This document shows positions 1-58,337 of a stretch of DNA of 58,337 bases, one piece after another. Origin of the DNA: a virus. The stretch is from positions 1 to 58,337 of the IMG/VR virus record IMGVR_UViG_3300033981_001507; one strand, given 5' to 3'. The notes below the pieces were generated by a model that did not search any database, was not told the origin of the DNA, and saw only the letters and a program-made list of their open reading frames with translations. Both the position numbers and the translations under genes were made by a program. Position 1 is the first letter of the stretch; the number at the start of each line of letters is the position of its first letter.

Positions 1-1583
1 TATCGTCCGTTTGTCGTGCCATTAGTCGTACCAAGGTTCAATGCTCCATTGGTAATAGTTCCAAAACTAGTGGTATCACTGCCAAGAATCATTGCCTTGC
101 CAGCAGGCGCACTAGTCCCCAGACCTAAGCGGCCACTGGAGTCCAGGCGCATTCGTTCAGTAGGACCGCTCGCTCCATCTGCGGTGGTACTAAATACCAG
201 CCGCCCAGGCATATCATTTGCGCCGGGTGTGCCGTCTACTTGAGCAAATATCGCTGCCGCATCTATAAAGTTTGTGCCATCAGCACCGGAAAAGTTAATC
301 GACCCTAGGCTATTGCCACTTGCTACGACAGTATTTGACCCTAAAGTTGTTGCCCCAGATCTCCCAAGACGAATGTGAGCCGGCCAATTTGCATCGGCGC
401 TACTGCGATTGGATACTACTGATAATCCAGAGGAAAATGAGTTGGTCGATTCAATCTGAAGTGTAGTTACATTTCCATTAAAGTTAGTACGCGCAGTAGA
501 CGTGCCAACTAACAAGCGTCCCGAGCTGTCGATGCGGGCGCGTTCGGAGGCGTTGGTCGTAAACGCAACGTGCGACGTGTTTATGTCGAGCTTGCACGTA
601 GAATTTGCAGAAACATCAAGCGGGAACTTAGCGTTAGTGACATCGTATAGATACCACTTCCCTCCACTCACGACATTGCTGCGCCATGTCTGCGCGCCTG
701 TGACCCATTCCAGTTGACTGTCCTCAGTTGAACTTAGTCGCAGTTTGCCATTTACGTCTAGCGATGTCCCTGGGCTAGTAGTGCCAATCCCTAGTCGCCC
801 TGAGGAGTCAAGTGTTGCTCTAATTGCTCCATTGCTCCCGAATTGAAGCGATGTGGCGTTTTGCGTTCCAATGACACCTGCGTAAGCAGAGGAGCCTGTG
901 AATACTGCACCACCCGTTGAAGCTTCAACGCCAGTCTCAAAGCTGCCTCCTGTGGTGACTGCCGCAATAGTCTGTCGCGATGTTCCGTTGCCAGCGAGGT
1001 AAACATTGCCTCGCACGTCAAGCAATGCGATGGGGCTGCTAGTCCCCAGACCTAAACGGCCTGCCGAGGTAAAACGAGCAATTTCACTGCCGCCAGTAGC
1101 AATTGCAATTGTGTCGCCGGCTGGCCGGAAAAACCCGGTGTCAGTTTCAACCGCCACGCAAAGCCCTGGAGCCGCTGCAGAGTCTGTTAAAGGGATAAAT
1201 TGGTTGGCTCTTACGTTGCCGACCACATGCAGTGGGGCTATAGGACTCCCAGTTCCCAAGCCCACGTTTCCGGCAGAATCAACAAACAACCGCCCAGTGC
1301 CATTAGTTGAGATGGCTAAGTTGTTTGCGGATGGTAAATAAAAGCCGTTTGTGGGAACGCTTGAACTACTGGGACTAAAGCTTGCTGCTGTACTGGTACC
1401 AGTTGTAAGGATATTTTGACTGCCAAAATCAGGGCTGATCTTTGTACCTGCAATAGCTGCCGCAGCGTTTACGTCGGCATTGACAACAGCACCCGCTGCA
1501 ATTTTTTCGGTTGTAATTGCATCATTATCAATGTTGTTGGTGCCAACATTAAAAGATGAGGGGACGTTACCAAGGTACGGCAT
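1..1583 (-). CDS. Tail fibre protein, N-terminal part (runs off window)
   Basis: Open from an ATG at 1583 to the left window edge with no stop, so at least 527 residues are seen and the C-terminus is missing. The product starts MPYLGNVPSSF and then repeats modules of the form ERxRxDSSGRLGLGTSxP, typical of phage tail fibres and of fibres ending in an S74 chaperone, which would lie outside the window. It would form the distal receptor-binding part of the virion. It is read leftward, 2 bases after the preceding gene. Several stretches match the fibre gene at the right window end in inverted orientation. Confidence 0.85.
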   Translation of the reverse strand, partial: MPYLGNVPSSFNVGTNNIDNDAITTEKIAAGAVVNADVNAAAAIAGTKISPDFGSQNILTTGTSTAASFSPSSSSVPTNGFYLPSANNLAISTNGTGRLFVDSAGNVGLGTGSPIAPLHVVGNVRANQFIPLTDSAAAPGLCVAVETDTGFFRPAGDTIAIATGGSEIARFTSAGRLGLGTSSPIALLDVRGNVYLAGNGTSRQTIAAVTTGGSFETGVEASTGGAVFTGSSAYAGVIGTQNATSLQFGSNGAIRATLDSSGRLGIGTTSPGTSLDVNGKLRLSSTEDSQLEWVTGAQTWRSNVVSGGKWYLYDVTNAKFPLDVSANSTCKLDINTSHVAFTTNASERARIDSSGRLLVGTSTARTNFNGNVTTLQIESTNSFSSGLSVVSNRSSADANWPAHIRLGRSGATTLGSNTVVASGNSLGSINFSGADGTNFIDAAAIFAQVDGTPGANDMPGRLVFSTTADGASGPTERMRLDSSGRLGLGTSAPAGKAMILGSDTTSFGTITNGALNLGTTNGTTNGR

Positions 1584-1585
1584 GA

Positions 1586-1957
1586 TTAGATCGTGTTATC
1601 TTGCGGGTTCAACATGTAAGAAACGACAACATCCACGGAGCTGCCAGTTCCTGCATAAGCACGGACAACGTCTTCCGACTGAACAATCACCTTGTTTCCA
1701 GTCATGAACTCAAGGGAAGACTGGTTCGGGACAGTGCCAGAAGTAATGAGGGAACCAGTGGTTGTACCACCGGACTTAATCAATTGAACGGTGACGTTCT
1801 GAGAATTGGGCGTTGTATTAGATGCCAGAATACTGAGGATCACGCCGTAAGTACCGGCGGGAACACCACTGGCGTTGGACGTACCGGAAATAATCGCAGT
1901 CGGAGAGGTAGATCCGCTGGCGATATTTTGCCTAACTACCGAAACAAAACGTGCCAT
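1586..1957 (-). CDS. Small virion-associated protein, beta-rich
   Basis: This encodes 123 residues rich in Ser, Thr, Gly and Val, with alternating hydrophobic strands and no membrane segment, consistent with a small beta-sandwich. It sits between two fibre genes read in the same direction, so a fibre-attachment or collar role is an inference only. I do not recognise the family. ATG at 1957; no clear ribosome-binding site. Confidence 0.7.
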   Translation of the reverse strand: MARFVSVVRQNIASGSTSPTAIISGTSNASGVPAGTYGVILSILASNTTPNSQNVTVQLIKSGGTTTGSLITSGTVPNQSSLEFMTGNKVIVQSEDVVRAYAGTGSSVDVVVSYMLNPQDNTI

Positions 1958-2000
1958 TTATTTGCGGATACCAGTCACAGTTTTCTTAATTATAAGGTGT

Positions 2001-3728
2001 TTAACCAAGTGCAATAGCAAACACAATTGCCGTGTTATCTGCGTAGCTTTCAGTTGCCACATTGGACCCACTAATTCTTAACGCAGAGGAGAACAAACCA
2101 CTGACCCCTGTCACCGTGGCACCCGACACAGAGCTGGTGAAGACGCCACTGACGCCTGTAATGGTTGTAGCACGAATAACATTACCGGTAATTGTTGCGC
2201 CAGAAACAGTGGTGGTACCGACGACAGTAACACCAGTGAGATTTGTGAATAACCCGGTATTACCAGTGACCGTATTACCAGAAACCGTGACAAAATTAGC
2301 GGTTGTGCCGGTGACAGTTGCACCTGTGACTGTTGTAAAGCCAGCGGTATTCCCAGTTAGTGCAGTAAATTGACCAACGTTACCGGTAACAGTGGCACCA
2401 AAAACTGAAGTACTGCCAACAAGGTTGACACCGGTCAACGTAGTAAATAAACCGAGGTTTCCGGTAATTGTCGTACCGGTGACTACGGTGAATGAGCCGG
2501 CATTGCCGGTGATTGTGTTGAATTGAGCGGCATTACCTGTAACTGTCTGGCCGGTTACCGTTGTGAAGCCGGCGGTGCCGCCTGTGATTGTGGTGAATTG
2601 AGCCAATCCACCAGTAAAGGTCTGACCACTGATCGTTCCAGTGGCACTAATACCAGAACTAAAGAGGCCAGAGCCACCAACGACTAGGTTCCCGTTGATA
2701 TTGGCACTGCCTGTAACAGTGATTTGTTGGCGAACGATTCCTGTTGTGAACGTCGCCGTAATTGCATTGATGTCGGTAAAGTTTCCGGTATTGCCGGTGA
2801 TTGTCCCACCAGAGATTGTGGTGAGGCCAATGATTGTATTACCAGTGACGCTATCAAACTTACCGAAACCGCCACTGACTGTTACACCAGAAACTAGTGT
2901 GGTACCAATGACATTAACGCCGGTGATATTGGTGAACTGAGCCGTCGTGCCGGTTACTGTCGTACCACTGAGGGTTCCAGTGACTTGAACACCGGAGCTA
3001 AAGAAGCCAGATCCAAGCGCCCTAAATGTTCCAGAAACCGTTAAGTTGCCGCCAATCGTCTGACCAGATGTAACCAGAGTCTGAAAAACACCTGTTGTAA
3101 AACTTGCGGTTGTACCAGTGACACTCGCGCCGGATAAGGAAGACGTAAAGACGCCTGTTGCACCGGTGATATTTGTGAAGCGGCTAGTGACACCAGTGAC
3201 TTCGCCAACCGACAAGAAGTTGGTAACAGTGCCTGTAATTGCAAATAAATTAGTAAATGCGCCGGTATCGCCTGTGACTGTGGCACCGGATACACGCGAC
3301 GTGAAGGTACCAGAAACACCCGTCAGCGACGCAATGGTAAAAGTGTCTGCAGTCAAGTTGACCGCGTTGACATTCGTTGCGTTGACGTTTGTACCAGTCA
3401 GCGTTGTACCACTGAGGGTGCCGCTGACAGTTGCATTATTTTGTACGGTGAGCGAACTGATGGTTGCCGTATTGGAAACCGCCAGGCCAGACGTTGTCGT
3501 TGTACCGGAAACCGTTAAGTCTCCACCAACGGTGACGTTGCCGCTAACAGTACCGCCAGTGCGCGGCAGGTAGAAAATATTTAGGTATGCCTTGGTGCCA
3601 GATATTGTTAATTTTTTATTCTTGATTGCCGGGTCAACTTCGGCAACCTTCACGACTGTGAATAGGTCGGCCTCGGCTAGGTCAATGCCGGCAATCTCTT
3701 GTAATTCGCTTATTCTGCGATTAGCCAC
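2001..3728 (-). CDS. Repetitive beta-solenoid tail fibre
   Basis: This encodes 575 residues with a GTG start. The N-terminal ~50 residues (MANRRISELQEIAG, then a VDPAIKNKK motif) match the attachment domain common at the start of cyanophage fibre proteins. The rest is dozens of short units of about 12-15 residues such as FTTVTGATVTGN, typical of a parallel beta-solenoid. It probably forms an elongated trimeric fibre shaft or whisker. No enzymatic domain is visible. The repeats also occur at DNA level, which makes the gene prone to recombination and misassembly. Confidence 0.8.
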   Translation of the reverse strand: MANRRISELQEIAGIDLAEADLFTVVKVAEVDPAIKNKKLTISGTKAYLNIFYLPRTGGTVSGNVTVGGDLTVSGTTTTSGLAVSNTATISSLTVQNNATVSGTLSGTTLTGTNVNATNVNAVNLTADTFTIASLTGVSGTFTSRVSGATVTGDTGAFTNLFAITGTVTNFLSVGEVTGVTSRFTNITGATGVFTSSLSGASVTGTTASFTTGVFQTLVTSGQTIGGNLTVSGTFRALGSGFFSSGVQVTGTLSGTTVTGTTAQFTNITGVNVIGTTLVSGVTVSGGFGKFDSVTGNTIIGLTTISGGTITGNTGNFTDINAITATFTTGIVRQQITVTGSANINGNLVVGGSGLFSSGISATGTISGQTFTGGLAQFTTITGGTAGFTTVTGQTVTGNAAQFNTITGNAGSFTVVTGTTITGNLGLFTTLTGVNLVGSTSVFGATVTGNVGQFTALTGNTAGFTTVTGATVTGTTANFVTVSGNTVTGNTGLFTNLTGVTVVGTTTVSGATITGNVIRATTITGVSGVFTSSVSGATVTGVSGLFSSALRISGSNVATESYADNTAIVFAIALG

Positions 3729-3782
3729 TACCTATTCACATAAATGCCCTTGGATCAATTATAGTTCCGTAAGTCCAATACA

Positions 3783-4067
3783 CTACTTAACCTTGATTTC
3801 AAGGCGGGGTAGCACGTTGGTCGCAAAGTTCCAGGCTGCTTGTACACCGGTTACCAAACCGCAGGACAGCAGAAACACCAGTAAAAGTTCGGCAACCGTC
3901 AAGTTGCGACGAACATAGACAACTTGCGGAGGTTGTTGAGCAATTTGTTGTTGTGCCATGGTTTGTTGAATTGCCAGCTCCTTGGCACGGGCCTTCATTT
4001 CTTCTAGCTGTTCGAGAGAAATCTGTGGAAGAGAAGGCAGCTGGCTGGGGGGAATCTGATCTTCCAT
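3783..4067 (-). CDS. Small single-pass membrane protein
   Basis: It has about 94 residues from the ATG at 4067; an in-frame GTG at 4088 would add seven. A Gln/Glu-rich probable coiled coil is followed by one hydrophobic segment (LTVAELLLVFLLSCGLVTGV) and a short basic tail. A holin- or spanin-like role is possible but not shown. It is divergent from the HTH gene at 4120, with a gap of only about 30-50 bases in which both promoters would have to lie. Confidence 0.65.
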   Translation of the reverse strand: MEDQIPPSQLPSLPQISLEQLEEMKARAKELAIQQTMAQQQIAQQPPQVVYVRRNLTVAELLLVFLLSCGLVTGVQAAWNFATNVLPRLEIKVK

Positions 4068-4119
4068 TTGGGCAAACTGTTTTCCCACACGTTAGCATCT
4101 GATCAAAACATTTGTCGTT

Positions 4120-4536
4120 ATGGCATACGGTCTAAGGAAAGGTTTAGAAGACATTGCACATGAACTGAAGGGTATTCGCAATATCCTGGCGAGCATGTGG
4201 CATAGCCGTTACGAAAACGGTGAAACAACGTCGCTGAACCCCCAGGCCTTTGCCGACGAATACATCTCGACAGAAGAATGTGCCAGGCGTCTGAATGTTT
4301 CTGACCAGACCCTGAGGAATTGGATTGCCATGGGGAGAAAAACCCCTGATAAGGGCTGGGTAGAAGGCATCCATTACATCAATGCATGTCCCAACCCTTC
4401 CAAGAAGGCAGTCATCCGCATCCCTTGGAACTCGCTGGTGCAATCATTCGCCAAAAACCGAGAGACCTTGGTAGACGATCACCGCAAGCAAATCAACCGG
4501 CTTTATAAATCAACGACGTTTGATGCGTTGGAATAA
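4120..4536 (+). CDS. Helix-turn-helix DNA-binding protein
   Basis: The product has 138 residues. Around residues 48-90 it carries a MerR/excisionase-type winged HTH (STEECARRLNVSDQTLRNWI) followed by a wing-like stretch. This fold binds DNA as a regulator or terminase/excision accessory; which role applies here is not visible. It is the first gene of a rightward run whose genes overlap by 1-4 bases (TAATG, ATGA), implying one transcript to about 6.58 kb. Confidence 0.7.
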   Translation: MAYGLRKGLEDIAHELKGIRNILASMWHSRYENGETTSLNPQAFADEYISTEECARRLNVSDQTLRNWIAMGRKTPDKGWVEGIHYINACPNPSKKAVIRIPWNSLVQSFAKNRETLVDDHRKQINRLYKSTTFDALE

Positions 4537-4994
4537 TGGCACACCGTTTTCGAGACGTTGATCTTTCCGCAGTTACCGTAGAGAACTGCGAGGAGTCCCT
4601 ACCGGAATCATTGTTCCGGCAACTGGAGATGTTCTTGCCTCCCGAGGGCTCTTTCGACGACGGATGCCTGCGTCGATACCTCGAAAACTTAAAAAACTAT
4701 GAAGAAGAGGACGCCAATTCCAATATGACGCTAGCGAATCGCTTGCGGCTGGCGTTCCGTGACATGAGGCCCGACACAATCTGTGGCAAATTCCCCCAGG
4801 CTGAATTGCCCCTCAAGCGTCGTCTCCGTTGTGTGGCCGAATATCTTATCAGGTCTGGTGAGTTGGATAAAGTACGCGATGCAGAAGGAAAACTGATAAA
4901 AAAACGTGGCGTACTTGGAAAAATGGTCGTTTTATACCAGCCGACCGATAAACTGATTGAATCATTGGCCCGGCAGGGTTTGTTAGACGCATGA
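4536..4994 (+). CDS. Hypothetical protein, charged, alpha-helical
   Basis: This encodes 152 residues, rich in Leu, Glu and Arg, predicted mostly helical, with a basic C-terminal third that could fold as a winged helix (YLIRSGELDKVR). I do not recognise the family. Its ATG overlaps the previous stop (TAATG), so it is translationally coupled to the HTH gene. Confidence 0.7.
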   Translation: MAHRFRDVDLSAVTVENCEESLPESLFRQLEMFLPPEGSFDDGCLRRYLENLKNYEEEDANSNMTLANRLRLAFRDMRPDTICGKFPQAELPLKRRLRCVAEYLIRSGELDKVRDAEGKLIKKRGVLGKMVVLYQPTDKLIESLARQGLLDA

Positions 4995-5377
4995 ATCGCA
5001 GGGAAAAACTGATCGCATCCGTCATTGGCCCTGAGATGGATGAGACAAAAGCCAAAATGCTTGATGCAACAATCAAGTTAATTCTTGGTGACATGGGTGA
5101 GCACTACTCCAAGATGTGGGATGCCGAGGGCCCAGGCGTCATGGTGTTCCAGCCCGAGAATTTATCGCGGTCCATGTTCTTCCTGACCCTCAAGGAACTC
5201 CACGCCGCACAAGAGGAGTGCGAACGGGACAACGATGGAGACATGGCGGAGACATTCCGGCGAATCTTGCAGGCAGCGCAGAAGATTGACCCACAAGAAA
5301 AGGCAGGATACCTCATCAATGACAAGACTGGCCTTCGTTACTGCGAAGTGGACTACAACGCAGCTGCTGAGAGCTGA
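4991..5377 (+). CDS. Hypothetical protein in the rightward island
   Basis: The 128-residue product is acidic and helical, with no membrane segment or known motif. The start overlaps the previous stop by 4 bases (ATGA) and the stop overlaps the next start (TGATG), so it belongs to the same coupled operon as the Dam-like and dCTP deaminase genes. No function is assigned. Confidence 0.7.
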   Translation: MNRREKLIASVIGPEMDETKAKMLDATIKLILGDMGEHYSKMWDAEGPGVMVFQPENLSRSMFFLTLKELHAAQEECERDNDGDMAETFRRILQAAQKIDPQEKAGYLINDKTGLRYCEVDYNAAAES

Positions 5378-5964
5378 TGCCGATTCAAAATATTAAGTCT
5401 CACGCGGAAGACCGTGAGCTGATCACCAACCAGGACTTGGTCGCATCGGCGCACGCACTCCTGGAGGGCATCGATCTGGACGTTGCCAGCTCCAAGGTGG
5501 CTAATCAGTACGTCGAAGCAAAGGAATATTTCACTCCATCGGATGATGGGTTGAATTGCCAGCAGTGGTTCGGTAGTGTCTACTTGTTTCCGCCCAGTGG
5601 TACCTACTTTTGGGAACGGAAGAACCAACGGTGGAAGATGACGCGCTCAACGTCACCTACATTGACCTCTTCCCATGCCGTCTGGTTTCGAAAATTATAT
5701 AGATCGTGGATGGCTCGTGAGATCAAACAAGGCCTTTACTTTACGAATTGCCCGGACATGATCCGGTACGAACAAAAGCTGTTCGATTTTCCTGTCTGCA
5801 TTCTCCGTACGGCCCCAACGCTGCTCAAAAATACGAGCAATGGCGTTAGCAGACATAAGACCTGCACATCGTTTTTGGTCTATTTGCCACCGATGGAATC
5901 AGCCACGGAAGCAACCGAGCGTTTTCTTGATATTTATTCAGAAAAGGGCCGCATTCTCTACTAA
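5377..5964 (+). CDS. Dam-like methyltransferase fold protein with degenerate catalytic motif
   Basis: The protein has 195 residues. Residues about 31-75 match the phage N6-adenine methyltransferase (Dam) family: IDLDVASSKVANQ, then YFTPSDDGLN, W and a motif-IV position. In active enzymes the last is D/N-PPY; here it reads LFPPSG, so the catalytic Asp/Asn and Tyr are both replaced. It is probably not an active adenine methyltransferase and may have been recruited as a DNA-binding protein, for example against host restriction. That role is inference; the fold assignment is from motif spacing only. Confidence 0.6.
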   Translation: MPIQNIKSHAEDRELITNQDLVASAHALLEGIDLDVASSKVANQYVEAKEYFTPSDDGLNCQQWFGSVYLFPPSGTYFWERKNQRWKMTRSTSPTLTSSHAVWFRKLYRSWMAREIKQGLYFTNCPDMIRYEQKLFDFPVCILRTAPTLLKNTSNGVSRHKTCTSFLVYLPPMESATEATERFLDIYSEKGRILY

Positions 5965-5996
5965 TTTTGTATACTGAAAAACGATTGAAGGCGACC

Positions 5997-6584
5997 ATGA
6001 CGGTTCTTGCGGATTGGCAAATTAAGACCCTGGCAAAAGAAGATGACATGATCTCGCCGTTTGTGGATCGTGTCGTTAGCGAAGAAGATGGCAGGCGCCT
6101 TTTGAGCTATGGGCTTAGCTCCTATGGATACGACATCCGACTTTCGCCCAGTCAATGTTTGATTTTTGGAAAAGTTCAGGCTGGCGACTGTGATCCCAAG
6201 GACTTTGATCCGGACATTCTCAAGCCTGCTGAATTATTGGAAGACGAAAAGGGCCAGTATTTTCTTTTGCCTCCCTATGGTTACTGCTTAGGCGTAGCAC
6301 AAGAACGTCTGAAGCTTCCCCGTGACGTAACTGTTGTTGCGGTTGGTAAGTCGACGTACGCTCGTTCGGGAATCCTTGTGAATATCACTCCAGCTGAAAG
6401 TGGCTGGGAAGGTTATCTCACGCTGGAGATCAGTAACTGCACCGGGCTTTTTAACCGGATCTACGCAAATGAAGGCATCACCCAGCTCTTGTTTTATCGC
6501 GGGGCTCCCTGTGAAGTGAGCTACCAAGATCGCAAGGGTAAGTACCAAGATCAACCCCCCGAGGTTGTGTTGTCTCAGGTGTGA
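5997..6584 (+). CDS. dcd: dCTP deaminase
   Basis: It encodes 195 residues from the ATG at 5997, which has GAAGG about five bases upstream; an in-frame TTG at 5967 is less likely. It carries the family's GKSTYARSGILVNITPAE segment followed by GWEGYLTLEISN, which holds the catalytic Glu. dCTP deaminase converts dCTP to dUTP, the precursor of dUMP for thymidylate synthesis, and so complements ThyX encoded at 46.7 kb. Distinguishing it from the related dUTPase fold rests on these motifs. It is last in the 4.1-6.6 kb operon; its stop abuts the stop of the convergent gene. Confidence 0.88.
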   Translation: MTVLADWQIKTLAKEDDMISPFVDRVVSEEDGRRLLSYGLSSYGYDIRLSPSQCLIFGKVQAGDCDPKDFDPDILKPAELLEDEKGQYFLLPPYGYCLGVAQERLKLPRDVTVVAVGKSTYARSGILVNITPAESGWEGYLTLEISNCTGLFNRIYANEGITQLLFYRGAPCEVSYQDRKGKYQDQPPEVVLSQV

Positions 6585-6959
6585 TCAGGCAAAAGATTTG
6601 CCGAGGCGTGGCTGAGGTTTATTGGCGTAGTTGGTACTACCGGCGGTACCAATAGTGTCCCCAAGGCTGGGAAGTTCAGTACCATCGATAAACGCTGGAT
6701 TACGTGGAGTTTTTCCACGGATTGTCGGCTCAGCAATCCCAGCTCGTTGACGGTATGCCCCAGCGGTCTTTGCGGCCCGCATGAATTTGGCAACACGCTC
6801 TTGTTTGTCATTCGTGGGTTCAATTACAGACTGCTCATCGTCTTCTAAACGACGCAAATCTGTGTCATAAATCTTTTCAGGATGTAGATCAGATACTTCA
6901 ACACCTGAGGATCCAGAGTCGTGCCTGGGATCGTAGGTGGGATCAAAGAAATTTGCCAT
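6585..6959 (-). CDS. Hypothetical structural-type protein
   Basis: The product has 124 residues from the ATG at 6959; a TTG at 6986 is the other option. It is low in hydrophobics and rich in Pro, Gly and charged residues (MANFFDPTYDPRHD and so on), probably disordered. It is convergent with dcd: the two stop codons are adjacent (TGA/TCA). Function unknown. Confidence 0.6.
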   Translation of the reverse strand: MANFFDPTYDPRHDSGSSGVEVSDLHPEKIYDTDLRRLEDDEQSVIEPTNDKQERVAKFMRAAKTAGAYRQRAGIAEPTIRGKTPRNPAFIDGTELPSLGDTIGTAGSTNYANKPQPRLGKSFA

Positions 6960-6998
6960 AGTATTATTGTAAAAGGAATAAATCAAGCCTTAGATATC

Positions 6999-7349
6999 AT
7001 GCATAACCAAGCCGCCGCGTTCTTGGATGCGTTTGTCGAAGATGAGGTGAAGTGTCGGTGCCTGGATCAAGACCAAGACTTCGGTGCACCCATCGATAAC
7101 CAAGAGAATGATGTTCCGTTGTACGATATGTACAATCGTGGACTGACGGCATGCGAGCAGGGACTGGAACGGAATCCGCTCAACATCGAGGGAATGGATC
7201 GTCCCGGAGTGACCGGTTACATTCCTTCGATGGAGCAGGGTCTGGGGATGGGAGCAGCACCGAAGCCCCGGTCTCTGGTACTGGAACTGGAAGGTCCAAC
7301 GGAGGAAATGAAGGAGGAGTCCTTGAAAAGGCGTGGTTTGCGCCGGTAG
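6999..7349 (+). CDS. Hypothetical protein upstream of DUF3310, possible frameshift partner
   Basis: This encodes 116 residues from the ATG at 6999 (the frame is open from a GTG at 6921). It is acidic and Cys-containing in its first part, then Gly/Pro-rich. It ends a few codons after a strong internal AAGGAGGAG. The DUF3310 frame begins to look coding at this same point, in the -1 frame, without a start codon nearby. The two may therefore be one product made by frameshifting. Confidence 0.55.
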   Translation: MHNQAAAFLDAFVEDEVKCRCLDQDQDFGAPIDNQENDVPLYDMYNRGLTACEQGLERNPLNIEGMDRPGVTGYIPSMEQGLGMGAAPKPRSLVLELEGPTEEMKEESLKRRGLRR

Positions 7350-7642
7350 AAGACGAAGAGATTTCTGATTGCCCAGGGGGAGTTTGCCCCGTCCCTTGGC
7401 TTGTAAAAGAAGAAAGGCCTGAGGTTAGGGAGGATGTGGTTAATCATCCTTCCCATTACACCGATGGGGGCATCGAATGCATCGAAGCCATTGAGGCGGC
7501 TTTAACCATCGAAGAATTCCGTGGTTACTGCAAGGGAAATTGCATGAAGTATATTTGGCGTGAGCGCCATAAAGGCGGGACAGAATCACTGAAGAAGGCA
7601 CGGTGGTACCTGGATCGTCTTATTGAAATGGGCGAAGTTTAG
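7151..7642 (+). CDS. DUF3310 protein (start uncertain)
   Basis: The C-terminal ~68 residues carry the DUF3310 signature (VNHPSHYTDGGIECIEAIE, then YCKGNCMKYIWR and KKARWYLDRLI), a small helical domain common in phages and described as nucleotide-kinase-like. The frame is open from an ATG at 7151, but residues before about 7320 look like an out-of-frame shadow of the overlapping gene. Possible true starts are the GTG at 7436 or entry by -1 frameshift near 7322. The domain assignment is firm; the start is not. Confidence 0.7.
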   Translation: MRAGTGTESAQHRGNGSSRSDRLHSFDGAGSGDGSSTEAPVSGTGTGRSNGGNEGGVLEKAWFAPVEDEEISDCPGGVCPVPWLVKEERPEVREDVVNHPSHYTDGGIECIEAIEAALTIEEFRGYCKGNCMKYIWRERHKGGTESLKKARWYLDRLIEMGEV

Positions 7643-7932
7643 AAGGGCTGGTACTCGTCTTCTTCGCTGTCCTCGTCGTCGTCCATCAAGCAGGCGGCGG
7701 CGAGTTCACACAGTTCTAAATCAGTGGGAAGATCCCAATCTAACTCAATATTTTCATCGGCCAGGATGGCTTTTACGGCGTGCCACTCCATGAGCCGTTG
7801 GTGGTACAGGTTCAGTAAAGCAGCGTATAACTCATCCCAGGTCATCTCCTGGGCTGTAAGTTCTGCTTTCCGCATGGAAAACTGCAGTTCCAGTGGAAGT
7901 TGAAATTCACGGGGTTCGACTGAACGCTCCAT
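7639..7932 (-). CDS. nblA: NblA-like phycobilisome degradation adaptor
   Basis: The product has 97 residues. Residues about 9-65 align with NblA: LPLELQFSMRKAE, then MTWDELYAALLNLYHQRLM and a helical C-terminus, matching the family's LxLEQxF, M(S/T)xxE and LLxLYxQ pattern and its two-helix length. NblA brings the Clp protease to phycobilisomes, freeing amino acids and altering light harvesting. Homologues are known in cyanophages. The very acidic 30-residue tail (DDDEDSEEDE) is an addition to the usual ~60-residue protein. It lies next to the lysozyme gene. The call is by sequence pattern only. Confidence 0.72.
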   Translation of the reverse strand: MERSVEPREFQLPLELQFSMRKAELTAQEMTWDELYAALLNLYHQRLMEWHAVKAILADENIELDWDLPTDLELCELAAACLMDDDEDSEEDEYQPF

Positions 7933-7967
7933 TCCACTTTGCAGGTCTTGTTCTAATTATTCTAAGC

Positions 7968-8627
7968 CTAGGTGGTAAATATGGCGTCCAGCTCTTCTTG
8001 GTTGAATTCATCCCATGGACGATCTGTGATCTGGAAATCGTTGGCAAACTTAGACAGAACATACGGGCTGACGTTTTCTTCCAGTTCGCGGATTGCCCGT
8101 ACTTCATGCGGAGCAGCGCTGTAATTCCTAAATGCGGCCAGTAAAATTTGTGTGGATGCCCAGGGATTTGCATCTACTTCCTGAAGGAACAAGTCGACTT
8201 CTTCCCTACGCCGATCCAGGAGACCGCCGATAACTTTGTGTTCGGCATCAAAGATCCAACTGGACATTTCCTGTGTCGCCATGCAGAAGTCCTCTGCTTC
8301 AATGGCGTCAATTACGGAGCTGTACAGGAAGGGCTGCCATCCAATTGAGTGGATGAATGAAATCAATGCCTGCCGCATGCAGGGATCAAGACCAAGATTG
8401 AGCTTAGTCAGCTGACTGTCAATGATTTGCACTTCGTAGAACAAGTGTTGCAAGGCTTTTTCTTTGCTGCAACACTGCCCTTGTTTAACAGGGGAGCCGT
8501 CCGGGTAATACTGGGTGCCGTAACCAATGGTGTAAGGTTCACCACCAGTGGTTAAGTCTGGGTACGCCTTTTCGCTGAAACCTTCGTATTTGCGGATTAA
8601 GTTAATCGCATGCGAAAAATCGGACAT
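7968..8627 (-). CDS. GH24 lysozyme / endolysin
   Basis: It encodes 219 residues from the ATG at 8627; a TTG at 8651 is rejected. The T4-lysozyme-type catalytic triad is visible: Glu15 (KYEGFSE), Asp24 (AYPD) and Thr33 (YTIGYG), with the usual nine-residue Glu-Asp spacing and a three-residue insertion before the Thr. The LLDRRREEVDLF motif typical of GH24 follows. It cleaves the peptidoglycan glycan chain for host lysis. The C-terminal ~60 residues are extra. There is no signal peptide, so a holin is needed. A hairpin covers its leader. Confidence 0.88.
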   Translation of the reverse strand: MSDFSHAINLIRKYEGFSEKAYPDLTTGGEPYTIGYGTQYYPDGSPVKQGQCCSKEKALQHLFYEVQIIDSQLTKLNLGLDPCMRQALISFIHSIGWQPFLYSSVIDAIEAEDFCMATQEMSSWIFDAEHKVIGGLLDRRREEVDLFLQEVDANPWASTQILLAAFRNYSAAPHEVRAIRELEENVSPYVLSKFANDFQITDRPWDEFNQEELDAIFTT

Positions 8628-8649
8628 GGGGGTAACTATTATTACCCCC
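8628..8649 (-). promoter_or_regulatory. Perfect hairpin touching the lysozyme start codon
   Basis: GGGGGTAA, a six-base loop and TTACCCCC form a perfect 8-bp stem that ends at the base before the lysozyme ATG. It occupies the place of the ribosome-binding site. In RNA it could mask initiation and delay lysozyme synthesis. That role is inference; no U-run follows, so a terminator is unlikely. Confidence 0.6.
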
Positions 8650-8665
8650 AATCATACACAAAATT

Positions 8666-8791
8666 TTATTTACCTTGCCCGCGCATTTTTTTGCGTCCGT
8701 GATTAGGAAGGCTGTGTTGACCCTGGCCTTGACGCGTTTTCTTGGGCTTGGACTCAAGTTTGACGGATGAAGATGATTTGGGTTTTGCCAT
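8666..8791 (-). CDS. Small basic Lys/Arg/Gln-rich protein
   Basis: This is a 41-residue ORF with an ATG start (MAKPKSSSSVKLESKPKKTR, ending RGQGK). It is strongly basic and disordered, with RQGQGQH and HGRKKMRGQG stretches. Similar tiny basic proteins are frequent between late genes in cyanophages. It may bind nucleic acid or the virion; no function is known to me. AGGAG lies upstream of the ATG with weak spacing. Confidence 0.6.
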   Translation of the reverse strand: MAKPKSSSSVKLESKPKKTRQGQGQHSLPNHGRKKMRGQGK

Positions 8792-8809
8792 GACAGGAGT
8801 GAGTTGGCG

Positions 8810-9109
8810 CTACCACTTTACTTTGTGGGACCAGTACCTGGCAGACATGATGTCTGGGTTCGAATCTTGGGCGTTATGTCTTGCGTAATATGACTTTTTC
8901 CTTGCTTTTTCTTTGGCACTGGTCGGATTTTTCCCAGCGCCCTCAACGCCCTGTTGGCCGAACCGAATAATCTTTTCCTCTCCTCCCTTGCAGGCTTTGA
9001 CAACATGGGACTTGGTGGGATGCCCAGGTGTACGGCGAGGCTTGTTACACGCCATTTTGTCCTTAGCAATCTTGGCTGCAGCCGCTGCTTTTTTATGTTT
9101 TTCAGCCAT
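8810..9109 (-). CDS. Conserved basic phage protein, DUF6321-like
   Basis: The product has 99 residues. The central motif SHVVKACKGGEEKIIRFGQQ and the following GAGKNPTSAKEKARKKSYYARHNAQ, then ARYWSHKVKW, match a small basic family widespread in marine podoviruses and cyanophages (DUF6321-like, from memory). It is likely virion-associated, but its function is unknown. Its start overlaps the stop of the 850-aa gene by one base (TAATG), so it is translationally coupled to it. Confidence 0.75.
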   Translation of the reverse strand: MAEKHKKAAAAAKIAKDKMACNKPRRTPGHPTKSHVVKACKGGEEKIIRFGQQGVEGAGKNPTSAKEKARKKSYYARHNAQDSNPDIMSARYWSHKVKW

Positions 9110-11661
9110 TAGAGTCCTTTAAACATTGAAGTGAACTCACCCAAAATTTGTGTGCCTGTCTTGGATTTGTAATCAGTTTCTTCGTCTTCATCATCCAATC
9201 CTAATCTGAAGAAACTTGCTGACGTATCGCCACCTTCCTCTTTACCTCCCGTTGTTCCCTCATCAAAGAAACTTTCGATTGTGCCAAGAGAGGCGAAGGG
9301 GTCACTCAGGTCAAGGCCGTATGACTGCAGTGCCTTGTCGCTGCCAGCCTTGGTGAGGATTGTTTGTTCAGACCTGTCTAAATCTGGAAAGAAGTTATTG
9401 TAAAACTCATCTTCTGTACCCTGGTAACCAGCGGACTGGAACGTTTTATACAGTTCAGTTTGTGGCGTTGCCATTTCATCTTTATAATCCTCTGGCCGCT
9501 CAATGTAGGTAAGGCCGAGAACTTGCTGTGTTGGGCGTTGACGTTTTTCATTTAAATATTTAATTTGCTCACGAATATCCTGGGCCGAACCTGTGCGCAA
9601 TGTTTCAACCACATACTGTTTTAATTCGTCTACTGTTCCCTTGAAGTCAGTCAAGCCATACCTTTGCAGTACTTCTTGCCACGTTGATTTATCATCGGGA
9701 TCCAAACCACGGAGCATTTCGTCGGCAAATTCCTCTGGTGTTACAAACTGACCGAAGACAGAACCTTGGCGTAGTGCTTCTTCTTTGAGCGCAGGTAATA
9801 TGTTGTTATAAATTTGATCTCGAACTTTGCCGGCATTTAAAATATCATCAGCACCGTCATAACCACGACCCTGACCTTTTACTTGAAAATGGATGCGTGC
9901 AAAAGCATCTTTATCGTTTAAGTCAATGCCAAAGCGATAGGCTTGCTGCGCCCAATACGGATCGCCTTTTTTCGCTGCTTCCCAATCTTGCGCAACAACA
10001 CGCGCCTGGTCGGCGTACTGTGATTCACGAGCTTTGTCTCCTGACGGATTGAAATAAAAACTAGAGTTAAAATAACGCGGATTAGTGCTTTTAATTTGAT
10101 CCAAATACTGTTTGGCACGTAAATCAGCAACCAGGCTGACAGCATTAAGCATGTCCTGAGTCTGGAAGGGGTTTTGTTCTTCTTGCCGAATATCAATATA
10201 TTCAACAAATTCATCCATTGAACGAGCCGTATTGAAGCGTGGAATTAAATATTGATCAATAAAGTTACGCGCAAATTGGCTTTCAATTTTTACATTTTCA
10301 GTCGCTTCTGCTGTTGTGTAGCCAAGTTCCAGGTCTTGTTCGTAACGTTTTTTTAACTCACTATCAAACCATTGTTGCCAGTTATAAGTTGTATTGTTGC
10401 GTACACCTGTGATGTTTTGAAGATTTTTCTCTAAAGATTCTTCTGCTTTACCTGCAGATGTAAAAGAAAGCAGACCGCCGACGCCTGTATCACCCAAGAT
10501 GGCGTTACTCAATTCATTATTAATATTCATAATCTCAGTGAAACCGCCAAGTCCGCCCAGTAAACCAAGCATTTCTTCTTTTGCTTTAGCTTGCTGCATC
10601 TCACTGATTGTTTCTTTTAACACATCTTGCGCTAATGCGCCAAATTTTTTAACATCAACCGCTGCTTTTTCGCCCACGGCCTCGTTTAATACATCTTCTA
10701 ATTGTGTAATGCCGTAACCAGCGTTAATGTTGTAATTGAGGCTGACTTGCTTATCCTCTGGTCGATCTGAAATACGGAAAAGCGTAACAAATTCATCTGG
10801 CTTATTTACATCTAAATAATTGTCTTTTGCCAATTTCGACCAATAAGGATCATCGGTTTTTGCTTTTTCCCATGCAGCAGCAATTTCTGGAACGTTTAAC
10901 AGGCGTTCAGTTTGAGTGGCCGTGTTAACACCAAGCTGTACATCGCGAACCGCTTGTAAATCCTTGTCCGTAGGTTTGGCTTCCACGTAACGCGCAGCTG
11001 CCGTTGTGCCTTCTGGCGCGTTGCCACGAAAGCCTGCTGGTTTTCCTTGTGACGTGTAATGCTGTAAGTAATATCCATTTTCTCCATAGCGCTCCGTGAT
11101 GTCAATATCATCGTTGGCAACGGCATTCCTCCAACCTTCTGTGACCTGTGGATAAGTTTGTTTGTAATACGTAGGGTCAAAATCACCGTATAAAGGCTTA
11201 GCTCCTAGTGAAGTGTTCCATGTTTGAAGTTTTTCAGTGCGATAAAATGTTTTAAATTGATTTTCAATATCTTGTTTAGTGGCTGTATCCAAGTCCGCAG
11301 TGGCATTACGCAATTGCTGCCGGCGAGAAGTGTAATCACCCCCCTGGGTTGAATTTGCAACTTGTACTGTGAAATTATAAGCGTTATTAAGTCTTTGATT
11401 TTTCGCATTTAAATTAGCATTATCCTTAGTTTCTTGTCGTTTTTCTCTATTGATTGCAGCGTTTCCGGGTAAATCACGTCTTTTAGTTTCATAGCGATCT
11501 TCCGCAGTACAATTTCCCCAAACATCACGTGAAGCGCAACGATCCTGAGTCTTTATTTGATATTCTTCGTATTCGGGCAGCGGGGCGTAATAAGTGTTGT
11601 AATCGGTTTTTTCGGGGTTAACAACCCATTTACGCGCACCGCTATCGTAATAAAGTCCCAT
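9109..11661 (-). CDS. Large virion protein, possible internal/ejection protein
   Basis: It encodes 850 hydrophilic, mostly helical residues without membrane segments. An internal duplication is visible: WEKAKTDDPYWSKLA near residue 265 and WEAAKKGDPYWAQQA near residue 575, each followed by an LD/DxxF stretch. It is the largest late protein seen here and lies among virion genes, so an internal core or tail-needle role is likely but inferred. The C-terminus is acidic and Gly-rich. No enzyme motif is seen. Confidence 0.6.
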   Translation of the reverse strand: MGLYYDSGARKWVVNPEKTDYNTYYAPLPEYEEYQIKTQDRCASRDVWGNCTAEDRYETKRRDLPGNAAINREKRQETKDNANLNAKNQRLNNAYNFTVQVANSTQGGDYTSRRQQLRNATADLDTATKQDIENQFKTFYRTEKLQTWNTSLGAKPLYGDFDPTYYKQTYPQVTEGWRNAVANDDIDITERYGENGYYLQHYTSQGKPAGFRGNAPEGTTAAARYVEAKPTDKDLQAVRDVQLGVNTATQTERLLNVPEIAAAWEKAKTDDPYWSKLAKDNYLDVNKPDEFVTLFRISDRPEDKQVSLNYNINAGYGITQLEDVLNEAVGEKAAVDVKKFGALAQDVLKETISEMQQAKAKEEMLGLLGGLGGFTEIMNINNELSNAILGDTGVGGLLSFTSAGKAEESLEKNLQNITGVRNNTTYNWQQWFDSELKKRYEQDLELGYTTAEATENVKIESQFARNFIDQYLIPRFNTARSMDEFVEYIDIRQEEQNPFQTQDMLNAVSLVADLRAKQYLDQIKSTNPRYFNSSFYFNPSGDKARESQYADQARVVAQDWEAAKKGDPYWAQQAYRFGIDLNDKDAFARIHFQVKGQGRGYDGADDILNAGKVRDQIYNNILPALKEEALRQGSVFGQFVTPEEFADEMLRGLDPDDKSTWQEVLQRYGLTDFKGTVDELKQYVVETLRTGSAQDIREQIKYLNEKRQRPTQQVLGLTYIERPEDYKDEMATPQTELYKTFQSAGYQGTEDEFYNNFFPDLDRSEQTILTKAGSDKALQSYGLDLSDPFASLGTIESFFDEGTTGGKEEGGDTSASFFRLGLDDEDEETDYKSKTGTQILGEFTSMFKGL

Positions 11662-12122
11662 TACCTATCAAGCGATTTTTGCCAACTATCGCGGAAATAG
11701 CTTTCCGTAAATTCTCTTATTTCTATCATCGCATCATATCCTTGCGTTAACAAGGCAACTACTGGATACAGTTCACCGACCAAACCTCGGTAAACATGGG
11801 CGTAAATACGTTCAGTAGGTGTGCCAGTACAAAGTCGATTTGCCTGTTGCCAGGCGCACCAGCCAAGATTCTGAAAAGGCTGTAGGGTTTTAATATTTTC
11901 TTGATAAAACGGATTGCTTGGGATCCTTGTAAAAAGCAGTTCAAACACATCAAGTAAGTCCTGTATCTCATAGCGACGATCTTGATCGTACACGTTGTCA
12001 ATAATGCGACAGCAGTAGCCAATCTGGAGTAAGTAATTTAAAGCATCTTGATTATTGCCTGCGGCCATTTGTGCGCCTTTCATATCAGGCGCTGTATCCC
12101 GCATCCATTCAGCAAAAGTCAT
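11661..12122 (-). CDS. Hypothetical late protein
   Basis: The 153 residues are alpha-helical, Tyr/Trp-rich and cytosolic in character (MTFAEWMRDTAPDMKGAQMA and so on). The ATG overlaps the stop of the upstream HNH gene (12122) and its stop overlaps the next gene's start (11661), so it is tightly coupled. I do not recognise the family; a neck or completion protein is conceivable from its position. Confidence 0.65.
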   Translation of the reverse strand: MTFAEWMRDTAPDMKGAQMAAGNNQDALNYLLQIGYCCRIIDNVYDQDRRYEIQDLLDVFELLFTRIPSNPFYQENIKTLQPFQNLGWCAWQQANRLCTGTPTERIYAHVYRGLVGELYPVVALLTQGYDAMIEIREFTESYFRDSWQKSLDR

Positions 12123-12490
12123 TAACCTGCAATTGTAATACTTGGTTCAAATGCAGTATAAGAAAAAAGATCGACTGTTTCTTGGTTCATCCAGGCTTTA
12201 ATTTTGTTGTGTTGTATGTCTGTATAGAAATCTTGTTGCCGATACCATTCTTCCATCTTGGCGCTGGCCTTGTTTGTATTGCACCGACGGCACGCGGGAA
12301 TCAGGTTATTTCTGTTGCTTGAGCCGGAACGGAACCTCGGGATGATGTGATCAAGGGATGTGGCTTCATCTCCGCAATAGCCACACTTGCAATTCCAGGC
12401 GTCGTAAATAGACTGTCGATAACGTTTCTTTGCTAACTTTGGAGTTAATTCAATGAGCAGGGCGAGGGGATCCTGTTCACTATTGAACAT
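12122..12490 (-). CDS. HNH endonuclease
   Basis: This encodes 122 residues with a classic HNH core: CGYCGDEATSLDHIIPRFRSGSS, then NNLIPACRRCNTNKA. Two CxxC pairs would bind zinc, and the DH and N/R residues supply the catalytic site. Free-standing HNH genes of this type in phages act as nicking or homing nucleases or assist terminase. It starts the leftward unit below the HTH/integrase-like cluster; ATG at 12490. Confidence 0.85.
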   Translation of the reverse strand: MFNSEQDPLALLIELTPKLAKKRYRQSIYDAWNCKCGYCGDEATSLDHIIPRFRSGSSNRNNLIPACRRCNTNKASAKMEEWYRQQDFYTDIQHNKIKAWMNQETVDLFSYTAFEPSITIAG

Positions 12491-12557
12491 GCTCTTTAGT
12501 TGCCGTTATCTAATTTTAATTTCCCCACATTTGTATCCAACCACAACAAAAAGATAA

Positions 12558-12602
12558 AAGGTATCTTAAGAGTCTTGACAAGGCGCAACAAGTGGATACC
12601 TT
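12558..12602 (+). promoter_or_regulatory. Promoter-like TTGACA flanked by inverted repeat (operator candidate)
   Basis: AAGGTATC (12558-12565) and GATACCTT (12595-12602) form a perfect 8-bp inverted repeat around TTGACA (12575-12580), a consensus -35 box. TTATAA follows at 12601 but at a long spacing of 20. This sits 25 bases before the excisionase-like HTH gene, so autoregulation by that protein is a reasonable guess. Confidence 0.45.
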
Positions 12603-12627
12603 ATAAGAGCACGCGTCTTCTCGCGCC

Positions 12628-12846
12628 ATGACCAAAGTCAGGGGCTGGGTCCCCGTTCAACGTGCCGAAGAACTCCTCGGCATTGACCGTCAAACCCTCT
12701 TCAAATACCGCGACAACGGAACCCTCAAGTTGGGTCCGCATTTCGCAGCGTTCCCAGAAACCCGTTCACGTGACGGTTACCGCTGGAACGTGGAAGCGGT
12801 TAGGAAACAGCTGCGAAAGAGCGGGGAGCTGCCAGTGTCTGCTTAA
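12628..12846 (+). CDS. Excisionase/MerR-like HTH protein
   Basis: The product has 72 residues. WVPVQRAEELLGIDRQTLFKYRDNG is a typical N-terminal HTH of excisionase and MerR-like regulators, followed by a wing (DGYRWNVEAVRKQLRK). It would bind DNA near attachment sites or its own promoter. It is the only rightward gene between 7.6 and 22 kb and overlaps the 3' end of the convergent integrase-like gene by 47 bases, so the two form a possible remnant lysogeny module. Confidence 0.7.
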   Translation: MTKVRGWVPVQRAEELLGIDRQTLFKYRDNGTLKLGPHFAAFPETRSRDGYRWNVEAVRKQLRKSGELPVSA

Positions 12847-13222
12847 AGCGCTGGTAATGGCCCTTGCGTAGGCGATGTGCCAACATCAAATCAGTGACGT
12901 TCAAGGCAATGTCTTGATATGCCATTGAACGATACAGAGACGAACAAAGGGACTGCCAAGAGTCTTGCTGAACGCAAGGCTCTTTTTCTTTTAGTCCAAA
13001 TAAAACAACCCACTGTGGATGCAATGGGGAAACAGAACGCTTTCGACTGGTCGTATAGATTGTTCCCCCTGGTCCCCAGGAGAATCCACTTAAATCCTCT
13101 GGCTTTAAACCGAAGGTTGCAACCATTCCGTAAAGCCAGGCTACGTCTTTTGTTTTTCGATTTGAGATCAGCTGAAAGTACTCATCCACAATCCGCTGAT
13201 CAACAGGCGGGTGCTGTGACAT
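12800..13222 (-). CDS. Truncated tyrosine-recombinase-like protein
   Basis: It encodes 140 residues. WLYGMVATFGLKPEDLSGFSW and the later SRKRSVSPLHPQW resemble the box I and beta-strand region of cyanobacterial tyrosine integrases, and AHRLRKGH could be the HxxR. The box I catalytic Arg is Lys here (GLKPED), no C-terminal catalytic Tyr is seen, and the length is less than half a full integrase. It is probably inactive or a repurposed DNA-binding remnant. The similarity is by motif only. Confidence 0.45.
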   Translation of the reverse strand: MSQHPPVDQRIVDEYFQLISNRKTKDVAWLYGMVATFGLKPEDLSGFSWGPGGTIYTTSRKRSVSPLHPQWVVLFGLKEKEPCVQQDSWQSLCSSLYRSMAYQDIALNVTDLMLAHRLRKGHYQRFKQTLAAPRSFAAVS

Positions 13223-13296
13223 GGTTGAGGTGTACTGGATGGCCCGACCATAACAGTCGACTTATCCAGGGCGCTAGGGAAAAAGAAAAGCCTTAA

Positions 13297-13314
13297 TAAG
13301 TCTCGTGAGACTTA
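13297..13314 (-). terminator. Palindrome with T-rich tail, leftward terminator candidate
   Basis: TAAGTCTC-GT-GAGACTTA is a near-perfect palindrome. Read leftward it forms a 7-bp stem with a 4-base loop followed by a T-rich stretch (TTAAGGCTTTTCTTTTT). It lies between the late gene ending at 13348 and the integrase-like gene. It could equally be an operator. Confidence 0.4.
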
Positions 13315-13347
13315 ATATAAGTATACATTATTAAGAATTTGTAACAC

Positions 13348-13569
13348 TTAAGAAGGTGTTATTCCACTTGCAAAGGCATACCACGCCAGGCCAATTGCTT
13401 CCATTGTGGAAATTTCTCCAGAAGCATAAGGCAAGTTGATGACATCTCCTACGTGATAAACAGTAGGAATGCCACTGGCTTGAATTTCACTCAAGCCGTA
13501 TTTCCGAATATCAACTTGTTCTTCTGAAAGAATAAAAGTTCCGTCGACGATATCTCCAAAGTTAGACAT
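13348..13569 (-). CDS. Small late protein
   Basis: The product has 73 residues, MSNFGDIVDGTFILSEEQVD and so on, with Gly/Tyr and alternating hydrophobics; no motif is recognised. It directly follows the 522-aa virion gene (one-base overlap) and ends the 37-13 kb late region before a terminator-like palindrome. Probably a minor virion component. Confidence 0.6.
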   Translation of the reverse strand: MSNFGDIVDGTFILSEEQVDIRKYGLSEIQASGIPTVYHVGDVINLPYASGEISTMEAIGLAWYAFASGITPS

Positions 13570-15137
13570 TAGACCCCCGGGCGACCTCCTGTTGACGGAT
13601 TGTATTGCTCACCGTTCTTGTCATACATCCTAAAACCAGACATTAATACAAATGTAGACGGCACATTAAATAACTTCTGCATCATCGGCATCATCATTGG
13701 CGCCTGGCAGTTATACGGAGGAACGTCCATGATTGATAATCCGCGTTCGGTCAATCTGTACGCTGATGTTTCGTTTTCTTTTATTGTGTCTTCCACTAAT
13801 TTTTGCTCCCATTCCACGATGCTTCCCATTTCGACCGGCAAGTCAGAAGGCTCAGGAGGGAAGACGTTCTCCATAAACTTCATTGCATAAATATGTTTGC
13901 AGTAACGAAGCTCATCAAGAAGCGGCGTCCAGAAATCTGTCATGGACGTAATCGTGTGCGAACCATCTGGATTTAATGATGTGGCGTAGTCTTCATATAG
14001 CGGCATGCCTTCTGCCCTTGCACCTTCCAGGGAAGGGAGCGGTGTGTTGCGCAGGAATGTCTTACCAAAATCTCGAAACACGCCAGGATTATCCCTAAGT
14101 GCTCGTGGATCAGTTGATGTATTTGGAGTGACTGTCGGAGGAACGTTGTATTCAGGCGATGGTGAAACCACGCGCATATTTCGATTAACCGTTGCACTGG
14201 TCATTGCACTATTGTCGACCACGCCACGGAGCGTCATAACTTCATATCGACCAGGTTTGATAACAGAAACGTTAGTTCGTGGGAATACTTTTTTATTGTT
14301 GCTTCCCAACTCCATCATGTATGCGTAATCACGACGCGTAAAATCCTGGCAGGAACAGCAATAACGCGTACCTGTCATCAAGTAACGGCCCACGGAAGGT
14401 GGGCGGGTGGCCGGAGTACGGAATACACCGTCAGGCGTGGCTTCCACGGAGCCTTGCTTTTGTAGTTTTAAGACACCTGTGGCCTCGTTCGTTGATACCA
14501 AAACGGCTTGTACATAGCCGTATCGCTTTTGTGTTGTTGGATCAATTGTGTCTTTTGTAATGGGCGTCCCGCCGACTGAAACAATGCGATCCTCAAGAAT
14601 CTCACCGTTGATTGGATACTGCTTGGGGATTGGTCCAACGGGTGGAATAAACAAAGGAGCAGGCAATGGAGTGGCAGGGCTCCAATCTCCACTTATGGTC
14701 ACGTACCAATAGTCTTCATCTTCAGTGACAGACAAGATTGGAGACGGATCGCCATCCTTATCGCGCACATTATCAAACCGCAGACTTCCAGCAACACGCA
14801 CTCCGGCCCAGTGCATGCACATGTCCTTATTGTTTGTCGGAAAACCCTGAAAGATTCCTGGGATTTTGGGGGGATTCGCCCCAGGGGGGATTACGGTCCC
14901 TGGAGGGAGGGGAATGAAATAATCAAATGGATAGCTGTAGTTCTTGTTGACGCTTGTATTGCAGTAAATTTCAAAGCCGCGCCGCCAGCGCGACCAAGCA
15001 GACTCCCGGTTAGACGAATAGATCGAATCAGGAACAGATCCTTTAGAGAATTCTGTCCTGATTGGTTGTACGTTTTTAGGTTCGAAAATCGTGGTCCTGG
15101 CGAACTCGCCAAAGGAATTACCACTCTTTTTCGCCAT
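13569..15137 (-). CDS. Virion structural protein
   Basis: The 522 residues are Pro- and aromatic-rich with few charged helices, suggesting a beta-rich tail or neck protein. A Cys cluster (YCCSCQDFTRRDYAYM, about residue 262) is unusual for a virion protein. The C-terminal third is helical (DELRYCKHIYAMKFMENVF) and ends near a Met-rich MMMPMMQKLFN segment. Function is inferred from position only. Confidence 0.6.
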   Translation of the reverse strand: MAKKSGNSFGEFARTTIFEPKNVQPIRTEFSKGSVPDSIYSSNRESAWSRWRRGFEIYCNTSVNKNYSYPFDYFIPLPPGTVIPPGANPPKIPGIFQGFPTNNKDMCMHWAGVRVAGSLRFDNVRDKDGDPSPILSVTEDEDYWYVTISGDWSPATPLPAPLFIPPVGPIPKQYPINGEILEDRIVSVGGTPITKDTIDPTTQKRYGYVQAVLVSTNEATGVLKLQKQGSVEATPDGVFRTPATRPPSVGRYLMTGTRYCCSCQDFTRRDYAYMMELGSNNKKVFPRTNVSVIKPGRYEVMTLRGVVDNSAMTSATVNRNMRVVSPSPEYNVPPTVTPNTSTDPRALRDNPGVFRDFGKTFLRNTPLPSLEGARAEGMPLYEDYATSLNPDGSHTITSMTDFWTPLLDELRYCKHIYAMKFMENVFPPEPSDLPVEMGSIVEWEQKLVEDTIKENETSAYRLTERGLSIMDVPPYNCQAPMMMPMMQKLFNVPSTFVLMSGFRMYDKNGEQYNPSTGGRPGV

Positions 15138-15139
15138 GA

Positions 15140-15919
15140 TCAGAAGAAGCCGCCTTCTGCAATCACGTGAGCGCCAGGAATATACCCGGAAACATTGGGG
15201 CCGTCGGGGAACACGCCAACGTAAATGCGGTCGCCACGCTCCAGGTAAACACCCTTATTACGCAGAGGAGCTGTGGCGCCAAGACCGTTGGTGTTGCCTG
15301 CTTGAACGATGGGCGTTGCTAGCTGAGGCATCACATCCGAGCAGTCAACCACACCGCTATCAGCAGGAACCGTCTTAGCAAACAACAGCTTGTAGTCACC
15401 AGAAGCCGGAATGGGAGTCGTGGTGCCACGCGTATGGTAGAAAGCAAAAGTTACAGAGGGCTTGTAACCGTAGTTAACACCGTTATAAGTAAAGCCTGTT
15501 GCAGTGCCGCCGGAGTAAAGCAGGGCAGTGTTGACGCCTGTCAGTGTGGCTGCACCGGTATAGGTGTAGTAACCCACGCCACTTGCAGGGGCGGTGCCAA
15601 CAACAGTAGTGGAAGCCACGTAGACAATCTGACCGCTAATCAGAGAGATAACGGTGCCAGACGTTGCAGCATTAACGGTGTAATCGGCGGGGCGATGGAA
15701 ATCATTACGAACAATCGTGATGGAATCCACAACACCACCGTTGTTATTATCTTCGCTCAACGATGCATCCATGTCGACGAGCACGGAAGGCGCTTGACCA
15801 CCCTGCACAAACAATGTGTTGGAGGCCGCGCTGCCAACTGTCTGCGTTGTGACACGCACAGAGTCAAACAAAGGCCTGTCTACAAGCAGAGGCTGCTTAT
15901 TCGTTGCAGTACTCGACAC
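15140..15919 (-). CDS. Virion structural protein, beta-rich
   Basis: It encodes 259 residues with a GTG start. It is rich in Thr, Val, Gly and Ser, with no lysines over long stretches and a layout typical of phage beta-sandwich proteins (capsid decoration, tail tube or collar). It lies 2 bases before the 522-aa gene start, so the two are co-translated. No motif allows a precise role. Confidence 0.6.
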   Translation of the reverse strand: MSSTATNKQPLLVDRPLFDSVRVTTQTVGSAASNTLFVQGGQAPSVLVDMDASLSEDNNNGGVVDSITIVRNDFHRPADYTVNAATSGTVISLISGQIVYVASTTVVGTAPASGVGYYTYTGAATLTGVNTALLYSGGTATGFTYNGVNYGYKPSVTFAFYHTRGTTTPIPASGDYKLLFAKTVPADSGVVDCSDVMPQLATPIVQAGNTNGLGATAPLRNKGVYLERGDRIYVGVFPDGPNVSGYIPGAHVIAEGGFF

Positions 15920-15951
15920 GTTTTTACACCGCTTTTTTGTTAATTATAGCG

Positions 15952-16218
15952 TTAGGTTCCGCGACCAGATAACGCCATAAACGTTTGGAAATTCTTTGGA
16001 AGACGCATCTTGCTCTCAAATAAGGCTTCTGGATTATTTTGCAGAGCCAAGAAGGTTTGAAAGTAAGTGCCGTCTTCTGCGTCAGGGCTAAATTTAAATC
16101 TCTTCTGTGCCAAATAATCAGCAACCTCTTGGGGACGGTCGCGATATTCGCTAAGCCCCGCTGAATAAACTTCCCCGGGGAGATAATTTGCGTCTAAGTA
16201 TTCAGAAAAACGCGCCAT
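15952..16218 (-). CDS. Small late protein
   Basis: The product has 88 residues, hydrophilic and helical (MARFSEYLDANYLPGEVYSA). Its ATG overlaps the stop of the GH104-like lysin gene at 16218, implying coupled synthesis, so it may be a partner of the tail lysin. Family not recognised. Confidence 0.6.
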   Translation of the reverse strand: MARFSEYLDANYLPGEVYSAGLSEYRDRPQEVADYLAQKRFKFSPDAEDGTYFQTFLALQNNPEALFESKMRLPKNFQTFMALSGRGT

Positions 16219-16919
16219 TAGAGCATGCCCAGGGGATTAATAAGAGGCGCAACCAAGGATTGGATAAGAGATCCCTTGATTGTGTCTACAAGAGACGTTG
16301 CTTTCTTATTTGTTTCTTCAAGACCAGGTTTCTGAGCGCCTGTCAAAACAGAAGACAAGATATCTTCTACAGAACGCTGAGGAGCCGCCGGTGACGTAGC
16401 AGTAACTTGAGAACCACGCTGACGACCTTGTTCAAAAAAGCGTTGAATTTCTTCTGCTTTCTTGACTGGTTGTCCGTAATAGCTGCTGCCACTCTGCGTA
16501 GGGAACGAAGCCCATTCGGGCGCCAGTGCAGCTTGGATCTCAGGCGTTAATGCATTGGCCTTGGTGATTGCCGACAGGCCGCCAATGGGCTTGAGGCGAT
16601 CTCTTGCAAGCTTAAGCATTGCCAAGTCCTGGGACTGCGGACCGAAGTCCGAAAGGCCAAGGCTTTGTTGTGCTCCCTGCCAAGTTCCAGGCATGAATTG
16701 ATACGCGCCGGCTGCGGCACTTGCGTATCCACCTGAGCGAATAACTCTGTCCGGGTGACGAGAAAAATCTTTGAACCTACCGCCGCCAAACATGACGTTA
16801 TATCCCGGTTTTCCGCCAAGGATTGTTCCTTCGGCGCCAGCAACGGCCTGCTTTAGTCCCTCATAAAGACCGGGATTACGCTTTGCCCATTGTTCAAGAA
16901 TTTGGCGTTCACCAGACAT
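16218..16919 (-). CDS. Virion-associated GH104-like muramidase
   Basis: This encodes 233 residues. The N-terminal ~120 match the lambda-R/GH104 lysozyme fold: VAGAEGT with candidate catalytic Glu30, YNVMFGGGRFKDFSRHP, SGGYASAAAGAYQFMPGTW and then LGLSDFGPQSQD. It would cut peptidoglycan, probably from the virion at infection because it sits among structural genes and a second lysozyme exists at 8 kb. The C-terminal ~90 residues end in a hydrophobic stretch, perhaps a virion anchor. AAGGAG lies upstream of the ATG. Confidence 0.8.
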   Translation of the reverse strand: MSGERQILEQWAKRNPGLYEGLKQAVAGAEGTILGGKPGYNVMFGGGRFKDFSRHPDRVIRSGGYASAAAGAYQFMPGTWQGAQQSLGLSDFGPQSQDLAMLKLARDRLKPIGGLSAITKANALTPEIQAALAPEWASFPTQSGSSYYGQPVKKAEEIQRFFEQGRQRGSQVTATSPAAPQRSVEDILSSVLTGAQKPGLEETNKKATSLVDTIKGSLIQSLVAPLINPLGML

Positions 16920-16932
16920 CGTGATTTTCTCC

Positions 16933-17049
16933 TTATTCTCCTACCCAATTTGATTCCGCTTTGAGGCCAGGGGTAAACACGGTTTGTACAGAGGCAACCA
17001 GGCTTACAGTAGCCGCAAGTCGTTTAACAAAATTAGGACAAAGAATCAT
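16933..17049 (-). CDS. Possible 38-aa small protein
   Basis: An ATG-started ORF (MILCPNFVKRLAATVSLVAS, ending ESNWVGE) fills most of the 216-base gap between two late genes. It has a hydrophobic centre like a short signal or membrane peptide. Its stop is followed at once by the ribosome-binding site of the muramidase gene. There is no clear ribosome-binding site of its own; it may be chance. Confidence 0.3.
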   Translation of the reverse strand: MILCPNFVKRLAATVSLVASVQTVFTPGLKAESNWVGE

Positions 17050-17135
17050 TGGATTAATGCAACAACACTGGCCCCCGTAGATCAAAGATCTGTGTCCAGT
17101 CGGCTGGGCTTACACGTAAAAACGAAGCCAGTTAT

Positions 17136-18050
17136 TTATTTTAACCCACGCTCAAAAGCTTGTTTTAATAGCGCCAGCTGTGTCTGGCTTAGGTCGGGCT
17201 TAAATGCTCCTGCTTTAAACGCATCGGTAACAAGAACAGCACCCTTGGTAAATGCCTCTGAAATACCAACTTGATCAACCGGAGGTACAGGAACACCACT
17301 GAGTGGAGTCTTTAAATTGAATGCCGGTGCTCCAGTGGGAGAAGCCAAGCCAAAATTCATTTTCTCGGCATACTGCATATCGCCTGTTGCTTGTGTAAAA
17401 GCGCCTAGTGGACTTTGAGCCTGGATTGCAGTTTGTGCTTCTGTATAGCCAAGTTGACCCGGCTTCAGCTTTTGTGCTAAACGAGGATTTGTTGTGGCCC
17501 AAATCTGCAGGCCGATCTTTTCTTTTTCCTCGGGAGTGGCAGCAGTGTTATAAGCCTTTGTTAAATCAGCAACCTTATATTTTTTAGAGAGTTGATCTTG
17601 TTCTGCTAACTGAGTAGCACGACGCTTTTCTTCCAAATAAGCACGTTCGCTCGGCGTGGATGCACTGCTTAAAGCCGTAGTGTCAGGCTCTGGCTCTTCC
17701 ATGGAAGGAACCTTGAAAGGTTCTTTTTCTGCGCCATATTTGCCCCACATATTCGTTTTTACAGCATAGTTTGCCATTGCTTGGCGGCGCTGCGGAGTAT
17801 CCTGGGGAGGACTCGAACCTTCTAATTGGGTTAAGGCAAGAATTGATCCGGGTACACTAAGAGGATTAAATAACGATCCAATCGCTGCAAGGGGATTGAT
17901 ACCGCCAGGGGTCTGCGCTGTCCCCTTGATTCGAGCAGCTGCTGCCTGAGCATCACGGGTGGTCTGCGCTCTAGAACGCTCCAACATTCCTTCTCCTGTA
18001 AAACGAGGAGTAAATGTCGTGGGCGCTTTAAAAGGTCTTTGCGTTGCCAT
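17136..18050 (-). CDS. Late virion-type protein
   Basis: It encodes 304 residues from the ATG at 18050; a TTG at 18062 is possible. It is Ala-, Pro- and Gln-rich with low-complexity stretches, one moderately hydrophobic segment (INPLAAIGSLFNPLSVPGSI) and Lys/Glu-rich helices. Its composition resembles phage internal or ejection proteins; function not shown. It sits between an 18-kDa virion protein and the muramidase. Confidence 0.6.
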   Translation of the reverse strand: MATQRPFKAPTTFTPRFTGEGMLERSRAQTTRDAQAAAARIKGTAQTPGGINPLAAIGSLFNPLSVPGSILALTQLEGSSPPQDTPQRRQAMANYAVKTNMWGKYGAEKEPFKVPSMEEPEPDTTALSSASTPSERAYLEEKRRATQLAEQDQLSKKYKVADLTKAYNTAATPEEKEKIGLQIWATTNPRLAQKLKPGQLGYTEAQTAIQAQSPLGAFTQATGDMQYAEKMNFGLASPTGAPAFNLKTPLSGVPVPPVDQVGISEAFTKGAVLVTDAFKAGAFKPDLSQTQLALLKQAFERGLK

Positions 18051-18052
18051 TG

Positions 18053-18514
18053 TTATCGCCAAACCTCATGTAGATAAATACGGGAGCCCACAGCAGTATC
18101 AGCGGGGCCTGGAAGTGCTTGAATAAATTCAGCACCAGAACGTTCGTAACGATAACGAGCCTGGAAAGGATCCTTGTAGTTAGGAACGTAAAGAATGCCA
18201 GCAAGACGATTTGTTTCGTAGAGATAAATCTCGTCCCAAACCTTCAGTGCTTCCTTGGCGTTGCTGGAGCGAATCGTACGATCCACGTCACCGGCAATGC
18301 TTTCTAACCGCGTCGAAGGAGAAGTTGCAACTTCTGTTTTCTTTTCAGCGGTATCGCAACGACCGATCTGGATTGTGATTTTGTCATAGAAGTATGAATC
18401 CGGGACGGTATTCATTGCTTCTTCTAGACGAGCGTAATCACCCGCAGGAACAGAAACCGTGAAATACCCCAGGTGATACCTGACTCTACTTTTGTCGAAG
18501 TCAGAGAGCCGCAC
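18053..18514 (-). CDS. Late protein, possible head-tail connector
   Basis: The product has 153 residues. The GTG start is supported by AAGGAGA nine bases upstream. It is mixed alpha/beta and charged (MRLSDFDKSRVRYHLGYF), with a size and position that fit an adaptor/head-completion protein. No diagnostic motif is seen, so this is only a suggestion. Confidence 0.6.
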   Translation of the reverse strand: MRLSDFDKSRVRYHLGYFTVSVPAGDYARLEEAMNTVPDSYFYDKITIQIGRCDTAEKKTEVATSPSTRLESIAGDVDRTIRSSNAKEALKVWDEIYLYETNRLAGILYVPNYKDPFQARYRYERSGAEFIQALPGPADTAVGSRIYLHEVWR

Positions 18515-18553
18515 TTCTATTTCTCCTTATCTTTTAATTATAAAAGCAAGTAA

Positions 18554-19276
18554 TCAACCAAAAAGTCCGCCCAGGTAATCAGAGGTAGCTGCAGTTTTAC
18601 CCGAGAGGAAGGGATTACCTCCACGATAGGAATCTAAAAACCCCATGGGATTTAAGGCCTGGGAAAGCAATCCACCAACAATTTGCCCTTTTAACGTATC
18701 TTGCAAAGAAGGACCCGCCACCTCTTCTTTTTTATTTTGAAGTTGTGTGCCATACATAAACGCTTTTAAAATATCGTCAGTTCGGGAATCAGTCGGTAAA
18801 CCTGCAGTTTCAACTGCGTCAGAAGGGCGCGTGGTAGCCGCAGAGGGGAGTTCGCTTAAGTGAAAAACGCCCAATTCATAAGGCCCTGTGCGCAACGAAG
18901 AGACGTTTCCAGCGGCGCCACGACCCGCGTGTGTACTAACACTGCCTTGGCCACGGAAACGCAGCTGTGTGCCGGGGGCAAAGGCAATGTCCATTCCCCC
19001 ATGTTCTGTGGATGCGCCCGGTGCAGGAGCCTTGCGCGGCCCCATTTCACTTGTGGCCGTGCCAGCTGGATTCAGAGAAAAACCTTGCTTTTCGTTTCCA
19101 TATACCGAAGACCAGTTTTTTGCGCCGGGAGGTAAAACTTCTAAGTATTGTCCTATATCTTTACGCGCAATATTAAGAGGTATGCGCTTGCCGTCCTTCT
19201 TTAATTCGAAATGAAAATGCGGCCCCGTGGCAACACCAGTTGCACCCTGTCTACCAAGGTTTAAATATGAGTTCAT
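18554..19276 (-). CDS. M23/LytM-like peptidase with motifs in permuted order
   Basis: It encodes 240 residues. Residues 8-35 hold what is normally the C-terminal half of an M23 domain (GATGVATGPHFHFE, His20/His22). Residues about 78-142 hold the normal N-terminal half: GPRKAPAP, EHGGMDIAFAPGT with His92/Asp96, and VFHLSEL with His139. All zinc ligands exist but in swapped order. The last ~90 residues are a separate Gly-rich tail. M23 enzymes cut peptidoglycan cross-bridges. It is probably virion-borne, beside the muramidase. Activity is unproven. Confidence 0.65.
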   Translation of the reverse strand: MNSYLNLGRQGATGVATGPHFHFELKKDGKRIPLNIARKDIGQYLEVLPPGAKNWSSVYGNEKQGFSLNPAGTATSEMGPRKAPAPGASTEHGGMDIAFAPGTQLRFRGQGSVSTHAGRGAAGNVSSLRTGPYELGVFHLSELPSAATTRPSDAVETAGLPTDSRTDDILKAFMYGTQLQNKKEEVAGPSLQDTLKGQIVGGLLSQALNPMGFLDSYRGGNPFLSGKTAATSDYLGGLFG

Positions 19277-19301
19277 ATCTTTTTCTTTTTATTTTAAAAC
19301 T

Positions 19302-19324
19302 AAAAACCCCTGGTTTCCCAGGGG
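19302..19324 (-). terminator. Rho-independent terminator, leftward
   Basis: CCCCTGG (19307-19313), loop TTTC and CCAGGGG (19318-19324) form a 7-bp GC-rich stem followed, on the minus strand, by TTTTTAGTTTT. It lies between the HhH gene and the M23-like gene and would end transcripts carrying the capsid genes. Confidence 0.8.
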
Positions 19325-19341
19325 CTTGGAGGAGATGAGTG

Positions 19342-19752
19342 TTAGACGCGGATTAGGTCAGCCGCCAAAACAGAATCCCAATCAACCCGTTTGATTTGCT
19401 TCAGCTGTTCGAGATTGTTGAATCTTTCACCCGACAAGGACATCTGGAGATCTTTGATCTCACGCGCTGTTTTTAGGCCGATACCCTTGATGTGATCTGC
19501 GATCATCTGAGCGGTCGCCGCATTAATGTTGAGGCGATTGTCGGGCGGGAAAGACCGGGGTTCTTCTTTAGCCGCTTTATCTTTTACCTGAAGAGTTTTA
19601 ACAGTTTTTGTTGCTGCTTCGTCAGGTTCAAGTTCTTGTTTGTAAGCGGTATAAAGGCGACCGTCCTGATCTTCGACCATGAACCAATCGCCGTTATCCC
19701 ATTCACTTACAATTTTGACGCGAGCGCCAGTCTTTCTGTGCTGGTAGAGCAT
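19342..19752 (-). CDS. Helix-hairpin-helix (ComEA-like) protein
   Basis: The product has 136 residues. The N-terminal half is a small beta domain (MLYQHRKTGARVKIVSEWDN). The C-terminal half (about 72-136, LNINAATAQMIADHIKGIGL and onward) is a helix-hairpin-helix repeat like ComEA/DNA polymerase X, with the conserved Leu-Asn-Asn/Ala-Ala and GIG turns. It binds DNA without sequence specificity. It lies downstream of the capsid genes and upstream of a strong terminator. Its ATG has a 10-bp hairpin directly in front. Confidence 0.75.
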   Translation of the reverse strand: MLYQHRKTGARVKIVSEWDNGDWFMVEDQDGRLYTAYKQELEPDEAATKTVKTLQVKDKAAKEEPRSFPPDNRLNINAATAQMIADHIKGIGLKTAREIKDLQMSLSGERFNNLEQLKQIKRVDWDSVLAADLIRV

Positions 19753-19753
19753 A

Positions 19754-19778
19754 AGGACCAGAAGAATATTCTGGTCCT
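19754..19778 (-). promoter_or_regulatory. Perfect 10-bp hairpin in the HhH gene leader
   Basis: AGGACCAGAA, a 5-base loop and TTCTGGTCCT form a perfect 10-bp stem ending one base before the HhH gene ATG (19752). There is no T-run, so it is more likely to limit translation of the HhH gene or to act as an RNA-stability barrier after the upstream virion gene than to terminate. Confidence 0.6.
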
Positions 19779-19790
19779 AGTTTACCCTAA

Positions 19791-20591
19791 TCAGCTAACT
19801 GTGCGACCGGTCAGGTAACCGTCGATATCTTCGTAGCCAGGAGCTTCGTCCGGCTGGACGTAGCACACTTCAACCACGAGGTAACCAGTGCGACTGGCAG
19901 ATGCATCACCACTGGAGATGTAGAAACCACCGGAAGTGGTCAGGCCAGTGGTGGTGCCACGGGCGAACACCTTGAAGGTGGTAGCGGCAGTCACCTCATA
20001 GTTCACCACGGAACCAGAAACGCCAGCAGCACCGGTAGCAGTGAGGAAAGCGTTGGTGCTATAAGCAGCCGAGCCACCAGCGAAGAAGACTTCGCCGGGC
20101 TGGGAGCCGGAGGTGGTAGAAGCCAGGTTGGCCTGAGCCACAGATTCACCAACGCCTGTGGAAGCCACAGGACCGCTGGAATCGCGGCAGAAGCTGATCA
20201 CGTTACCGGTAGCGGCATACACACCGGAAGCCACACGACCGTCGCCCCAGCCAGAAGCCACGGATACGGTAGCGCGATACACATAAGCAGGCAGGGTGGC
20301 ACTACCAGAGATCACCATGCCGGTGATGTCGGGGCGGGTGTCGTCCTGGCGGTAAGGCGAAGGAACGATCACGTTGCCGGTGCCGATTGCGCCGCCACCA
20401 GAGGTGGCGGTCACGGGGACATAGCCACGCTGCTGGAAATAGCGGTAGCCGGGGACGGCCAGCACCGAAGTGGGGCCGCCCTTGGAGGCGTTGTTGATAC
20501 CGTCATCGTTGGTGTCAACGTTCTTGTACCAGCCGTTCAGAGGCTCTGCCCAGTTGCCCGGGTAGATTTTTTTAGCAGACAAATAGGTCAT
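19791..20591 (-). CDS. Virion protein next to capsid, possible decoration protein
   Basis: The product has 266 residues, rich in Gly, Ser, Thr, Ala and Val with few Lys, typical of a beta-rich surface protein (SASRTGYLVVEVCYVQPDE). It follows the major capsid gene with a gap of 34 bases and has AAGGAAAAG before the ATG. By position it is a candidate capsid decoration or head fibre protein; no family motif is recognised. Confidence 0.65.
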   Translation of the reverse strand: MTYLSAKKIYPGNWAEPLNGWYKNVDTNDDGINNASKGGPTSVLAVPGYRYFQQRGYVPVTATSGGGAIGTGNVIVPSPYRQDDTRPDITGMVISGSATLPAYVYRATVSVASGWGDGRVASGVYAATGNVISFCRDSSGPVASTGVGESVAQANLASTTSGSQPGEVFFAGGSAAYSTNAFLTATGAAGVSGSVVNYEVTAATTFKVFARGTTTGLTTSGGFYISSGDASASRTGYLVVEVCYVQPDEAPGYEDIDGYLTGRTVS

Positions 20592-20625
20592 TTATCTTTT
20601 CCTTAAGGGTTAACTTTTATAGTTA

Positions 20626-21773
20626 TCAGACAGTGCCGTCGTCCTGAACGAAGCTGTAAGCGGTGGTCACGAAGTCCTTGTTCAGGATTTCGAAGCCAGC
20701 GTACAGTTGCCAAATCAGGATGATGAAGCGGCTGAAGTCGTCGTTGTTGTTGATGAGCACCTGAGCGTTCGGGCCGCCGATGCCAACGCCGATAGCCTGA
20801 GGGCCGAAGAAGTAGCCTTGGGCAACTTCCTTAGAAGCGTAGGTGGAGCCACCATCGAAGGAGGCGTTCACGTTCTTGATCGGGAAGTTGGTCGACTCGT
20901 AGAACTTAACGCCTTCAAACTGAACGCCGGTAGGCATCACGGGTTCACCAGCCAGGAAGTAAGCCTGACCAGCTTGGGGACCCATGTAGAAGCTGGCGTT
21001 GTTAGGCATCATGGGGTTGCCCATGTACATGCCTTGGCCAGGGTTGCCGCTGTAACGGGCGATCTCACGGAAGTCAGGATCACGACGCAGGTGCATCATG
21101 AAGGTGGGATCGCAGATGCAGCGATACAGACCATCAGCGAAGGTGGGGACGTTGCGCTTACGCAGGTCCTTAACCACGGTCAGCAGGTCGGTGCGCACCT
21201 GGAACTGCTGCACTTCATTGCCATACTCGGTGCCGGTGTAGGACACGCGACCAGAAGAGTCTTTGGTCTTACCACCAGCGAAATAGTAACCGCCCTGGGT
21301 GGAGGAAGCGGCACCATTGGCTTCAGCTTTAGAGAGTTCGTCAATAAAGACGCGGTCGCGCCAACGGCGATAGTCGTCGAGCAAGGTCAGCGAACCGATG
21401 CTCTGGTGGAACATGTTCAGGTTGCCGGTGTCCAGCAGCAGGCGCTGGGCGGTAACCAGGGTTTCACGAGCAATCTTGAAGGTGCTGGGCTGGGTCGGAT
21501 CGCCCGGGTCCGCAGGACCGGTGTATTCCTTCAGCACAACAAGCACCTTCTCCTTGGTGATGTTGCGGCTGTTGGCAGTACCGATGGTCTGGTCAGCAAT
21601 ACGCTCGCGGCTGTCCTTAGTACCAGGGGTACCCCAGAACTTGTAGCGATCCAGCTGAACGGTTTGACCGGGCTGGCGGGTGAAGTCGTGGACAACCACG
21701 GGCTCAACCGCCATTTCAGCGATGTAAGCAGGGTGGGGACGGTAGAGTTCCGCACCCAAAATCTTTGGAAAGT
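20626..21773 (-). CDS. Major capsid protein, main exon
   Basis: Encodes LGAELYRPHPAYIAE and onward, about 380 residues, similar in motifs (FADGLYRCICDPTFMMHLRR, DFTRQPGQTVQLDRY) to the N4-gp56-like major capsid family. It forms the icosahedral shell. The reading frame continues upstream of the TTG at 21759 to a TAA without a usable ATG, and group I intron core sequences follow immediately. The 5' end is therefore interpreted as an exon boundary at about 21773. Codon use is highly biased, as expected for an abundant protein. Confidence 0.85.
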
Positions 21774-22635
21774 CGTTCTCCTGGTCTCTAGTTTCTTAGA
21801 GGGGTGGACTATCTCTTCATCCCTGTGGGATGCCGGACGCTAAATCTGGTATTACGTAACAAGAACGTGTTACCCCCAGTAGTCTCTGCACCTTCCAATC
21901 ACGCTTGATTGGCTTGGCTCAGGATTACCCTCGTCTTTACGTTAGGGCTTCCCTGAATTCATCCGGTTTGCACTCACCAATTGCTTGATGAGGTGACAAC
22001 GTTGAGCGTTCAGTTGAGGAATGCTACAGTCGTGGAAACTTGTTTATAAACAAAATGAATCCAAAACTTGTACCTGGATTTGGAAATCTTTACTTAACTG
22101 AGGAAGGAAAAGCTTTTGAAAAACAACTTGATCAAAAAAACCAAGAATATTTTGTGGAGCTTCCCATTCGTTCTACCAGTTCTTACGACCGTATTTCAGT
22201 CCTTGTAGATGGAAAAAGAGAACGTTTTCATCTTCACGTCTTGATGGCAGTTGCTTTTTTAGAGTTGGATTTACGTTCTCATGGAACGAATAATCTTTCC
22301 CTACAAGTCGATCACATTGATAACAACAAGAGAAATAATCGAGTTGAAAATCTTGAGATCGTTACCAAACAAGAAAATTTAACAAGGGCCTGGAAAACGG
22401 GTTGTTATAAGAACAATGGTTTTGCCAGTAAAGGAAAGCCGAAGAATTCATTGAGAAAGTTTTCTTCGGATGACGTGATTCAAATTAAAACTTTAAAAGC
22501 AGCTGGTCTTTCTTATCGAAAAATTGCTGAAAAGTTTAACTGCAATCACGTAGCTATTTACCAAATCTTGAAGGGGCAAACCTACCAGGATCTGAACTAG
22601 CTATCAATAAACACCTTTGTTTATCCTCCGAAATT
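21774..22635 (-). ncRNA. Group I intron in the major capsid gene
   Basis: On the minus strand the group I core elements appear in order: CAGGGAAGCCC (about 21946-21960), GGTAATCCTGAGCC (P/P4, 21916-21930), a P5 hairpin CCAATC/GATTGG, GGTGCAGAGACTAC (Q/R, 21880-21892), a P8 hairpin CATCCC/GGGATG and AAGAGATAGTCC (S, 21806-21817). They closely resemble cyanobacterial tRNA-Leu introns (IC3-like). The 3' splice after G21774 fits. The 5' site is uncertain; 22635/22636 restores the frame with a nearby ATG. An HNH gene is inserted on the opposite strand. Confidence 0.8.
22055..22600 (+). CDS. HNH homing endonuclease inside the capsid intron
   Basis: It encodes 181 residues from the ATG at 22055; a TTG at 22040 is rejected. 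It has an HNH_3-type core (HLHVLMAVAFLELD, VDHIDNNKRNNRVENLEIVT) and a C-terminal HTH for target recognition (FSSDDVIQIKTLKAAGLSYR, then NHVAIYQILKG). It would cut an intronless capsid allele and drive intron homing. It is read against the intron's own direction and is AT-rich compared with the flanking capsid gene, which supports a separate origin. Confidence 0.85.
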   Translation: MNPKLVPGFGNLYLTEEGKAFEKQLDQKNQEYFVELPIRSTSSYDRISVLVDGKRERFHLHVLMAVAFLELDLRSHGTNNLSLQVDHIDNNKRNNRVENLEIVTKQENLTRAWKTGCYKNNGFASKGKPKNSLRKFSSDDVIQIKTLKAAGLSYRKIAEKFNCNHVAIYQILKGQTYQDLN

Positions 22636-22672
22636 AGGTTTTATCGGGTGAAAGACTTGGCTGTTGCCTCAT
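22636..22672 (-). CDS. Candidate first exon of the major capsid gene
   Basis: ATG at 22672 begins MRQQPSLSPDKT and meets a stop right after ACC TAA. Cutting after the T at 22636 and joining to ACTTTCC at 21773 gives TAC and continues in frame into FPKILGAELYRPHP. Group I introns splice after a U and a G, as here. However, no Shine-Dalgarno is seen and the P1 pairing I can draw lacks the usual U-G, so this exon is tentative. Confidence 0.3.
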
Positions 22673-22687
22673 CTGTAAAAATTTTAA

Positions 22688-22717
22688 CAGCCAGTAATCT
22701 ATTAAGACTACTGGCTG
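22688..22717 (-). terminator. Leftward terminator after the scaffold gene
   Basis: CAGCCAGTA and TACTGGCTG form a 9-bp stem with a 12-base loop, followed on the minus strand by TTAAAATTTTT. It lies just after the scaffold-type gene stop (22725) and before the capsid start region, so it may trim readthrough between scaffold and capsid. Confidence 0.75.
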
Positions 22718-22724
22718 AAAAAAA

Positions 22725-23684
22725 TCACTCCATTACAAACAGTTTGTTTGCAACGGTCTGAGGCTGGGCTTGATTCAGAACACGCCAGGCATTCTGGGGA
22801 TCACGAGCCATCATCTCACTGAAATTGCCCCAGAAATTCTCGGGGGCCTGGGGAGCAGCGGCAGCCGGGGGAGCGGGCAGCTGACCCAGTTGGGGCTGAG
22901 CCACGGCTTGGGTAGGATAGCCGCGAGTCTCCAGTTGAGCTTCGTTTTCGTACACGGGATAGGGACCTTCAGGACCGAAGAATTTCAGCGTGTAATCGCT
23001 GAGCACGTCGGGGTTGGTCAGAATTTCGTTGTAAGCCAGGTTCTCCTGGTGCTCGTTGACAGAGAACTCGGCGTAGCCTTTGATCGTGTCAGCGGCGCGG
23101 TTTCCCCACGCGACGGCGCTGTCCAGCATTTGCTCCAGGTTTAGAGCGTAATTGTTCAGCAGAGCCGGAGCTTCGATCCCGAACGCGTCCATCACCTGAC
23201 GGCTTTCCTGGCTCATTCCCACCAGGTCCGCGATTTGCTCCAAGGAGGGAGTCGAGGAAGTTTGGGAAGAGCTGGGCGAGGATGCCGGGCTGGGAGACCA
23301 GGTCTGCGGAGCCGATTGTTGCGTAGCTTGGCTGCTGGGCTGTCCGTAATTGGCCGGGGTAAACTGAGTCGTCGCTGGATACTGTTGACCCTGGAACGGG
23401 GATTGGACTGGTGCGCTCAGCAGGTTCACCACCTTGTTGAACGCCGATTCCCAAGGATTCCCCTGGGGTGCCTCCGGTTGGGATTGGGGGGCGTACTGAG
23501 TAGGGGCTGATTGGTAGCTGGGGGCCGCCTGAGGCACCGCTTGGGGGTAGCTGGTACCCACCTGATAAGCCACTGGAGCCTGCGCCGGAGCTGCCTGCGG
23601 TGCTGCCACCACGTAGCTGCTCGGAGCGACGGCCACTGGTGCTTGGCTCGTCTGTGGGATCGATTGGACGGTAGCGTCCTGCAT
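22725..23684 (-). CDS. Scaffold-type protein
   Basis: The product has 319 residues. The first ~170 are disordered and rich in Ala, Pro, Gln and Ser; the remainder is helical and acidic (LEQIADLVGMSQESRQVMDA, then NLEQMLDSAVAWGNRAADTI). This layout and the position between portal and capsid genes fit a capsid scaffolding protein that guides shell assembly; no motif proves it. It has a good GGAG before the ATG. Its first 596 bases lie inside the portal gene in another frame. Confidence 0.65.
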   Translation of the reverse strand: MQDATVQSIPQTSQAPVAVAPSSYVVAAPQAAPAQAPVAYQVGTSYPQAVPQAAPSYQSAPTQYAPQSQPEAPQGNPWESAFNKVVNLLSAPVQSPFQGQQYPATTQFTPANYGQPSSQATQQSAPQTWSPSPASSPSSSQTSSTPSLEQIADLVGMSQESRQVMDAFGIEAPALLNNYALNLEQMLDSAVAWGNRAADTIKGYAEFSVNEHQENLAYNEILTNPDVLSDYTLKFFGPEGPYPVYENEAQLETRGYPTQAVAQPQLGQLPAPPAAAAPQAPENFWGNFSEMMARDPQNAWRVLNQAQPQTVANKLFVME

Positions 23685-25434
23685 AACTCATCTCCTTTTG
23701 TAAGGCTTCTAAAGTGCGATACAGATATGGGGTCAAATCCAATCGCGGGTCCGCAGCCATCGGTAAATCCGGTGATTGCGGGTGGGGGGTCTGCATCATT
23801 CCTCCCACTAAGCGAGCGAAAGCAGAGTATGCACCCTGTAATTCGTTCACCATTCTGAACGGGAACCCAGATAGCATCTCGGCCCGTTCCTCATCCGTTT
23901 TAGACGGAAAGAGGTATTTCAGTGCCTCAATGCTATCAACACCTAATTCTTGCAGATTTCGAACAACAATGGAGTTGTTGAGAATATCTTGGGTGGAATC
24001 TTCGTAAACAGGACCCAACCAACGCCACTGAACGGTGACATCACCATCGGGAATAAGGCCTAAAACACCAGGAGGAATCTGCTGGGTACGCAGACAAGCC
24101 ATCATCAACTGCTTGACTTGATCTTCAAACATGCCCATGGCATCTTCGTAGGCAACAAAGTCTTCAGGCGTTGCTGTCTCTGGTAATTCCAGGGGCTTTT
24201 CAAGACCTGCAGCAGCGGCCAGGGTGTCACGGAAAAGACGTTCTTCTTGGAAAATAATCAGTTCCAAGCAACGGCAAATGCCATAGGTATAAATAGAAAT
24301 TGCTTTTTTCTTGGATGTTGCAGAAACACGTCCAAACAAAGATTTGTATTCAGTTGCAGTAACACCTGCAGAAATTGAGAGTTCATCAACGCCACCAAGG
24401 GCGGTACGGATTTCCTCTCGATACTGGCGTGCAAAAGAATTTTGGTCACCAGTGATGGCGTCAGGGACGATATAACCAACTCGGTCGTTTGGCTCCAGGT
24501 TGGCAATGATGCGTGGAACGCGGAGCTGACCATCAACACCGCGATAGACGGGATCTGCTTTGAAGCGTGACTGACTCAGGGCACCACCGCCCATGAAACC
24601 AGAGTTAGCTGCAATAGACGGACGCTGGACAACGGTTTCGCCACCGGACTCCATTAGGTCTGTCTTGGGACGAGACGAAAGCAGTGTTGGGTTACCAAAG
24701 AACTGAACGTTCTTACGCATGGTGCGAACCATTTCGTCATGCGTACAGATGTGATTGGCTAACGCATCGAATTCACCAACACCCTCTGTCGAGAAGCCCT
24801 TAGCGTTGTTAAAGATTTCAACGCAGGGAATAAAACCAAGAGTATTTTTAAATGTTTTTGTGCGGCCAGGGACAGATTGGTAGTTGGTGTCGAAAGAAAT
24901 CTCGCCTTCAGAATGCGTTTCTTCGATTGTTTTACGTTTAATCGACAGACGGATGTAACGCTTGACGCCGCCCCGCCCCATGCCAGCCGGACCACTAAGG
25001 TTACTGACTTCAATGTCCTGCTGGAAGCCAAGGCCTTGACGAACCTTATAGCTATAAATGATGACGACTTCGTCTAGCTCACCGTCAATATTGTAGAAAC
25101 TTCTGTATTCGTGTTTACGGAAAAAGTAAAGACGGTAATTATTTTGCGTAGGACGGATGTAAAACAACCCCTGTCCATCACAAAGGAAATAATCCCAAAC
25201 CGAATCAAGGCGCGTATCAAGTTGGTTGTATTTAATTACGCGATCAATAAAGTCTTTGCGTTGATTGCCAAAGTTATCTTGAGCGGGAAAAAATTCGACA
25301 CCCTGGCGGATGCCGAATAATTTCATCTGCGCAAGGTGTGCCGCAACGACGCCAGTATCGATTGAAGCTCCACCGTCTTTTTCGAGGTAGGAGTCAATGA
25401 TTTCTTTAAGTCTGGCCTTTGCGTCCCCAGCCAT
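23089..25434 (-). CDS. Portal protein
   Basis: It encodes 781 residues from the ATG at 25434. The central region (ARQYREEIRTALGGVDELSI, then the long helical part and YGICRCLELIIFQEERLF) fits phage portal proteins of the long podovirus type. The portal forms the dodecameric DNA gate at one capsid vertex. It follows TerL-side genes and precedes scaffold and capsid, as expected. The C-terminal ~199 residues are a Gly/Ser/Pro-rich tail ending in RRRVGKPRR, encoded in a frame overlapping the scaffold gene. Confidence 0.82.
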   Translation of the reverse strand: MAGDAKARLKEIIDSYLEKDGGASIDTGVVAAHLAQMKLFGIRQGVEFFPAQDNFGNQRKDFIDRVIKYNQLDTRLDSVWDYFLCDGQGLFYIRPTQNNYRLYFFRKHEYRSFYNIDGELDEVVIIYSYKVRQGLGFQQDIEVSNLSGPAGMGRGGVKRYIRLSIKRKTIEETHSEGEISFDTNYQSVPGRTKTFKNTLGFIPCVEIFNNAKGFSTEGVGEFDALANHICTHDEMVRTMRKNVQFFGNPTLLSSRPKTDLMESGGETVVQRPSIAANSGFMGGGALSQSRFKADPVYRGVDGQLRVPRIIANLEPNDRVGYIVPDAITGDQNSFARQYREEIRTALGGVDELSISAGVTATEYKSLFGRVSATSKKKAISIYTYGICRCLELIIFQEERLFRDTLAAAAGLEKPLELPETATPEDFVAYEDAMGMFEDQVKQLMMACLRTQQIPPGVLGLIPDGDVTVQWRWLGPVYEDSTQDILNNSIVVRNLQELGVDSIEALKYLFPSKTDEERAEMLSGFPFRMVNELQGAYSAFARLVGGMMQTPHPQSPDLPMAADPRLDLTPYLYRTLEALQKEMSYAGRYRPIDPTDEPSTSGRRSEQLRGGSTAGSSGAGSSGLSGGYQLPPSGASGGPQLPISPYSVRPPIPTGGTPGESLGIGVQQGGEPAERTSPIPVPGSTVSSDDSVYPGQLRTAQQPSYATIGSADLVSQPGILAQLFPNFLDSLLGANRGPGGNEPGKPSGDGRVRDRSSGSAEQLRSKPGANAGQRRRVGKPRR

Positions 25435-25580
25435 CAACTATTTGCCTTTTTATCTTTATTGATCTTAGCAGCCTTCGCTTGCTTCTTCAGGCGCAACCAC
25501 TTATCAAAGAATACGAGTTCGGCAGAGGAATAAAGTTCGGGATGGTTGAGAGCTTGCTTAACAAGTTTTTTAGTTTTCAT
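25434..25580 (-). CDS. Small basic protein upstream of portal
   Basis: The 48-residue product (MKTKKLVKQALNHPELYSSA, then ELVFFDKWLRLKKQAKAAK) is a lysine-rich helical protein of a type recurring in cyanophage late clusters. It has AAGGAG six bases before the ATG, and its stop overlaps the portal start (TGATG), so it helps couple translation into the portal gene. Role unknown. Confidence 0.7.
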   Translation of the reverse strand: MKTKKLVKQALNHPELYSSAELVFFDKWLRLKKQAKAAKINKDKKANS

Positions 25581-25789
25581 TTTGACTCCTTGTAACGTTT
25601 AGCTGCGCGAGCAGCCTTGCCCGCTTTCTTGGCGGATTCCGTATTTGAAACAAATTGTTTTCCCTTGCGACTGCCTTCTCGTTTCTTTTGATCTGTCTCC
25701 TGCCTTTCTTCTTTAGACAAGGACGCCCAGGCTTTCTCTGGAAGATAACGCTTGGTGTATCCCTTTTGTATCGCCTTGTCTGCAGCCAT
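25577..25789 (-). CDS. DUF5872-like protein, C-terminal half
   Basis: The product has 70 residues, GYTKRYLPEKAWASLSKEER and then KKREGSRKGKQFVSNTESAKK, matching what I recall as the C-terminal half of DUF5872 proteins. These are basic and may act on DNA packaging. It overlaps the next gene's stop by one base (TAATG), with that gene encoding the matching N-terminal half. The pair therefore looks like a split version of one ancestral protein. Confidence 0.65.
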   Translation of the reverse strand: MAADKAIQKGYTKRYLPEKAWASLSKEERQETDQKKREGSRKGKQFVSNTESAKKAGKAARAAKRYKESK

Positions 25790-26076
25790 TACTTCTGACC
25801 GTCCTTGTATTTCTTGGCAGCAGCTTTTGCTTTACCACGTTTCTCATACTCGTCTTTGGTCATCCACTTTTCTTTGCCCCATTTCTCCAGGGATTTTTGC
25901 TTTTCCCCTTTACCACCACGATACCCGCCACCAGCCTCTTTGTACTCCTGGGCGAGGAGCTGAGCCTTGCGTGCCGACCATTGACCAGCCTTGCCGCCTT
26001 TCTCGCCGGCCATGATCCGATCTTTGATCCGCTCACGCAGCTCAGGTTTGGAATATTTGCTATCGTCTTGTGCCAT
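25789..26076 (-). CDS. DUF5872-like protein, N-terminal half
   Basis: It encodes 95 residues: ELRERIKDRIMAGEKGGKAG, then QWSARKAQLLAQEYKEAGGG and WGKEKWMTKDE. This matches the first half of DUF5872-like proteins; the second half is encoded by the adjoining gene. Very basic, likely DNA- or head-associated. The start overlaps the previous gene's stop (TGATG). Function inferred only. Confidence 0.65.
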   Translation of the reverse strand: MAQDDSKYSKPELRERIKDRIMAGEKGGKAGQWSARKAQLLAQEYKEAGGGYRGGKGEKQKSLEKWGKEKWMTKDEYEKRGKAKAAAKKYKDGQK

Positions 26077-26561
26077 CAGGAAACAAATTTAGATTGAAAA
26101 CCTGTCGGTAACCCCGCCTTGGGCATGTATTGTTCACGGAAATTTGCAGGGGGAGGAGTGCCCTGCTGAAGGAGACGCGCCTTTTCTTCCGGCGTTAAAG
26201 GAACGTTGGGTGCTCCCCCATAAGGCTTTTGGCTTGGCTGCTCGGGACCTGCTTGGCCAAGCTGGGGACCTTCAAAGAACTGAGCATTGGCGATACCGCC
26301 CATGTTGCCTACAGCCCCAGGGAGATTACTAGAGCCAAAGGCCATGGGAAGCTGCGGCCCACTGCCGGGCATAATGCCACGACGCATCAACTCGTCATTG
26401 AGCTGTTCGTTCTGTTGGGTGCCGCCTTCATACAAACGGCGAAGCTGTTCACCTGAGCGGCCACCTAACGCACCGGGTACACGCCGAATGTCAAAGCTTG
26501 GGGCGCCTGCCAGTAAATTACCGGGAGCGCCTGGAACGTTTGATTCACCGCCGTAAAACAT
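26076..26561 (-). CDS. Gly/Pro-rich late protein
   Basis: The product has 161 residues from the ATG at 26561 (MFYGGESNVPGAPGNLLAGA and so on); the upstream part of the open frame is not protein-like. It is disordered with repeats of NLPGA/GAPGN type and probable virion use. Coupled to the DUF5872-like pair. Family not recognised. Confidence 0.6.
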   Translation of the reverse strand: MFYGGESNVPGAPGNLLAGAPSFDIRRVPGALGGRSGEQLRRLYEGGTQQNEQLNDELMRRGIMPGSGPQLPMAFGSSNLPGAVGNMGGIANAQFFEGPQLGQAGPEQPSQKPYGGAPNVPLTPEEKARLLQQGTPPPANFREQYMPKAGLPTGFQSKFVS

Positions 26562-26584
26562 GTCGTTATCTCTTTTTTCGTATT

Positions 26585-26767
26585 CTACTCTTCTATAACT
26601 TCGTAACCAGAAGAGTCGTTGACCTTGGTTAAAATAATTCCGTTGCCACGAACATCCCAATCAAGAACATCGCCCTCTTGCCAGCCAAGTTCTTCGATTA
26701 GTTCGTCAGGCAAAGTAATGAAATTTTCTCCGTTTTCGTCTTCTTCTACTTCCAGAATGTAGCTCAT
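26585..26767 (-). CDS. AbrB/SpoVT-like small DNA-binding protein
   Basis: The product has 60 residues. ITLPDELIEELGWQEGDVLD followed by a beta strand (GIILTKV) is the swapped-hairpin AbrB/MazE fold. Such single-domain proteins are common in cyanophages and in plasmid regulators and bind DNA as dimers. It overlaps the upstream gene by 4 bases. The regulatory target is unknown; control of late genes is a guess. Confidence 0.75.
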   Translation of the reverse strand: MSYILEVEEDENGENFITLPDELIEELGWQEGDVLDWDVRGNGIILTKVNDSSGYEVIEE

Positions 26768-27057
26768 TTTGACAAAAGCTTTTCCATTAGCTTATCAAGC
26801 TTGTCATTGATTTGTCTAAAATTATCATGCATCTCCTGGATCTCCCGGAGAAAATCAACCTTCAGCACATAGTCCAAAGGCATGCGGTTGATTTGATCTT
26901 CCAAGATGTCAATCCTTCGTTTTTGAGATCCAATGTAATCAAAAGCTTGTTGGATGCGCTCTTGATGCCTGTCTAATATTTTATTGGCAACCCACGTAGC
27001 GCCTGTAACCGCCGATACAAGGGCAGTGATGCCAATGGCTACGTATTCGGGTCCCAC
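26764..27057 (-). CDS. Membrane-anchored coiled-coil protein (holin/spanin candidate)
   Basis: It encodes 97 residues with a GTG start. An N-terminal hydrophobic segment (VAIGITALVSAVTGATWVAN) is followed by a long charged coiled coil (RIQQAFDYIGSQKRRIDILE and onward). This topology occurs in phage holins and i-spanin-like proteins but is not diagnostic. It sits between TerL and the AbrB-like gene, with no other holin obvious in the late region. Confidence 0.6.
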   Translation of the reverse strand: MGPEYVAIGITALVSAVTGATWVANKILDRHQERIQQAFDYIGSQKRRIDILEDQINRMPLDYVLKVDFLREIQEMHDNFRQINDKLDKLMEKLLSK

Positions 27058-27087
27058 GAATGCACTGCTTTTTTTCTAATTCTAGGA

Positions 27088-28614
27088 TTAGTAATCAATG
27101 TGCAACTGACCTTTTCTTGCAAGTCCAGTAACCAACCAAACCAACGCGTCAACACAGTCATCATGACCACTGACACCGAAATTTGTGAGTTCCTCGAAGA
27201 GATTTGTGAAGTTCCGGAAACGATTGAAGATTATCTTTCGATCTTCAAACATGCCCATGATTCCACGGAAACGTGCCAGCTTGTCTGCACGGAAACCTTT
27301 GACTGGATGCCAAATCAAATTGTAGAGACCTTCGTTATTCAGGCAAACCCGTTTGAAGTCAGCTTCGAGAGAAGCTTGGTATTGGACGGCTTCTGACCAA
27401 ATATCACATGTGGAATAAGTCGGAAAATAGTTTCCGCTGTCATCACGCCCAATCACCGACCAATCGTTCAACAATTCTTTAAGAGCGTCCAGTTTTTCCA
27501 GGTTGCCCATGACGCGTATGCGCCTGTAATCGATGATATGAATGCGGTCGCCAATGCGTCCGCCAAGGATCATCACGGTGTAATCGTTCTTCTCTTTGGT
27601 GCCAGCAGAAAGGTCCACGCCAATGCCGAGCGTATCAAACTCCGTTGAAATTTCCGCTTTAACAATTAGTTCTGGCGCCAGGGAAAGCTCGTTCTGTCTG
27701 ACAATTTGATTCATATATTGAAACGAGAAAGCAATTGGCGCTTGCCGTTTCTTTTCTTTGAGGTAATCTAGTGACCACATCTCAGGCCAATAAGACTCTT
27801 CTTCTCCTGTTTTAAGGTTTGTATTAATTGCAGAAAGAACGATCTGCATCCAATTGTTCTGTTTGTTAAAAGTAGTGGCGTGAATATCATCATGCCTAAA
27901 GCGAGTTCCCAGACAAATGGCACGAGCACCTTCAAACATGGTGGGAGCAATCACAGCATTCCAGTTCTCCTGCATTTGTTTCCGAATATCAGGGTTGGCA
28001 ATATCAGCGGCAGATTTAATGGCGTCATCAATCATCACCAGGTGAGAACGCTTGGAAGTCACCGAACCCTTAAGGCCTGCAGCGCAAAGGGTAAATTGTT
28101 CATCACCAGTGGTGTCAATGCCAGCAAACTTATGGTCAATTGACCAATACTCATTACTGGTAACGTTCTTCATCAAACGCACCGTTGGGAAAACTTCCTG
28201 ATAGCGTTTGCTTTCAATAATGCGTTTAATCGTTGCGGACTTAGAACGTGCAATATCAACCGTGTACGACAGATAAAGAATCTGCAATGGCAACTTGGCT
28301 TGTGTATGAATACCAATAGCCCAAGCGGTCAGCAAGCCAAGAACCGTTGATTTAGCTGATCCTCGTGGCGCAAGAAGATCAATATTGGGACCAGCAATTT
28401 TAATTAAACAATTGCTGTCTTCGTTGGTAACAAAGTGCCGATGCCATTCTTTGTGATGCGTAGCAGGAGGTTTATCTGCAACATACTCACAGAAATAAGC
28501 AAAGTCTTCCCGCGCAAGCTCCAGTGCTTCTGCGTTGCGCGGAATTCGGATCTGTTGGCGGCGTGCCGCAGCCTTCGCATTGCGACGATAGGCAAGATGC
28601 GTATAGCTAGGCAC
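27088..28614 (-). CDS. Terminase large subunit
   Basis: The product has 508 residues. Walker A is APRGSAKST (82-90), Walker B LVMIDDA (192-198), and the nuclease domain carries IGVDLSAGT with Asp334 and a later GHDDCVDAL. It is the ATP-driven DNA-packaging motor with head-full or cohesive-end cutting. GTG start; no Shine-Dalgarno is visible. Neighbours are a probable small subunit upstream and portal downstream, the normal late order. Confidence 0.92.
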   Translation of the reverse strand: MPSYTHLAYRRNAKAAARRQQIRIPRNAEALELAREDFAYFCEYVADKPPATHHKEWHRHFVTNEDSNCLIKIAGPNIDLLAPRGSAKSTVLGLLTAWAIGIHTQAKLPLQILYLSYTVDIARSKSATIKRIIESKRYQEVFPTVRLMKNVTSNEYWSIDHKFAGIDTTGDEQFTLCAAGLKGSVTSKRSHLVMIDDAIKSAADIANPDIRKQMQENWNAVIAPTMFEGARAICLGTRFRHDDIHATTFNKQNNWMQIVLSAINTNLKTGEEESYWPEMWSLDYLKEKKRQAPIAFSFQYMNQIVRQNELSLAPELIVKAEISTEFDTLGIGVDLSAGTKEKNDYTVMILGGRIGDRIHIIDYRRIRVMGNLEKLDALKELLNDWSVIGRDDSGNYFPTYSTCDIWSEAVQYQASLEADFKRVCLNNEGLYNLIWHPVKGFRADKLARFRGIMGMFEDRKIIFNRFRNFTNLFEELTNFGVSGHDDCVDALVWLVTGLARKGQLHIDY

Positions 28615-28646
28615 AAGAATAAATCAGTTGTCAACTGAATACTATC

Positions 28647-28811
28647 TTATTTTGCTTCTTCTTTGTCTTTTTTCTGTTCTTTATATTTACGCGCTTTATC
28701 CAAGGCTGCCTTGCGTTTTTCGCTATCGCTCATCTCAGTACCATCTTCTTTCTTGGCTTCTTTCTTCTTAAAGTGCTCAAGAAGTTGAGGGGGCATCTTA
28801 CCTTTAGCCAT
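28647..28811 (-). CDS. Small Lys/Glu-rich protein
   Basis: The product has 54 residues, MAKGKMPPQLLEHFKKKEAK and then a charged helix. The MPPQLLEHFKKK motif occurs in small proteins of many cyanophages near terminase genes. Its ATG overlaps the upstream stop. It is not in most automatic ORF sets because of its length. Role unknown; perhaps terminase- or DNA-associated. Confidence 0.65.
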   Translation of the reverse strand: MAKGKMPPQLLEHFKKKEAKKEDGTEMSDSEKRKAALDKARKYKEQKKDKEEAK

Positions 28812-29080
28812 CAGCGTTTACCCTGACGCATGCGAGCAATTGCCATTTGATACTCAGGAGAGCCAGGCTCGGGGAAGCGGTTGGCACGACCAGGACCAAA
28901 CTCAATGCCAGATCGAGCAGGAGCAGAAGCTGTACCAGGTTCAACACCGGGATACATAGAAGCGGCACCTATTTGCGGAGCAGTTTCTTGACGGCGAATG
29001 TTGTCTTGACGCATGCGAATGCCTTCACGTGCAATTTGACGTTGACGCGGGTCGGACACGTTGCCCTGTTGTGCGCCCAT
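28811..29080 (-). CDS. Small Arg/Pro-rich late protein
   Basis: The product has 89 residues from the ATG at 29080 (MGAQQGNVSDPRQRQIAREG and so on); an upstream in-frame region is rejected. It is basic, disordered and Arg/Gln-rich. It lies between the probable small terminase gene and TerL, so a packaging-complex role is possible but not shown. Confidence 0.6.
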   Translation of the reverse strand: MGAQQGNVSDPRQRQIAREGIRMRQDNIRRQETAPQIGAASMYPGVEPGTASAPARSGIEFGPGRANRFPEPGSPEYQMAIARMRQGKR

Positions 29081-29117
29081 AGTATAAATAATCTTATTTA
29101 AACCTATCCTAACTGAA

Positions 29118-29735
29118 TTATTCTTCAAGTTGCATACGTGCCCATACACTCATCGTTGCTTCTTCCAAGGGAATCTCAATGGGGTCATCTTTGAAAATAA
29201 ACATTAACTCTCGAATGGCACGATCTGCGCCGGCCATTAACAAACCCTTACGGTCTTTGGAATTGGTGAATTTTTCAATTTGATCAATATGACCTCTAAT
29301 TTCTTTTTGCATGGAAGCAACGCGTGCAACACCTGCATCACGTTTGACCACACCATTCTCTACGTCTTCACGTAACTTACGAACATCCTCTTGCATCTCA
29401 TCGATTTCGTAGAGGAGTTTTTTGCGGTGATCGGGTTTCTTGTAGTTGTCCTTAACCCAGAGTTCACACGCAGTAATAGTCCCCTTGTAACCAAGGAAAC
29501 GAGAGTAGAGATAAATTTCAATTAATGAGTAATTTTCTGCGGCAAACGCACAGAAAGATTCTTGAGTTGATGCGTCGAGATTATCTACCCACGCATCGAA
29601 TAACTCAATATCGATAAGCTCGTTGGGCCTGGCCGTAGTCCCGGGCCTCGTCGCGCTGCTTGAATTCTTGCGACTGCTCAGCGGATGTGCGCTGCTCTTC
29701 TGCGCCTTTGCCGATGGTTTCTCGTTCTTGTTCAC
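29118..29735 (-). CDS. Probable terminase small subunit
   Basis: It encodes about 205 residues from the GTG at 29735 (GGAG seven bases upstream); an ATG at 29768 also exists. The convincing part begins at ELIDIELFDAWVDNLDASTQ, followed by a globular helical region, a long coiled coil (EMQEDVRKLREDVEN) and a KDRKGLL patch. This layout and the position before TerL suggest the DNA-recognition subunit. The first 40 residues overlap the 82-aa gene in another frame. Confidence 0.55.
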   Translation of the reverse strand: MNKNEKPSAKAQKSSAHPLSSRKNSSSATRPGTTARPNELIDIELFDAWVDNLDASTQESFCAFAAENYSLIEIYLYSRFLGYKGTITACELWVKDNYKKPDHRKKLLYEIDEMQEDVRKLREDVENGVVKRDAGVARVASMQKEIRGHIDQIEKFTNSKDRKGLLMAGADRAIRELMFIFKDDPIEIPLEEATMSVWARMQLEE

Positions 29736-29853
29736 CAGCGGTCTCCATCTTTTTCTTGGAAAATTCATAGGCCACGCCAGCAGCCTGACGGTATTTGTCT
29801 AAGTCGAACCAATCATCGACATCGACTTGTCCGGCGGGAACGCTGCTGGTCAT
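29605..29853 (-). CDS. Small late protein with the PxGQ..DDxFD motif
   Basis: The product has 82 residues. The first 25 (MTSSVPAGQVDVDDWFDLDK) share the APTGQSA-DDYFD motif of the two 59-aa proteins just upstream, so all three are paralogous at the N-terminus. A Glu/Lys/Gln-rich coiled region follows and the frame ends QAQRAYRY just where the terminase-like frame becomes convincing. Confidence 0.65.
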   Translation of the reverse strand: MTSSVPAGQVDVDDWFDLDKYRQAAGVAYEFSKKKMETAGEQERETIGKGAEEQRTSAEQSQEFKQRDEARDYGQAQRAYRY

Positions 29854-29878
29854 GGCTTACAAATCTTACAAGAAAAAA

Positions 29879-30058
29879 TCAGAAGTTGCTCATCATCGTA
29901 GCAAGACCCTGAGCGAAGATATCGCGACGGCCTTCGGTAGACTTTTGACGCTGCTGACGACCCTTGGAAGATTCCAGGCGATCAAGCAGCTGTTCAAACT
30001 TGGAAATATCAAAATAATCGTCGGAGGCGCTTTGGCCGGTGGGGGCAGTATAAGTCAT
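29879..30058 (-). CDS. 59-aa late protein, tandem copy 1
   Basis: The product has 59 residues (MTYTAPTGQSASDDYFDISK, then RLESSKGRQQRQKSTEGRRD, ending MMSNF). It differs from the neighbouring copy 2 at only five positions. It is basic in the middle and probably virion-associated. No ribosome-binding site is obvious. It is too short for usual length filters but duplicated and conserved, which supports it being real. Confidence 0.7.
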   Translation of the reverse strand: MTYTAPTGQSASDDYFDISKFEQLLDRLESSKGRQQRQKSTEGRRDIFAQGLATMMSNF

Positions 30059-30078
30059 GACTTAAATGTTAGGTAAGA

Positions 30079-30258
30079 TCAAAAGTTGCTCATCATTGAA
30101 GCAAGGCCCTGAGCATAAATGTCACGACGACCTTCGGTAGACTTTTGACGCTGCTGACGACCCTTGGAAGATTCCAGGCGAGAAAGCAGTTGCTCAAATT
30201 TATTAATGTCAAAATAATCATCTGCGGCGCTTTGGCCGGTGGGCGCAGTGTAGGTCAT
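30079..30258 (-). CDS. 59-aa late protein, tandem copy 2
   Basis: The product has 59 residues, 54 identical to copy 1; most DNA differences are silent. This pattern indicates purifying selection after duplication. It stands first in the pair (leftward reading). The family is shared at its N-terminus with the 82-aa protein downstream. Function not known; possibly a small capsid/portal-associated protein. Confidence 0.7.
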   Translation of the reverse strand: MTYTAPTGQSAADDYFDINKFEQLLSRLESSKGRQQRQKSTEGRRDIYAQGLASMMSNF

Positions 30259-30300
30259 TTACGTCTTTGAAACTAAAGTAATTATATCAAGCACATTCTT

Positions 30301-31194
30301 TTAGAAACTGAATGCGCCAACAAGTTGTTGATAAATATTTCCTTGCGCTTGAATTTTGGCAACAGCAGAAGAACCTTCATTCTTAAGTTTCTGCGTTTCT
30401 TTGTCAATTTCTCCTTGGAGATTAGTCAAACCTGCACTGTACAGGTACTTGCGTGTTTCACGTACATTCTGAAGCTGCTCTTCAATTTCTGCAGGGCTGC
30501 CTTGGAACTGATCGGCAAAAGAAGGTAGTGCGACGCCAGCTCGATCTTTGGTAGTTTCTGCGTAAGTAGGCAGAAGACTCTTGTCAAAAGTGAATGTACG
30601 CTTGCCCGTTTTTTTACCAGCTTCGTCAACACCTTGCTTACCAAACATGGTGTCGTAATAGTTATCAAGATAACTTTGATTAAATTTGTCTTGATACTCT
30701 TGACCTTTGGAAAGAGAATCACGCAGATCCTGGACAGAGCTGTAGTAGCCCTGCTGGAAACGCTCCATTGCCTTGCCTTTTTCTTCTTCCGTAGCTTGAC
30801 GGCCAAGAAGTTCTTCGTATGCAGCAGAGATACCTGTCTGGCGGCGACCAGGGAGCAGCTCTTCTGTATATGTTTTGGTTAAAGAAGCAATATCCGTTTC
30901 AGGCGGCGTCAGGTCATATTTAGCGGCGTAATCACGCAGCTGACCCGTAGCATCGGAATAACTAATTAAACCTTGGCGCAGCTGCTGCTCAACACCTGTA
31001 CGAAGACCTGTGAAGCCGGCTTGACCAGAAGCTTTACGAGCCGTTTCTTTAGCTGCAGCTTCTGCACGTTCTTTTGCAACGCGTTCTTCTGCAGCAGTTT
31101 CTTTTTGCTGCTGATACGCCAGATATTTCTCAAAGGTGTCATCCTTTGGAATCTGAGGAGATTGGTACTGAACTGTGGTTCCGCCGCCGCCCAT
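30301..31194 (-). CDS. Helical virion protein, possible internal protein
   Basis: It encodes 297 residues with GGAG before the ATG. It starts MGGGGTTVQYQSP, continues with an Ala/Glu/Lys coiled coil (QQKETAAEERVAKERAEAA) and ends in a Gln-rich helix. Like other proteins of the 30-37 kb block it has the look of phage internal or ejected proteins. No catalytic domain is seen. Confidence 0.65.
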   Translation of the reverse strand: MGGGGTTVQYQSPQIPKDDTFEKYLAYQQQKETAAEERVAKERAEAAAKETARKASGQAGFTGLRTGVEQQLRQGLISYSDATGQLRDYAAKYDLTPPETDIASLTKTYTEELLPGRRQTGISAAYEELLGRQATEEEKGKAMERFQQGYYSSVQDLRDSLSKGQEYQDKFNQSYLDNYYDTMFGKQGVDEAGKKTGKRTFTFDKSLLPTYAETTKDRAGVALPSFADQFQGSPAEIEEQLQNVRETRKYLYSAGLTNLQGEIDKETQKLKNEGSSAVAKIQAQGNIYQQLVGAFSF

Positions 31195-31204
31195 GATTTA
31201 ACTC

Positions 31205-31783
31205 CTACACAAAGAATGTACCCACTTCACGTGGAGCAATACGACCAAACATGCCAGCCATTGTGGCCTCCCTTTCCGCCAAGGATTGCTTCAGGGCATC
31301 CCGATTTGCGCGTTGCTTAGCTTCACGCACCTCGGCAGAACCTTCTAGGCCAAATTGACGGCGAGCACGCTCAACATCAAGGCCAAGCTGACGTTCGCCC
31401 AGGGGGCCAGCGGCAAACATCGCGGCTTCCCGCTGACGACCAAACTCGATATCAGGCGCAACAGTGCTTTGGAAAACGCGAGAACCGATTTCCGAACCCA
31501 TTTGACCCTTGGCCGTATCACGGGCCAACATGGTCTGCCACTTGAGCTGATCGGCTGCCGCTGCCATCTGGGCATTGGCAATACTGGCTTGCGCTTGGCG
31601 AGCTTGGCCGGCACCAAAGAGACTAGCGCCAATGCTGGCAGCACCTAGACCTAAAGTAACGGGATCAAATGCCATTCCTCCTCCTGCTTTGCTTAAATTC
31701 CCGGTTTTTTCACCAAAAGCAACTGGTGTAAAAGCATTAAACTTTGAGTTGCTAAAAATAGAAGAATAATCGGGAGCACTCAT
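31205..31783 (-). CDS. Internal virion / ejection-type protein
   Basis: The product has 192 residues. A Gly/Ala-rich hydrophobic segment (PVTLGLGAASIGASLFGAGQ) is followed by a long Ala/Gln/Arg helix. This combination is typical of podovirus internal core proteins that leave the head and form a channel in the host envelope, such as T7 gp14; sequence homology is not demonstrated. Confidence 0.65.
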   Translation of the reverse strand: MSAPDYSSIFSNSKFNAFTPVAFGEKTGNLSKAGGGMAFDPVTLGLGAASIGASLFGAGQARQAQASIANAQMAAAADQLKWQTMLARDTAKGQMGSEIGSRVFQSTVAPDIEFGRQREAAMFAAGPLGERQLGLDVERARRQFGLEGSAEVREAKQRANRDALKQSLAEREATMAGMFGRIAPREVGTFFV

Positions 31784-31807
31784 GTCTACAGTCTAATGTC
31801 ATTCACA

Positions 31808-32212
31808 TTAGAAATAACGATTTGGTGTGTAATTATAAGAACCGCGTTGATAGTCGACAAGATTTGGAATTGTAGCCCCAGCGCTTGTCATAATGTTGGC
31901 AACATTGACCCCACCTTGCGCTTCAATTGCGCCGGGGATTGCGTAAGCAGCGGTAATCTGAGCGGGAAGATCAAAGAGAAGCTTGTACTTGCCGGCTTCT
32001 TTTAAACGGCGCTCATCAAATTCAGAAGCCAGCTGAAGTTGTTGGCGCATCCGCTCAGGGTCGCTAAAACGTTCAAGAAGTCCACCAAGAGATTCAACAT
32101 CGGAAGAACCCATGTTGCGATTCAAAAGTGATTGAAACGCTTTACCGCGCTCAGATTCGGGCAGTCCCTTGGTGGATTCCCAGATGGCACCTACATCAAA
32201 CGTATTGGCCAT
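31808..32212 (-). CDS. Hypothetical late protein
   Basis: The product has 134 residues, mostly helical and charged in the first two thirds (TKGLPESERGKAFQSLLNRN), then a weakly hydrophobic stretch and a Tyr-rich C-terminus. It lies between two membrane-active-looking ejection candidates, so a partner role is plausible. Family not recognised. Confidence 0.6.
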   Translation of the reverse strand: MANTFDVGAIWESTKGLPESERGKAFQSLLNRNMGSSDVESLGGLLERFSDPERMRQQLQLASEFDERRLKEAGKYKLLFDLPAQITAAYAIPGAIEAQGGVNVANIMTSAGATIPNLVDYQRGSYNYTPNRYF

Positions 32213-32217
32213 GACGA

Positions 32218-33027
32218 TCAGATCCTGTATTGGAATGCAGAAGCTGCATAAGGATTGGCAGCGGTCAAGATGCTGCGAGTGGTGGCGCCAGCTTCAGATT
32301 GAGCACCGCCGGCAAGATCAGCCATGAAGCGTTGCTGGTTGAGAGCACCAGTGAGTTGACCCATCTGTTGATTCAACTGCATTTGGCGGCTCATGTCAGC
32401 GTCGCGCATGCGGTTGTATGTCGGGATAAGCTGCTCAGCAATCTTGGGCTGAAGCATCATTAACCGCTGAACATCATTCATTGTGATCCCTTCAATTCCC
32501 TTAGAGGTAATGCCAGGGATAACGCCTGTAGGAGATTCGCCAGCGCCCATCTGACGGCGCTCAACGCCACCAACGATGTCTTGTGCAGCCTGCGCAGCAC
32601 CACCAGCGACGCCGCCGCCGATACCACCGCCAAGAATACCGCCGAGGGCGCGAATGCCAGCGCCAGCGATCTTGCCGCGAATACCAGGCATTGCTGTTTG
32701 AGCAGCAGAGGCTAAGCCACCGGTCAATTTATAACCGAGTAAACCACCAGCCAACTCACCACCGCCTTTCGCAATTTCACCTTGCATCAGGCTGCTTGCA
32801 CCTGCGGCAACGGGAGCGGCCAAGCCGATTGCGCGAGTGCCGAGGGGAGTTGTTGCGGCGCCAGCGGCCTGGCGACCTGCTTCAAGACCTTTTGTACCAA
32901 CACCTTTTAAGCGGTTCAGTAAATCCTGGAACCCCATGCCAGAAGTGGCAGCACCTTGGGCAGCGTACAAAGGGCTAGAAGGAGCCTGGGCCGCCGTTGA
33001 CCAGGGATCCGGAATACCGTTAGCCAT
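32218..33027 (-). CDS. Gly/Ala-rich ejection-type protein
   Basis: The product has 269 residues. Residues about 55-155 are strongly Gly/Ala-rich and hydrophobic (GGILGGGIGGGVAGGAAQAA), a sequence able to insert in membranes; the rest is Gln/Met-rich helix. It fits an internal virion protein that crosses the host envelope during DNA entry. Inference from composition and neighbours only. Confidence 0.65.
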   Translation of the reverse strand: MANGIPDPWSTAAQAPSSPLYAAQGAATSGMGFQDLLNRLKGVGTKGLEAGRQAAGAATTPLGTRAIGLAAPVAAGASSLMQGEIAKGGGELAGGLLGYKLTGGLASAAQTAMPGIRGKIAGAGIRALGGILGGGIGGGVAGGAAQAAQDIVGGVERRQMGAGESPTGVIPGITSKGIEGITMNDVQRLMMLQPKIAEQLIPTYNRMRDADMSRQMQLNQQMGQLTGALNQQRFMADLAGGAQSEAGATTRSILTAANPYAASAFQYRI

Positions 33028-33066
33028 CTTAAAGTTATCTGCTTTTAATAAGTTAATTTTACCAGC

Positions 33067-34035
33067 CTACATGTTTTGCTGGTATTCATACGTAGAAGGA
33101 AGTTTTTCTGGATGATTTTGTGATGATGCAATTGCTTTATTAATTAAATTGCCTGTTGCAGCACCGATCAAAGAGCCGGCCAAAGTAATACCAGCTTTTC
33201 CGCCAGTAGATAATCCAGGTTGTTTTAATGCCTGACGCATTGCGGTAGCACCACCAGCAACAGCGCCTACTGCTTGAAGACCAACAGGGAAACCAACGAT
33301 TCGGGCTTCGGGATAACCCTCAAGGTTTTCGGGGGTGAACTTAACCAAACCAAGACCAGCTAAACCGCGATCTTGATAATAATTTTGCATATACCTGCCA
33401 TAACGCTCAGGCGTTAAAGAAGGAATATCTTCTTGCGCCGTTTCATATTTTAAAGGGCGCCCTTGACGGCCCAAGACAACACGTTCGACAAACTCAAGCC
33501 CTGGTTGAGCTGTTTCCCGTCGATCTTGCGAACCCTCTTCTGCATAGCTTTGCGAGAATCCCTTGGGGCGGAACAACTCACCAGGATTTGTAAGATCCAT
33601 TGTTCCAAGAGAAGCAGCAACCGGAGCGCCGACCGCTAGGCCAACTAATGCTTTTTGCGTGGGATCTAAATCACCATATGCTGTGCCGGCAATTTGCTCT
33701 ACAGCACGATCAGCAAGCGCCATCGGATGGTTGTAGCGCCAATACACCTGGCGTGACGAATCACTACCAATATCAGTTAACACACGTGCAGCGTAAGCAC
33801 CAAGAAACTCACCAGGTTTTTGGCCAATGGTTACACCTTTTTCTGCCAGTTGCTGGGGAAATTTGGAAGAAAAGACTGAATAACGGGTAGAAGGAGAAAG
33901 TGCCTTCTGTTCTGCCATGGTTTCAACACCCGTGGCAAAACCTGCCTTTACCGATTGCGGAATAATTTTGCCGACAGTGGCACCAATAAATTCCGTAAGT
34001 TTTGTTGGATTAGCAAATTTAACTTGCGGTGCCAT
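33067..34035 (-). CDS. Late protein with hydrophobic segments, ejection candidate
   Basis: It encodes 322 residues with GGAGG before the ATG. Moderately hydrophobic segments occur near residues 128-145 and 245-300 (GKAGITLAGSLIGAATGNLI). A basic N-terminus and a central acidic region flank them. It belongs to the block of co-oriented proteins of similar composition. No enzymatic motif recognised. Confidence 0.6.
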   Translation of the reverse strand: MAPQVKFANPTKLTEFIGATVGKIIPQSVKAGFATGVETMAEQKALSPSTRYSVFSSKFPQQLAEKGVTIGQKPGEFLGAYAARVLTDIGSDSSRQVYWRYNHPMALADRAVEQIAGTAYGDLDPTQKALVGLAVGAPVAASLGTMDLTNPGELFRPKGFSQSYAEEGSQDRRETAQPGLEFVERVVLGRQGRPLKYETAQEDIPSLTPERYGRYMQNYYQDRGLAGLGLVKFTPENLEGYPEARIVGFPVGLQAVGAVAGGATAMRQALKQPGLSTGGKAGITLAGSLIGAATGNLINKAIASSQNHPEKLPSTYEYQQNM

Positions 34036-34658
34036 TACACATTTCCTCCCGAGAGCATATATGGATCAAGCTCATAAGGAGTTTCCATACGCTCAGGCAA
34101 ACCCTGGAGTTGATACATGGTGCCCGGTGATAACTGCTGTTGAGCGTGCAGCCTATTAACTAAATCACGCTGTAACATTTGTTGATCAGCTGTTGCGGTT
34201 TGACTTGCAACATACGGCTGTTGTGCTAGTTGATCGGCGCCAGCTTGATGGAAAAGCGGTTCAAGCATCAAGGTAGAACCAATGCTTCCAACGCCCATCG
34301 CAATATGTTGCGGTGTACTTGGCGAATAGCGAGTAACTGCTTTGCCCCCTTGCGGGACAATGGTTTCGTAGCGACCTGCCAATGCAGTGGCCGCCTTTGG
34401 AGCCCCGGCTCTTTCTAAAGCAGTACCTAGTGTTTTGCTGCCAAGGCCACGGGCAAGTGCCGAACTCGTAACTAGGTCGGCTGCGCCAACCACTAAACCC
34501 GCCAGGGGATTTCCTGTGGACAGCGCAGATAAACCACCGGTTAACACGGCACCCGGCACCGAGGAACCAATTAACTCCTTACCGCCACCAGCAAGAAACC
34601 GTTGAACTTGCGGCGAACTTCTGGCTGCATTAAGAAATCTACCCGCAAGTTGAATCAT
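34035..34658 (-). CDS. Late protein with hydrophobic segment, ejection candidate
   Basis: It encodes 207 residues with AAGGAG before the ATG. The first half is Gly/Ala/Leu-rich and membrane-active in character (GAVLTGGLSALSTGNPLAGL); the second is Gln/Pro-rich and hydrophilic. It is coupled to the next gene by a one-base overlap at 34035. Role inferred from neighbours. Confidence 0.6.
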   Translation of the reverse strand: MIQLAGRFLNAARSSPQVQRFLAGGGKELIGSSVPGAVLTGGLSALSTGNPLAGLVVGAADLVTSSALARGLGSKTLGTALERAGAPKAATALAGRYETIVPQGGKAVTRYSPSTPQHIAMGVGSIGSTLMLEPLFHQAGADQLAQQPYVASQTATADQQMLQRDLVNRLHAQQQLSPGTMYQLQGLPERMETPYELDPYMLSGGNV

Positions 34659-34691
34659 GTTATCTCCTTGTTATTTGTATTTTATCCGTGG

Positions 34692-35345
34692 TTACCCTTG
34701 GCTTTTACCAGGAGAAACGTTTGTTTCTACTTGTTCTGCATCAACGGTTTCTTCACCTTCCCGTTCTTCAGCTTGGGCCTGTTCTTTTTTGATAAGGCCT
34801 TGACGATCCAACAGCTGAGCAATTGAAGGTTTGTCTTCCGCTTCATTCTCCACACGTTTCTCAGCCATTGCCATGAGGTAACCGTTGGGATCTGGATTAC
34901 GCAAGCGTGGCATTGGATTTTTTGCCATCTTGCCAGGATTAAGAGTTGGACTAATTTTGTAAGCTTCTATCCAGGTGGGATTAAAGTCTGGTTGATCTTG
35001 AGGGCGTTGGGTTGTACGTGCACGTCCCTCATTAAAGTCATAATCTTCCGGACGGTTAAAACGACCCAAGCCTTCAAATACCTGGAAGTCTGCCCCAGAA
35101 TCGGCGTCGTCAAAAAACGGGGTATTACCTACAAAGTTAAGGTCAGGGTTTAAGGTGACCTTACGTGTCATTGAACGCTTTAAAAGGTCGCGTTCATTGA
35201 ATCTTGACGGGTTCCAGGGATAGTCACCGGTTTCAGGTTTGGCCCGAAACAGATCATCAAAATCTAGACGCTTACCAATTTCACCGCGTCGATTAAAAGG
35301 GTTTTGAATATAACGGCCTAGATCAAGCCTGGCGTCTTTAGCCAT
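34692..35345 (-). CDS. Hydrophilic late protein
   Basis: The product has 217 residues, rich in Asp, Asn, Arg and Pro with no hydrophobic segment (MAKDARLDLGRYIQNPFNRR and so on) and an acidic C-terminal coiled stretch. Probably extended or disordered in part. It overlaps the small Lys-rich gene by one base. Family not recognised. Confidence 0.6.
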   Translation of the reverse strand: MAKDARLDLGRYIQNPFNRRGEIGKRLDFDDLFRAKPETGDYPWNPSRFNERDLLKRSMTRKVTLNPDLNFVGNTPFFDDADSGADFQVFEGLGRFNRPEDYDFNEGRARTTQRPQDQPDFNPTWIEAYKISPTLNPGKMAKNPMPRLRNPDPNGYLMAMAEKRVENEAEDKPSIAQLLDRQGLIKKEQAQAEEREGEETVDAEQVETNVSPGKSQG

Positions 35346-35566
35346 CAGCCCTCAGACTTTTCTTTCTTTTTCTTTTTTAATCCTACCAGCGTTTGGCGAA
35401 GACGCGCTTGCTTCACCGTTTTTTCATCGTACTTATCGGGATTGGACAGCACGTTTTCTTGGAGCTGAGCGGTGGTAATCCCTTTCTTCTTAGCTTTGGC
35501 AGTGAAGGCCCCTTCCTTCATGTCCATGCCTTGGATCCACTTTTTTTCTTTCTTTTTTTCAGCCAT
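35345..35566 (-). CDS. Small Lys-rich conserved protein
   Basis: The product has 73 residues: Lys-rich ends around a compact helical core (WIQGMDMKEGAFTAKAKKKG, then TAQLQENVLSNPDKYDEKT). The core pattern is frequent in small phage proteins encoded among structural genes. It may bind DNA in the capsid. AGGGTG lies at weak spacing upstream. Confidence 0.7.
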   Translation of the reverse strand: MAEKKKEKKWIQGMDMKEGAFTAKAKKKGITTAQLQENVLSNPDKYDEKTVKQARLRQTLVGLKKKKKEKSEG

Positions 35567-35568
35567 TT

Positions 35569-37011
35569 TTATTCACCCTTTAAGGTATCTAAAAGATCAG
35601 AGACGAGTTGTTGGGCCCGCTCACGGGGATTTGATTTATATATTCTATCTATCTCCCTGTTTAAATCCAAATTCTGGCGGCGGTTTAACATCTGTTGTGC
35701 GGCTTGTGCCTCAGCCCCTTCGCCCACCATGCTCATCATGCCCAACTCTTCGTCCGACATTTTGGCAAAGGGTGACATCACCCCCTCAGGGAAAGAGCGT
35801 TTGGAGCTAGGGGGAAGATCAGTGGGTTTGCGTGTTGCAGTCGGAGTGTACTCACCGGTTTCTTTTTTGACTGCACCAGAGGCATAAGCAGGTTCAACAC
35901 CATAAACGCCGATGCCACCACCAAGTTCTTCGAATTCTTGTGTGCTTGGATTGCGTGTGCTCAAGTCGTAAGAAACACGAGAAATACCGCGAACAGATGT
36001 ATTACTTGCACCTTGGCTGATAACGCTGGAGCGAGAGCCAGTTACGGCACCAGTCTCAAGTAATCCCATGCCTTCAGCGCCGGGTGCGCCAATGGTCGGC
36101 ACAGTAATTTCTGGTGTTGGTTGAGATAATGCAACGCTTTGTTCAAAGGCTGCACGTTCTTCCGGTCTGAAAACTAACGAACGTTCAAGCGCAGAACTTT
36201 TTAAGCCACGAGCCGCCGCCGCTTCCCTGCGACCTTGCATAATTTGCTGTAGACGCTCAGGGTTTAAATCTTCGTTCCGTTGGATGGCACGCGTCACAGT
36301 ACCTGTGATTTGATCTTCTGCCGATCCAATAGCGTTTGCTGCGTGTGCAGAAACATTAGGAAGATTTGCCTGTTGTTGAGACGTTAATGTTTCAAGGAAA
36401 ATGCCAAGTTGTTTAGGTGCGGCAGAAAGACGCACCGACTGCCCAGGTTGATAAACAACGCTAGGGGCAACCTCCTGCGCTGCCCCGCGGATTGCCATCA
36501 GTGTTGGATTAATACCAGGTAATGGCATTTGATACGGTTCACGCATCTTTTGTGCCCGGGCAAGCAAGTTGGCTGTTGCTTGTTGTCTGCGGGCTTCTTG
36601 TACAGCGGGCGAAAGATCTTCTCTGATGTCTGGACGGAACGCCCGATACTCTTCTTCTGCTGCAACAAGCTCAGAAACTGTGGGAAGTTTGGCTTGAACA
36701 ATGCCAGTCGGACGTTCTGTCCTTGCTTGCCGCACGTATTCATTAATTTCGCCAAGGCGACCAACCGCTTCTTTGGCTTTGGGCGCTCCGGTAGTGGCAG
36801 CAGAAGCTACATCTTGCAGCGTGGCTGTTTTTGCTGCTCCACCACGGAGCATACGGCGAACACCCAGAGTCCCAGCTGCGGCAACACCTGCGCCTAACGC
36901 AATTTTTCCGATTACGTCCAGGATATTTGACGGTTCTTGCTGGTTTTGCGCTGCTAAACGTTGTTGTTCTTGTTGGTAAGCCGAAGCAGCGGCTAATTCA
37001 GCAGGAGTCAT
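35569..37011 (-). CDS. First gene of the late block, large internal-type protein
   Basis: The product has 480 residues. An N-terminal Gln-rich helix is followed by a Gly/Ala hydrophobic segment (VIGKIALGAGVAAAGTLGVR), then a long Arg/Gln/Glu helical region and a disordered C-terminus. It is the first gene after the divergent promoter region at 37.0-37.1 kb. Composition again suggests an internal or ejection protein; no domain is recognised. Confidence 0.6.
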   Translation of the reverse strand: MTPAELAAASAYQQEQQRLAAQNQQEPSNILDVIGKIALGAGVAAAGTLGVRRMLRGGAAKTATLQDVASAATTGAPKAKEAVGRLGEINEYVRQARTERPTGIVQAKLPTVSELVAAEEEYRAFRPDIREDLSPAVQEARRQQATANLLARAQKMREPYQMPLPGINPTLMAIRGAAQEVAPSVVYQPGQSVRLSAAPKQLGIFLETLTSQQQANLPNVSAHAANAIGSAEDQITGTVTRAIQRNEDLNPERLQQIMQGRREAAAARGLKSSALERSLVFRPEERAAFEQSVALSQPTPEITVPTIGAPGAEGMGLLETGAVTGSRSSVISQGASNTSVRGISRVSYDLSTRNPSTQEFEELGGGIGVYGVEPAYASGAVKKETGEYTPTATRKPTDLPPSSKRSFPEGVMSPFAKMSDEELGMMSMVGEGAEAQAAQQMLNRRQNLDLNREIDRIYKSNPRERAQQLVSDLLDTLKGE

Positions 37012-37120
37012 GCCATTAATGGCTTTATGGCCCGATTATTTTGTCTGTCAACATTCTATTGTTGATGAATCCAAGAAATGTAGGCGTTATAGTTGAAGAA
37101 TAATTCAATTTGCACCAAGG
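37012..37120. promoter_or_regulatory. Divergent intergenic region between late and rightward genes
   Basis: This 109-base AT-rich gap separates the start of the leftward late block (37011) from the first rightward gene (37121). TTGTCT and TTATAG/TATAG-like boxes can be found, but none at clear consensus spacing. It must hold promoters for one or both directions unless they lie further out. Confidence 0.45.
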
Positions 37121-37333
37121 ATGGAAGCTGGAACGCGCCAAAAACGTGTCGAAGCCTTGGAAAAGATTAAAGACAAGGCAATGCAAATGGCACAAGAAGG
37201 GAAAGATTCGTTTGAAGTACGTAATTTTGTAACTTCAGCTAAAAAAGAACTGGCCTATGAGCTTCCCGATGAGGAAGCATTCCAAAAAGCAATGAGTGCA
37301 ACGCTCGCATACAAGGCAAAGAAGGGAGAATAA
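37121..37333 (+). CDS. Small helical protein, first rightward gene
   Basis: The product has 70 residues, charged and alpha-helical (MEAGTRQKRVEALEKIKDKA). CCAAGG lies right before the ATG. It is followed by a textbook terminator, so it is a single-gene unit transcribed away from the late block. Possibly an early regulator; function unknown. Confidence 0.65.
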   Translation: MEAGTRQKRVEALEKIKDKAMQMAQEGKDSFEVRNFVTSAKKELAYELPDEEAFQKAMSATLAYKAKKGE

Positions 37334-37359
37334 TAAATTTTCCAAACTTTGAATTAACG

Positions 37360-37384
37360 CCGGGGGAGAAACCCCGGTTTTTTT
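37360..37384 (+). terminator. Rho-independent terminator, rightward
   Basis: CCGGGG (37360-37365), a 6-base loop and CCCCGG (37372-37377) are followed by seven T (37378-37384). It ends the transcript of the 70-aa gene. Confidence 0.92.
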
Positions 37385-37772
37385 GTGTAAAAACTTGGGC
37401 AAACTGGTGATATTTACTACATAAATGCATTTTTACTTAAAAGTAAGGCCCCGTTATAGCCCGAAATAGGGGACAAAATTACCTGACGCTTCTCCCACCA
37501 CCTGACCGAAGCGAATTATGGGGAGAAAAAAAAGAATGCGTGATGGCTCCACATGATGTAGTGAAGGTCAGGTCAAATTAGATACTAAGAGTGCAAATTT
37601 GTCAAGTAATTTGTTGAAACTAACACAATTCGGTGGCAATTTATCGATAAGTACAACTTTACTATCGTGCTCGAAATTGGGGAAAGCCCCGCGCCGCAAT
37701 AGCTTTCAGATAAAGACTGTAACTTAACAGCCACTTGGAATAAGACTTCAATTGTAACTGAGTTTACTTTGA
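37385..37772 (+). other. Non-coding, structured 390-bp region
   Basis: No convincing gene is seen on either strand. Several stems can be drawn: CCCC/GGGG around 37450, CGCTTC/GAAGCG at 37488-37514 with its TCCC loop able to pair with GGGGA at 37519, ACCTGACC (37500) with GGTCAGGT (37567), and GGGG-AAAG-CCCC near 37683. It could be a leader, a non-coding RNA or an origin/control region. Confidence 0.5.
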
Positions 37773-37805
37773 CTTGGCACCGCGCACAGCGCGGGTAAGT
37801 CCAAG
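37773..37805 (+). promoter_or_regulatory. GTAAGT leader element, copy 1
   Basis: Outer stem CTTGG/CCAAG, constant CA, inner hairpin CCGCGC-aca-GCGCGG, constant GTAAGT, then the closing outer strand. Thirty bases before the ATG at 37836. It shares layout and constant bases with copies at 40252, 41205 and 45130, while both stems differ in sequence but keep pairing. Confidence 0.75.
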
Positions 37806-37835
37806 CAATTCAATTGATTTAATCAGGAGTTCACA

Positions 37836-38000
37836 ATGTTACGAGCCAAGCTAGCAACTGGTCTGATCGCTGCTGCCAAGGTAGTAGCAGAAGACCAGAG
37901 CAAAGAACGTATTCAGATGTGGATACGTAATACCAGGGTGCAGATCGCCAAGGCGATTGAACCAACTGGTGAATTACCCATGACAACAGCTGATTCGTAG
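37836..38000 (+). CDS. 54-aa basic helical protein
   Basis: The product (MLRAKLATGLIAAAKVVAED and so on, ending TTADS) has a clear AGGAG seven bases before the ATG. The N-terminal 20 residues could be an amphipathic or weakly hydrophobic helix. It lies directly after GTAAGT element copy 1. Function unknown. Confidence 0.6.
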   Translation: MLRAKLATGLIAAAKVVAEDQSKERIQMWIRNTRVQIAKAIEPTGELPMTTADS

Positions 38001-38008
38001 AAGCGAGT

Positions 38009-38029
38009 GACCAGGTGCAATCCCTGGTC
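38009..38029 (+). promoter_or_regulatory. Leader hairpin before the 62-aa gene
   Basis: GACCAGG and CCTGGTC form a 7-bp stem, followed by a weaker GCCCA/TGGGC stem to about 38056. These structures fill the leader of the gene at 38079, which has no Shine-Dalgarno but the CACCACACC sequence at its ATG. Confidence 0.5.
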
Positions 38030-38078
38030 CAGCCATTGCCCAACGCCGAGATGGGCACGGCACATTCAACACCACACC

Positions 38079-38267
38079 ATGTCTAACCCTGATAAGACCC
38101 TGGCAGTTGAAACGGACCAAGCCATCTATTTCTTCTTCGTGTATACGGAGGGAAATGTGGCGCATGTAACCAAGTTGATCCGCAAGGGTCACAAGGGTTA
38201 CGACCAAAGCGCCAGCCTCTCACTCGCTGGTGCCCGCAAGTTGTATACACAGCTTGCTAACAACTGA
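38079..38267 (+). CDS. Small conserved-looking protein, 62 aa
   Basis: The product (MSNPDKTLAVETDQAIYFFF, then VAHVTKLIRKGHKGYDQSAS) starts at the ATG following CAACACCACACC; the longer open frame upstream is leader. Mixed alpha/beta and small, with the look of an early host-interaction protein. Family not recognised. Confidence 0.6.
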   Translation: MSNPDKTLAVETDQAIYFFFVYTEGNVAHVTKLIRKGHKGYDQSASLSLAGARKLYTQLANN

Positions 38268-38344
38268 TTCTTGCAATTAACCCTGAGTAACACCAGGGTT
38301 TCCTGCAGGATTCATTCCTGCTAGTCCCTTACTTCACATTGATT

Positions 38345-38734
38345 ATGTTTAGCAACACAATCATCGGCAACATTGCTTACATGGAAACTGCTGTGCATGA
38401 AGGTCGCGAGTTCCTTGCGATCACCATGTATGTCAAGGACCAGTTCGATGGTGTCTGCCGCATCAAATTCAACAATGGCAACGGGCTGCTCACTGCCTAC
38501 AACAACGGTACGTTGGTGGTTGGTCAGCAGCTGATCCTTGTCCAGTATGATGTGCGGATCGCCAGTATTCGCACGCATTACGTCAAGGATGACCAGCTGG
38601 TAGCTCTCAAATATCCAGAGATTGCACTGACGCGAGTCCGTGCTGTCATCGGTGCATCACCGGAGACTAAGCCTGCAGTCACACCAGTGGCTGAATCCAA
38701 GGTTGAGCCGACGCTGGAAGAAATTCCTTTCTGA
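38345..38734 (+). CDS. OB-fold protein with SSB-like acidic tip
   Basis: It encodes 129 residues from the ATG at 38345. A beta-rich body fits an OB fold (FLAITMYVKDQFDGVCRIKF, then VVGQQLILVQYDVRIASIRT), followed by a disordered Pro/Glu linker and the terminus EEIPF. Bacterial SSB proteins end in a similar acidic IPF tip that recruits repair and replication partners. A second single-strand-binding or replication accessory role is inferred. Confidence 0.55.
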   Translation: MFSNTIIGNIAYMETAVHEGREFLAITMYVKDQFDGVCRIKFNNGNGLLTAYNNGTLVVGQQLILVQYDVRIASIRTHYVKDDQLVALKYPEIALTRVRAVIGASPETKPAVTPVAESKVEPTLEEIPF

Positions 38735-38743
38735 CGACTGCAC

Positions 38744-39049
38744 TTAACCCTTCCGTTTGATATGGTCTTGACATAACGGTGGATTCCACTGTTTAATCAA
38801 GACCTTTTCGGAATTGTAAATGTCCCATCCAACGCACCAAGCAATCTTTAATGTGCACGCTTCTTGCGTTGCTCTTTTAAAGCCTCGGTGCTTGCTTGGG
38901 TTTCTTAAACGATTCCAAAGTATTTTACTTCTTCCGATGTACAAAATTTTGTCATCAGAATCTAACAATGCATAACAACCAGGATCACATGGAATTGTGT
39001 TGGCTTTTTGCCAATGCACCCAATTCCATTTACGTGGATCCTGATTCAT
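38744..39049 (-). CDS. GIY-YIG endonuclease
   Basis: The product has 101 residues with the GIY-YIG domain: GCYALLDSDDKILYIGRS, then an Arg-containing helix (WNRLRNPSKHRG) and a late KVLIKQWNPPL with the metal-binding-type Lys/Asn region. The first motif is GCY instead of GIY. Free-standing versions in phages act as homing endonucleases. It is the only leftward gene for several kb, suggesting a recent insertion. Confidence 0.8.
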   Translation of the reverse strand: MNQDPRKWNWVHWQKANTIPCDPGCYALLDSDDKILYIGRSKILWNRLRNPSKHRGFKRATQEACTLKIAWCVGWDIYNSEKVLIKQWNPPLCQDHIKRKG

Positions 39050-39134
39050 TCATTAAGTTTAATACTTTTTATCGGCGGTGGGTTTTCTGCAGTCCTCACC
39101 CAGGACTGCCTCTGTTCACTTCATTCTCATTCTA

Positions 39135-39329
39135 ATGAAACGCATTGTCTCACTCGGCAAGAATCAGTATGTTCAACTTGATTCTTATGGTTCTCGAAAT
39201 GAGACGCCCGTAGCCAACTTCTTCGTTAGTGTCTTTGCTGTTGCAGTAATGGCACTAACGATTGGCGGTGCACTGGGCGTCGACATCACCAAGATCCACT
39301 CACAGCAAACTCAACATGAAACTCGCTGA
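39135..39329 (+). CDS. Small single-pass membrane protein
   Basis: The product has 64 residues (MKRIVSLGKNQYVQLDSYGS), with one hydrophobic segment FFVSVFAVAVMALTIGGALG. A hairpin GCAGTCCT/AGGACTGC lies in its leader (39094-39115). It overlaps the next gene by 14 bases in another frame. Function unknown. Confidence 0.6.
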   Translation: MKRIVSLGKNQYVQLDSYGSRNETPVANFFVSVFAVAVMALTIGGALGVDITKIHSQQTQHETR

Positions 39330-39672
39330 GAAAACGCAGCTCATCGAAGATCGCATCAATGCCGTCATCGATGTACTAACCAAGCGTTATTACAAGCAGT
39401 ATCCAAAACGTGAAGAATATCCTGACTACTTGAACCACGAGATTGTTCGTGGTACCAAGTATTACAAGATCATTCAAGTCACAAATTCTGGTGCCGGGCG
39501 TGTCGGGCGATCTGTACATGCATTTGTCTCACGTGAGACGGGTGCAGTCTATAAGCCCGCCAGCTGGAAGGCACCAGCTCTTCACGTCCGCTACCAACTA
39601 CTGGACGACGCCTCCTACGAAGCTTGTCTCCACAATGCTGATTGGGCAGGCTCTTACCTCTACATGAGGTAG
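39316..39672 (+). CDS. Conserved cyanophage protein (SVHAFV family)
   Basis: The product has 118 residues. The stretch GRSVHAFVSRETGAVYKPAS followed by WKAPA and then LLDDASYEACLHNADWAGSY matches a compact protein frequent in T4-like and other cyanophages. No function is known to me. ATG at 39316 is used; the upstream 18 codons lack protein character. Confidence 0.7.
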   Translation: MKLAEKTQLIEDRINAVIDVLTKRYYKQYPKREEYPDYLNHEIVRGTKYYKIIQVTNSGAGRVGRSVHAFVSRETGAVYKPASWKAPALHVRYQLLDDASYEACLHNADWAGSYLYMR

Positions 39673-39673
39673 A

Positions 39674-39740
39674 AGGTCAGTCCCCACTCCCCCCTGCGCC
39701 ACTACCGGTGGCGTGGGAGAGTGTGCTGTGGACTAGACCT
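39674..39740 (+). ncRNA. Long multi-helix RNA hairpin
   Basis: Nested helices AGGTC/GACCT, GTCC/GGAC, CACTCCC/GGGAG-AGTG and GCGCCAC/GTGGCG stack into one rod-like stem of about 67 bases between two genes. No U-run follows, so it is not a plain terminator. It may be a processing site or a stable RNA. Confidence 0.6.
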
Positions 39741-39795
39741 AGTACTTGCATCCAGTAACCATCCAGCTATCCTCGTACTGCACTCCACTCAACTC

Positions 39796-40218
39796 ATGGA
39801 AGCCATCAGTCAACTCGACATCCAGAACCCTGATCACGTCTCGGTTATTACCCGAGAAGGCAAGGTCACGATCTCCGTCATAAAAGACGGAACTTCTGTG
39901 ACTCTTGGTCTACCCATCCGTCAGGTTCTCAATACCACGCCTCGGCCTGCTCTCCAGCAGGACGGTGAGATGGCATTGGTTAAGAAGATCACAAGCGGCG
40001 AATCCTCCAAGAGAATTAAGCCAGCTGCCTTCTGCAATGCCAAGCTCAGCGAGAGCGATGTCCGCGAGATCAAAGGTGTCCTTGCAACGCCTTCAATCAT
40101 GAAGGAATTCAAGAGCACCAATCGTGCGTACATCGAGATCGGTAAGGCGTACGGCGTTAGCCAACACACCATCTCCAATATCCACAAGGGCAAAGCTTGG
40201 TCCCACGTCAAGGTTTGA
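39796..40218 (+). CDS. Protein with C-terminal HTH
   Basis: It encodes 140 residues from the ATG at 39796. The N-terminal part is beta-rich; residues about 85-140 (KLSESDVREIKGVL, then IEIGKAYGVSQHTISNIHKG) form a homeodomain-like HTH of the kind appended to homing nucleases and regulators. It is DNA-binding, perhaps a regulator of the rightward genes. Similar HTH tails occur in the proteins at 22055, 46042 and 48532. Confidence 0.7.
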   Translation: MEAISQLDIQNPDHVSVITREGKVTISVIKDGTSVTLGLPIRQVLNTTPRPALQQDGEMALVKKITSGESSKRIKPAAFCNAKLSESDVREIKGVLATPSIMKEFKSTNRAYIEIGKAYGVSQHTISNIHKGKAWSHVKV

Positions 40219-40251
40219 CCCACGTCCGTTAGTACATCAGTACTACAAATA

Positions 40252-40294
40252 GCCTGGGCAGTACCGACGCCAACTCGGTGCGTAAGTCCCAGGC
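40252..40294 (+). promoter_or_regulatory. GTAAGT leader element, copy 2
   Basis: Outer stem GCCTGGG/CCCAGGC, CA, inner 7-bp hairpin GTACCGA/TCGGTGC, GTAAGT (40282-40287). Twenty-seven bases before the ATG at 40322. A separate TAGTAC/GTACTA hairpin stands just upstream. Confidence 0.8.
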
Positions 40295-40321
40295 TTTCAA
40301 TTCATTACACCAATTCAAACC

Positions 40322-40459
40322 ATGACTCAACTCGACAACAACTACAACGCTGACTTGCTTGATGCCATGGCTGACATGGCTCATCAGCAGGAAGAAGCCA
40401 TGCGTGAATCCAATCAAGATGAGTGGGAGGGCGTCATCCATGACGACGAAGACTCCTAG
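40322..40459 (+). CDS. 45-aa acidic protein
   Basis: The product (MTQLDNNYNADLLDAMADMA, then HQQEEAMRESNQDEWE, ending DDEDS) is strongly acidic and helical. ATG follows an A/C-rich leader without Shine-Dalgarno and after GTAAGT element copy 2. Acidic small early phage proteins often mimic DNA or bind host regulators; that is only a possibility here. Confidence 0.6.
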   Translation: MTQLDNNYNADLLDAMADMAHQQEEAMRESNQDEWEGVIHDDEDS

Positions 40460-40817
40460 TCCTCAACAAGATGACATCATCATTCATGTCATCGCACTCA
40501 TCTCAATCCTCATCACGGTACTAATCTCATGCTTCACCCCGTTACCCAAGAAATTGCCGAATCTTTCGGCTACGTCCCCTTCTCAGAAGAAGACCTCGAC
40601 CAACAGTACCAAGCCGAAGTCAACTACGACGGAGAGAAAGGCGAACGTCCAAGCAACGGCGATGTCTATCGTAACAAGCGAGGCATCCTCCGGTGCTACT
40701 GGATCCCACGTTACGCCGACAAAGAACTCCAAGGCTGGTACGATGTCCCGACCAACGAGGAAATCGAAGAGTGGTCGTTCGACTCAGTCGCGTTCACACC
40801 GGACGACGACGAAGTAG
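40440..40817 (+). CDS. Possible membrane protein overprinted on the next gene
   Basis: ATG at 40440 overlaps the previous stop region and opens MTTKTPSPQQDDIIIHVIAL followed by a hydrophobic segment to about residue 34. After 40529 the frame runs inside the 111-aa gene and gives a Ser/Thr/Lys-rich tail, typical of a shadow but also possible as a real overlapping product. Confidence 0.4.
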   Translation: MTTKTPSPQQDDIIIHVIALISILITVLISCFTPLPKKLPNLSATSPSQKKTSTNSTKPKSTTTERKANVQATAMSIVTSEASSGATGSHVTPTKNSKAGTMSRPTRKSKSGRSTQSRSHRTTTK

Positions 40818-40864
40818 AGCCGGACCATCCCGATAGTTGGCTGTCAATTCTTGGACTTATTTAA
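40529..40864 (+). CDS. Acidic hypothetical protein
   Basis: The product has 111 residues, acidic, Tyr/Trp-rich (FGYVPFSEEDLDQQYQAEVN, then LRCYWIPRYADKELQGWYDV) and compact. No membrane segment or known motif. Starts without a Shine-Dalgarno. Confidence 0.65.
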   Translation: MLHPVTQEIAESFGYVPFSEEDLDQQYQAEVNYDGEKGERPSNGDVYRNKRGILRCYWIPRYADKELQGWYDVPTNEEIEEWSFDSVAFTPDDDEVEPDHPDSWLSILGLI

Positions 40865-40941
40865 AGTATTGTCCAAGATTGCAAATCAGCCAATACTACG
40901 AATGTATCGGCTGTTTATCCAATACAACACTGATTGTGCCA

Positions 40942-41184
40942 ATGCAAATCGACAACTCAGCACCACTTAGCCTAAGTATTAACCAACGGAATCTCTATCT
41001 GTATTATTTAAATCACAGGAGGAAACATGCGAACACTCCATGTTTCGTACCAAAGATTCCGGTCCAAGGAAATCGAATGGCTGATTACATACGCACCATT
41101 GAAAGCCTTGAAGAGAAACGCTTGATTCGTGTGGATCGCACCAGCGATAACTACACGGGCTGGATTATCCTTGATCCCAAGTGA
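40942..41184 (+). CDS. Possible winged-helix protein
   Basis: The product has 80 residues from the ATG at 40942. A basic N-terminal part (NQRNLYLYYLNHRRKHANTP) is followed by MADYIRTIESLEEKRLIRVD and a beta pair (DNYTGWIIL), which fits the recognition helix and wing of a winged-helix regulator. No closer match recognised. Confidence 0.5.
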   Translation: MQIDNSAPLSLSINQRNLYLYYLNHRRKHANTPCFVPKIPVQGNRMADYIRTIESLEEKRLIRVDRTSDNYTGWIILDPK

Positions 41185-41204
41185 TTTCTCTGGCTACACA
41201 ACAA

Positions 41205-41259
41205 GACCTGGGCATCCACAATTGAGAACTCTTCTCAATAATAGTGTAAGTCCCAGGTC
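41205..41259 (+). promoter_or_regulatory. GTAAGT leader element, copy 3
   Basis: Outer stem GACCTGGG/CCCAGGTC, CA, inner hairpin ATTGAGA-actct-TCTCAAT with extra CAC/GTG pairs, then GTAAGT (41246-41251). It ends 26 bases before the ATG at 41286, whose leader ends CACACCACACC. Confidence 0.8.
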
Positions 41260-41285
41260 ATCCCATTCAACCTACACACCACACC

Positions 41286-41543
41286 ATGGAACAAAACGAG
41301 TATGTCCACGTGCGTCAAGCATTGACCATCCTCCAAGATGTCATGGCACGTGAAGCGAAGCGGCATCAGATGGACCAGCATCTCACTCCGTCTATCTATT
41401 GCTTACTCGAAGAGGAAATCATTCCAATGCTTGTGAATTACCTTGATGCTGACTTTGATCCAGACGAAGTCAATGAACCGCCTTTGACTTTGGATGAAAT
41501 GCATACCAATGCATGGAAGGAACATCAAGCTATGCACAGCTAA
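41286..41543 (+). CDS. Acidic helical hypothetical protein
   Basis: The product has 85 residues, acidic (MEQNEYVHVRQALTILQDVM, ending KEHQAMHS). No motif recognised. The ATG directly follows CACACCACACC, and GTAAGT element copy 3 lies just upstream. Confidence 0.65.
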   Translation: MEQNEYVHVRQALTILQDVMAREAKRHQMDQHLTPSIYCLLEEEIIPMLVNYLDADFDPDEVNEPPLTLDEMHTNAWKEHQAMHS

Positions 41544-41547
41544 CACA

Positions 41548-41754
41548 ATGATTCAACTCTTGTACGAGCAAAGTGATTTTATCCCTGTTACCAAGACAGC
41601 ACGCAGTGGTAAACATGGCCGTTTAATTCAATGTCCTGATTGCCACGTTGTCTTTCGTATTTATCACTTTGCTTGGACTTCAATCCAATGCACGAACTGC
41701 AAGTGCACATCACCAAAGCTGGACTACAAAATGCACAAGAACCCAGCTGCGTAG
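41548..41754 (+). CDS. Zinc-ribbon protein
   Basis: The product has 68 residues. Two CxxC pairs (CPDC at about 33-36 and CTNC at about 52-55) frame a beta hairpin, the usual zinc ribbon. Such proteins bind nucleic acids or polymerases; the target is unknown. It follows the previous gene after five bases. Confidence 0.7.
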   Translation: MIQLLYEQSDFIPVTKTARSGKHGRLIQCPDCHVVFRIYHFAWTSIQCTNCKCTSPKLDYKMHKNPAA

Positions 41755-41869
41755 CACCCCTACAACCCCGCAGGGAGTACCAGGGGGGAACCATTAATTC
41801 TATTAGATAAACTAATGTTTACTCCTTCTATTCCCTGCTACACTTCATCAATCATTCCACTTCATTTCA

Positions 41870-42076
41870 ATGCCTGACAACACTCCCCGCATCCCAGACT
41901 CCATTGATCTCCAACGTCTATCCGCTATGCAACTCGTAGCAAAGATGAAGGAATCAGCTGACAAGTACGGAGTTGGTTTCGTTGGTGGTTTCATTTCACC
42001 CAACGGAGAGAAGTTCATGATGACCAACATGTCTGATGAAGACACTCAAATGCTCCTTCCTGATGACCTCAAATGA
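41870..42076 (+). CDS. Small hypothetical protein
   Basis: The product has 68 residues (MPDNTPRIPDSIDLQRLSAM, ending LLPDDLK) with a Gly/Phe-rich centre (VGFVGGFISPNGEKFMMTNM). Family not recognised. Its stop overlaps the start of a 23-aa hydrophobic peptide gene. The 115-base leader holds a CCCCT/AGGGG stem. Confidence 0.6.
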   Translation: MPDNTPRIPDSIDLQRLSAMQLVAKMKESADKYGVGFVGGFISPNGEKFMMTNMSDEDTQMLLPDDLK

Positions 42077-42144
42077 TGATCCTTCTCTGCTCCATGTTAT
42101 TCCTTAGTGCAATCATTTTGTCCCTCGACATGATCTACAACTAA
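42073..42144 (+). CDS. 23-aa hydrophobic micropeptide
   Basis: MMILLCSMLFLSAIILSLDM plus three residues: essentially a bare membrane helix. Its start overlaps the previous stop (ATGA) and its stop overlaps the next ATG (TAATG), so it sits fully inside a translationally coupled chain. It is shorter than gene callers normally report. Confidence 0.5.
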   Translation: MMILLCSMLFLSAIILSLDMIYN

Positions 42145-42440
42145 TGGACTCAAAAGAATCATTGATTGATAACGTAATTGACACGTTTGATTTTCAACGT
42201 GTTTACATTGCTATGACAGCGGTCGACTGGCAGTGGCAAACAACTGAAGGTAATGGGCACGCAGTTCCATCCATCGCAAGACTCAAGGCAATGGCACGCC
42301 ATTTGCTAAGAGAATCCATCAAGAACACCGTTGTTGGCTCTGGTGGATTTGAAGCCCGTTACTACGCCAAAGACAAAGATCAAGATGAATACTTTCAATT
42401 GAGATTTACATTGGCCGAATCCAATTCTTGTTATGACTGA
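42144..42440 (+). CDS. Conserved phage protein of unknown function
   Basis: The product has 98 residues. The layout FDFQRVYIAMTAVDWQWQTT, then VPSIARLKAMARHLLRESI, SGGFEARYY and a beta LRFTLAES is a pattern I recognise from many phage and prophage hypothetical proteins. No function is known. Its ATG overlaps the 23-aa gene's stop. Confidence 0.65.
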   Translation: MDSKESLIDNVIDTFDFQRVYIAMTAVDWQWQTTEGNGHAVPSIARLKAMARHLLRESIKNTVVGSGGFEARYYAKDKDQDEYFQLRFTLAESNSCYD

Positions 42441-42630
42441 ACGCTCAGCTTTTAACTTCGACAAAACCATTGCCGGAGTCAACATCACAGAACGGGGCAT
42501 CAAGTCGTTCACCAAATCGATACGACTTGGCCCCATTCAATTCACACTCAACGCACGTCCGTCTGGACTGCTTGGATCGTTCTCAATTCCTGGCACAGGA
42601 TTGAGCAAACGAAACATTAAATTATTCTAA
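42433..42630 (+). CDS. DUF4236-like protein
   Basis: The product has 65 residues. The C-terminal part SFTKSIRLGPIQFTLNARPS followed by GLLGSFSIPGTGLSKRN resembles the first half of DUF4236 (FrKS-iklgPgvrlNvs-Glg-S-G-pGtG). It is a small beta protein of unknown role. Confidence 0.6.
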   Translation: MTERSAFNFDKTIAGVNITERGIKSFTKSIRLGPIQFTLNARPSGLLGSFSIPGTGLSKRNIKLF

Positions 42631-42635
42631 AGATA

Positions 42636-42662
42636 CGTCCTGGGTATGACGTTAAACTGCCT
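42636..42662 (+). promoter_or_regulatory. H-type pseudoknot leader element, copy 1
   Basis: Stem 1 CGTC/GACG; loop holds CT then GGGTA; single T; after stem 1 TTAAAC and then TGCCT, which pairs with GGGTA (two G-U pairs). Ends 22 bases before the ATG at 42685. Confidence 0.8.
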
Positions 42663-42684
42663 ACATTCCATTGCAATTCAACTC

Positions 42685-42882
42685 ATGAATTCAGCTCAGC
42701 TGACCGCCATGATTTGCCTCATGCAATCACATGGTGGTTCATTTGTTTCATCGATTGCACAAGCACTGCGCGTTGCAGATCCAGTGAATCGTCAGCGTTT
42801 GCTCGACGCATTCCCTGATCTTATCGAGAAGTATGGACCAACATCTGACTTCATGAAACCCAAGCAATTCATTCAGGTCTGA
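42685..42882 (+). CDS. Small conserved phage protein
   Basis: The product has 65 residues from the ATG at 42685. LTAMICLMQSHGGSFVSSIA, ALRVADPVNRQRLLDAFPDL and EKYG match a short protein frequent in phages whose role is not known. The leader contains pseudoknot copy 1 and lacks a Shine-Dalgarno. An in-frame ATG inside the pseudoknot (42646) is not thought to be used. Confidence 0.65.
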   Translation: MNSAQLTAMICLMQSHGGSFVSSIAQALRVADPVNRQRLLDAFPDLIEKYGPTSDFMKPKQFIQV

Positions 42883-42885
42883 CTC

Positions 42886-43143
42886 ATGTCTGTCCTTGCT
42901 ATTGAAGACACCATCATCGAAGGTACCAATGTCACAGTTACAGCAGTGGTTGACGAAATGCGTCTGCTCTATCGGGCAACATATTTCGAACCTGAAGAAT
43001 GGGCTCCAGCTCTTTGCACAGCAAGCTTTGAGCTGGATGAGGAACAACAAATCCCTACTGATGAAGATGGCTTCTGCTGCTATCTTGATCAGCTCGATCT
43101 TCACTGGCAACTCGTCGACACCTCCGATTACGATCTAGACTGA
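42886..43143 (+). CDS. Acidic beta-rich hypothetical protein
   Basis: The product has 85 residues (MSVLAIEDTIIEGTNVTVTA, then LYRATYFEPEEWAPALCTAS), mostly beta strands and acidic. It starts three bases after the previous stop, so it is co-translated. Family not recognised. Confidence 0.6.
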   Translation: MSVLAIEDTIIEGTNVTVTAVVDEMRLLYRATYFEPEEWAPALCTASFELDEEQQIPTDEDGFCCYLDQLDLHWQLVDTSDYDLD

Positions 43144-43148
43144 TCCCC

Positions 43149-43175
43149 TGTCCTGAGCATGACATTAAACTGCTC
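43149..43175 (+). promoter_or_regulatory. H-type pseudoknot leader element, copy 2
   Basis: Stem 1 TGTC/GACA; CT; GAGCA; T; TTAAAC; TGCTC, a perfect partner of GAGCA. Both stems differ in sequence from copy 1 yet pair fully. Ends 29 bases before the ATG at 43205. Confidence 0.85.
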
Positions 43176-43204
43176 ACACACTACGAACTTACTCTGAACT
43201 CACC

Positions 43205-44062
43205 ATGCAATTCCAACTTCCTCAAAACTTGCAGACCGAATTGATTGCCTACGATCCCAAGCTCAAAGCTTTGGTTCGTCAGCAAAAGCAATCATCTCCT
43301 GCTAAAAAAGCCAAGTATCCCCTTGGCAACATCCCGCATGTCATTCCTTATGACGTGGTGCGTGAATCACTGCAGCAAGATGCAATCGATTCGATTAACA
43401 CGCAGCTTGCACCAGATCGTCACCACTCATTTACCAAGCCTGTGGATGTTGCTACTCCGCAGGCCCGTCTCCAAACACGCGCAGTTCTCTATCACTTTGA
43501 ACAGTGTTGGTACGCCGGATGGCTGCCGCCAGCTGGCCAAGAAGACAAGTATGTCTATGGCTATGCACGTGTCTTCCGTGACACTGCGTCAGCACGTAAG
43601 ACAATTCCACGCGATATCATCAACAACATTGATAACTACAACAAGATTGAGATTGGCCGCTCAACATTCTTCATTGACCGTCGTCTTGTAACTCGTCAAG
43701 ACATCATTGATGGCAAAGAAGATCGTGAATGGCGTGCTCGTTATCTTGGTAGCTATACCCAAAAGGGACGGAACATTGCCAAGGCTGTTGAAGAATTCAG
43801 TAAAGCCTTGCAAGAATCAATTCCCACTTGGGGTGATAGCCGTTTCCTTTTTAGCCGCCTTCAATGTGCTGGCATTGCCCAAGCTCTTGAGATTCCTTCT
43901 GTCTTTGTAAGTCAAGAAGAGCAATCTACTTGGCAGCTAACTGTTGATAACTTCTATTCACTTACTGAATTAACAACGCCTGCATACCTTGATTGGCTGC
44001 CACTACGCAATGTCAAACATATCTTTAATACACCCTTCGTAAATGGGTCCAGCAAAAACTAG
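43205..44062 (+). CDS. PcfJ-like protein, N-terminal part (frame broken)
   Basis: It encodes 285 residues (MQFQLPQNLQTELIAYDPKL and so on), helical and Gln/Arg-rich, with EFSKALQESIPTWGDSRFLF. It ends in a few odd residues (VNGSSKN) after HIFNTPF, while the -1 frame continues at once with LRKWVQQKLDESTAIYKDNN into the PcfJ-like region. The two parts look like one gene of about 565 residues broken by a two-base change (repeat ACAC at 44030-44033) or joined by frameshifting. Confidence 0.65.
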   Translation: MQFQLPQNLQTELIAYDPKLKALVRQQKQSSPAKKAKYPLGNIPHVIPYDVVRESLQQDAIDSINTQLAPDRHHSFTKPVDVATPQARLQTRAVLYHFEQCWYAGWLPPAGQEDKYVYGYARVFRDTASARKTIPRDIINNIDNYNKIEIGRSTFFIDRRLVTRQDIIDGKEDREWRARYLGSYTQKGRNIAKAVEEFSKALQESIPTWGDSRFLFSRLQCAGIAQALEIPSVFVSQEEQSTWQLTVDNFYSLTELTTPAYLDWLPLRNVKHIFNTPFVNGSSKN

Positions 44063-44220
44063 ATGAATCCACTGCTATTTATAAAGACAATAACAACAAA
44101 CTACAAGCCAACATCAAACAACCTTTTAATCAGGCTAAGAAACTAGTTGATTCCATCAGCTATGTTCATCGTATTTGGCCTGATTGTCCTATTGATTATT
44201 ATCAAAACCACATTCAAGAA

Positions 44221-44907
44221 TTGCTAGGCATACGCATTCGTTCGTACGCCGTGCAAGACAAGACCATTGATTGGTTGCGTCAACACATGCCTGTTGCTTC
44301 TTTCTTTGGCATCTTTGCCAAATACTATGAAGAAGAGCAGCAACGTGTACGTGCTAATGGCTCTAACGTCACTATGGAACGTGACCTTGGTTTACACGTT
44401 TATGGATTCTATGAATGGTCTGACACAATCAACATGCTTAACCGCATGCTTGAGCACAAGGATCTAAATCCTCCCAAACGTTGGCGCATCAATGAATTTC
44501 ATGATCATGTCCAGGCAGAGTCATGGAAGATTCAAAATCCAAACGAAAAGTTATCGCAGGATTTATTCCCTGAACCCATCAAAGTATCTGTTGATGGTGA
44601 GACTTGGTCATTCTTCCAACCGCACGACACACATCAGCTTGCCATGTGGGGTCAAGCCGTACGCAATTGCGTTGGCTCTGCCTCTGGCTACGCTGAAGGT
44701 GTTCGTAAGAAGAAGCACTTCATCGTGCTTTGTATGGTGGAAGGTAAACCCAGGTTCACCATTCAACTCAAGGTTGACGGTGGCATGATGTCCGTTGATC
44801 AAATCAAAGGTTTATCTAATCAAAACCTGACGCCTGATCAGCGAGACCAATACACCGAAGGGTTCCATGAGGCATTGCAAACCCGCAATGAACAGCTAGC
44901 CTCTTAA
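44221..44907 (+). CDS. PcfJ-like protein, C-terminal part
   Basis: The product has 228 residues from a TTG; the frame is open back to about 44036. The signature HQLAMWGQAVRNCVGSASGY followed by IVLCMVEGKPRFTIQLKVDG matches PcfJ-like proteins, found on conjugative elements and phages with unknown biochemical role. No start codon with a ribosome-binding site precedes it, so it is probably translated as part of the upstream gene. Confidence 0.65.
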   Translation: MLGIRIRSYAVQDKTIDWLRQHMPVASFFGIFAKYYEEEQQRVRANGSNVTMERDLGLHVYGFYEWSDTINMLNRMLEHKDLNPPKRWRINEFHDHVQAESWKIQNPNEKLSQDLFPEPIKVSVDGETWSFFQPHDTHQLAMWGQAVRNCVGSASGYAEGVRKKKHFIVLCMVEGKPRFTIQLKVDGGMMSVDQIKGLSNQNLTPDQRDQYTEGFHEALQTRNEQLAS

Positions 44908-44923
44908 AGGCCGAAGCCAAATT

Positions 44924-44955
44924 GACCAGCCTTAGCCTCGATACTAGGGCTGGTC
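44924..44955 (+). promoter_or_regulatory. 12-bp leader hairpin
   Basis: GACCAGCCTTAG and CTAGGGCTGGTC pair with one G-U around an 8-base loop. It ends seven bases before the ATG at 44963, in the position of a ribosome-binding site. There is no T-run. Confidence 0.6.
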
Positions 44956-44962
44956 CTTCACC

Positions 44963-45184
44963 ATGGAACACGACTACACCGATGATCAACTCCTGGCTAT
45001 GGCTATGGCAAACATCGGAGATTTCATTCATGACAACTCTCCGCATTACGTACTGATCGAAGACGATCCACGTAATGAAGAAGACTACGACACATGGGAA
45101 TATGGCACTGAGCCATTGCCCCATGACCACACTTGGCAGCATGCATCCATTGATGTAAGCGTAAGTCCAAGTGAGCCCGAGTAG
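44963..45184 (+). CDS. Acidic protein running into the tRNA gene
   Basis: The product has 73 residues, very acidic (MEHDYTDDQLLAMAMANIGD, then PRNEEDYDTWEYG). Its last 10 bases, including the TAG stop, are the first bases of the tRNA gene, and GTAAGT element copy 4 is encoded inside its 3' end. Transcript processing must therefore choose between mRNA and tRNA. Confidence 0.6.
   Translation: MEHDYTDDQLLAMAMANIGDFIHDNSPHYVLIEDDPRNEEDYDTWEYGTEPLPHDHTWQHASIDVSVSPSEPE
45130..45173 (+). promoter_or_regulatory. GTAAGT element, copy 4, directly before tRNA
   Basis: Outer stem CACTTGG/CCAAGTG, CA, inner hairpin GCATGCATC-catt-GATGTAAGC with one mismatch, then GTAAGT (45161-45166). It ends one base before the tRNA and lies within the coding sequence of the 73-aa gene. 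Confidence 0.75.
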
Positions 45185-45251
45185 CCCAGCGGTAGTAGGC
45201 AAGCGACTTAAAATCGCTCCAGCGTGAGTTCGAATCTCACCTCGGGTACCA
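45175..45251 (+). tRNA. tRNA with anticodon UAA (Leu) but short variable loop
   Basis: The cloverleaf is complete: acceptor GCCCGAG/CTCGGGT (one G-U), D stem GCC/GGC, anticodon stem AGCGA/TCGCT with loop CTTAAAA giving anticodon TAA at 45209-45211, variable loop of five bases, T stem GTGAG/CTCAC with loop TTCGAAT, then A and encoded CCA. UAA reads Leu codon UUA. Normal tRNA-Leu has a long variable arm, which is missing here, so the amino acid it carries is uncertain. Confidence 0.88.
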
Positions 45252-45269
45252 ATTCACTTACTCAACACC

Positions 45270-45632
45270 ATGCAAATTCTTGCTGCTTTCAAATCAGTTA
45301 TCCCTGAATTCCATGCGTTTTCTGACGAAGACAATCGCTACAACCTCGGTGCAACTTGGACTGCACCAGACGGTCTCAAGGATTACTACAACTTGGAACT
45401 GCGCTACGTTCACAACTCTGAACGCCTTGCGCTCCAAGGCGATCCTCAACCGGATGGCAGTTGGAAGTACACCGAACCCAATGGTTGTACCCACACCATT
45501 ACCGCTGATCGTGCCAAACACTTCATGGAACAAACCCATCAGCACGCCACAATCATGTGCGCCATGCTCGATAAACTCAAAGAAGCTGGCGTGATGGAAC
45601 CAGTGGTGGACACCCAGGTTCAAGCGGTCTAA
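45270..45632 (+). CDS. Hypothetical protein
   Basis: The product has 120 residues, mixed alpha/beta (MQILAAFKSVIPEFHAFSDE, then HTITADRAKHFMEQTHQHAT). No motif recognised. It is followed by a strong terminator. Leader ends ACTCAACACC before the ATG without a Shine-Dalgarno. Confidence 0.65.
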   Translation: MQILAAFKSVIPEFHAFSDEDNRYNLGATWTAPDGLKDYYNLELRYVHNSERLALQGDPQPDGSWKYTEPNGCTHTITADRAKHFMEQTHQHATIMCAMLDKLKEAGVMEPVVDTQVQAV

Positions 45633-45653
45633 ACTACACGAGAAGTGCAGACG

Positions 45654-45678
45654 GCCCCTGGGAAACCGGGGGCTTTTT
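45654..45678 (+). terminator. Rho-independent terminator, rightward
   Basis: GCCCCTGG, loop GAAA and CCGGGGGC make an 8-bp stem followed by TTTTT (45674-45678). The next gene starts only five bases later. Confidence 0.9.
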
Positions 45679-45682
45679 CCTT

Positions 45683-46045
45683 ATGATCAGTCAGTCTCAA
45701 AACGATTCCATTGATCTTGACTTGGTTGATAAAGTCATCGCGATGATTCCATCCGAGACTTGGTCAGCAGTCATCGATGCCATTGTTGGTAACATCGTTG
45801 ACAACATGCCAAGCACTGTTGTTGAACGGTTGACTGGAACCATCGATAACTTTGATCGTGCAGAAGAAATCCTTTTGGATTACTACCGCATCCCTTTGCG
45901 TAAGCATGATCTAATTGTTGATGCATTCAAGATCATTGGCCCAGAAAATACTCTGTATTTATTGGATTCTTTGCAGTTAGATAAGTACGCAGAAATACGT
46001 AATCAATCTATTGATAACGCACCCTGTTCACTTGATCCCCAATGA
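45683..46045 (+). CDS. Acidic helical hypothetical protein
   Basis: The product has 120 residues (MISQSQNDSIDLDLVDKVIA, ending PCSLDPQ), all-helical and acidic. It begins directly after a terminator, so it needs a promoter within or beyond the terminator or readthrough. Its stop overlaps the next ATG (ATGA). Function unknown. Confidence 0.65.
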   Translation: MISQSQNDSIDLDLVDKVIAMIPSETWSAVIDAIVGNIVDNMPSTVVERLTGTIDNFDRAEEILLDYYRIPLRKHDLIVDAFKIIGPENTLYLLDSLQLDKYAEIRNQSIDNAPCSLDPQ

Positions 46046-46386
46046 ACTGCCCGTCTTGCTCAAGCAAGTACACACGCGTCACCTGCACCAATCACTTCCC
46101 TGGTTTTACTAAACGCTATTGCCGATGTCTTTCATGTGATGCTAAGTACCGCACCATTGAGCGATACGAAGTCTTGAAGCCGGGTCCTCCTAAAGGCAAA
46201 CCAAGGCCTGGTAACGTTGCCCGTGGAGCTGATAACGGTAATGCTGTACTGACTGAAAAGAACGTACGGCATATTCGCCGTATGCATGCCTGGGGTTTTA
46301 ACCATCAAGCAATCTCTGTGAAATACGGCATCAGCGTATCGTACATCTCACGCATTGTTAACCGAAAAGCTTGGACTCACATCTGA
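46042..46386 (+). CDS. NrdR-like zinc ribbon fused to HTH
   Basis: The product has 114 residues. Residues 1-43 carry CPSC and, after a long loop, CLSCDAKYRTIERYE, the zinc ribbon of the ribonucleotide-reductase repressor NrdR. NrdR's ATP-cone is absent; instead residues about 70-114 form a homeodomain-like HTH (LTEKNVRHIRRMHAWGFNHQ and onward) like those on homing nucleases. It is DNA-binding and possibly regulatory; target unknown. Confidence 0.65.
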   Translation: MNCPSCSSKYTRVTCTNHFPGFTKRYCRCLSCDAKYRTIERYEVLKPGPPKGKPRPGNVARGADNGNAVLTEKNVRHIRRMHAWGFNHQAISVKYGISVSYISRIVNRKAWTHI

Positions 46387-46685
46387 TGGCAAACAAAGCA
46401 CAGTTCAAATACACCATTGGTGATCGCGTTGCTGAACGTCCCAAGACCCATGGGATCTTCACCAACAAACAAGACGTGCGTGAACGCATCGCACAACACA
46501 GGACACAACGCTACGGCACAGTCATTGACTTCAAGGAAAAGCGTGACTCCCGTGGTACCAAGATGAAAGTCCTTGTCGTCCAATGGGACCACCTTGCTTC
46601 TCCAACGGAGCACGCGCAAATGCGTATTTGTCCTATTGATCATCTCGATCAACTCAGCAAAAATACCGTGGTACCCGGAGAATAA
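46386..46685 (+). CDS. Small basic beta protein
   Basis: The product has 99 residues from the ATG at 46386 overlapping the previous stop (TGATG). It is basic and beta-rich with a KOW/SH3-like look (FKYTIGDRVAERPKTHGIFT, then GTVIDFKEKRDSRGTKMKVL). It ends two bases before thyX; GGAGAA in its last codons serves as the thyX ribosome-binding site. Confidence 0.65.
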   Translation: MANKAQFKYTIGDRVAERPKTHGIFTNKQDVRERIAQHRTQRYGTVIDFKEKRDSRGTKMKVLVVQWDHLASPTEHAQMRICPIDHLDQLSKNTVVPGE

Positions 46686-46687
46686 AG

Positions 46688-47317
46688 ATGCCTGTCAAAT
46701 TGGTATGGGCAACGCCCAACGCAGAAGAAATGATCGTCAAGATGGCGCGTGTTTCTGCACCGCGCAATCAAGACAACATGGACACTGCACCACGGTTGCT
46801 GCGTTATCTAATTAACAACAACCATTGGTCGCCGTATGAGATGGCAAACATGTGCGTTGAGATTGAAACGACACGTGCAATCGCACCACAGATCTTGCGC
46901 CATCGTTCATTTAGTTTCCAGGAATTTAGTCAACGCTATGCAGATGCCAGTGAACTTGGCTCCGCTGTGATCCCTCACCTGCGTCGTCAAGATCAGAAGA
47001 ATCGTCAAAATAGTATTGATGATTTGGATTCTGATTTAATCTCTGGTTACTACCGTCGCATCAGTCATCTGTATGAAGACGCTGAACATCTGTACCGTGA
47101 GATGATCAGTAACGGTGTCGCCAAGGAATGTGCTCGTGCGGTTTTGCCGCTTTCGACACAGACACGCCTATACATGAACGGTACACTCCGTTCGTGGATT
47201 CATTATCTTCAACTGCGTACTGCCAATGGAACCCAACTCGAACACCAACAAATTGCCCGAGACATCCAACAAATCTTCTGTGACCAATTCCCTGTTATCG
47301 GGGAAGCTGTCTTCTAA
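46688..47317 (+). CDS. thyX: FAD-dependent thymidylate synthase ThyX
   Basis: The product has 209 residues. The ThyX signature RHRSFSFQEFSQR is at 71-83, with EIETTRAIAPQIL before it and an R-containing C-terminal region (TRLYMNGTLRSWIHYLQLR). It makes dTMP from dUMP with methylene-tetrahydrofolate and FADH2. Together with phage dCTP deaminase it supplies dTTP for replication. GGAG seven bases before the ATG is one of the few good ribosome-binding sites in the rightward region. Confidence 0.95.
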   Translation: MPVKLVWATPNAEEMIVKMARVSAPRNQDNMDTAPRLLRYLINNNHWSPYEMANMCVEIETTRAIAPQILRHRSFSFQEFSQRYADASELGSAVIPHLRRQDQKNRQNSIDDLDSDLISGYYRRISHLYEDAEHLYREMISNGVAKECARAVLPLSTQTRLYMNGTLRSWIHYLQLRTANGTQLEHQQIARDIQQIFCDQFPVIGEAVF

Positions 47318-47322
47318 TAAAA

Positions 47323-47345
47323 AGCCTCTGTTCGATCCAGAGGCT
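47323..47345 (-). terminator. Terminator, leftward
   Basis: AGCCTCTG and CAGAGGCT make an 8-bp stem followed on the minus strand by TTTTTATTAG. It lies after the leftward 38-aa gene and directly after the thyX stop, so it may end transcription from both sides less efficiently on the plus strand. Confidence 0.75.
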
Positions 47346-47357
47346 GATGAACGGGAA

Positions 47358-47474
47358 TTAAAAAGTCGAGGCCGGTTGTTTTTTTAATTCTTTGATGGCA
47401 TGTTTGGATTCAATATCCTTACGTGCCGTCTTTTTCTTTTGATCAATTAAGTAAACAATCAGTGCCTTGTTCAT
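47358..47474 (-). CDS. 38-aa Lys-rich protein
   Basis: The product (MNKALIVYLIDQKKKTARKD, then an Ile/Lys helix ending PASTF) has GGAGG nine bases before the ATG and overlaps the DUF4278-like gene by four bases (ATGA). It is followed by a leftward terminator. A real two-gene leftward unit is thus likely. Function unknown. Confidence 0.6.
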   Translation of the reverse strand: MNKALIVYLIDQKKKTARKDIESKHAIKELKKQPASTF

Positions 47475-47623
47475 TTGATTTGACCTCCGATCAGGTGAGG
47501 AAGGTATCCAATATTACGGTATGTCAGGCGCAGCCAAGGGCGATGGGCCAGGTTCCACCAGTCCCTATCCTTCTTGGCTTGTTGCTCTTTGTCATACTTG
47601 CAGCCGCGATACGTTAGTTCCAT
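47471..47623 (-). CDS. DUF4278-like 50-aa protein
   Basis: The product (MELTYRGCKYDKEQQAKKDR, then WWNLAHRPWLRLTYRN) begins with the LTYRGxxY motif of DUF4278, a small family common in cyanobacteria, which supports a cyanobacterial host. It is the first gene of a leftward pair embedded in the rightward region; function unknown. Confidence 0.65.
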   Translation of the reverse strand: MELTYRGCKYDKEQQAKKDRDWWNLAHRPWLRLTYRNIGYLPHLIGGQIK

Positions 47624-47700
47624 AAGATTCTGTATCTATTAATACGGAAACTATATGATCGTTGTTGTATATGATGTCGTTCATCATGTAACACATCAAC

Positions 47701-47727
47701 GGACCTGGGATGTCCTTAAACTCATCC
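47701..47727 (+). promoter_or_regulatory. H-type pseudoknot leader element, copy 3
   Basis: Stem 1 GGAC/GTCC, different in all four pairs from copies using CGTC/GACG at two or more positions; CTG; GGAT; TTAAACTC; ATCC pairs with GGAT. Ends 34 bases before the ATG at 47762, whose leader ends CCACACCACACC. Confidence 0.8.
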
Positions 47728-47761
47728 ATAAGCTTTGCTTATCTTTTATCCACACCACACC

Positions 47762-48535
47762 ATGAAACTCCTCAAGTTTTCCACCGGTAACGGTAAGCTC
47801 AAGAACCGTTTGATCTTCTCGCTTCCAGCGGGTTACTCCTGTCCGCACGCTGGTGTCTGCAAGACCTTTGCTGACCGTGCCACAGGTACCATCACTGATC
47901 TGCCCCAGACCACTGGTACCACAGCAGATGAGTTCCGCTGCTTTGCAGCCATGTCAGAAGTGCGCCCCAACGTCAGGGAAGCACGCTGGCACAACTGGGA
48001 TTTGCTGCGTGAAACGCTGTATTCCAATGGCAACCAAGTCACACTGCTGCGTGACCTCATTGATCTGTCCTTGACCATGATGCCGCCCAAACAATTGGTG
48101 CGGGTCCATGAGTCTGGTGATTTCTGGACAGAGAACTACATGAAGGCTTGGTTCATGGCTGCAACCGAGCGGCCCAACCAAACCTTCTATGCCTACACCA
48201 AGTCGCTTGGCATGTGGCTTAACCTTGCCGACATCATTCCACCTAACTTCTATCTCACTGCGTCCCACGGTGGTACGCTCGATTACCTCATTCCCAAACA
48301 CCCCAAGGTGTTCAAGCGCATTGCCTATGTGGTCTACACAGAACAACAGGCAACTGAGCTGGGATTGGAAATCGATCACGACGATAGCCATTGCTTGGGC
48401 GACAAGCCGTTTGCACTGCTGGTACATGGCAGTCAACGCGCTGGTACAGAAGCCAGTAAGGCGTTGTCTCAACGCAAGAAAGATGGTGACTTTGTTGGCT
48501 ATAGTGCAAAACGTTTAAAACAAGCAAGCAAATGA
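47762..48535 (+). CDS. Gp88-like protein
   Basis: It encodes 257 residues from the ATG at 47762. A Cys-containing N-terminus (YSCPHAGVCKTFADRATG) and the motif LVRVHESGDFWTENYMKAWF followed by NQTFYAYTKSL fit the phage Gp88-like family, whose members share an Fe-S-like Cys pattern; the biochemical role is unknown. Preceded by pseudoknot copy 3 and CACACCACACC. It overlaps an HNH gene by four bases. Confidence 0.75.
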   Translation: MKLLKFSTGNGKLKNRLIFSLPAGYSCPHAGVCKTFADRATGTITDLPQTTGTTADEFRCFAAMSEVRPNVREARWHNWDLLRETLYSNGNQVTLLRDLIDLSLTMMPPKQLVRVHESGDFWTENYMKAWFMAATERPNQTFYAYTKSLGMWLNLADIIPPNFYLTASHGGTLDYLIPKHPKVFKRIAYVVYTEQQATELGLEIDHDDSHCLGDKPFALLVHGSQRAGTEASKALSQRKKDGDFVGYSAKRLKQASK

Positions 48536-48999
48536 CTAGAGGTAGAAAATCAAATACAGTATTTACATTTTTAAAACAAATTGACCCCTCCGGGGGTCTT
48601 GAAACTTGTTGGCCTTGGTTGGGATTTAAAAATCCAAAAGGCTACGGCCAATCATCTTTAAATAATAAAACTATGTTGGCACATCGTTGGAGTTATCAAT
48701 ATTATTACGGCAATGTTATTGCAAATGATTTACACGTTTGTCATTTATGCGACAATCCTTCATGTTGCAATCCTTTGCATCTTGTTTTGGGAACAAACCA
48801 AAACAATGTAAATGACAAAATGCAACGTGGTCGTTTTAAGCCAAGGCAAACGCGGTTTACCCAGGAAGATCTTAATAAAATGAAACAGCTGCGTGAAGCT
48901 GGAATGAGTAGAGACAAGCTTGCAAAACTTTTTGGATGTCACAAAGCTACCATTGCAGACCGTGAACGTTTAGGTTTCCGCAAATCAAATCGAAAGTAA
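48532..48999 (+). CDS. HNH homing endonuclease
   Basis: The product has 155 residues. The HNH_3 core shows HRWSYQYYYG, then CHLCDNPSCCNPLHLVLGTN with Cys/His zinc ligands, and a C-terminal HTH (LNKMKQLREAGMSRDKLAKL). It is AT-richer than its neighbours, consistent with mobile origin. The start overlaps the Gp88-like stop (ATGA). It may target the Gp88-like or polymerase locus, both intact here. Confidence 0.85.
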   Translation: MTRGRKSNTVFTFLKQIDPSGGLETCWPWLGFKNPKGYGQSSLNNKTMLAHRWSYQYYYGNVIANDLHVCHLCDNPSCCNPLHLVLGTNQNNVNDKMQRGRFKPRQTRFTQEDLNKMKQLREAGMSRDKLAKLFGCHKATIADRERLGFRKSNRK

Positions 49000-49062
49000 T
49001 TCCGCACACCTTGCATTGCTCAATAAATCGGATATTATCTGAGCGTTCTTTCAACGTTCACC

Positions 49063-49296
49063 GTGAGCTACGTCATTGCAACCTGGAAAAATGGAGTGCC
49101 ACACGCCATTACTGCGTGTAATAAATCCAATCAATTTCTGTTGATTCCGTTAGACTCTGACGTAGCTCTCAACAAGATTTTCTCTCATCCGTACCGTGCG
49201 GGTGCGCAGCAAATCTTGGCGTGGATTAACAAGAACAATGACAAGCTCTCTGGTCAAGACCTCTCAATTCAAGATGAAGCCAGATTCCGTAAGTGA
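49063..49296 (+). CDS. Small hypothetical protein before polymerase
   Basis: The product has 77 residues from a GTG (MSYVIATWKNGVPHAITACN, ending DEARFRK). It overlaps the polymerase start by 23 bases in another frame, so the two are likely co-translated. A weak GAGCGTT/AACGTTC hairpin lies in the leader. Function unknown. Confidence 0.6.
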   Translation: MSYVIATWKNGVPHAITACNKSNQFLLIPLDSDVALNKIFSHPYRAGAQQILAWINKNNDKLSGQDLSIQDEARFRK

Positions 49297-51097
49297 AACC
49301 TGGTTGGTCTTTGACCTTGAGTCTGACAATCTTTATGATGCTGTCACAGTTATCCACTGCATTGTTCTCTATGACATTGGACGCAAACAAACTTTTACTT
49401 ATGGGCCTGATCACATTGCTGATGCTCTTGCTCATCTGGCAACCGCTGATGTTTTGATCGGGCACAATATTATTTTCTATGACATTCCAGTCCTACAAAA
49501 ACTACATTCATTCACATGCAAATCACGCATCATTGACACACTCATTTGCACACGATTGATCTGGCCCAAAGAACTTCTCTATGACCTTGACATCGAACAA
49601 TATTCGCAGGTTCCACCGAACCTACGTGGATCCGCATCGCTTAAGGCGTGGGGATGGCGCTTGGCCGATCATAAGATCGACTTCAAGGACTTCTCCGTCT
49701 ATTCAGAAGAGATGCTTAAGTACTGCATCCAAGACGTGGAAGTTACTAAGAAACTTTGGGAACACATCTGCAAGCAACACTACCCAGAAGCGGCGCTCAA
49801 ACTGGAGCACGACTTTGCGCTTGCAATTGATCGACAAGTTAGATCAGGTGTTCCTTTTGATCTTGATGCAGCTTTTGATCTTGTGGATGTACTACGCACA
49901 AGACAAAAAGAACTTGAAGACGAGTTAAAGAAAGTCTTCCCGCCTATTGAACATCGCTCTTGGTTTACTCCCAAGGTCAACAACAAAACCCGTGGCTATG
50001 TCAAAGGTGTCCCATTTGAAAAAATCTGCATTGAAGAATTCAATCCTGGATCTCGTGACCAGATTGCTAATCGACTTGCGCAGAAGTACGGATGGCGACC
50101 AGAAAAAACTACTGAGAAAGGAAATCCAATCCTTAATGATGAGGTATTAGAGACATTGCCTTTCCCAGAAGCCAAGCCATTGGCAGAATACATGCTGGTC
50201 AAAAAACGTCTTGGTCAAATTGCAGATGGCAACAATGCTTGGATCAAGTTGTTCAACAACGAATCTGGCTGTATCCACGGCGACCTTATTACTAATGGTT
50301 GCATCACTGGGCGGTGCGCACACCGTAATCCAAACATGGGCCAGGTGCCTGCGTCTTACTCCCCATATGGAAAGGAATGTCGCAATTTATTCCATGCTCC
50401 TTACGGGTGGGACCTCATTGGTATTGACGCTAAAGCACTTGAGCTGCGCTGCCTTGCTGGATACTTGGCCCTTTGGGACAACGGAGAGTATGCTTCTCTA
50501 GTCGTTAACCCGGAAATTGATATCCATACGTATAACCAAGAGCAGTTTGGCGTAGCAACTCGTGATATTAGTAAGCGGTTATTGTATGGAATGCTTTACG
50601 GATGTGGTGCTGCCAAAGCTGGTACCATCATCGACCCTGATGAAAAAGATGAATTAGTTCTCCGGCAACTGGGAAGTAATGCCATCAATTCATTCATGAA
50701 AGGTGTCCCTGCATTAAAGAAACTTAAACAACAGATTGATGAAACTATTGGATCCCGGGGTTATTTGCGTGGTCTTGATCGTCGCGTTCTGCATTGTCGC
50801 TCTGCGTTCAAAGGATTGAATGTTCTCCTGCAATCAGCAGGTGCAATCCTTATGAAACAAGTTGTTGTTTTTACGCAACAAAACATTGAACAAAACCTTG
50901 GTCTGATCTACGGTCAGGACTGGGAGCAGCTGTTGATGGTGCATGATGAAATCCAAATTGCATGCCATCCAGATCACACAGAAAAAATCAGGGAGCAAGC
51001 TATGCTTTCATTCCCTCAGGCCCAGGAGTTTTTCAACTTCCAATGCTTGATTGAAGGTGACTCCCGCGTTGGCAAGACTTGGGCGGATACCCATTAA
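49274..51097 (+). CDS. DNA polymerase I-family (T7-like)
   Basis: It encodes 607 residues from the ATG at 49274. The proofreading 3'-5' exonuclease is complete: VFDLES (Asp14, Glu16), GHNIIFYDIP and YCIQDVEV. Polymerase motifs follow: A, IGIDAKALELRCLA; B, RDISKRLLYGMLYGCG; C, VHDEIQI. There is no 5' nuclease domain. It resembles the T7 replicative enzyme, which in T7 uses thioredoxin and a separate helicase-primase; none of these was recognised in the window. Confidence 0.95.
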   Translation: MKPDSVSETWLVFDLESDNLYDAVTVIHCIVLYDIGRKQTFTYGPDHIADALAHLATADVLIGHNIIFYDIPVLQKLHSFTCKSRIIDTLICTRLIWPKELLYDLDIEQYSQVPPNLRGSASLKAWGWRLADHKIDFKDFSVYSEEMLKYCIQDVEVTKKLWEHICKQHYPEAALKLEHDFALAIDRQVRSGVPFDLDAAFDLVDVLRTRQKELEDELKKVFPPIEHRSWFTPKVNNKTRGYVKGVPFEKICIEEFNPGSRDQIANRLAQKYGWRPEKTTEKGNPILNDEVLETLPFPEAKPLAEYMLVKKRLGQIADGNNAWIKLFNNESGCIHGDLITNGCITGRCAHRNPNMGQVPASYSPYGKECRNLFHAPYGWDLIGIDAKALELRCLAGYLALWDNGEYASLVVNPEIDIHTYNQEQFGVATRDISKRLLYGMLYGCGAAKAGTIIDPDEKDELVLRQLGSNAINSFMKGVPALKKLKQQIDETIGSRGYLRGLDRRVLHCRSAFKGLNVLLQSAGAILMKQVVVFTQQNIEQNLGLIYGQDWEQLLMVHDEIQIACHPDHTEKIREQAMLSFPQAQEFFNFQCLIEGDSRVGKTWADTH

Positions 51098-51133
51098 ACC
51101 TACTCTCTACTGGGCTTGACGCCGTGTTGTAAT

Positions 51134-51173
51134 GTGGTAGGGCAGCGAGTTTCCGGCTCCTGCCCACGGCCAC
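51134..51173 (+). promoter_or_regulatory. Nested-stem leader structure
   Basis: GTGG/CCAC, GGGCA/TGCCC and GAG/CTC stack into a structure of about 40 bases. It ends 15 bases before the ATG at 51189 and follows the polymerase gene. There is no T-run. Confidence 0.5.
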
Positions 51174-51188
51174 AGTTCCCTAGAAACC

Positions 51189-51362
51189 ATGACCAAACAA
51201 GAATATCGTGGCTCGCCCCACACAACTTGGGCTAAAGACGGAAAAGTCTTTCTAGCCAATGAAGAAGACAGTTACTACACCGAAGAGTTCCGAAGCCGCG
51301 AAGAGCTGGAAGTCTTTATCCAGCAGTTGCGTGCTACTGCCGATGAAGCGTGGCCAACCTGA
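51189..51362 (+). CDS. 57-aa hypothetical protein
   Basis: The product (MTKQEYRGSPHTTWAKDGKV, then TEEFRSREELEVFIQQLRAT) is a compact alpha/beta protein with a Glu/Arg-rich helix. The ATG follows TAGAAACC, with no Shine-Dalgarno. Family not recognised. Confidence 0.6.
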   Translation: MTKQEYRGSPHTTWAKDGKVFLANEEDSYYTEEFRSREELEVFIQQLRATADEAWPT

Positions 51363-51380
51363 GTAGTCACCTTCACTTCT

Positions 51381-51572
51381 ATGTCTAACCTTTCACCACA
51401 GGCCCAAGAAGTGTTCTGGGCGTTCAACCGAGCCGCAAGCGGCAAGCCTGATGATTGGCACTATCTGCCAGCCATCGCCGCTGCCGTTCGTGCCGCAGGT
51501 GAGCAATGCACCTATGTGACTCGCACTGAACTCAACCTCATTGCTGATGAGTTAGAAGCCTTTGCCCAGTAG
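51381..51572 (+). CDS. Small helical hypothetical protein
   Basis: The product has 63 residues (MSNLSPQAQEVFWAFNRAAS, then AIAAAVRAAGEQ), Ala-rich helices of the kind seen in small phage early proteins found also in bacteria as uncharacterised proteins. No Shine-Dalgarno. It is followed by pseudoknot copy 4 for the next gene. Confidence 0.65.
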   Translation: MSNLSPQAQEVFWAFNRAASGKPDDWHYLPAIAAAVRAAGEQCTYVTRTELNLIADELEAFAQ

Positions 51573-51587
51573 TCACCTTCACTTGCA

Positions 51588-51614
51588 CGTCCCAGGTATG
51601 ACGTTAAACTGCCT
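51588..51614 (+). promoter_or_regulatory. H-type pseudoknot leader element, copy 4
   Basis: Stem 1 CGTC/GACG; CC; AGGTA; T; TTAAAC; TGCCT pairs with AGGTA (one G-U). Ends 20 bases before the ATG of the SSB gene at 51635. Confidence 0.8.
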
Positions 51615-51634
51615 TCCACCCTACTTCTCTTGCA

Positions 51635-52450
51635 ATGAATTTCTTTGCTGGTTGCGCTCAACTTCTTGAAGATCCTCGGGAAGTTTTTACAGGCGCCAAC
51701 TCAACTGCAATGCGCTGCATGATTAGCCTACCGGCTGTCGGCGCTAAGAAAGCAGACACTCCCATCGAACTCAACATCTACGGCAAGACGGCTGAACGTT
51801 TTGCTCGCATGAAAAAGAACATGGGAATTTACCTGCATGATTCCACGCTTCGCTATGACTTAGATACCAGGCAACTCTCTTTGCATGGTGGTGTCATTGG
51901 CATGGTTAATGCAGAGACATTCCCGATTCTCAACACTGTCATCCTCAGTGGACGTTGCGTCAAAGATGTCAACCACGAAGATGAACGTGCTTTTAAAACC
52001 ACACCAAGTGGTTTGATGATCTGCAACCAAACCCTTGCGGTTAATACTGGTCGCAATCAATCTGATCTCTTTAACTTCTACGCAATTAATAACGCAGAAG
52101 ATAAGCCTAACTACGCAGAACTTCTGTGTAACTTCACCCGCAAAGGAACGGGCTTAACAATTAAGGGTCGACTGGTTACTGATTCCTGGATCGATAAAGA
52201 TTCAAGGGAAAAGAAAATACAAACTAAGATCGAACTTAAAAAGATGACGCTGTCTCCCAAGGCAGTCGATGGTTCCGCTCCGATCCAGCCCCAAACAACT
52301 GTTGCATCCGAAGGGAATGTTGGTTCACTGTGGGGTGGTCGCACTATGGATGAACAACCTGATCCTTGGGGTCATGGTGAAAGCGGACTGCCTGATCTCC
52401 CTGGTCAATACGGCAGCCCATCCAAAGATGACGACAACGCACCGTTTTGA
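51635..52450 (+). CDS. Single-stranded DNA-binding protein
   Basis: The product has 271 residues. Two beta-rich regions suggest tandem OB folds (about 10-100, and 105-205 with TFPILNTVILSGRCVKDVNH and FNFYAINNAE), then a Gly/Pro linker and the acidic tip DDDNAPF, close to bacterial SSB's DDDIPF. It would coat ssDNA at the phage fork and contact replication proteins. The leader pseudoknot recalls the T4 gene 32 leader used for SSB autoregulation, a parallel only. Confidence 0.7.
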   Translation: MNFFAGCAQLLEDPREVFTGANSTAMRCMISLPAVGAKKADTPIELNIYGKTAERFARMKKNMGIYLHDSTLRYDLDTRQLSLHGGVIGMVNAETFPILNTVILSGRCVKDVNHEDERAFKTTPSGLMICNQTLAVNTGRNQSDLFNFYAINNAEDKPNYAELLCNFTRKGTGLTIKGRLVTDSWIDKDSREKKIQTKIELKKMTLSPKAVDGSAPIQPQTTVASEGNVGSLWGGRTMDEQPDPWGHGESGLPDLPGQYGSPSKDDDNAPF

Positions 52451-52472
52451 TAACAAACGCTGATGTTCCATA

Positions 52473-52499
52473 GCGCCTGGTCACTTCTAGACTAGGCGC
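52473..52499 (+). terminator. Hairpin after the SSB gene
   Basis: GCGCCTGGT and ACTAGGCGC make a 9-bp stem (one G-U). It lies after the SSB stop and one base before pseudoknot copy 5. No T-run follows, so termination is uncertain; RNA 3'-end protection is another option. Confidence 0.45.
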
Positions 52500-52500
52500 C

Positions 52501-52527
52501 CGTCCTGGGATGACGTTAAAAGCATCC
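52501..52527 (+). promoter_or_regulatory. H-type pseudoknot leader element, copy 5
   Basis: Stem 1 CGTC/GACG; CTG; GGAT; TTAAAAGC; ATCC pairs with GGAT. Ends 22 bases before the ATG at 52550. Confidence 0.75.
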
Positions 52528-52549
52528 GTTGTTCTACTACGAACCAACC

Positions 52550-53650
52550 ATGACAACGACTCCTGTTGACATGATGGATGAAGCTTGGATGGATGAACTC
52601 CAATCCAAAGTTGATTCCTCTTCTCCCAAGAAACCTACTACGACTTTGACCATGAAGAAAACCTCTGCTCTTGCCACCCGTGGCCTGGATTCCTTCAAAC
52701 TTTTCCAAGATAAAAAGTTTGTGTCCGGATACCAGAATCTCGTCACCATCCAACCTCTCAACAAATCCAAGACACGAGGTTGGTTCGTGCGGAAGTCAGA
52801 CCTTGACACTTGTGGATGGAACGCCACTGAAGATCAATTTGCTAAAGGTTCACTTATCTGGAACTACAAGCAAACTTTTGGTATGGCTCCCAATACTTCA
52901 GTGGAAGAAGGACTCAATTTTACTGAGCCTCGACTTCAAGTCCTTCTACGTTCTCCCCTTATGGTTGAGGAAACGACTGGGATGAGGCAGACGATTGGAA
53001 CCTTTGAGGATCCAGACGTTAAAGAATTGTTTGAAGCTGATAAGATTGCATCCGACCTTGCCAACAGCAAAGGTGAGATGTACAAGCGCAAGTACAGCGT
53101 GCGCACCAAGTACCTTGTTTACATCCTGACGGAAGACAACAAGCGTGCCCACAAGATCCCCATGGTCTTGACCTTGAAGGGTCTTAATGGCACCGACGTG
53201 TCTGAGAAGATCAAGATGTATGAGAAGGAAATGTCCAAGTGTCTGAGCAAAGCACTGGACTCTGAAGTTCCTCTTGCATTCAACGAAAAGTTCTATGCAA
53301 CTACCGTCTTTGCTCCGGTGCTTGCCAATGAGATGCGCGGTGCCAACAACGTTGAGATCTGCGCTATTGAATCGTTTGACATCCCTGATTATTCCGATCA
53401 GGAAACTGCAATCGAATCATTGAATCGCCTCTCGATTCCTGATGAAGATCGTGAATCTACCTGGAAGTTCCAGGAAATGTTCAGCGATTACATCAACCAA
53501 CACGCACGGCAAGATGCTGAAAAGCTTGGCGGTGCCTATGGAATCAAGGCTGGTGTTGAGATTCTTCCTGTGTCCCGCACCACGGATGTCGAAGTTAAGG
53601 CTTTGCCTGCCCGTGATCCGATGACCGGTGAAGACGATTCACTGATCTGA
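52550..53650 (+). CDS. DUF5895 protein
   Basis: It encodes 366 residues from the ATG at 52550. It matches DUF5895, a family of cyanobacteria and their phages, through GWFVRKSDLDTCGW, VEEGLNFTEPRLQVLLRSPL, TKYLVYILTEDNKRAHKIPM and a later KFYATTVFAPVL. The function is not established; location beside SSB and polymerase suggests DNA replication or recombination. N-terminal ~45 residues are disordered, as in many ssDNA-associated proteins. Confidence 0.75.
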   Translation: MTTTPVDMMDEAWMDELQSKVDSSSPKKPTTTLTMKKTSALATRGLDSFKLFQDKKFVSGYQNLVTIQPLNKSKTRGWFVRKSDLDTCGWNATEDQFAKGSLIWNYKQTFGMAPNTSVEEGLNFTEPRLQVLLRSPLMVEETTGMRQTIGTFEDPDVKELFEADKIASDLANSKGEMYKRKYSVRTKYLVYILTEDNKRAHKIPMVLTLKGLNGTDVSEKIKMYEKEMSKCLSKALDSEVPLAFNEKFYATTVFAPVLANEMRGANNVEICAIESFDIPDYSDQETAIESLNRLSIPDEDRESTWKFQEMFSDYINQHARQDAEKLGGAYGIKAGVEILPVSRTTDVEVKALPARDPMTGEDDSLI

Positions 53651-53902
53651 TTCAACCTGGGGGTTGGCAAGATCATCTTGATTAATGGAAACATTGTTAA
53701 AGATGAACATATCTTGTACCAATCCCCTTATTACACCTTGTCTTTGGGTAGCGATCCTCGCTAAGAGGGTCGCTATTTCTTTCAATGCACTAACCGAATT
53801 ACATTCCTGGATTGTGCGCTTTAGCTTCTCTTCCCAAAACTTATCGTCTAACGATGGTTCAATTTGGAATTGAGACAACGGCACATACTTAATCTTGTCC
53901 AT
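53639..53902 (-). CDS. Leftward hypothetical protein
   Basis: The product has 87 residues (MDKIKYVPLSQFQIEPSLDD, then a helical region). It is convergent with the DUF5895 gene and overlaps its end by 12 bases. Composition is protein-like with balanced charges. A CAACC/GGTTG hairpin lies near its 3' end. No Shine-Dalgarno. Confidence 0.55.
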   Translation of the reverse strand: MDKIKYVPLSQFQIEPSLDDKFWEEKLKRTIQECNSVSALKEIATLLARIATQRQGVIRGLVQDMFIFNNVSINQDDLANPQVESDQ

Positions 53903-53983
53903 GGAATGTATTCAATTGTTACTTAATTTTACTTCTATAGTAAACACCGTTTATCTTTTTTCAAATGTATTAACAATCACCTC

Positions 53984-54187
53984 ATGAAACCAGAGCACAA
54001 AGCAGTTCTTAAAACTGCAGGAACATTTGGCGCTATCGGGGCTGGTGCACTTCTTGTCCTTGGTAATCCCGTTGCCTGGGCAGCACTTGGCTACGCAACC
54101 TACAAGGTTGGTAAATCCGCCTACCTCAAGGAGCAAGAACGTGTTAAGCTCCAGCGGTCAGGACAAGATCCCGATCTGTTCATCTGA
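53984..54187 (+). CDS. Small membrane protein
   Basis: The product has 67 residues. One long hydrophobic segment (GTFGAIGAGALLVLGNPVAW) is followed by a charged tail. Similar short Gly/Ala-rich membrane proteins are frequent in phage early regions. Function unknown. The gap 53903-53983 before it is AT-rich and could hold a promoter. Confidence 0.6.
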   Translation: MKPEHKAVLKTAGTFGAIGAGALLVLGNPVAWAALGYATYKVGKSAYLKEQERVKLQRSGQDPDLFI

Positions 54188-54213
54188 CACATTTCACACC
54201 ACACCAATTTGCT

Positions 54214-55149
54214 ATGACTGAAACTCTGCTTGAACTTAATGAAGCTCAAACGTTCATCTACACACGGACGAATATACGCCGTGCGTTCCCGGACTTCAAT
54301 GAAGCCGATGTCACGGGCATCTATCTTTTTGATGACCTTTGCCGTGTGCTTTACCGTGACGGTAGCAAAGTTGATTATCCACGCCAACCAATAAAAGAAG
54401 CATTTGTTTCTTTTACCAACAGGCTAAAAGATTTCTTTGCTTACCTTGGCCCCAATTACAGGGGTCCAAGTATCTGGAATCAGAATGCCTACGTTATGTT
54501 CAAAGGATGGAGCTACGTTCATGCCCTTGGATCGCACACCGTTAACGCTCGTCTCCAAGCCCAGTGGGCAGACAAGTTCATTCGCCTTTCAGACCAAGAC
54601 CAGCTCAAAGCCGTACTTCAGTCTGACCAGACCGACCTTGGATATCTGGTTGCACCGGACGGGTTTCGGCTTGAGGATCGGCTCGTTGACATGGACTCTG
54701 AACTGGATGAGAATGAACAACGGTCCAGCTTTGGCGAACCTAGCTGCTCGTGTGGGTCCTTTCAGCGTCAGCTCAATCATCTATCGCAATTCCAACAAGA
54801 GATCCAAGGGTTTAAACCCTGGTGCATCCATCTGACTTGGTTCAACAAATACAGGGATCTTCTGTGCAAACGTACTGAAGTACGCAATGCCTGTCCTGCC
54901 TACGCGCCTGATAAGTGTGTGGCTTGGTGGTATGCACCACCGTCGGATGCCATTACGGATGGACGTTTCCTGTTGCTGCACACCAAGCATGGTGCACAAG
55001 CGCCGCTAACCCACTGGCGTACCTACAAACCAAAGGAGGTGTTCACCCAGCATGATGCCTGGACTTTATTCGATAACATGCTGGAGTCAGGCTACGTGCC
55101 TTTCCCAGGTGTTGCTTTGCCTCAACTCAAAACTACAACCAAAAAATGA
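54214..55149 (+). CDS. SWIM-type zinc-finger protein
   Basis: The product has 311 residues. CSCGSFQRQ at about 178 and a later CIHLTW fit the SWIM pattern CxC...CxH, a zinc-binding module found in DNA- and protein-binding factors. Flanking regions are globular and aromatic-rich (SYVHALGSHTVNARLQAQWA). The leader has CACACCACACC some bases upstream. Role unknown; possibly an early regulator. Confidence 0.65.
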   Translation: MTETLLELNEAQTFIYTRTNIRRAFPDFNEADVTGIYLFDDLCRVLYRDGSKVDYPRQPIKEAFVSFTNRLKDFFAYLGPNYRGPSIWNQNAYVMFKGWSYVHALGSHTVNARLQAQWADKFIRLSDQDQLKAVLQSDQTDLGYLVAPDGFRLEDRLVDMDSELDENEQRSSFGEPSCSCGSFQRQLNHLSQFQQEIQGFKPWCIHLTWFNKYRDLLCKRTEVRNACPAYAPDKCVAWWYAPPSDAITDGRFLLLHTKHGAQAPLTHWRTYKPKEVFTQHDAWTLFDNMLESGYVPFPGVALPQLKTTTKK

Positions 55150-55373
55150 CTGACGACATCCTTGAATACGCTCGTCAACTTGCAACGCAACCAACTGTTA
55201 ATTTTATGAGCAACTACCAACGCTATGACCTTGAAGTTCCAGAAGACACTCACTGGGAACTTGTAAAGATGGCTGCAGACCTTAGGATGCATCACGAAGA
55301 CTATGTTCAAAACATGTTGATTGCCCATGTCGAACAACACTTGGATAACGAAGCTGCAGCTAGAGGTGATTGA
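55146..55373 (+). CDS. Small helical hypothetical protein
   Basis: The product has 75 residues (MTDDILEYARQLATQPTVNF, ending NEAAARGD). Start overlaps the previous stop by four bases. Acidic and helical; no motif recognised. The next gene starts 47 bases before its end. Confidence 0.6.
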   Translation: MTDDILEYARQLATQPTVNFMSNYQRYDLEVPEDTHWELVKMAADLRMHHEDYVQNMLIAHVEQHLDNEAAARGD

Positions 55374-55527
55374 AGAAGACAATGGTGGGTGTTGTATCCA
55401 CATTGAGTGGGACGATACCGACCCAGATCTAGCAGAATGGACCAGCTGGGGTGAACAACACCAGCAGGACTTTGTCCTTAAATCTTTACAAACCGCTATT
55501 GATGTCGATTTTCCCCATGTCACTTGA
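55327..55527 (+). CDS. Acidic hypothetical protein overlapping its neighbours
   Basis: The product has 66 residues from the ATG at 55327 (MSNNTWITKLQLEVIEEDNG, then CCIHIEWDDTDPDLAEW). Acidic beta-rich character is protein-like. It overlaps the 75-aa gene by 47 bases and the next gene by 8 in different frames. No function known. Confidence 0.55.
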   Translation: MSNNTWITKLQLEVIEEDNGGCCIHIEWDDTDPDLAEWTSWGEQHQQDFVLKSLQTAIDVDFPHVT

Positions 55528-55933
55528 TACTTACGGCCTTGAGTTTGACCGCTACAAGGATCTGTTCTTGCAAGAATCAGCGCATTTGCTGTACTTGTAT
55601 TTTGAATTTGACAAGGCTATTGAAAAATGTGCAAAGGACTTTGGTTATGCCAAGCCTTCTGAAAAAACTAAATACGATTTGTTTACCGATGTTCTCTATT
55701 CAACAAACGATGACGCCCGCAAGATTCAACGCAAAGAAAACCCTGACACCTTCAAAGAGGAAACGCTTGACTTTATTTCGCCAAGTCGCGAAGAACTGTC
55801 AGAAAAACTGGACTCTGTCAATGCCAAGGTTGAAGCATTGACGGATTACATTGCTAACCTTGTGACAGTTACCAAGGTCGGCTTGACAGACCTGGTAGAC
55901 TGCTTCGACGACTCGGCGGAAACGTCAGATTGA
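55520..55933 (+). CDS. Helical hypothetical protein
   Basis: The product has 137 residues from the ATG at 55520 (MSLDTYGLEFDRYKDLFLQE), helical with a Glu/Asp-rich C-terminal coiled coil (EELSEKLDSVNAKVEALTDY). Family not recognised. It overlaps the previous gene by 8 bases and ends just before pseudoknot copy 6. Confidence 0.6.
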   Translation, partial: SLDTYGLEFDRYKDLFLQESAHLLYLYFEFDKAIEKCAKDFGYAKPSEKTKYDLFTDVLYSTNDDARKIQRKENPDTFKEETLDFISPSREELSEKLDSVNAKVEALTDYIANLVTVTKVGLTDLVDCFDDSAETSD

Positions 55934-55938
55934 GTCTA

Positions 55939-55965
55939 CGTCCTGGTCATGACGTTAAACTGACC
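55939..55965 (+). promoter_or_regulatory. H-type pseudoknot leader element, copy 6
   Basis: Stem 1 CGTC/GACG; CT; GGTCA; T; TTAAAC; TGACC, a perfect 5-bp partner. Ends 22 bases before the ATG at 55988. Confidence 0.85.
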
Positions 55966-55987
55966 GGCTCTTTAACCACACCATCCA

Positions 55988-56107
55988 ATGTTCGACTTCA
56001 TTCTTTCAAGCATTACTTCTGTTGTCCGTGATCTTCTTTGGACAGCAGCCGCAGCGCTGCTGGCCTACGCACTCAATAAACTTCAATCACACTTTCAAAA
56101 CGGCTGA
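55988..56107 (+). CDS. 39-aa membrane protein common in cyanophages
   Basis: The product is MFDFILSSITSVVRDLLWTA followed by AAALLAYALNKLQ and a polar tail. The VVRDLLWTAAAALLAYxLNK pattern is one I recognise from short proteins in cyanophage genomes. One membrane helix; a holin-like or membrane-regulatory role is speculative. Preceded by pseudoknot copy 6. Confidence 0.65.
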   Translation: MFDFILSSITSVVRDLLWTAAAALLAYALNKLQSHFQNG

Positions 56108-56155
56108 TGGTTATTGCCTGATTAGCTGTAACACCATTCCAACACAAATCAAGTC

Positions 56156-56875
56156 ATGGCTCAAATCACTCACACTAAGCTCAAAGAGTTGAATGTCATC
56201 CAGCTATACGAGCACTATGGTGCCCTGGAACGCTCTCTTCCTCTCCTCACTCCTGAGTCCCAAGACCTGGCGCGAGCAGAGCTGGAAGCTTGTATTACCT
56301 TACGGTCTGAAAAGATTGATCGTATCTACTACGCCATGGCAGCCCATGAGGATGCTGTTGAGCGGATCAAAAAAGAAAAGGGTCTTATCCTAAAGGCCCA
56401 AAAGCATCACGAGTCCCAAGTCGATAGCCTCAAGCACCTGCTCAATTATTTGAAGCGGGTGCTACCGGTTGATGCCAATAAAATTACTGGCCGCAACTAT
56501 CAGTTCACTCTTGTTAAAAAGAAAGACTTAACTGTTGAAATCAAGTCGGATCCGGAGTTTTGGTCTTCTGAAGAACGACAGCACTTTTGTGTTGAAGAAG
56601 AAGTCACCACAACCAAGCGAACTGTGTTACGTTCAATGTCAGGAGAAATCCTTTCTGAAAGGATTGAACCTTCCAATAAAACAAACGTTCTCCCAAACCT
56701 TGATGCAATCCGCAGTGCCCACCAAGCTGGTCAGCTACTCCCCCAAGGAGTCAAGGTCTTTCAAGAATATTCCATCCGCTCCTCTCGAATCTATGGAAAG
56801 TCCTCAGTGGATCTGGCGTCATCCGAGTATCCAAGAGACCTTCTTCCTGAAGATCGATGCGCCGACGAATGCTGA
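56156..56875 (+). CDS. Siphovirus Gp157-like protein
   Basis: The product has 239 residues. The coiled N-terminal half (EDAVERIKKEKGLILKAQKH, then VDSLKHLLNYLKRVL) and the beta segment NYQFTLVKKKDLTVEIKSD fit the siphovirus Gp157 family, implicated in phage resistance in streptococci, in phages often next to recombination and ssDNA-binding genes. The C-terminal part is extended. It overlaps the next gene by 83 bases. Confidence 0.7.
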   Translation: MAQITHTKLKELNVIQLYEHYGALERSLPLLTPESQDLARAELEACITLRSEKIDRIYYAMAAHEDAVERIKKEKGLILKAQKHHESQVDSLKHLLNYLKRVLPVDANKITGRNYQFTLVKKKDLTVEIKSDPEFWSSEERQHFCVEEEVTTTKRTVLRSMSGEILSERIEPSNKTNVLPNLDAIRSAHQAGQLLPQGVKVFQEYSIRSSRIYGKSSVDLASSEYPRDLLPEDRCADEC

Positions 56876-57113
56876 AGAAGCTTCCATCAAGATGAATTGT
56901 CATCAGCATGCCATCAAAGACTTTGATCTCCAGCTGGAGATGAATGACCTTGAGATGAACATGCTCAAAGATGGCAGTGGTGATGTCCTTCCATACAATG
57001 AAAATCGTATGGATGAACTAGAGCAGAAGAAGCTCAAGCTGTTACTTGGCAAACGGTTTCACCAAAATGCAACCCATGCTTATTGGTATTATTTAGAACG
57101 GGCTACTAAATAA
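56793..57113 (+). CDS. Hypothetical protein overlapping Gp157-like gene
   Basis: The product has 106 residues from the ATG at 56793 (MESPQWIWRHPSIQETFFLK, then a charged helix ending EQKKLKLLLGKRFHQN). Protein-like composition starts at this ATG; the frame upstream is a shadow of the Gp157-like gene. Function unknown. Confidence 0.6.
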   Translation: MESPQWIWRHPSIQETFFLKIDAPTNAEEASIKMNCHQHAIKDFDLQLEMNDLEMNMLKDGSGDVLPYNENRMDELEQKKLKLLLGKRFHQNATHAYWYYLERATK

Positions 57114-57149
57114 AAGCCTATACAATAAAGGTAACAACACAGGAGTGCT

Positions 57150-57410
57150 ATGGCTGATGAGAACCTGACCAGATTAATGGCTGGGTTCACCAGCGATGGC
57201 ACTCCTCTTCCTGCAATTATTGGCTCCAAGCTTGAATGGGGCGTCACTGTTTTAACTGCAGGCATGCTGGCTAATGAGCAACTGGCTGCCAGTATGGATG
57301 CAGAGGAAATGGTTGATGCTGCCATCAATTACTATAACTTGATTCAAGAACGGCTTGGTTACTACCAGCAACACCAAGCACATTCACTTGAAAGGTTATT
57401 GGGCAACTGA
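57150..57410 (+). CDS. Small hypothetical protein before the fibre gene
   Basis: The product has 86 residues with AGGAG six bases before the ATG, unlike most rightward genes. Helical, acidic and Ala/Leu-rich (MADENLTRLMAGFTSDGTPL, ending SLERLLGN). It precedes the tail-fibre gene by 35 bases. Role unknown. Confidence 0.65.
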   Translation: MADENLTRLMAGFTSDGTPLPAIIGSKLEWGVTVLTAGMLANEQLAASMDAEEMVDAAINYYNLIQERLGYYQQHQAHSLERLLGN

Positions 57411-57420
57411 CATTAAAATG

Positions 57421-57442
57421 AAAGAACTGGAAACCGTTCTTT
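57421..57442 (+). terminator. Hairpin before the right-hand fibre gene
   Basis: AAAGAAC and GTTCTTT pair in a 7-bp stem, the 3' arm ending in T-rich TTCTTT. It may be a weak terminator or a leader hairpin; it ends three bases before the fibre ATG. Confidence 0.5.
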
Positions 57443-57445
57443 AAG

Positions 57446-58337
57446 ATGTCGCAGACAAAAGCCCAGCTAATCGATAATTTAGTTCAGGCACTTTCTTTTA
57501 CTGGAACAAGTAGTGCACCTGCAAATGGTGTGTACCTGTCTGCGACAAATCAACTGTCGTTTGCAACTAATACAACTGAACGCTTACGGATTGATTCCGC
57601 TGGTCAATTAGAAGCTGTTTCATTAGGTAGTGCTTCCGCCCCAACCTACAGCTGGACCACAGACCCAGACACTGGAGTGTACTCACCAGGGGCAAACCAA
57701 GTAGCCATCTCAACTAATGGCACTCCGCGGTTGTTTGTTGATGCGAGTGGGAATGTTGGTATCAATAAAGTTGCACTATCTCAAGCTTTTCACGTTCTAA
57801 GCGCTTCAGGCGGCACCACTGCTCGGTTTGAAAATAGCTCTACCGGTAATTTTATTGATTTCTTTGAGACCGGTGGTGGCACTCGCATGGGCTACATCGG
57901 TCACGTAACTTCAACCGGAATGTTCGTGCATAATGATAAAAACGGTCCAATCGTATTCGATACTAACAACACCGAGCGCATGCGCCTGGACTCCAGTGGC
58001 GGCTTCCAGTTCAAGGGCGCAGGCACGGCAGGCGTAACGCAAGCCGTCAGCTTCAATGGCAGCGCACCTGTTAATAGTCTTGTTATTGACTCCAGTGGTA
58101 ACGTTTCCTCTAATACCAATACATTTTTTATTGATCGTGCTAATAGCCGAGTAGGTCTGGGGACTAGTAGCCCTAGCTGGCTTTTACAAGTCGCTGGCAA
58201 TGCAGCAGTCATTCAAGAAAACTCTTTCCTTGGGGTGGATGCCACCACCAGTCCACGATTAGGCATCGTTAAAAAATCTGGAGCATCTCCTGTATTTGCT
58301 GCTGGTAGTGCAACTGCAATTACGTTTTCACATTCTT
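57446..58337 (+). CDS. Tail fibre protein, N-terminal part (runs off window)
   Basis: Open from the ATG at 57446 to the right edge, at least 297 residues, C-terminus missing. It starts MSQTKAQLIDNLVQALSFTG, an N-terminal domain different from the left-hand fibre, then carries the same ERLRIDSAGQ / ISTNGTPRLFVDASGNVGI modules. Long DNA blocks, for example 22 and 16 identical bases two mismatches apart at 57701-57740, match the left fibre in inverted orientation. Receptor-binding or side-fibre role. Confidence 0.8.
   Translation, partial: MSQTKAQLIDNLVQALSFTGTSSAPANGVYLSATNQLSFATNTTERLRIDSAGQLEAVSLGSASAPTYSWTTDPDTGVYSPGANQVAISTNGTPRLFVDASGNVGINKVALSQAFHVLSASGGTTARFENSSTGNFIDFFETGGGTRMGYIGHVTSTGMFVHNDKNGPIVFDTNNTERMRLDSSGGFQFKGAGTAGVTQAVSFNGSAPVNSLVIDSSGNVSSNTNTFFIDRANSRVGLGTSSPSWLLQVAGNAAVIQENSFLGVDATTSPRLGIVKKSGASPVFAAGSATAITFSHS

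Follow-up and report, generated by a model that had tools for sequence, protein, structure and literature searches.

The window analysed here, a stretch of 58,337 nucleotides spanning positions 1 to 58,337 of IMG/VR record IMGVR_UViG_3300033981_001507, carries six copies of a short RNA element within 42,636 to 55,965, each followed by a gene on the same strand (Table 1). A preliminary description made from the sequence of this window had reported six knots, their stem 1 and stem 2 sequences, a distance of 20–34 bases to the next start codon, and starts that mostly lack a Shine-Dalgarno (SD) sequence. All six copies lie where it placed them and have the stems it gave, the measured distances fall in its range, and no obvious SD is seen in any of the six linkers between knot and ATG. 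Its labels for the GP88-family, single-strand DNA-binding (SSB) and DUF5895 proteins are borne out by profile matches, while the name ‘PcfJ-like’ for the protein encoded at 43205 could not be confirmed: at E ≤ 0.01 this protein matches nothing in Pfam or PHROG.

Table 1. Coordinates of the pseudoknots in the window and of the genes behind them (L1–L3, loops; R1, covariance model)
Feature	Position (strand)	Sequence elements or product	Adjacent codons	Score or match
Knot 1	42636..42662 (+)	stem 1 CGTC/GACG; L1 CT; stem 2 GGGTA/TGCCT; L2 T; L3 TTAAAC	starts 5 nt past stop; 22 nt to ATG 42685	R1 44.5 bits
Gene 1	42685..42882 (+)	65-aa protein, function unknown	ATG 42685 in frame with ORF listed from 42646	phrog_15317, E 0.0014
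Knot 2	43149..43175 (+)	stem 1 TGTC/GACA; stem 2 GAGCA/TGCTC (6 bp counting T..A to 43176)	starts 5 nt past stop; 29 nt to ATG 43205	R1 45.4 bits
Gene 2	43205..44062 (+)	285-aa protein
Knot 3	47701..47727 (+)	stem 1 GGAC/GTCC; L1 CTG; stem 2 GGAT/ATCC; L3 TTAAACTC	34 nt to ATG 47762	R1 17.4 bits, E 0.018
Gene 3	47762..48535 (+)	257-aa GP88-family protein		PF17338, E 5e-41
Knot 4	51588..51614 (+)	stem 1 CGTC/GACG; L1 CC; stem 2 AGGTA/TGCCT	starts 15 nt past stop; 20 nt to ATG 51635	R1 41.4 bits
Gene 4	51635..52450 (+)	271-aa single-strand DNA-binding protein		PF00436, 2.9e-9; phrog_44, 1.4e-22
Knot 5	52501..52527 (+)	stem 1 CGTC/GACG; L1 CTG; stem 2 GGAT/ATCC; L3 TTAAAAGC	22 nt to ATG 52550	R1 12.8 bits, E 0.3
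Gene 5	52550..53650 (+)	366-aa DUF5895 protein		PF19247, 1.4e-13
Knot 6	55939..55965 (+)	stem 1 CGTC/GACG; L1 CT; stem 2 GGTCA/TGACC; L3 TTAAAC	starts 5 nt past stop; 22 nt to ATG 55988	R1 43 bits
Gene 6	55988..56107 (+)	39-aa protein (ORF list only)

We scanned both strands of the window with a descriptor that required four Watson-Crick pairs in stem 1, an L1 of 1–3 bases, a stem 2 of 4–6 pairs, an L2 of 0–2 bases and an L3 starting TTAAA. It returned the six copies and two AT-rich extras (30665 on the plus strand, 11268 on the minus strand); model R1 at E ≤ 5 returned exactly the six copies and no others. The copies at 47701 and 52501 form a subtype with an 8-nt L3 and score weakly with R1. 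Stem 2 contains two G-U pairs in the copy at 42636 and one in the copy at 51588. Four of the six copies lie close behind the stop codon of an upstream ORF, a feature absent from the preliminary description. In the linker behind the copy at 47701, a small hairpin (ATAAGC..GCTTAT) can be made out by eye.

An H-type pseudoknot with compensatory changes in both stems

Comparison across related sites establishes a ∼27-nt RNA family that forms an H-type pseudoknot, with two crossed stems that both vary by compensatory change; no probing or structure data are available. The consensus has a 4-bp stem 1, an L1 beginning with C, a stem 2 of 4–6 bp, a junction of 0–2 bases, and an L3 that is mostly (U/C)UAAAC. 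Of 91 sites selected on stem 2, 87 have a paired stem 1 (shuffled maximum, 52), as do 37 of the 41 that remain without the dominant CGTC/GACG type (shuffled maximum, 21). Conversely, stem 2 is paired in 124/134 sites that were not selected on it, against a swapped-tail maximum of 73. Swapping the halves of stem 1 left 10 and 6 matches where there had been at least 120 and 95, and none of those left form the knot. These results support the view that pairing in the RNA is under selection. Ordinary folding yields stem 1 or stem 2 alone, and the knot itself is without a computed energy.

The 91-site selection demanded a C after stem 1 and TTAAAC, so that the invariance of both in this set is by construction. 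Without that demand, in leaders chosen by their protein, C follows stem 1 in 20/21 and 8/8 of the knots found, and TTAAAC is present in 13/21 and 7/8. The compensatory-change analysis used 66 of the 91 sites, in which stem sequences vary freely; stem-2 pairing there follows from the selection, and only helix 1 is independent. Three of the four sites with an unpaired stem 1 are in this smaller set, and one (L292) was left out. Covariation of both stems, together with the rarity of broken pairings, led us to reject a DNA-level element such as a promoter.

Two outcomes would have refuted the preliminary description: absence of covariation beyond this genome, or a match to a known Rfam family. Neither occurred. 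Covariation is present outside the genome, and Rfam 15 gave no match over the knots, either in the window at the gathering threshold or at 12 related loci under permissive settings. In the open-access literature, the 11-mer TGACGTTAAAC was met only under unrelated titles, and searches on cyanophage pseudoknots and phage scaffolds returned nothing relevant by title. The family, which the preliminary description had not recognised, is thus not described in Rfam or in the open-access literature searched. That a small, widespread family is absent from Rfam suggests that covariance pipelines can miss short pseudoknots.

Conservation of the knot in leaders and its spacing to start and stop codons

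Leaders picked by the protein behind them keep the fold. Among unique leaders of GP88 orthologues, taken from the best 80 of 235 stretches, 57/62 contain the core, as do 16/16 unique leaders of SSB orthologues. These counts rest on a looser core test, for which coding stretches served as one control (0/62 and 0/16) and shuffled leaders as another (at most 2 for GP88 and 1 for SSB). The strict descriptor alone finds the knot in 29 of the 62 GP88 leaders from these best 80 stretches and in 8 of the 16 SSB leaders. Viewed by eye, the GP88 leaders are densely packed in the order hairpin-knot-hairpin.

A knot in the leader of a phage SSB gene is what an operator like that of T4 gene 32 would call for, and the copy at 51588 together with all 16 orthologue leaders fulfils this. 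The gp32 operator consists of a ∼28-nt pseudoknot and a less structured stretch with UUAAA repeats (PMC535899), and the layout here is similar: a phage mRNA, a knot, then a less structured leader, with an SSB gene among the carriers (in the window and also in Synechococcus phage S-EIV1). An RNA-binding repressor might accordingly nucleate on the knot, spread along the leader and shut the gene off. We consider this improbable. The T4 operator serves one gene and lies upstream of a tract of >40 nt with an SD, whereas the present knots precede many unrelated genes, stand 20–34 nt from the AUG in the window, differ in sequence, have no known repressor, and are mostly single in bacterial genomes. 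PF00436 was found in 11 of 19 knot-bearing records and not in the other 8, some of which are fragments (gp32-type and T7-type SSBs, like other SSB folds, were outside the search); an SSB operator covering all copies is weakened by this.

Spacing was measured in 139 non-redundant viral neighbourhoods, comprising IMG/VR loci and the window only and excluding named phages, genome contigs and broken-half controls. Most of the loci derive from CGTC- and GGAC-type patterns, and the ORF sets are mechanical, so genes without the knot include false ORFs. Phage copies lie chiefly in leaders between two genes. The leader placement proposed for the window extends to this set: an ORF starts 10–44 nt downstream in 111 of the 139 copies, against a background of 28.5%, and 64 of these starts are at 20–22 nt and 4 below 19; the other 28 copies have no start in the range. 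A stop codon lies 5–12 nt upstream in 81/139 (background, 4.3%), and phage knots rarely lie <5 nt from an upstream stop. ORFs within 110 nt downstream fall into 113 protein clusters (some of these mechanical ORFs will be false), so the spacing is not the heritage of one gene. An SD of ≥4 nt is present in 7.8% of 103 knot-bearing leaders versus 23.8% of 2752 (same IMG/VR and window loci), and G makes up 5.8% of the last 19 nt versus 19.2%.

Annotated phages had first suggested an element tied to the stop codon only. This reading was demoted for phages, because copies with a start and no near stop outnumber those with a near stop and no start by 40 to 10. Where no ORF of 40 codons ends nearby, a stop triplet at a gap of 5 is only mildly frequent (10/59).

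The stop-proximal copies also invite comparison with recoding signals. Luteovirus frameshift pseudoknots have a very short L1 beginning with C and an A-rich last loop ending AAAC, and the family resembles them in its short L1, its A-rich L3 and, in many copies, a 5–6 nt spacer past the stop that matches the distance of frameshift stimulators from the decoding site. Readthrough or frameshifting at the upstream stop codon is nevertheless highly unlikely, and we rejected it as a general role: in 61 copies with a gap of 5, reading on in frame adds a median of 18 codons and reading in the +1 frame 3 codons, and the starts are spread over all three frames (26, 18 and 14 of 58). Some knots precede tRNAs, many have no nearby stop, and, unlike luteovirus knots, those of this family lie past stop codons between genes with no overall recoding signature. 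The minus-one frame after the stop is longer (median 32 codons, open to the start in 19/26), and recoding is not excluded at single loci.

A close rival to a role in initiation is an mRNA-stability or insulator element, which we regard as unlikely without dismissing it. A compact knot could block exonucleases, acting 3′–5′ behind the upstream gene or 5′–3′ (e.g. against RNase J) before the downstream gene, or shield exposed intercistronic RNA, and its place between genes would follow from ribosomes melting it anywhere else. Such an element would account for both lower spacing edges without ribosome docking and for the excess of copies 5–12 nt past a stop. It also fits copies before tRNA-like genes, those that close a small gene ahead of a terminator, and the packing of GP88 leaders; viral exonuclease-resistant RNAs use pseudoknots (PMC12191101). 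The sharp optimum at 20–22 nt and the predominance of start-only copies speak against it, there are no decay data, and the knot also occurs in a Vibrio phage, whose host group is not known to have RNase J.

A possible ribosome standby element

Our best guess, which remains tentative, is that the knot is a ribosome-facing initiation (standby) element; the mechanism is inferred, with no binding, probing or expression data. Both spacings, from stop to knot and from knot to AUG, would be ribosome footprints. With a knot beginning 5 nt past the stop, the upstream ribosome could terminate without unwinding it, and a 30S subunit placed at the AUG would cover ∼20 nt upstream; since both spacings fit, the folded knot may sit where the mRNA leaves the initiating 30S. 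There it could serve as a docking or standby site, perhaps via ribosomal protein S1, that concentrates 30S subunits at SD-less starts, and it may keep the G-poor linker open. The proposal is meant for phage copies with a spacing of 20–34 nt, to which all six window copies belong.

The standby reading draws on the stem covariation with its controls, the 20–22 nt peak, the variety of genes that follow the knot, the surplus of start-only copies, the annotated starts and stops around the S-EIV1 copies, the scarcity of SDs and of G in knot-bearing leaders, and the retention of the core in orthologue leaders. The knot also adjoins a stretch without structure ahead of the start, as expected of an S1/30S standby pseudoknot and as in the S1-binding pseudoknots of the tisB standby site, an S1 SELEX ligand and rpsO. 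For tisB, PMC7708055 describes an H-type pseudoknot with stems of 9 and 5 nt which, with an unstructured region, is needed for S1/30S standby, and stem swaps that restore function. The tisB standby site is separated by ∼100 nt from a sequestered RBS further downstream, whereas the present knot is near an open, mostly SD-less start; its stems are only 4 and 4–6 bp, and S1 binding by it is only inferred.

Several observations count against a standby role. The distances may simply be the minimum that a compact genome imposes on any stable structure: knot-free genes on the same contigs, both SD-less and SD-bearing, are also structured at −35 to −55, and a tRNA in the window ends 21 nt before an AUG. 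Absence of an SD is common in the knot-free rightward genes of this phage, and in 28 of the 139 viral copies the range of 10–44 nt is without a start. If the knot does drive SD-less initiation, start-codon choice without an SD in cyanophages and their hosts, a long-standing question, becomes directly testable; should it instead block nucleases, bacterial viruses would possess a counterpart to exonuclease-resistant RNAs. In both cases, synthetic biology gains a compact part, and unannotated small phage genes can be sought with the knot as a marker.

Spread in phages and bacterial genomes

Phage S-EIV1 has seven copies; by its depositors’ annotation, a start lies 21–29 nt downstream in 6/7 and a stop 5–11 nt upstream in 5/7. 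Further copies occur in phages of Staphylococcus, Lactobacillus, Geobacillus, Nostoc, Lentibacter and others. In Bacillota phages the knot mostly stands 49–98 nt before an SD-bearing ATG and is also met in front of scaffold genes, and actinophage and Nostoc-phage copies precede tRNA-like genes. Both settings weigh against standby as a common role, and the fold may be used differently in Bacillota phages and bacterial genomes.

By eye, many Bacillota-phage copies and a microvirus copy have a T-run close behind the knot, as would suit a transcription attenuator or terminator in which knot and U-tract act on RNA polymerase. No T-run directly follows any of the six window copies, nor, by eye, most of the cyanophage-like copies among the matches listed, which leaves this explanation quite improbable. 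A riboswitch was set aside, as no metabolic gene theme was seen and a phage may carry several copies.

In bacterial genomes, matches were found in 32/59 genomes of one bacterial class, mostly one copy each. Where examined, the knot lies across or behind the stop codon of a gene for a ∼22-aa Cys/His peptide, of which no description was found in the open-access literature searched; a terminator follows in several cases, and there is mostly no start at 20–22 nt, a stop-codon placement that again does not favour standby. E. coli gave no match to one near-consensus query, which diverged copies would escape. In cyanobacterial genomes, a model search that scored ≤64 first-look candidates per genome gave 0/117 at E ≤ 1e-4, but a pattern scan did match two contigs of Chamaesiphon metagenome-assembled genomes (MAGs; L252 and L278), where the knot lies 6 nt past a long ORF that, by eye, looks Mu-transposase-like. 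R1 is weak for the TTAAAAG subtype and missed one such copy (L281). The family is neither cyanophage-specific nor always in leaders, many of its copies additionally keep a fixed distance to the stop codon before them, and the earlier reading had to be extended in these respects.

This dispersed occurrence also bears on whether the knots act as decoys in type III toxin-antitoxin systems, titrating ToxN-like RNases. ToxN is bound by ToxI, a repeat unit of 36 nt, and phage PhiTE has pseudo-ToxI pseudoknot repeats (PMC3475682); like these, the family consists of small phage or bacterial pseudoknots. Its members are, however, mostly single leader copies with one tandem case (L071), their stems vary freely, and no Rfam model matched over the knots, so a decoy role is barely credible.

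It is conceivable, though we would not bet on it, that the 27-nt pseudoknot is a portable device, present in phages of several bacterial phyla and in bacterial genomes, that acts on a universal host machine (the ribosome or an RNA-decay enzyme) and that phages use for SD-independent starts of early genes.

A pseudoknot family in the window and its covarying stems

The window, 58,337 bp of an IMG/VR virus record, carries six 27-nt motifs that are predicted to fold as H-type pseudoknots (knots; see table). Each is laid out as stem 1 (4 bp), loop L1 (2–3 nt, first base C), stem 2 (4–5 bp), L2 (0–1 nt), the stem-1 return, L3 and the stem-2 return, with L3 being TTAAAC, TTAAACTC or TTAAAAGC. A layout scan of both strands recovered all six copies listed in the preliminary description plus two AT-rich extras. 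R1, a covariance model built from relatives, in which stem 2 is modelled and stem 1 is handled as sequence, returned the same six and no other match at E ≤ 5, the two copies with an 8-nt L3 being weak (E 0.018 and 0.3). The preliminary description had not recognised the family, and neither does Rfam, whose only matches in the window are a group I intron and a tRNA and which, in permissive searches of 12 related loci, gave no match over any knot.

Both stems covary, as had been proposed from the six copies alone, and they do so well beyond the window. The IMG/VR pattern CGTCCYRRN{1,4}ATGACGTTAAA gave at least 120 matches. Among the 134 unique matches listed, selected without any stem-2 demand, stem 2 reaches at least 4 bp in 124 and at least 5 bp in 100; swapping 3′ tails among these sites gives means of 60 (maximum 73) and 36 (maximum 48), respectively. 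Of 95 stretches with the compensated stem 1 GGAC..GTCC, 63 are unique, and 54 of these have stem 2. The two broken stem-1 combinations occur in 10 and 6 stretches, and the knot does not form in any of them. Conversely, of 91 sites selected on stem 2, TTAAAC and a C following stem 1, 87 have stem 1 fully paired, in 11 pair types (after shuffling, mean 39.7 and maximum 52); when the CGTC/GACG type is left out, this holds for 37 of 41 (maximum 21 after shuffling). Within a subset of 66 of the 91 sites, pairing in stem 1 reaches 98.5%, three of the four stem-1 pairs show double changes, and the structure as a whole is 97.3% paired versus 23–46% with partners slid by 1–3 columns. In leaders chosen by protein, where these bases were not required, the C after stem 1 recurs in 20/21 and 8/8 knots. 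The RNA family is real, and it is absent from Rfam and from the papers searched; its function is inferred.

Structured RNAs of the window, and the knot elsewhere
Feature	Position or locus	Strand	Detail
Knot	42636	+	
Knot	43149	+	
Knot	47701	+	before GP88 gene
Knot	51588	+	before SSB (single-strand DNA-binding protein) gene
Knot	52501	+	
Knot	55939	+	
tRNA	45175–45248		
Group I intron	21785–22068	−	87.8 bits (Rfam)
Single R1 match			Staphylococcus B166; Lactobacillus phiEF-1.1; Latilactobacillus TMW 1.706 P2 (E 0.014); Nostoc NMeng1; Microcystis Mwe-JY13; D6E; S-H35; Mycobacterium Labelle; Arthrobacter Molivia; Paracoccus ParMal1
Two R1 matches, one weak			Moorella MTATph1
Found by BLAST			Geobacillus GR1; S-CRM01 (stem 1 AGTC/GACT); Streptococcus Javan407 (one stem-2 mismatch); Lentibacter ICBM1 (ACAC/GTGT); phig1e (TGAC/GTCA); Vibrio phage (TCTC/GAGA)
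Peptide-gene loci	L407–L411, L413–L436, L438–L442, L238, L239, L266, L281, L285, L299		
Bacillota scaffold-gene leaders	L234, L236, L246, L261, L288, L292, L026, L043, L124, L128, L134, L304		

Distribution among viruses and hosts

The family is spread far more widely than was known when the preliminary description was made. The genome of Synechococcus phage S-EIV1 contains seven copies, which represent four stem-1 types, and four related contigs (G003–G006) have 5–7 copies at E ≤ 0.5. Further named phages (see table) add the L3 variants CTAAAC, AAAAAC and TTGTAAAAC; stem 1 has no more than three pairs in crAss-like cr7_1, a microvirus and ParMal1. One database stretch (L071) holds two copies, each closely followed by a second related motif (CGTCCGAAATGACGTTAAACTATT) in tandem. 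No match to one consensus query was found in 5,426 E. coli genomes, and none of 117 genomes of the cyanobacterial phylum matched, with scoring limited. The knot is present in two MAG contigs of the cyanobacterium Chamaesiphon (L252 and L278), 6 nt downstream of a long ORF that is Mu-transposase-like by eye. A Phytoplasma vitis chromosome stretch (L282) has at least two motif-like sites, one of them with imperfect pairing in stem 1 and another lacking stem 2.

Placement between stops and starts

In 111 of 139 non-redundant IMG/VR neighbourhoods, a reading frame of at least 30 codons starts with an ATG 10–44 nt downstream (28.5% at random places); 64 of these starts are 20–22 nt from the knot and four are nearer than 19 nt. 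On the upstream side, 81 neighbourhoods have the stop codon of an ORF of at least 40 codons at a distance of 5–12 nt (4.3% at random). These distances peak at 5 nt, and in four neighbourhoods the nearest stop of this kind is less than 5 nt away. Start and near stop occur together in 71 neighbourhoods, a start only in 40, a near stop only in 10 and neither in 18. The deposited annotation of S-EIV1 places a start 21–29 nt downstream of six of seven knots and a stop 5–11 nt upstream of five. Leaders of orthologues fetched by protein, not by motif, keep the core in 57/62 unique cases for GP88 (50 with good stem 2) and 16/16 for SSB; control coding stretches contain it in 0/62 and 0/16, and shuffled leaders in at most two and one. 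Knot linkers contain little G (5.8% versus 19.2%), and few have a Shine-Dalgarno sequence (SD; 7.8% of 103, compared with 23.8% of 2752 mechanical ORFs). Within the window, a permissive SD test that includes false ORFs gave SD-like matches for 23/52 leftward versus 7/49 rightward mechanical ORFs.

The two sharp lower edges of this spacing are the strongest clue to how the phage copies act. Because the position 5 nt after a stop is the mRNA entry of the ribosome reading it, and 20 nt before an AUG is the edge of the 30S initiation complex, the knot could stay folded with a terminating ribosome and an initiating 30S both present. We infer, without binding data, that it may be a docking or standby element for SD-less starts. 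S1 would be its likeliest partner, since this protein binds H-type knots and standby at tisB depends on such a knot (PMC7708055).

The main weakness of this docking reading is that any stable structure in a compact genome could be subject to the same two edges as passive limits, and a stability or insulator element therefore remains a close rival. Genes without a knot have structure at −35 to −55 as well, and the window tRNA ends 21 nt before the ATG at 45270, the same distance as the knots, with a G-free linker. An SSB operator, with a layout like that of T4 gp32, is an appealing reading for the SSB gene itself; its generality is not shown. Recoding is not supported overall.

By eye, GP88 leaders with the knot 30–42 nt from the ATG often have an extra small hairpin. 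In the GP88 leaders at L327–L406, also by eye, TTCCCGAACGGGAA-type hairpins often immediately precede the knot and a small hairpin follows it, so that the intergenic region looks structured to about 18–20 nt before the ATG.

Bacterial peptide genes and scaffold-gene leaders

In bacterial genomes (labelled Zixibacteria, Deltaproteobacteria, Desulfomonile, Spirochaetes, Bacillota and Pelotomaculum), the knot lies at the end of an undescribed gene for a ∼22-aa peptide, M-K-R-F-x-x-P-R-V-A-H-C-x-E/D-G-C... (more fully M[KT]RF[MIS][IV]PRVAHC[SK][ED]GC..SRA). This gene has an SD and is found across several bacterial phyla; its stop codon is inside the knot or 4–5 nt before it, with a terminator behind in several. 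The knot matched in 32 of 59 genomes of one class, once in 30 of these, and 20 of the 32 were viewed by locus. The peptide pattern is present at 38 of 42 loci examined, or 33 of 37 distinct loci after removal of five repeats; two of the four without it (L439 and L441) have a variant by eye. Three of these peptides, of which two were composites, had no match in NCBIfam. Some versions read ..EGC-TGA and others ..EGCC, and the neighbours include a PrdB-like protein (below cut-off) and a PDZ protein, with a weak match to a Trx7/PDZ (seleno)protein model, also below cut-off; a selenopeptide is thus conceivable.

In Bacillota phages the knot mostly precedes head-scaffold genes by 49–98 nt (by 29 nt in D6E). 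The order in these leaders, prophages included, is the knot, a T-run in many, a second knot-like fold in some (e.g., CGTGGCGTTGCACGTTAAAAACG) and an SD before the ATG.
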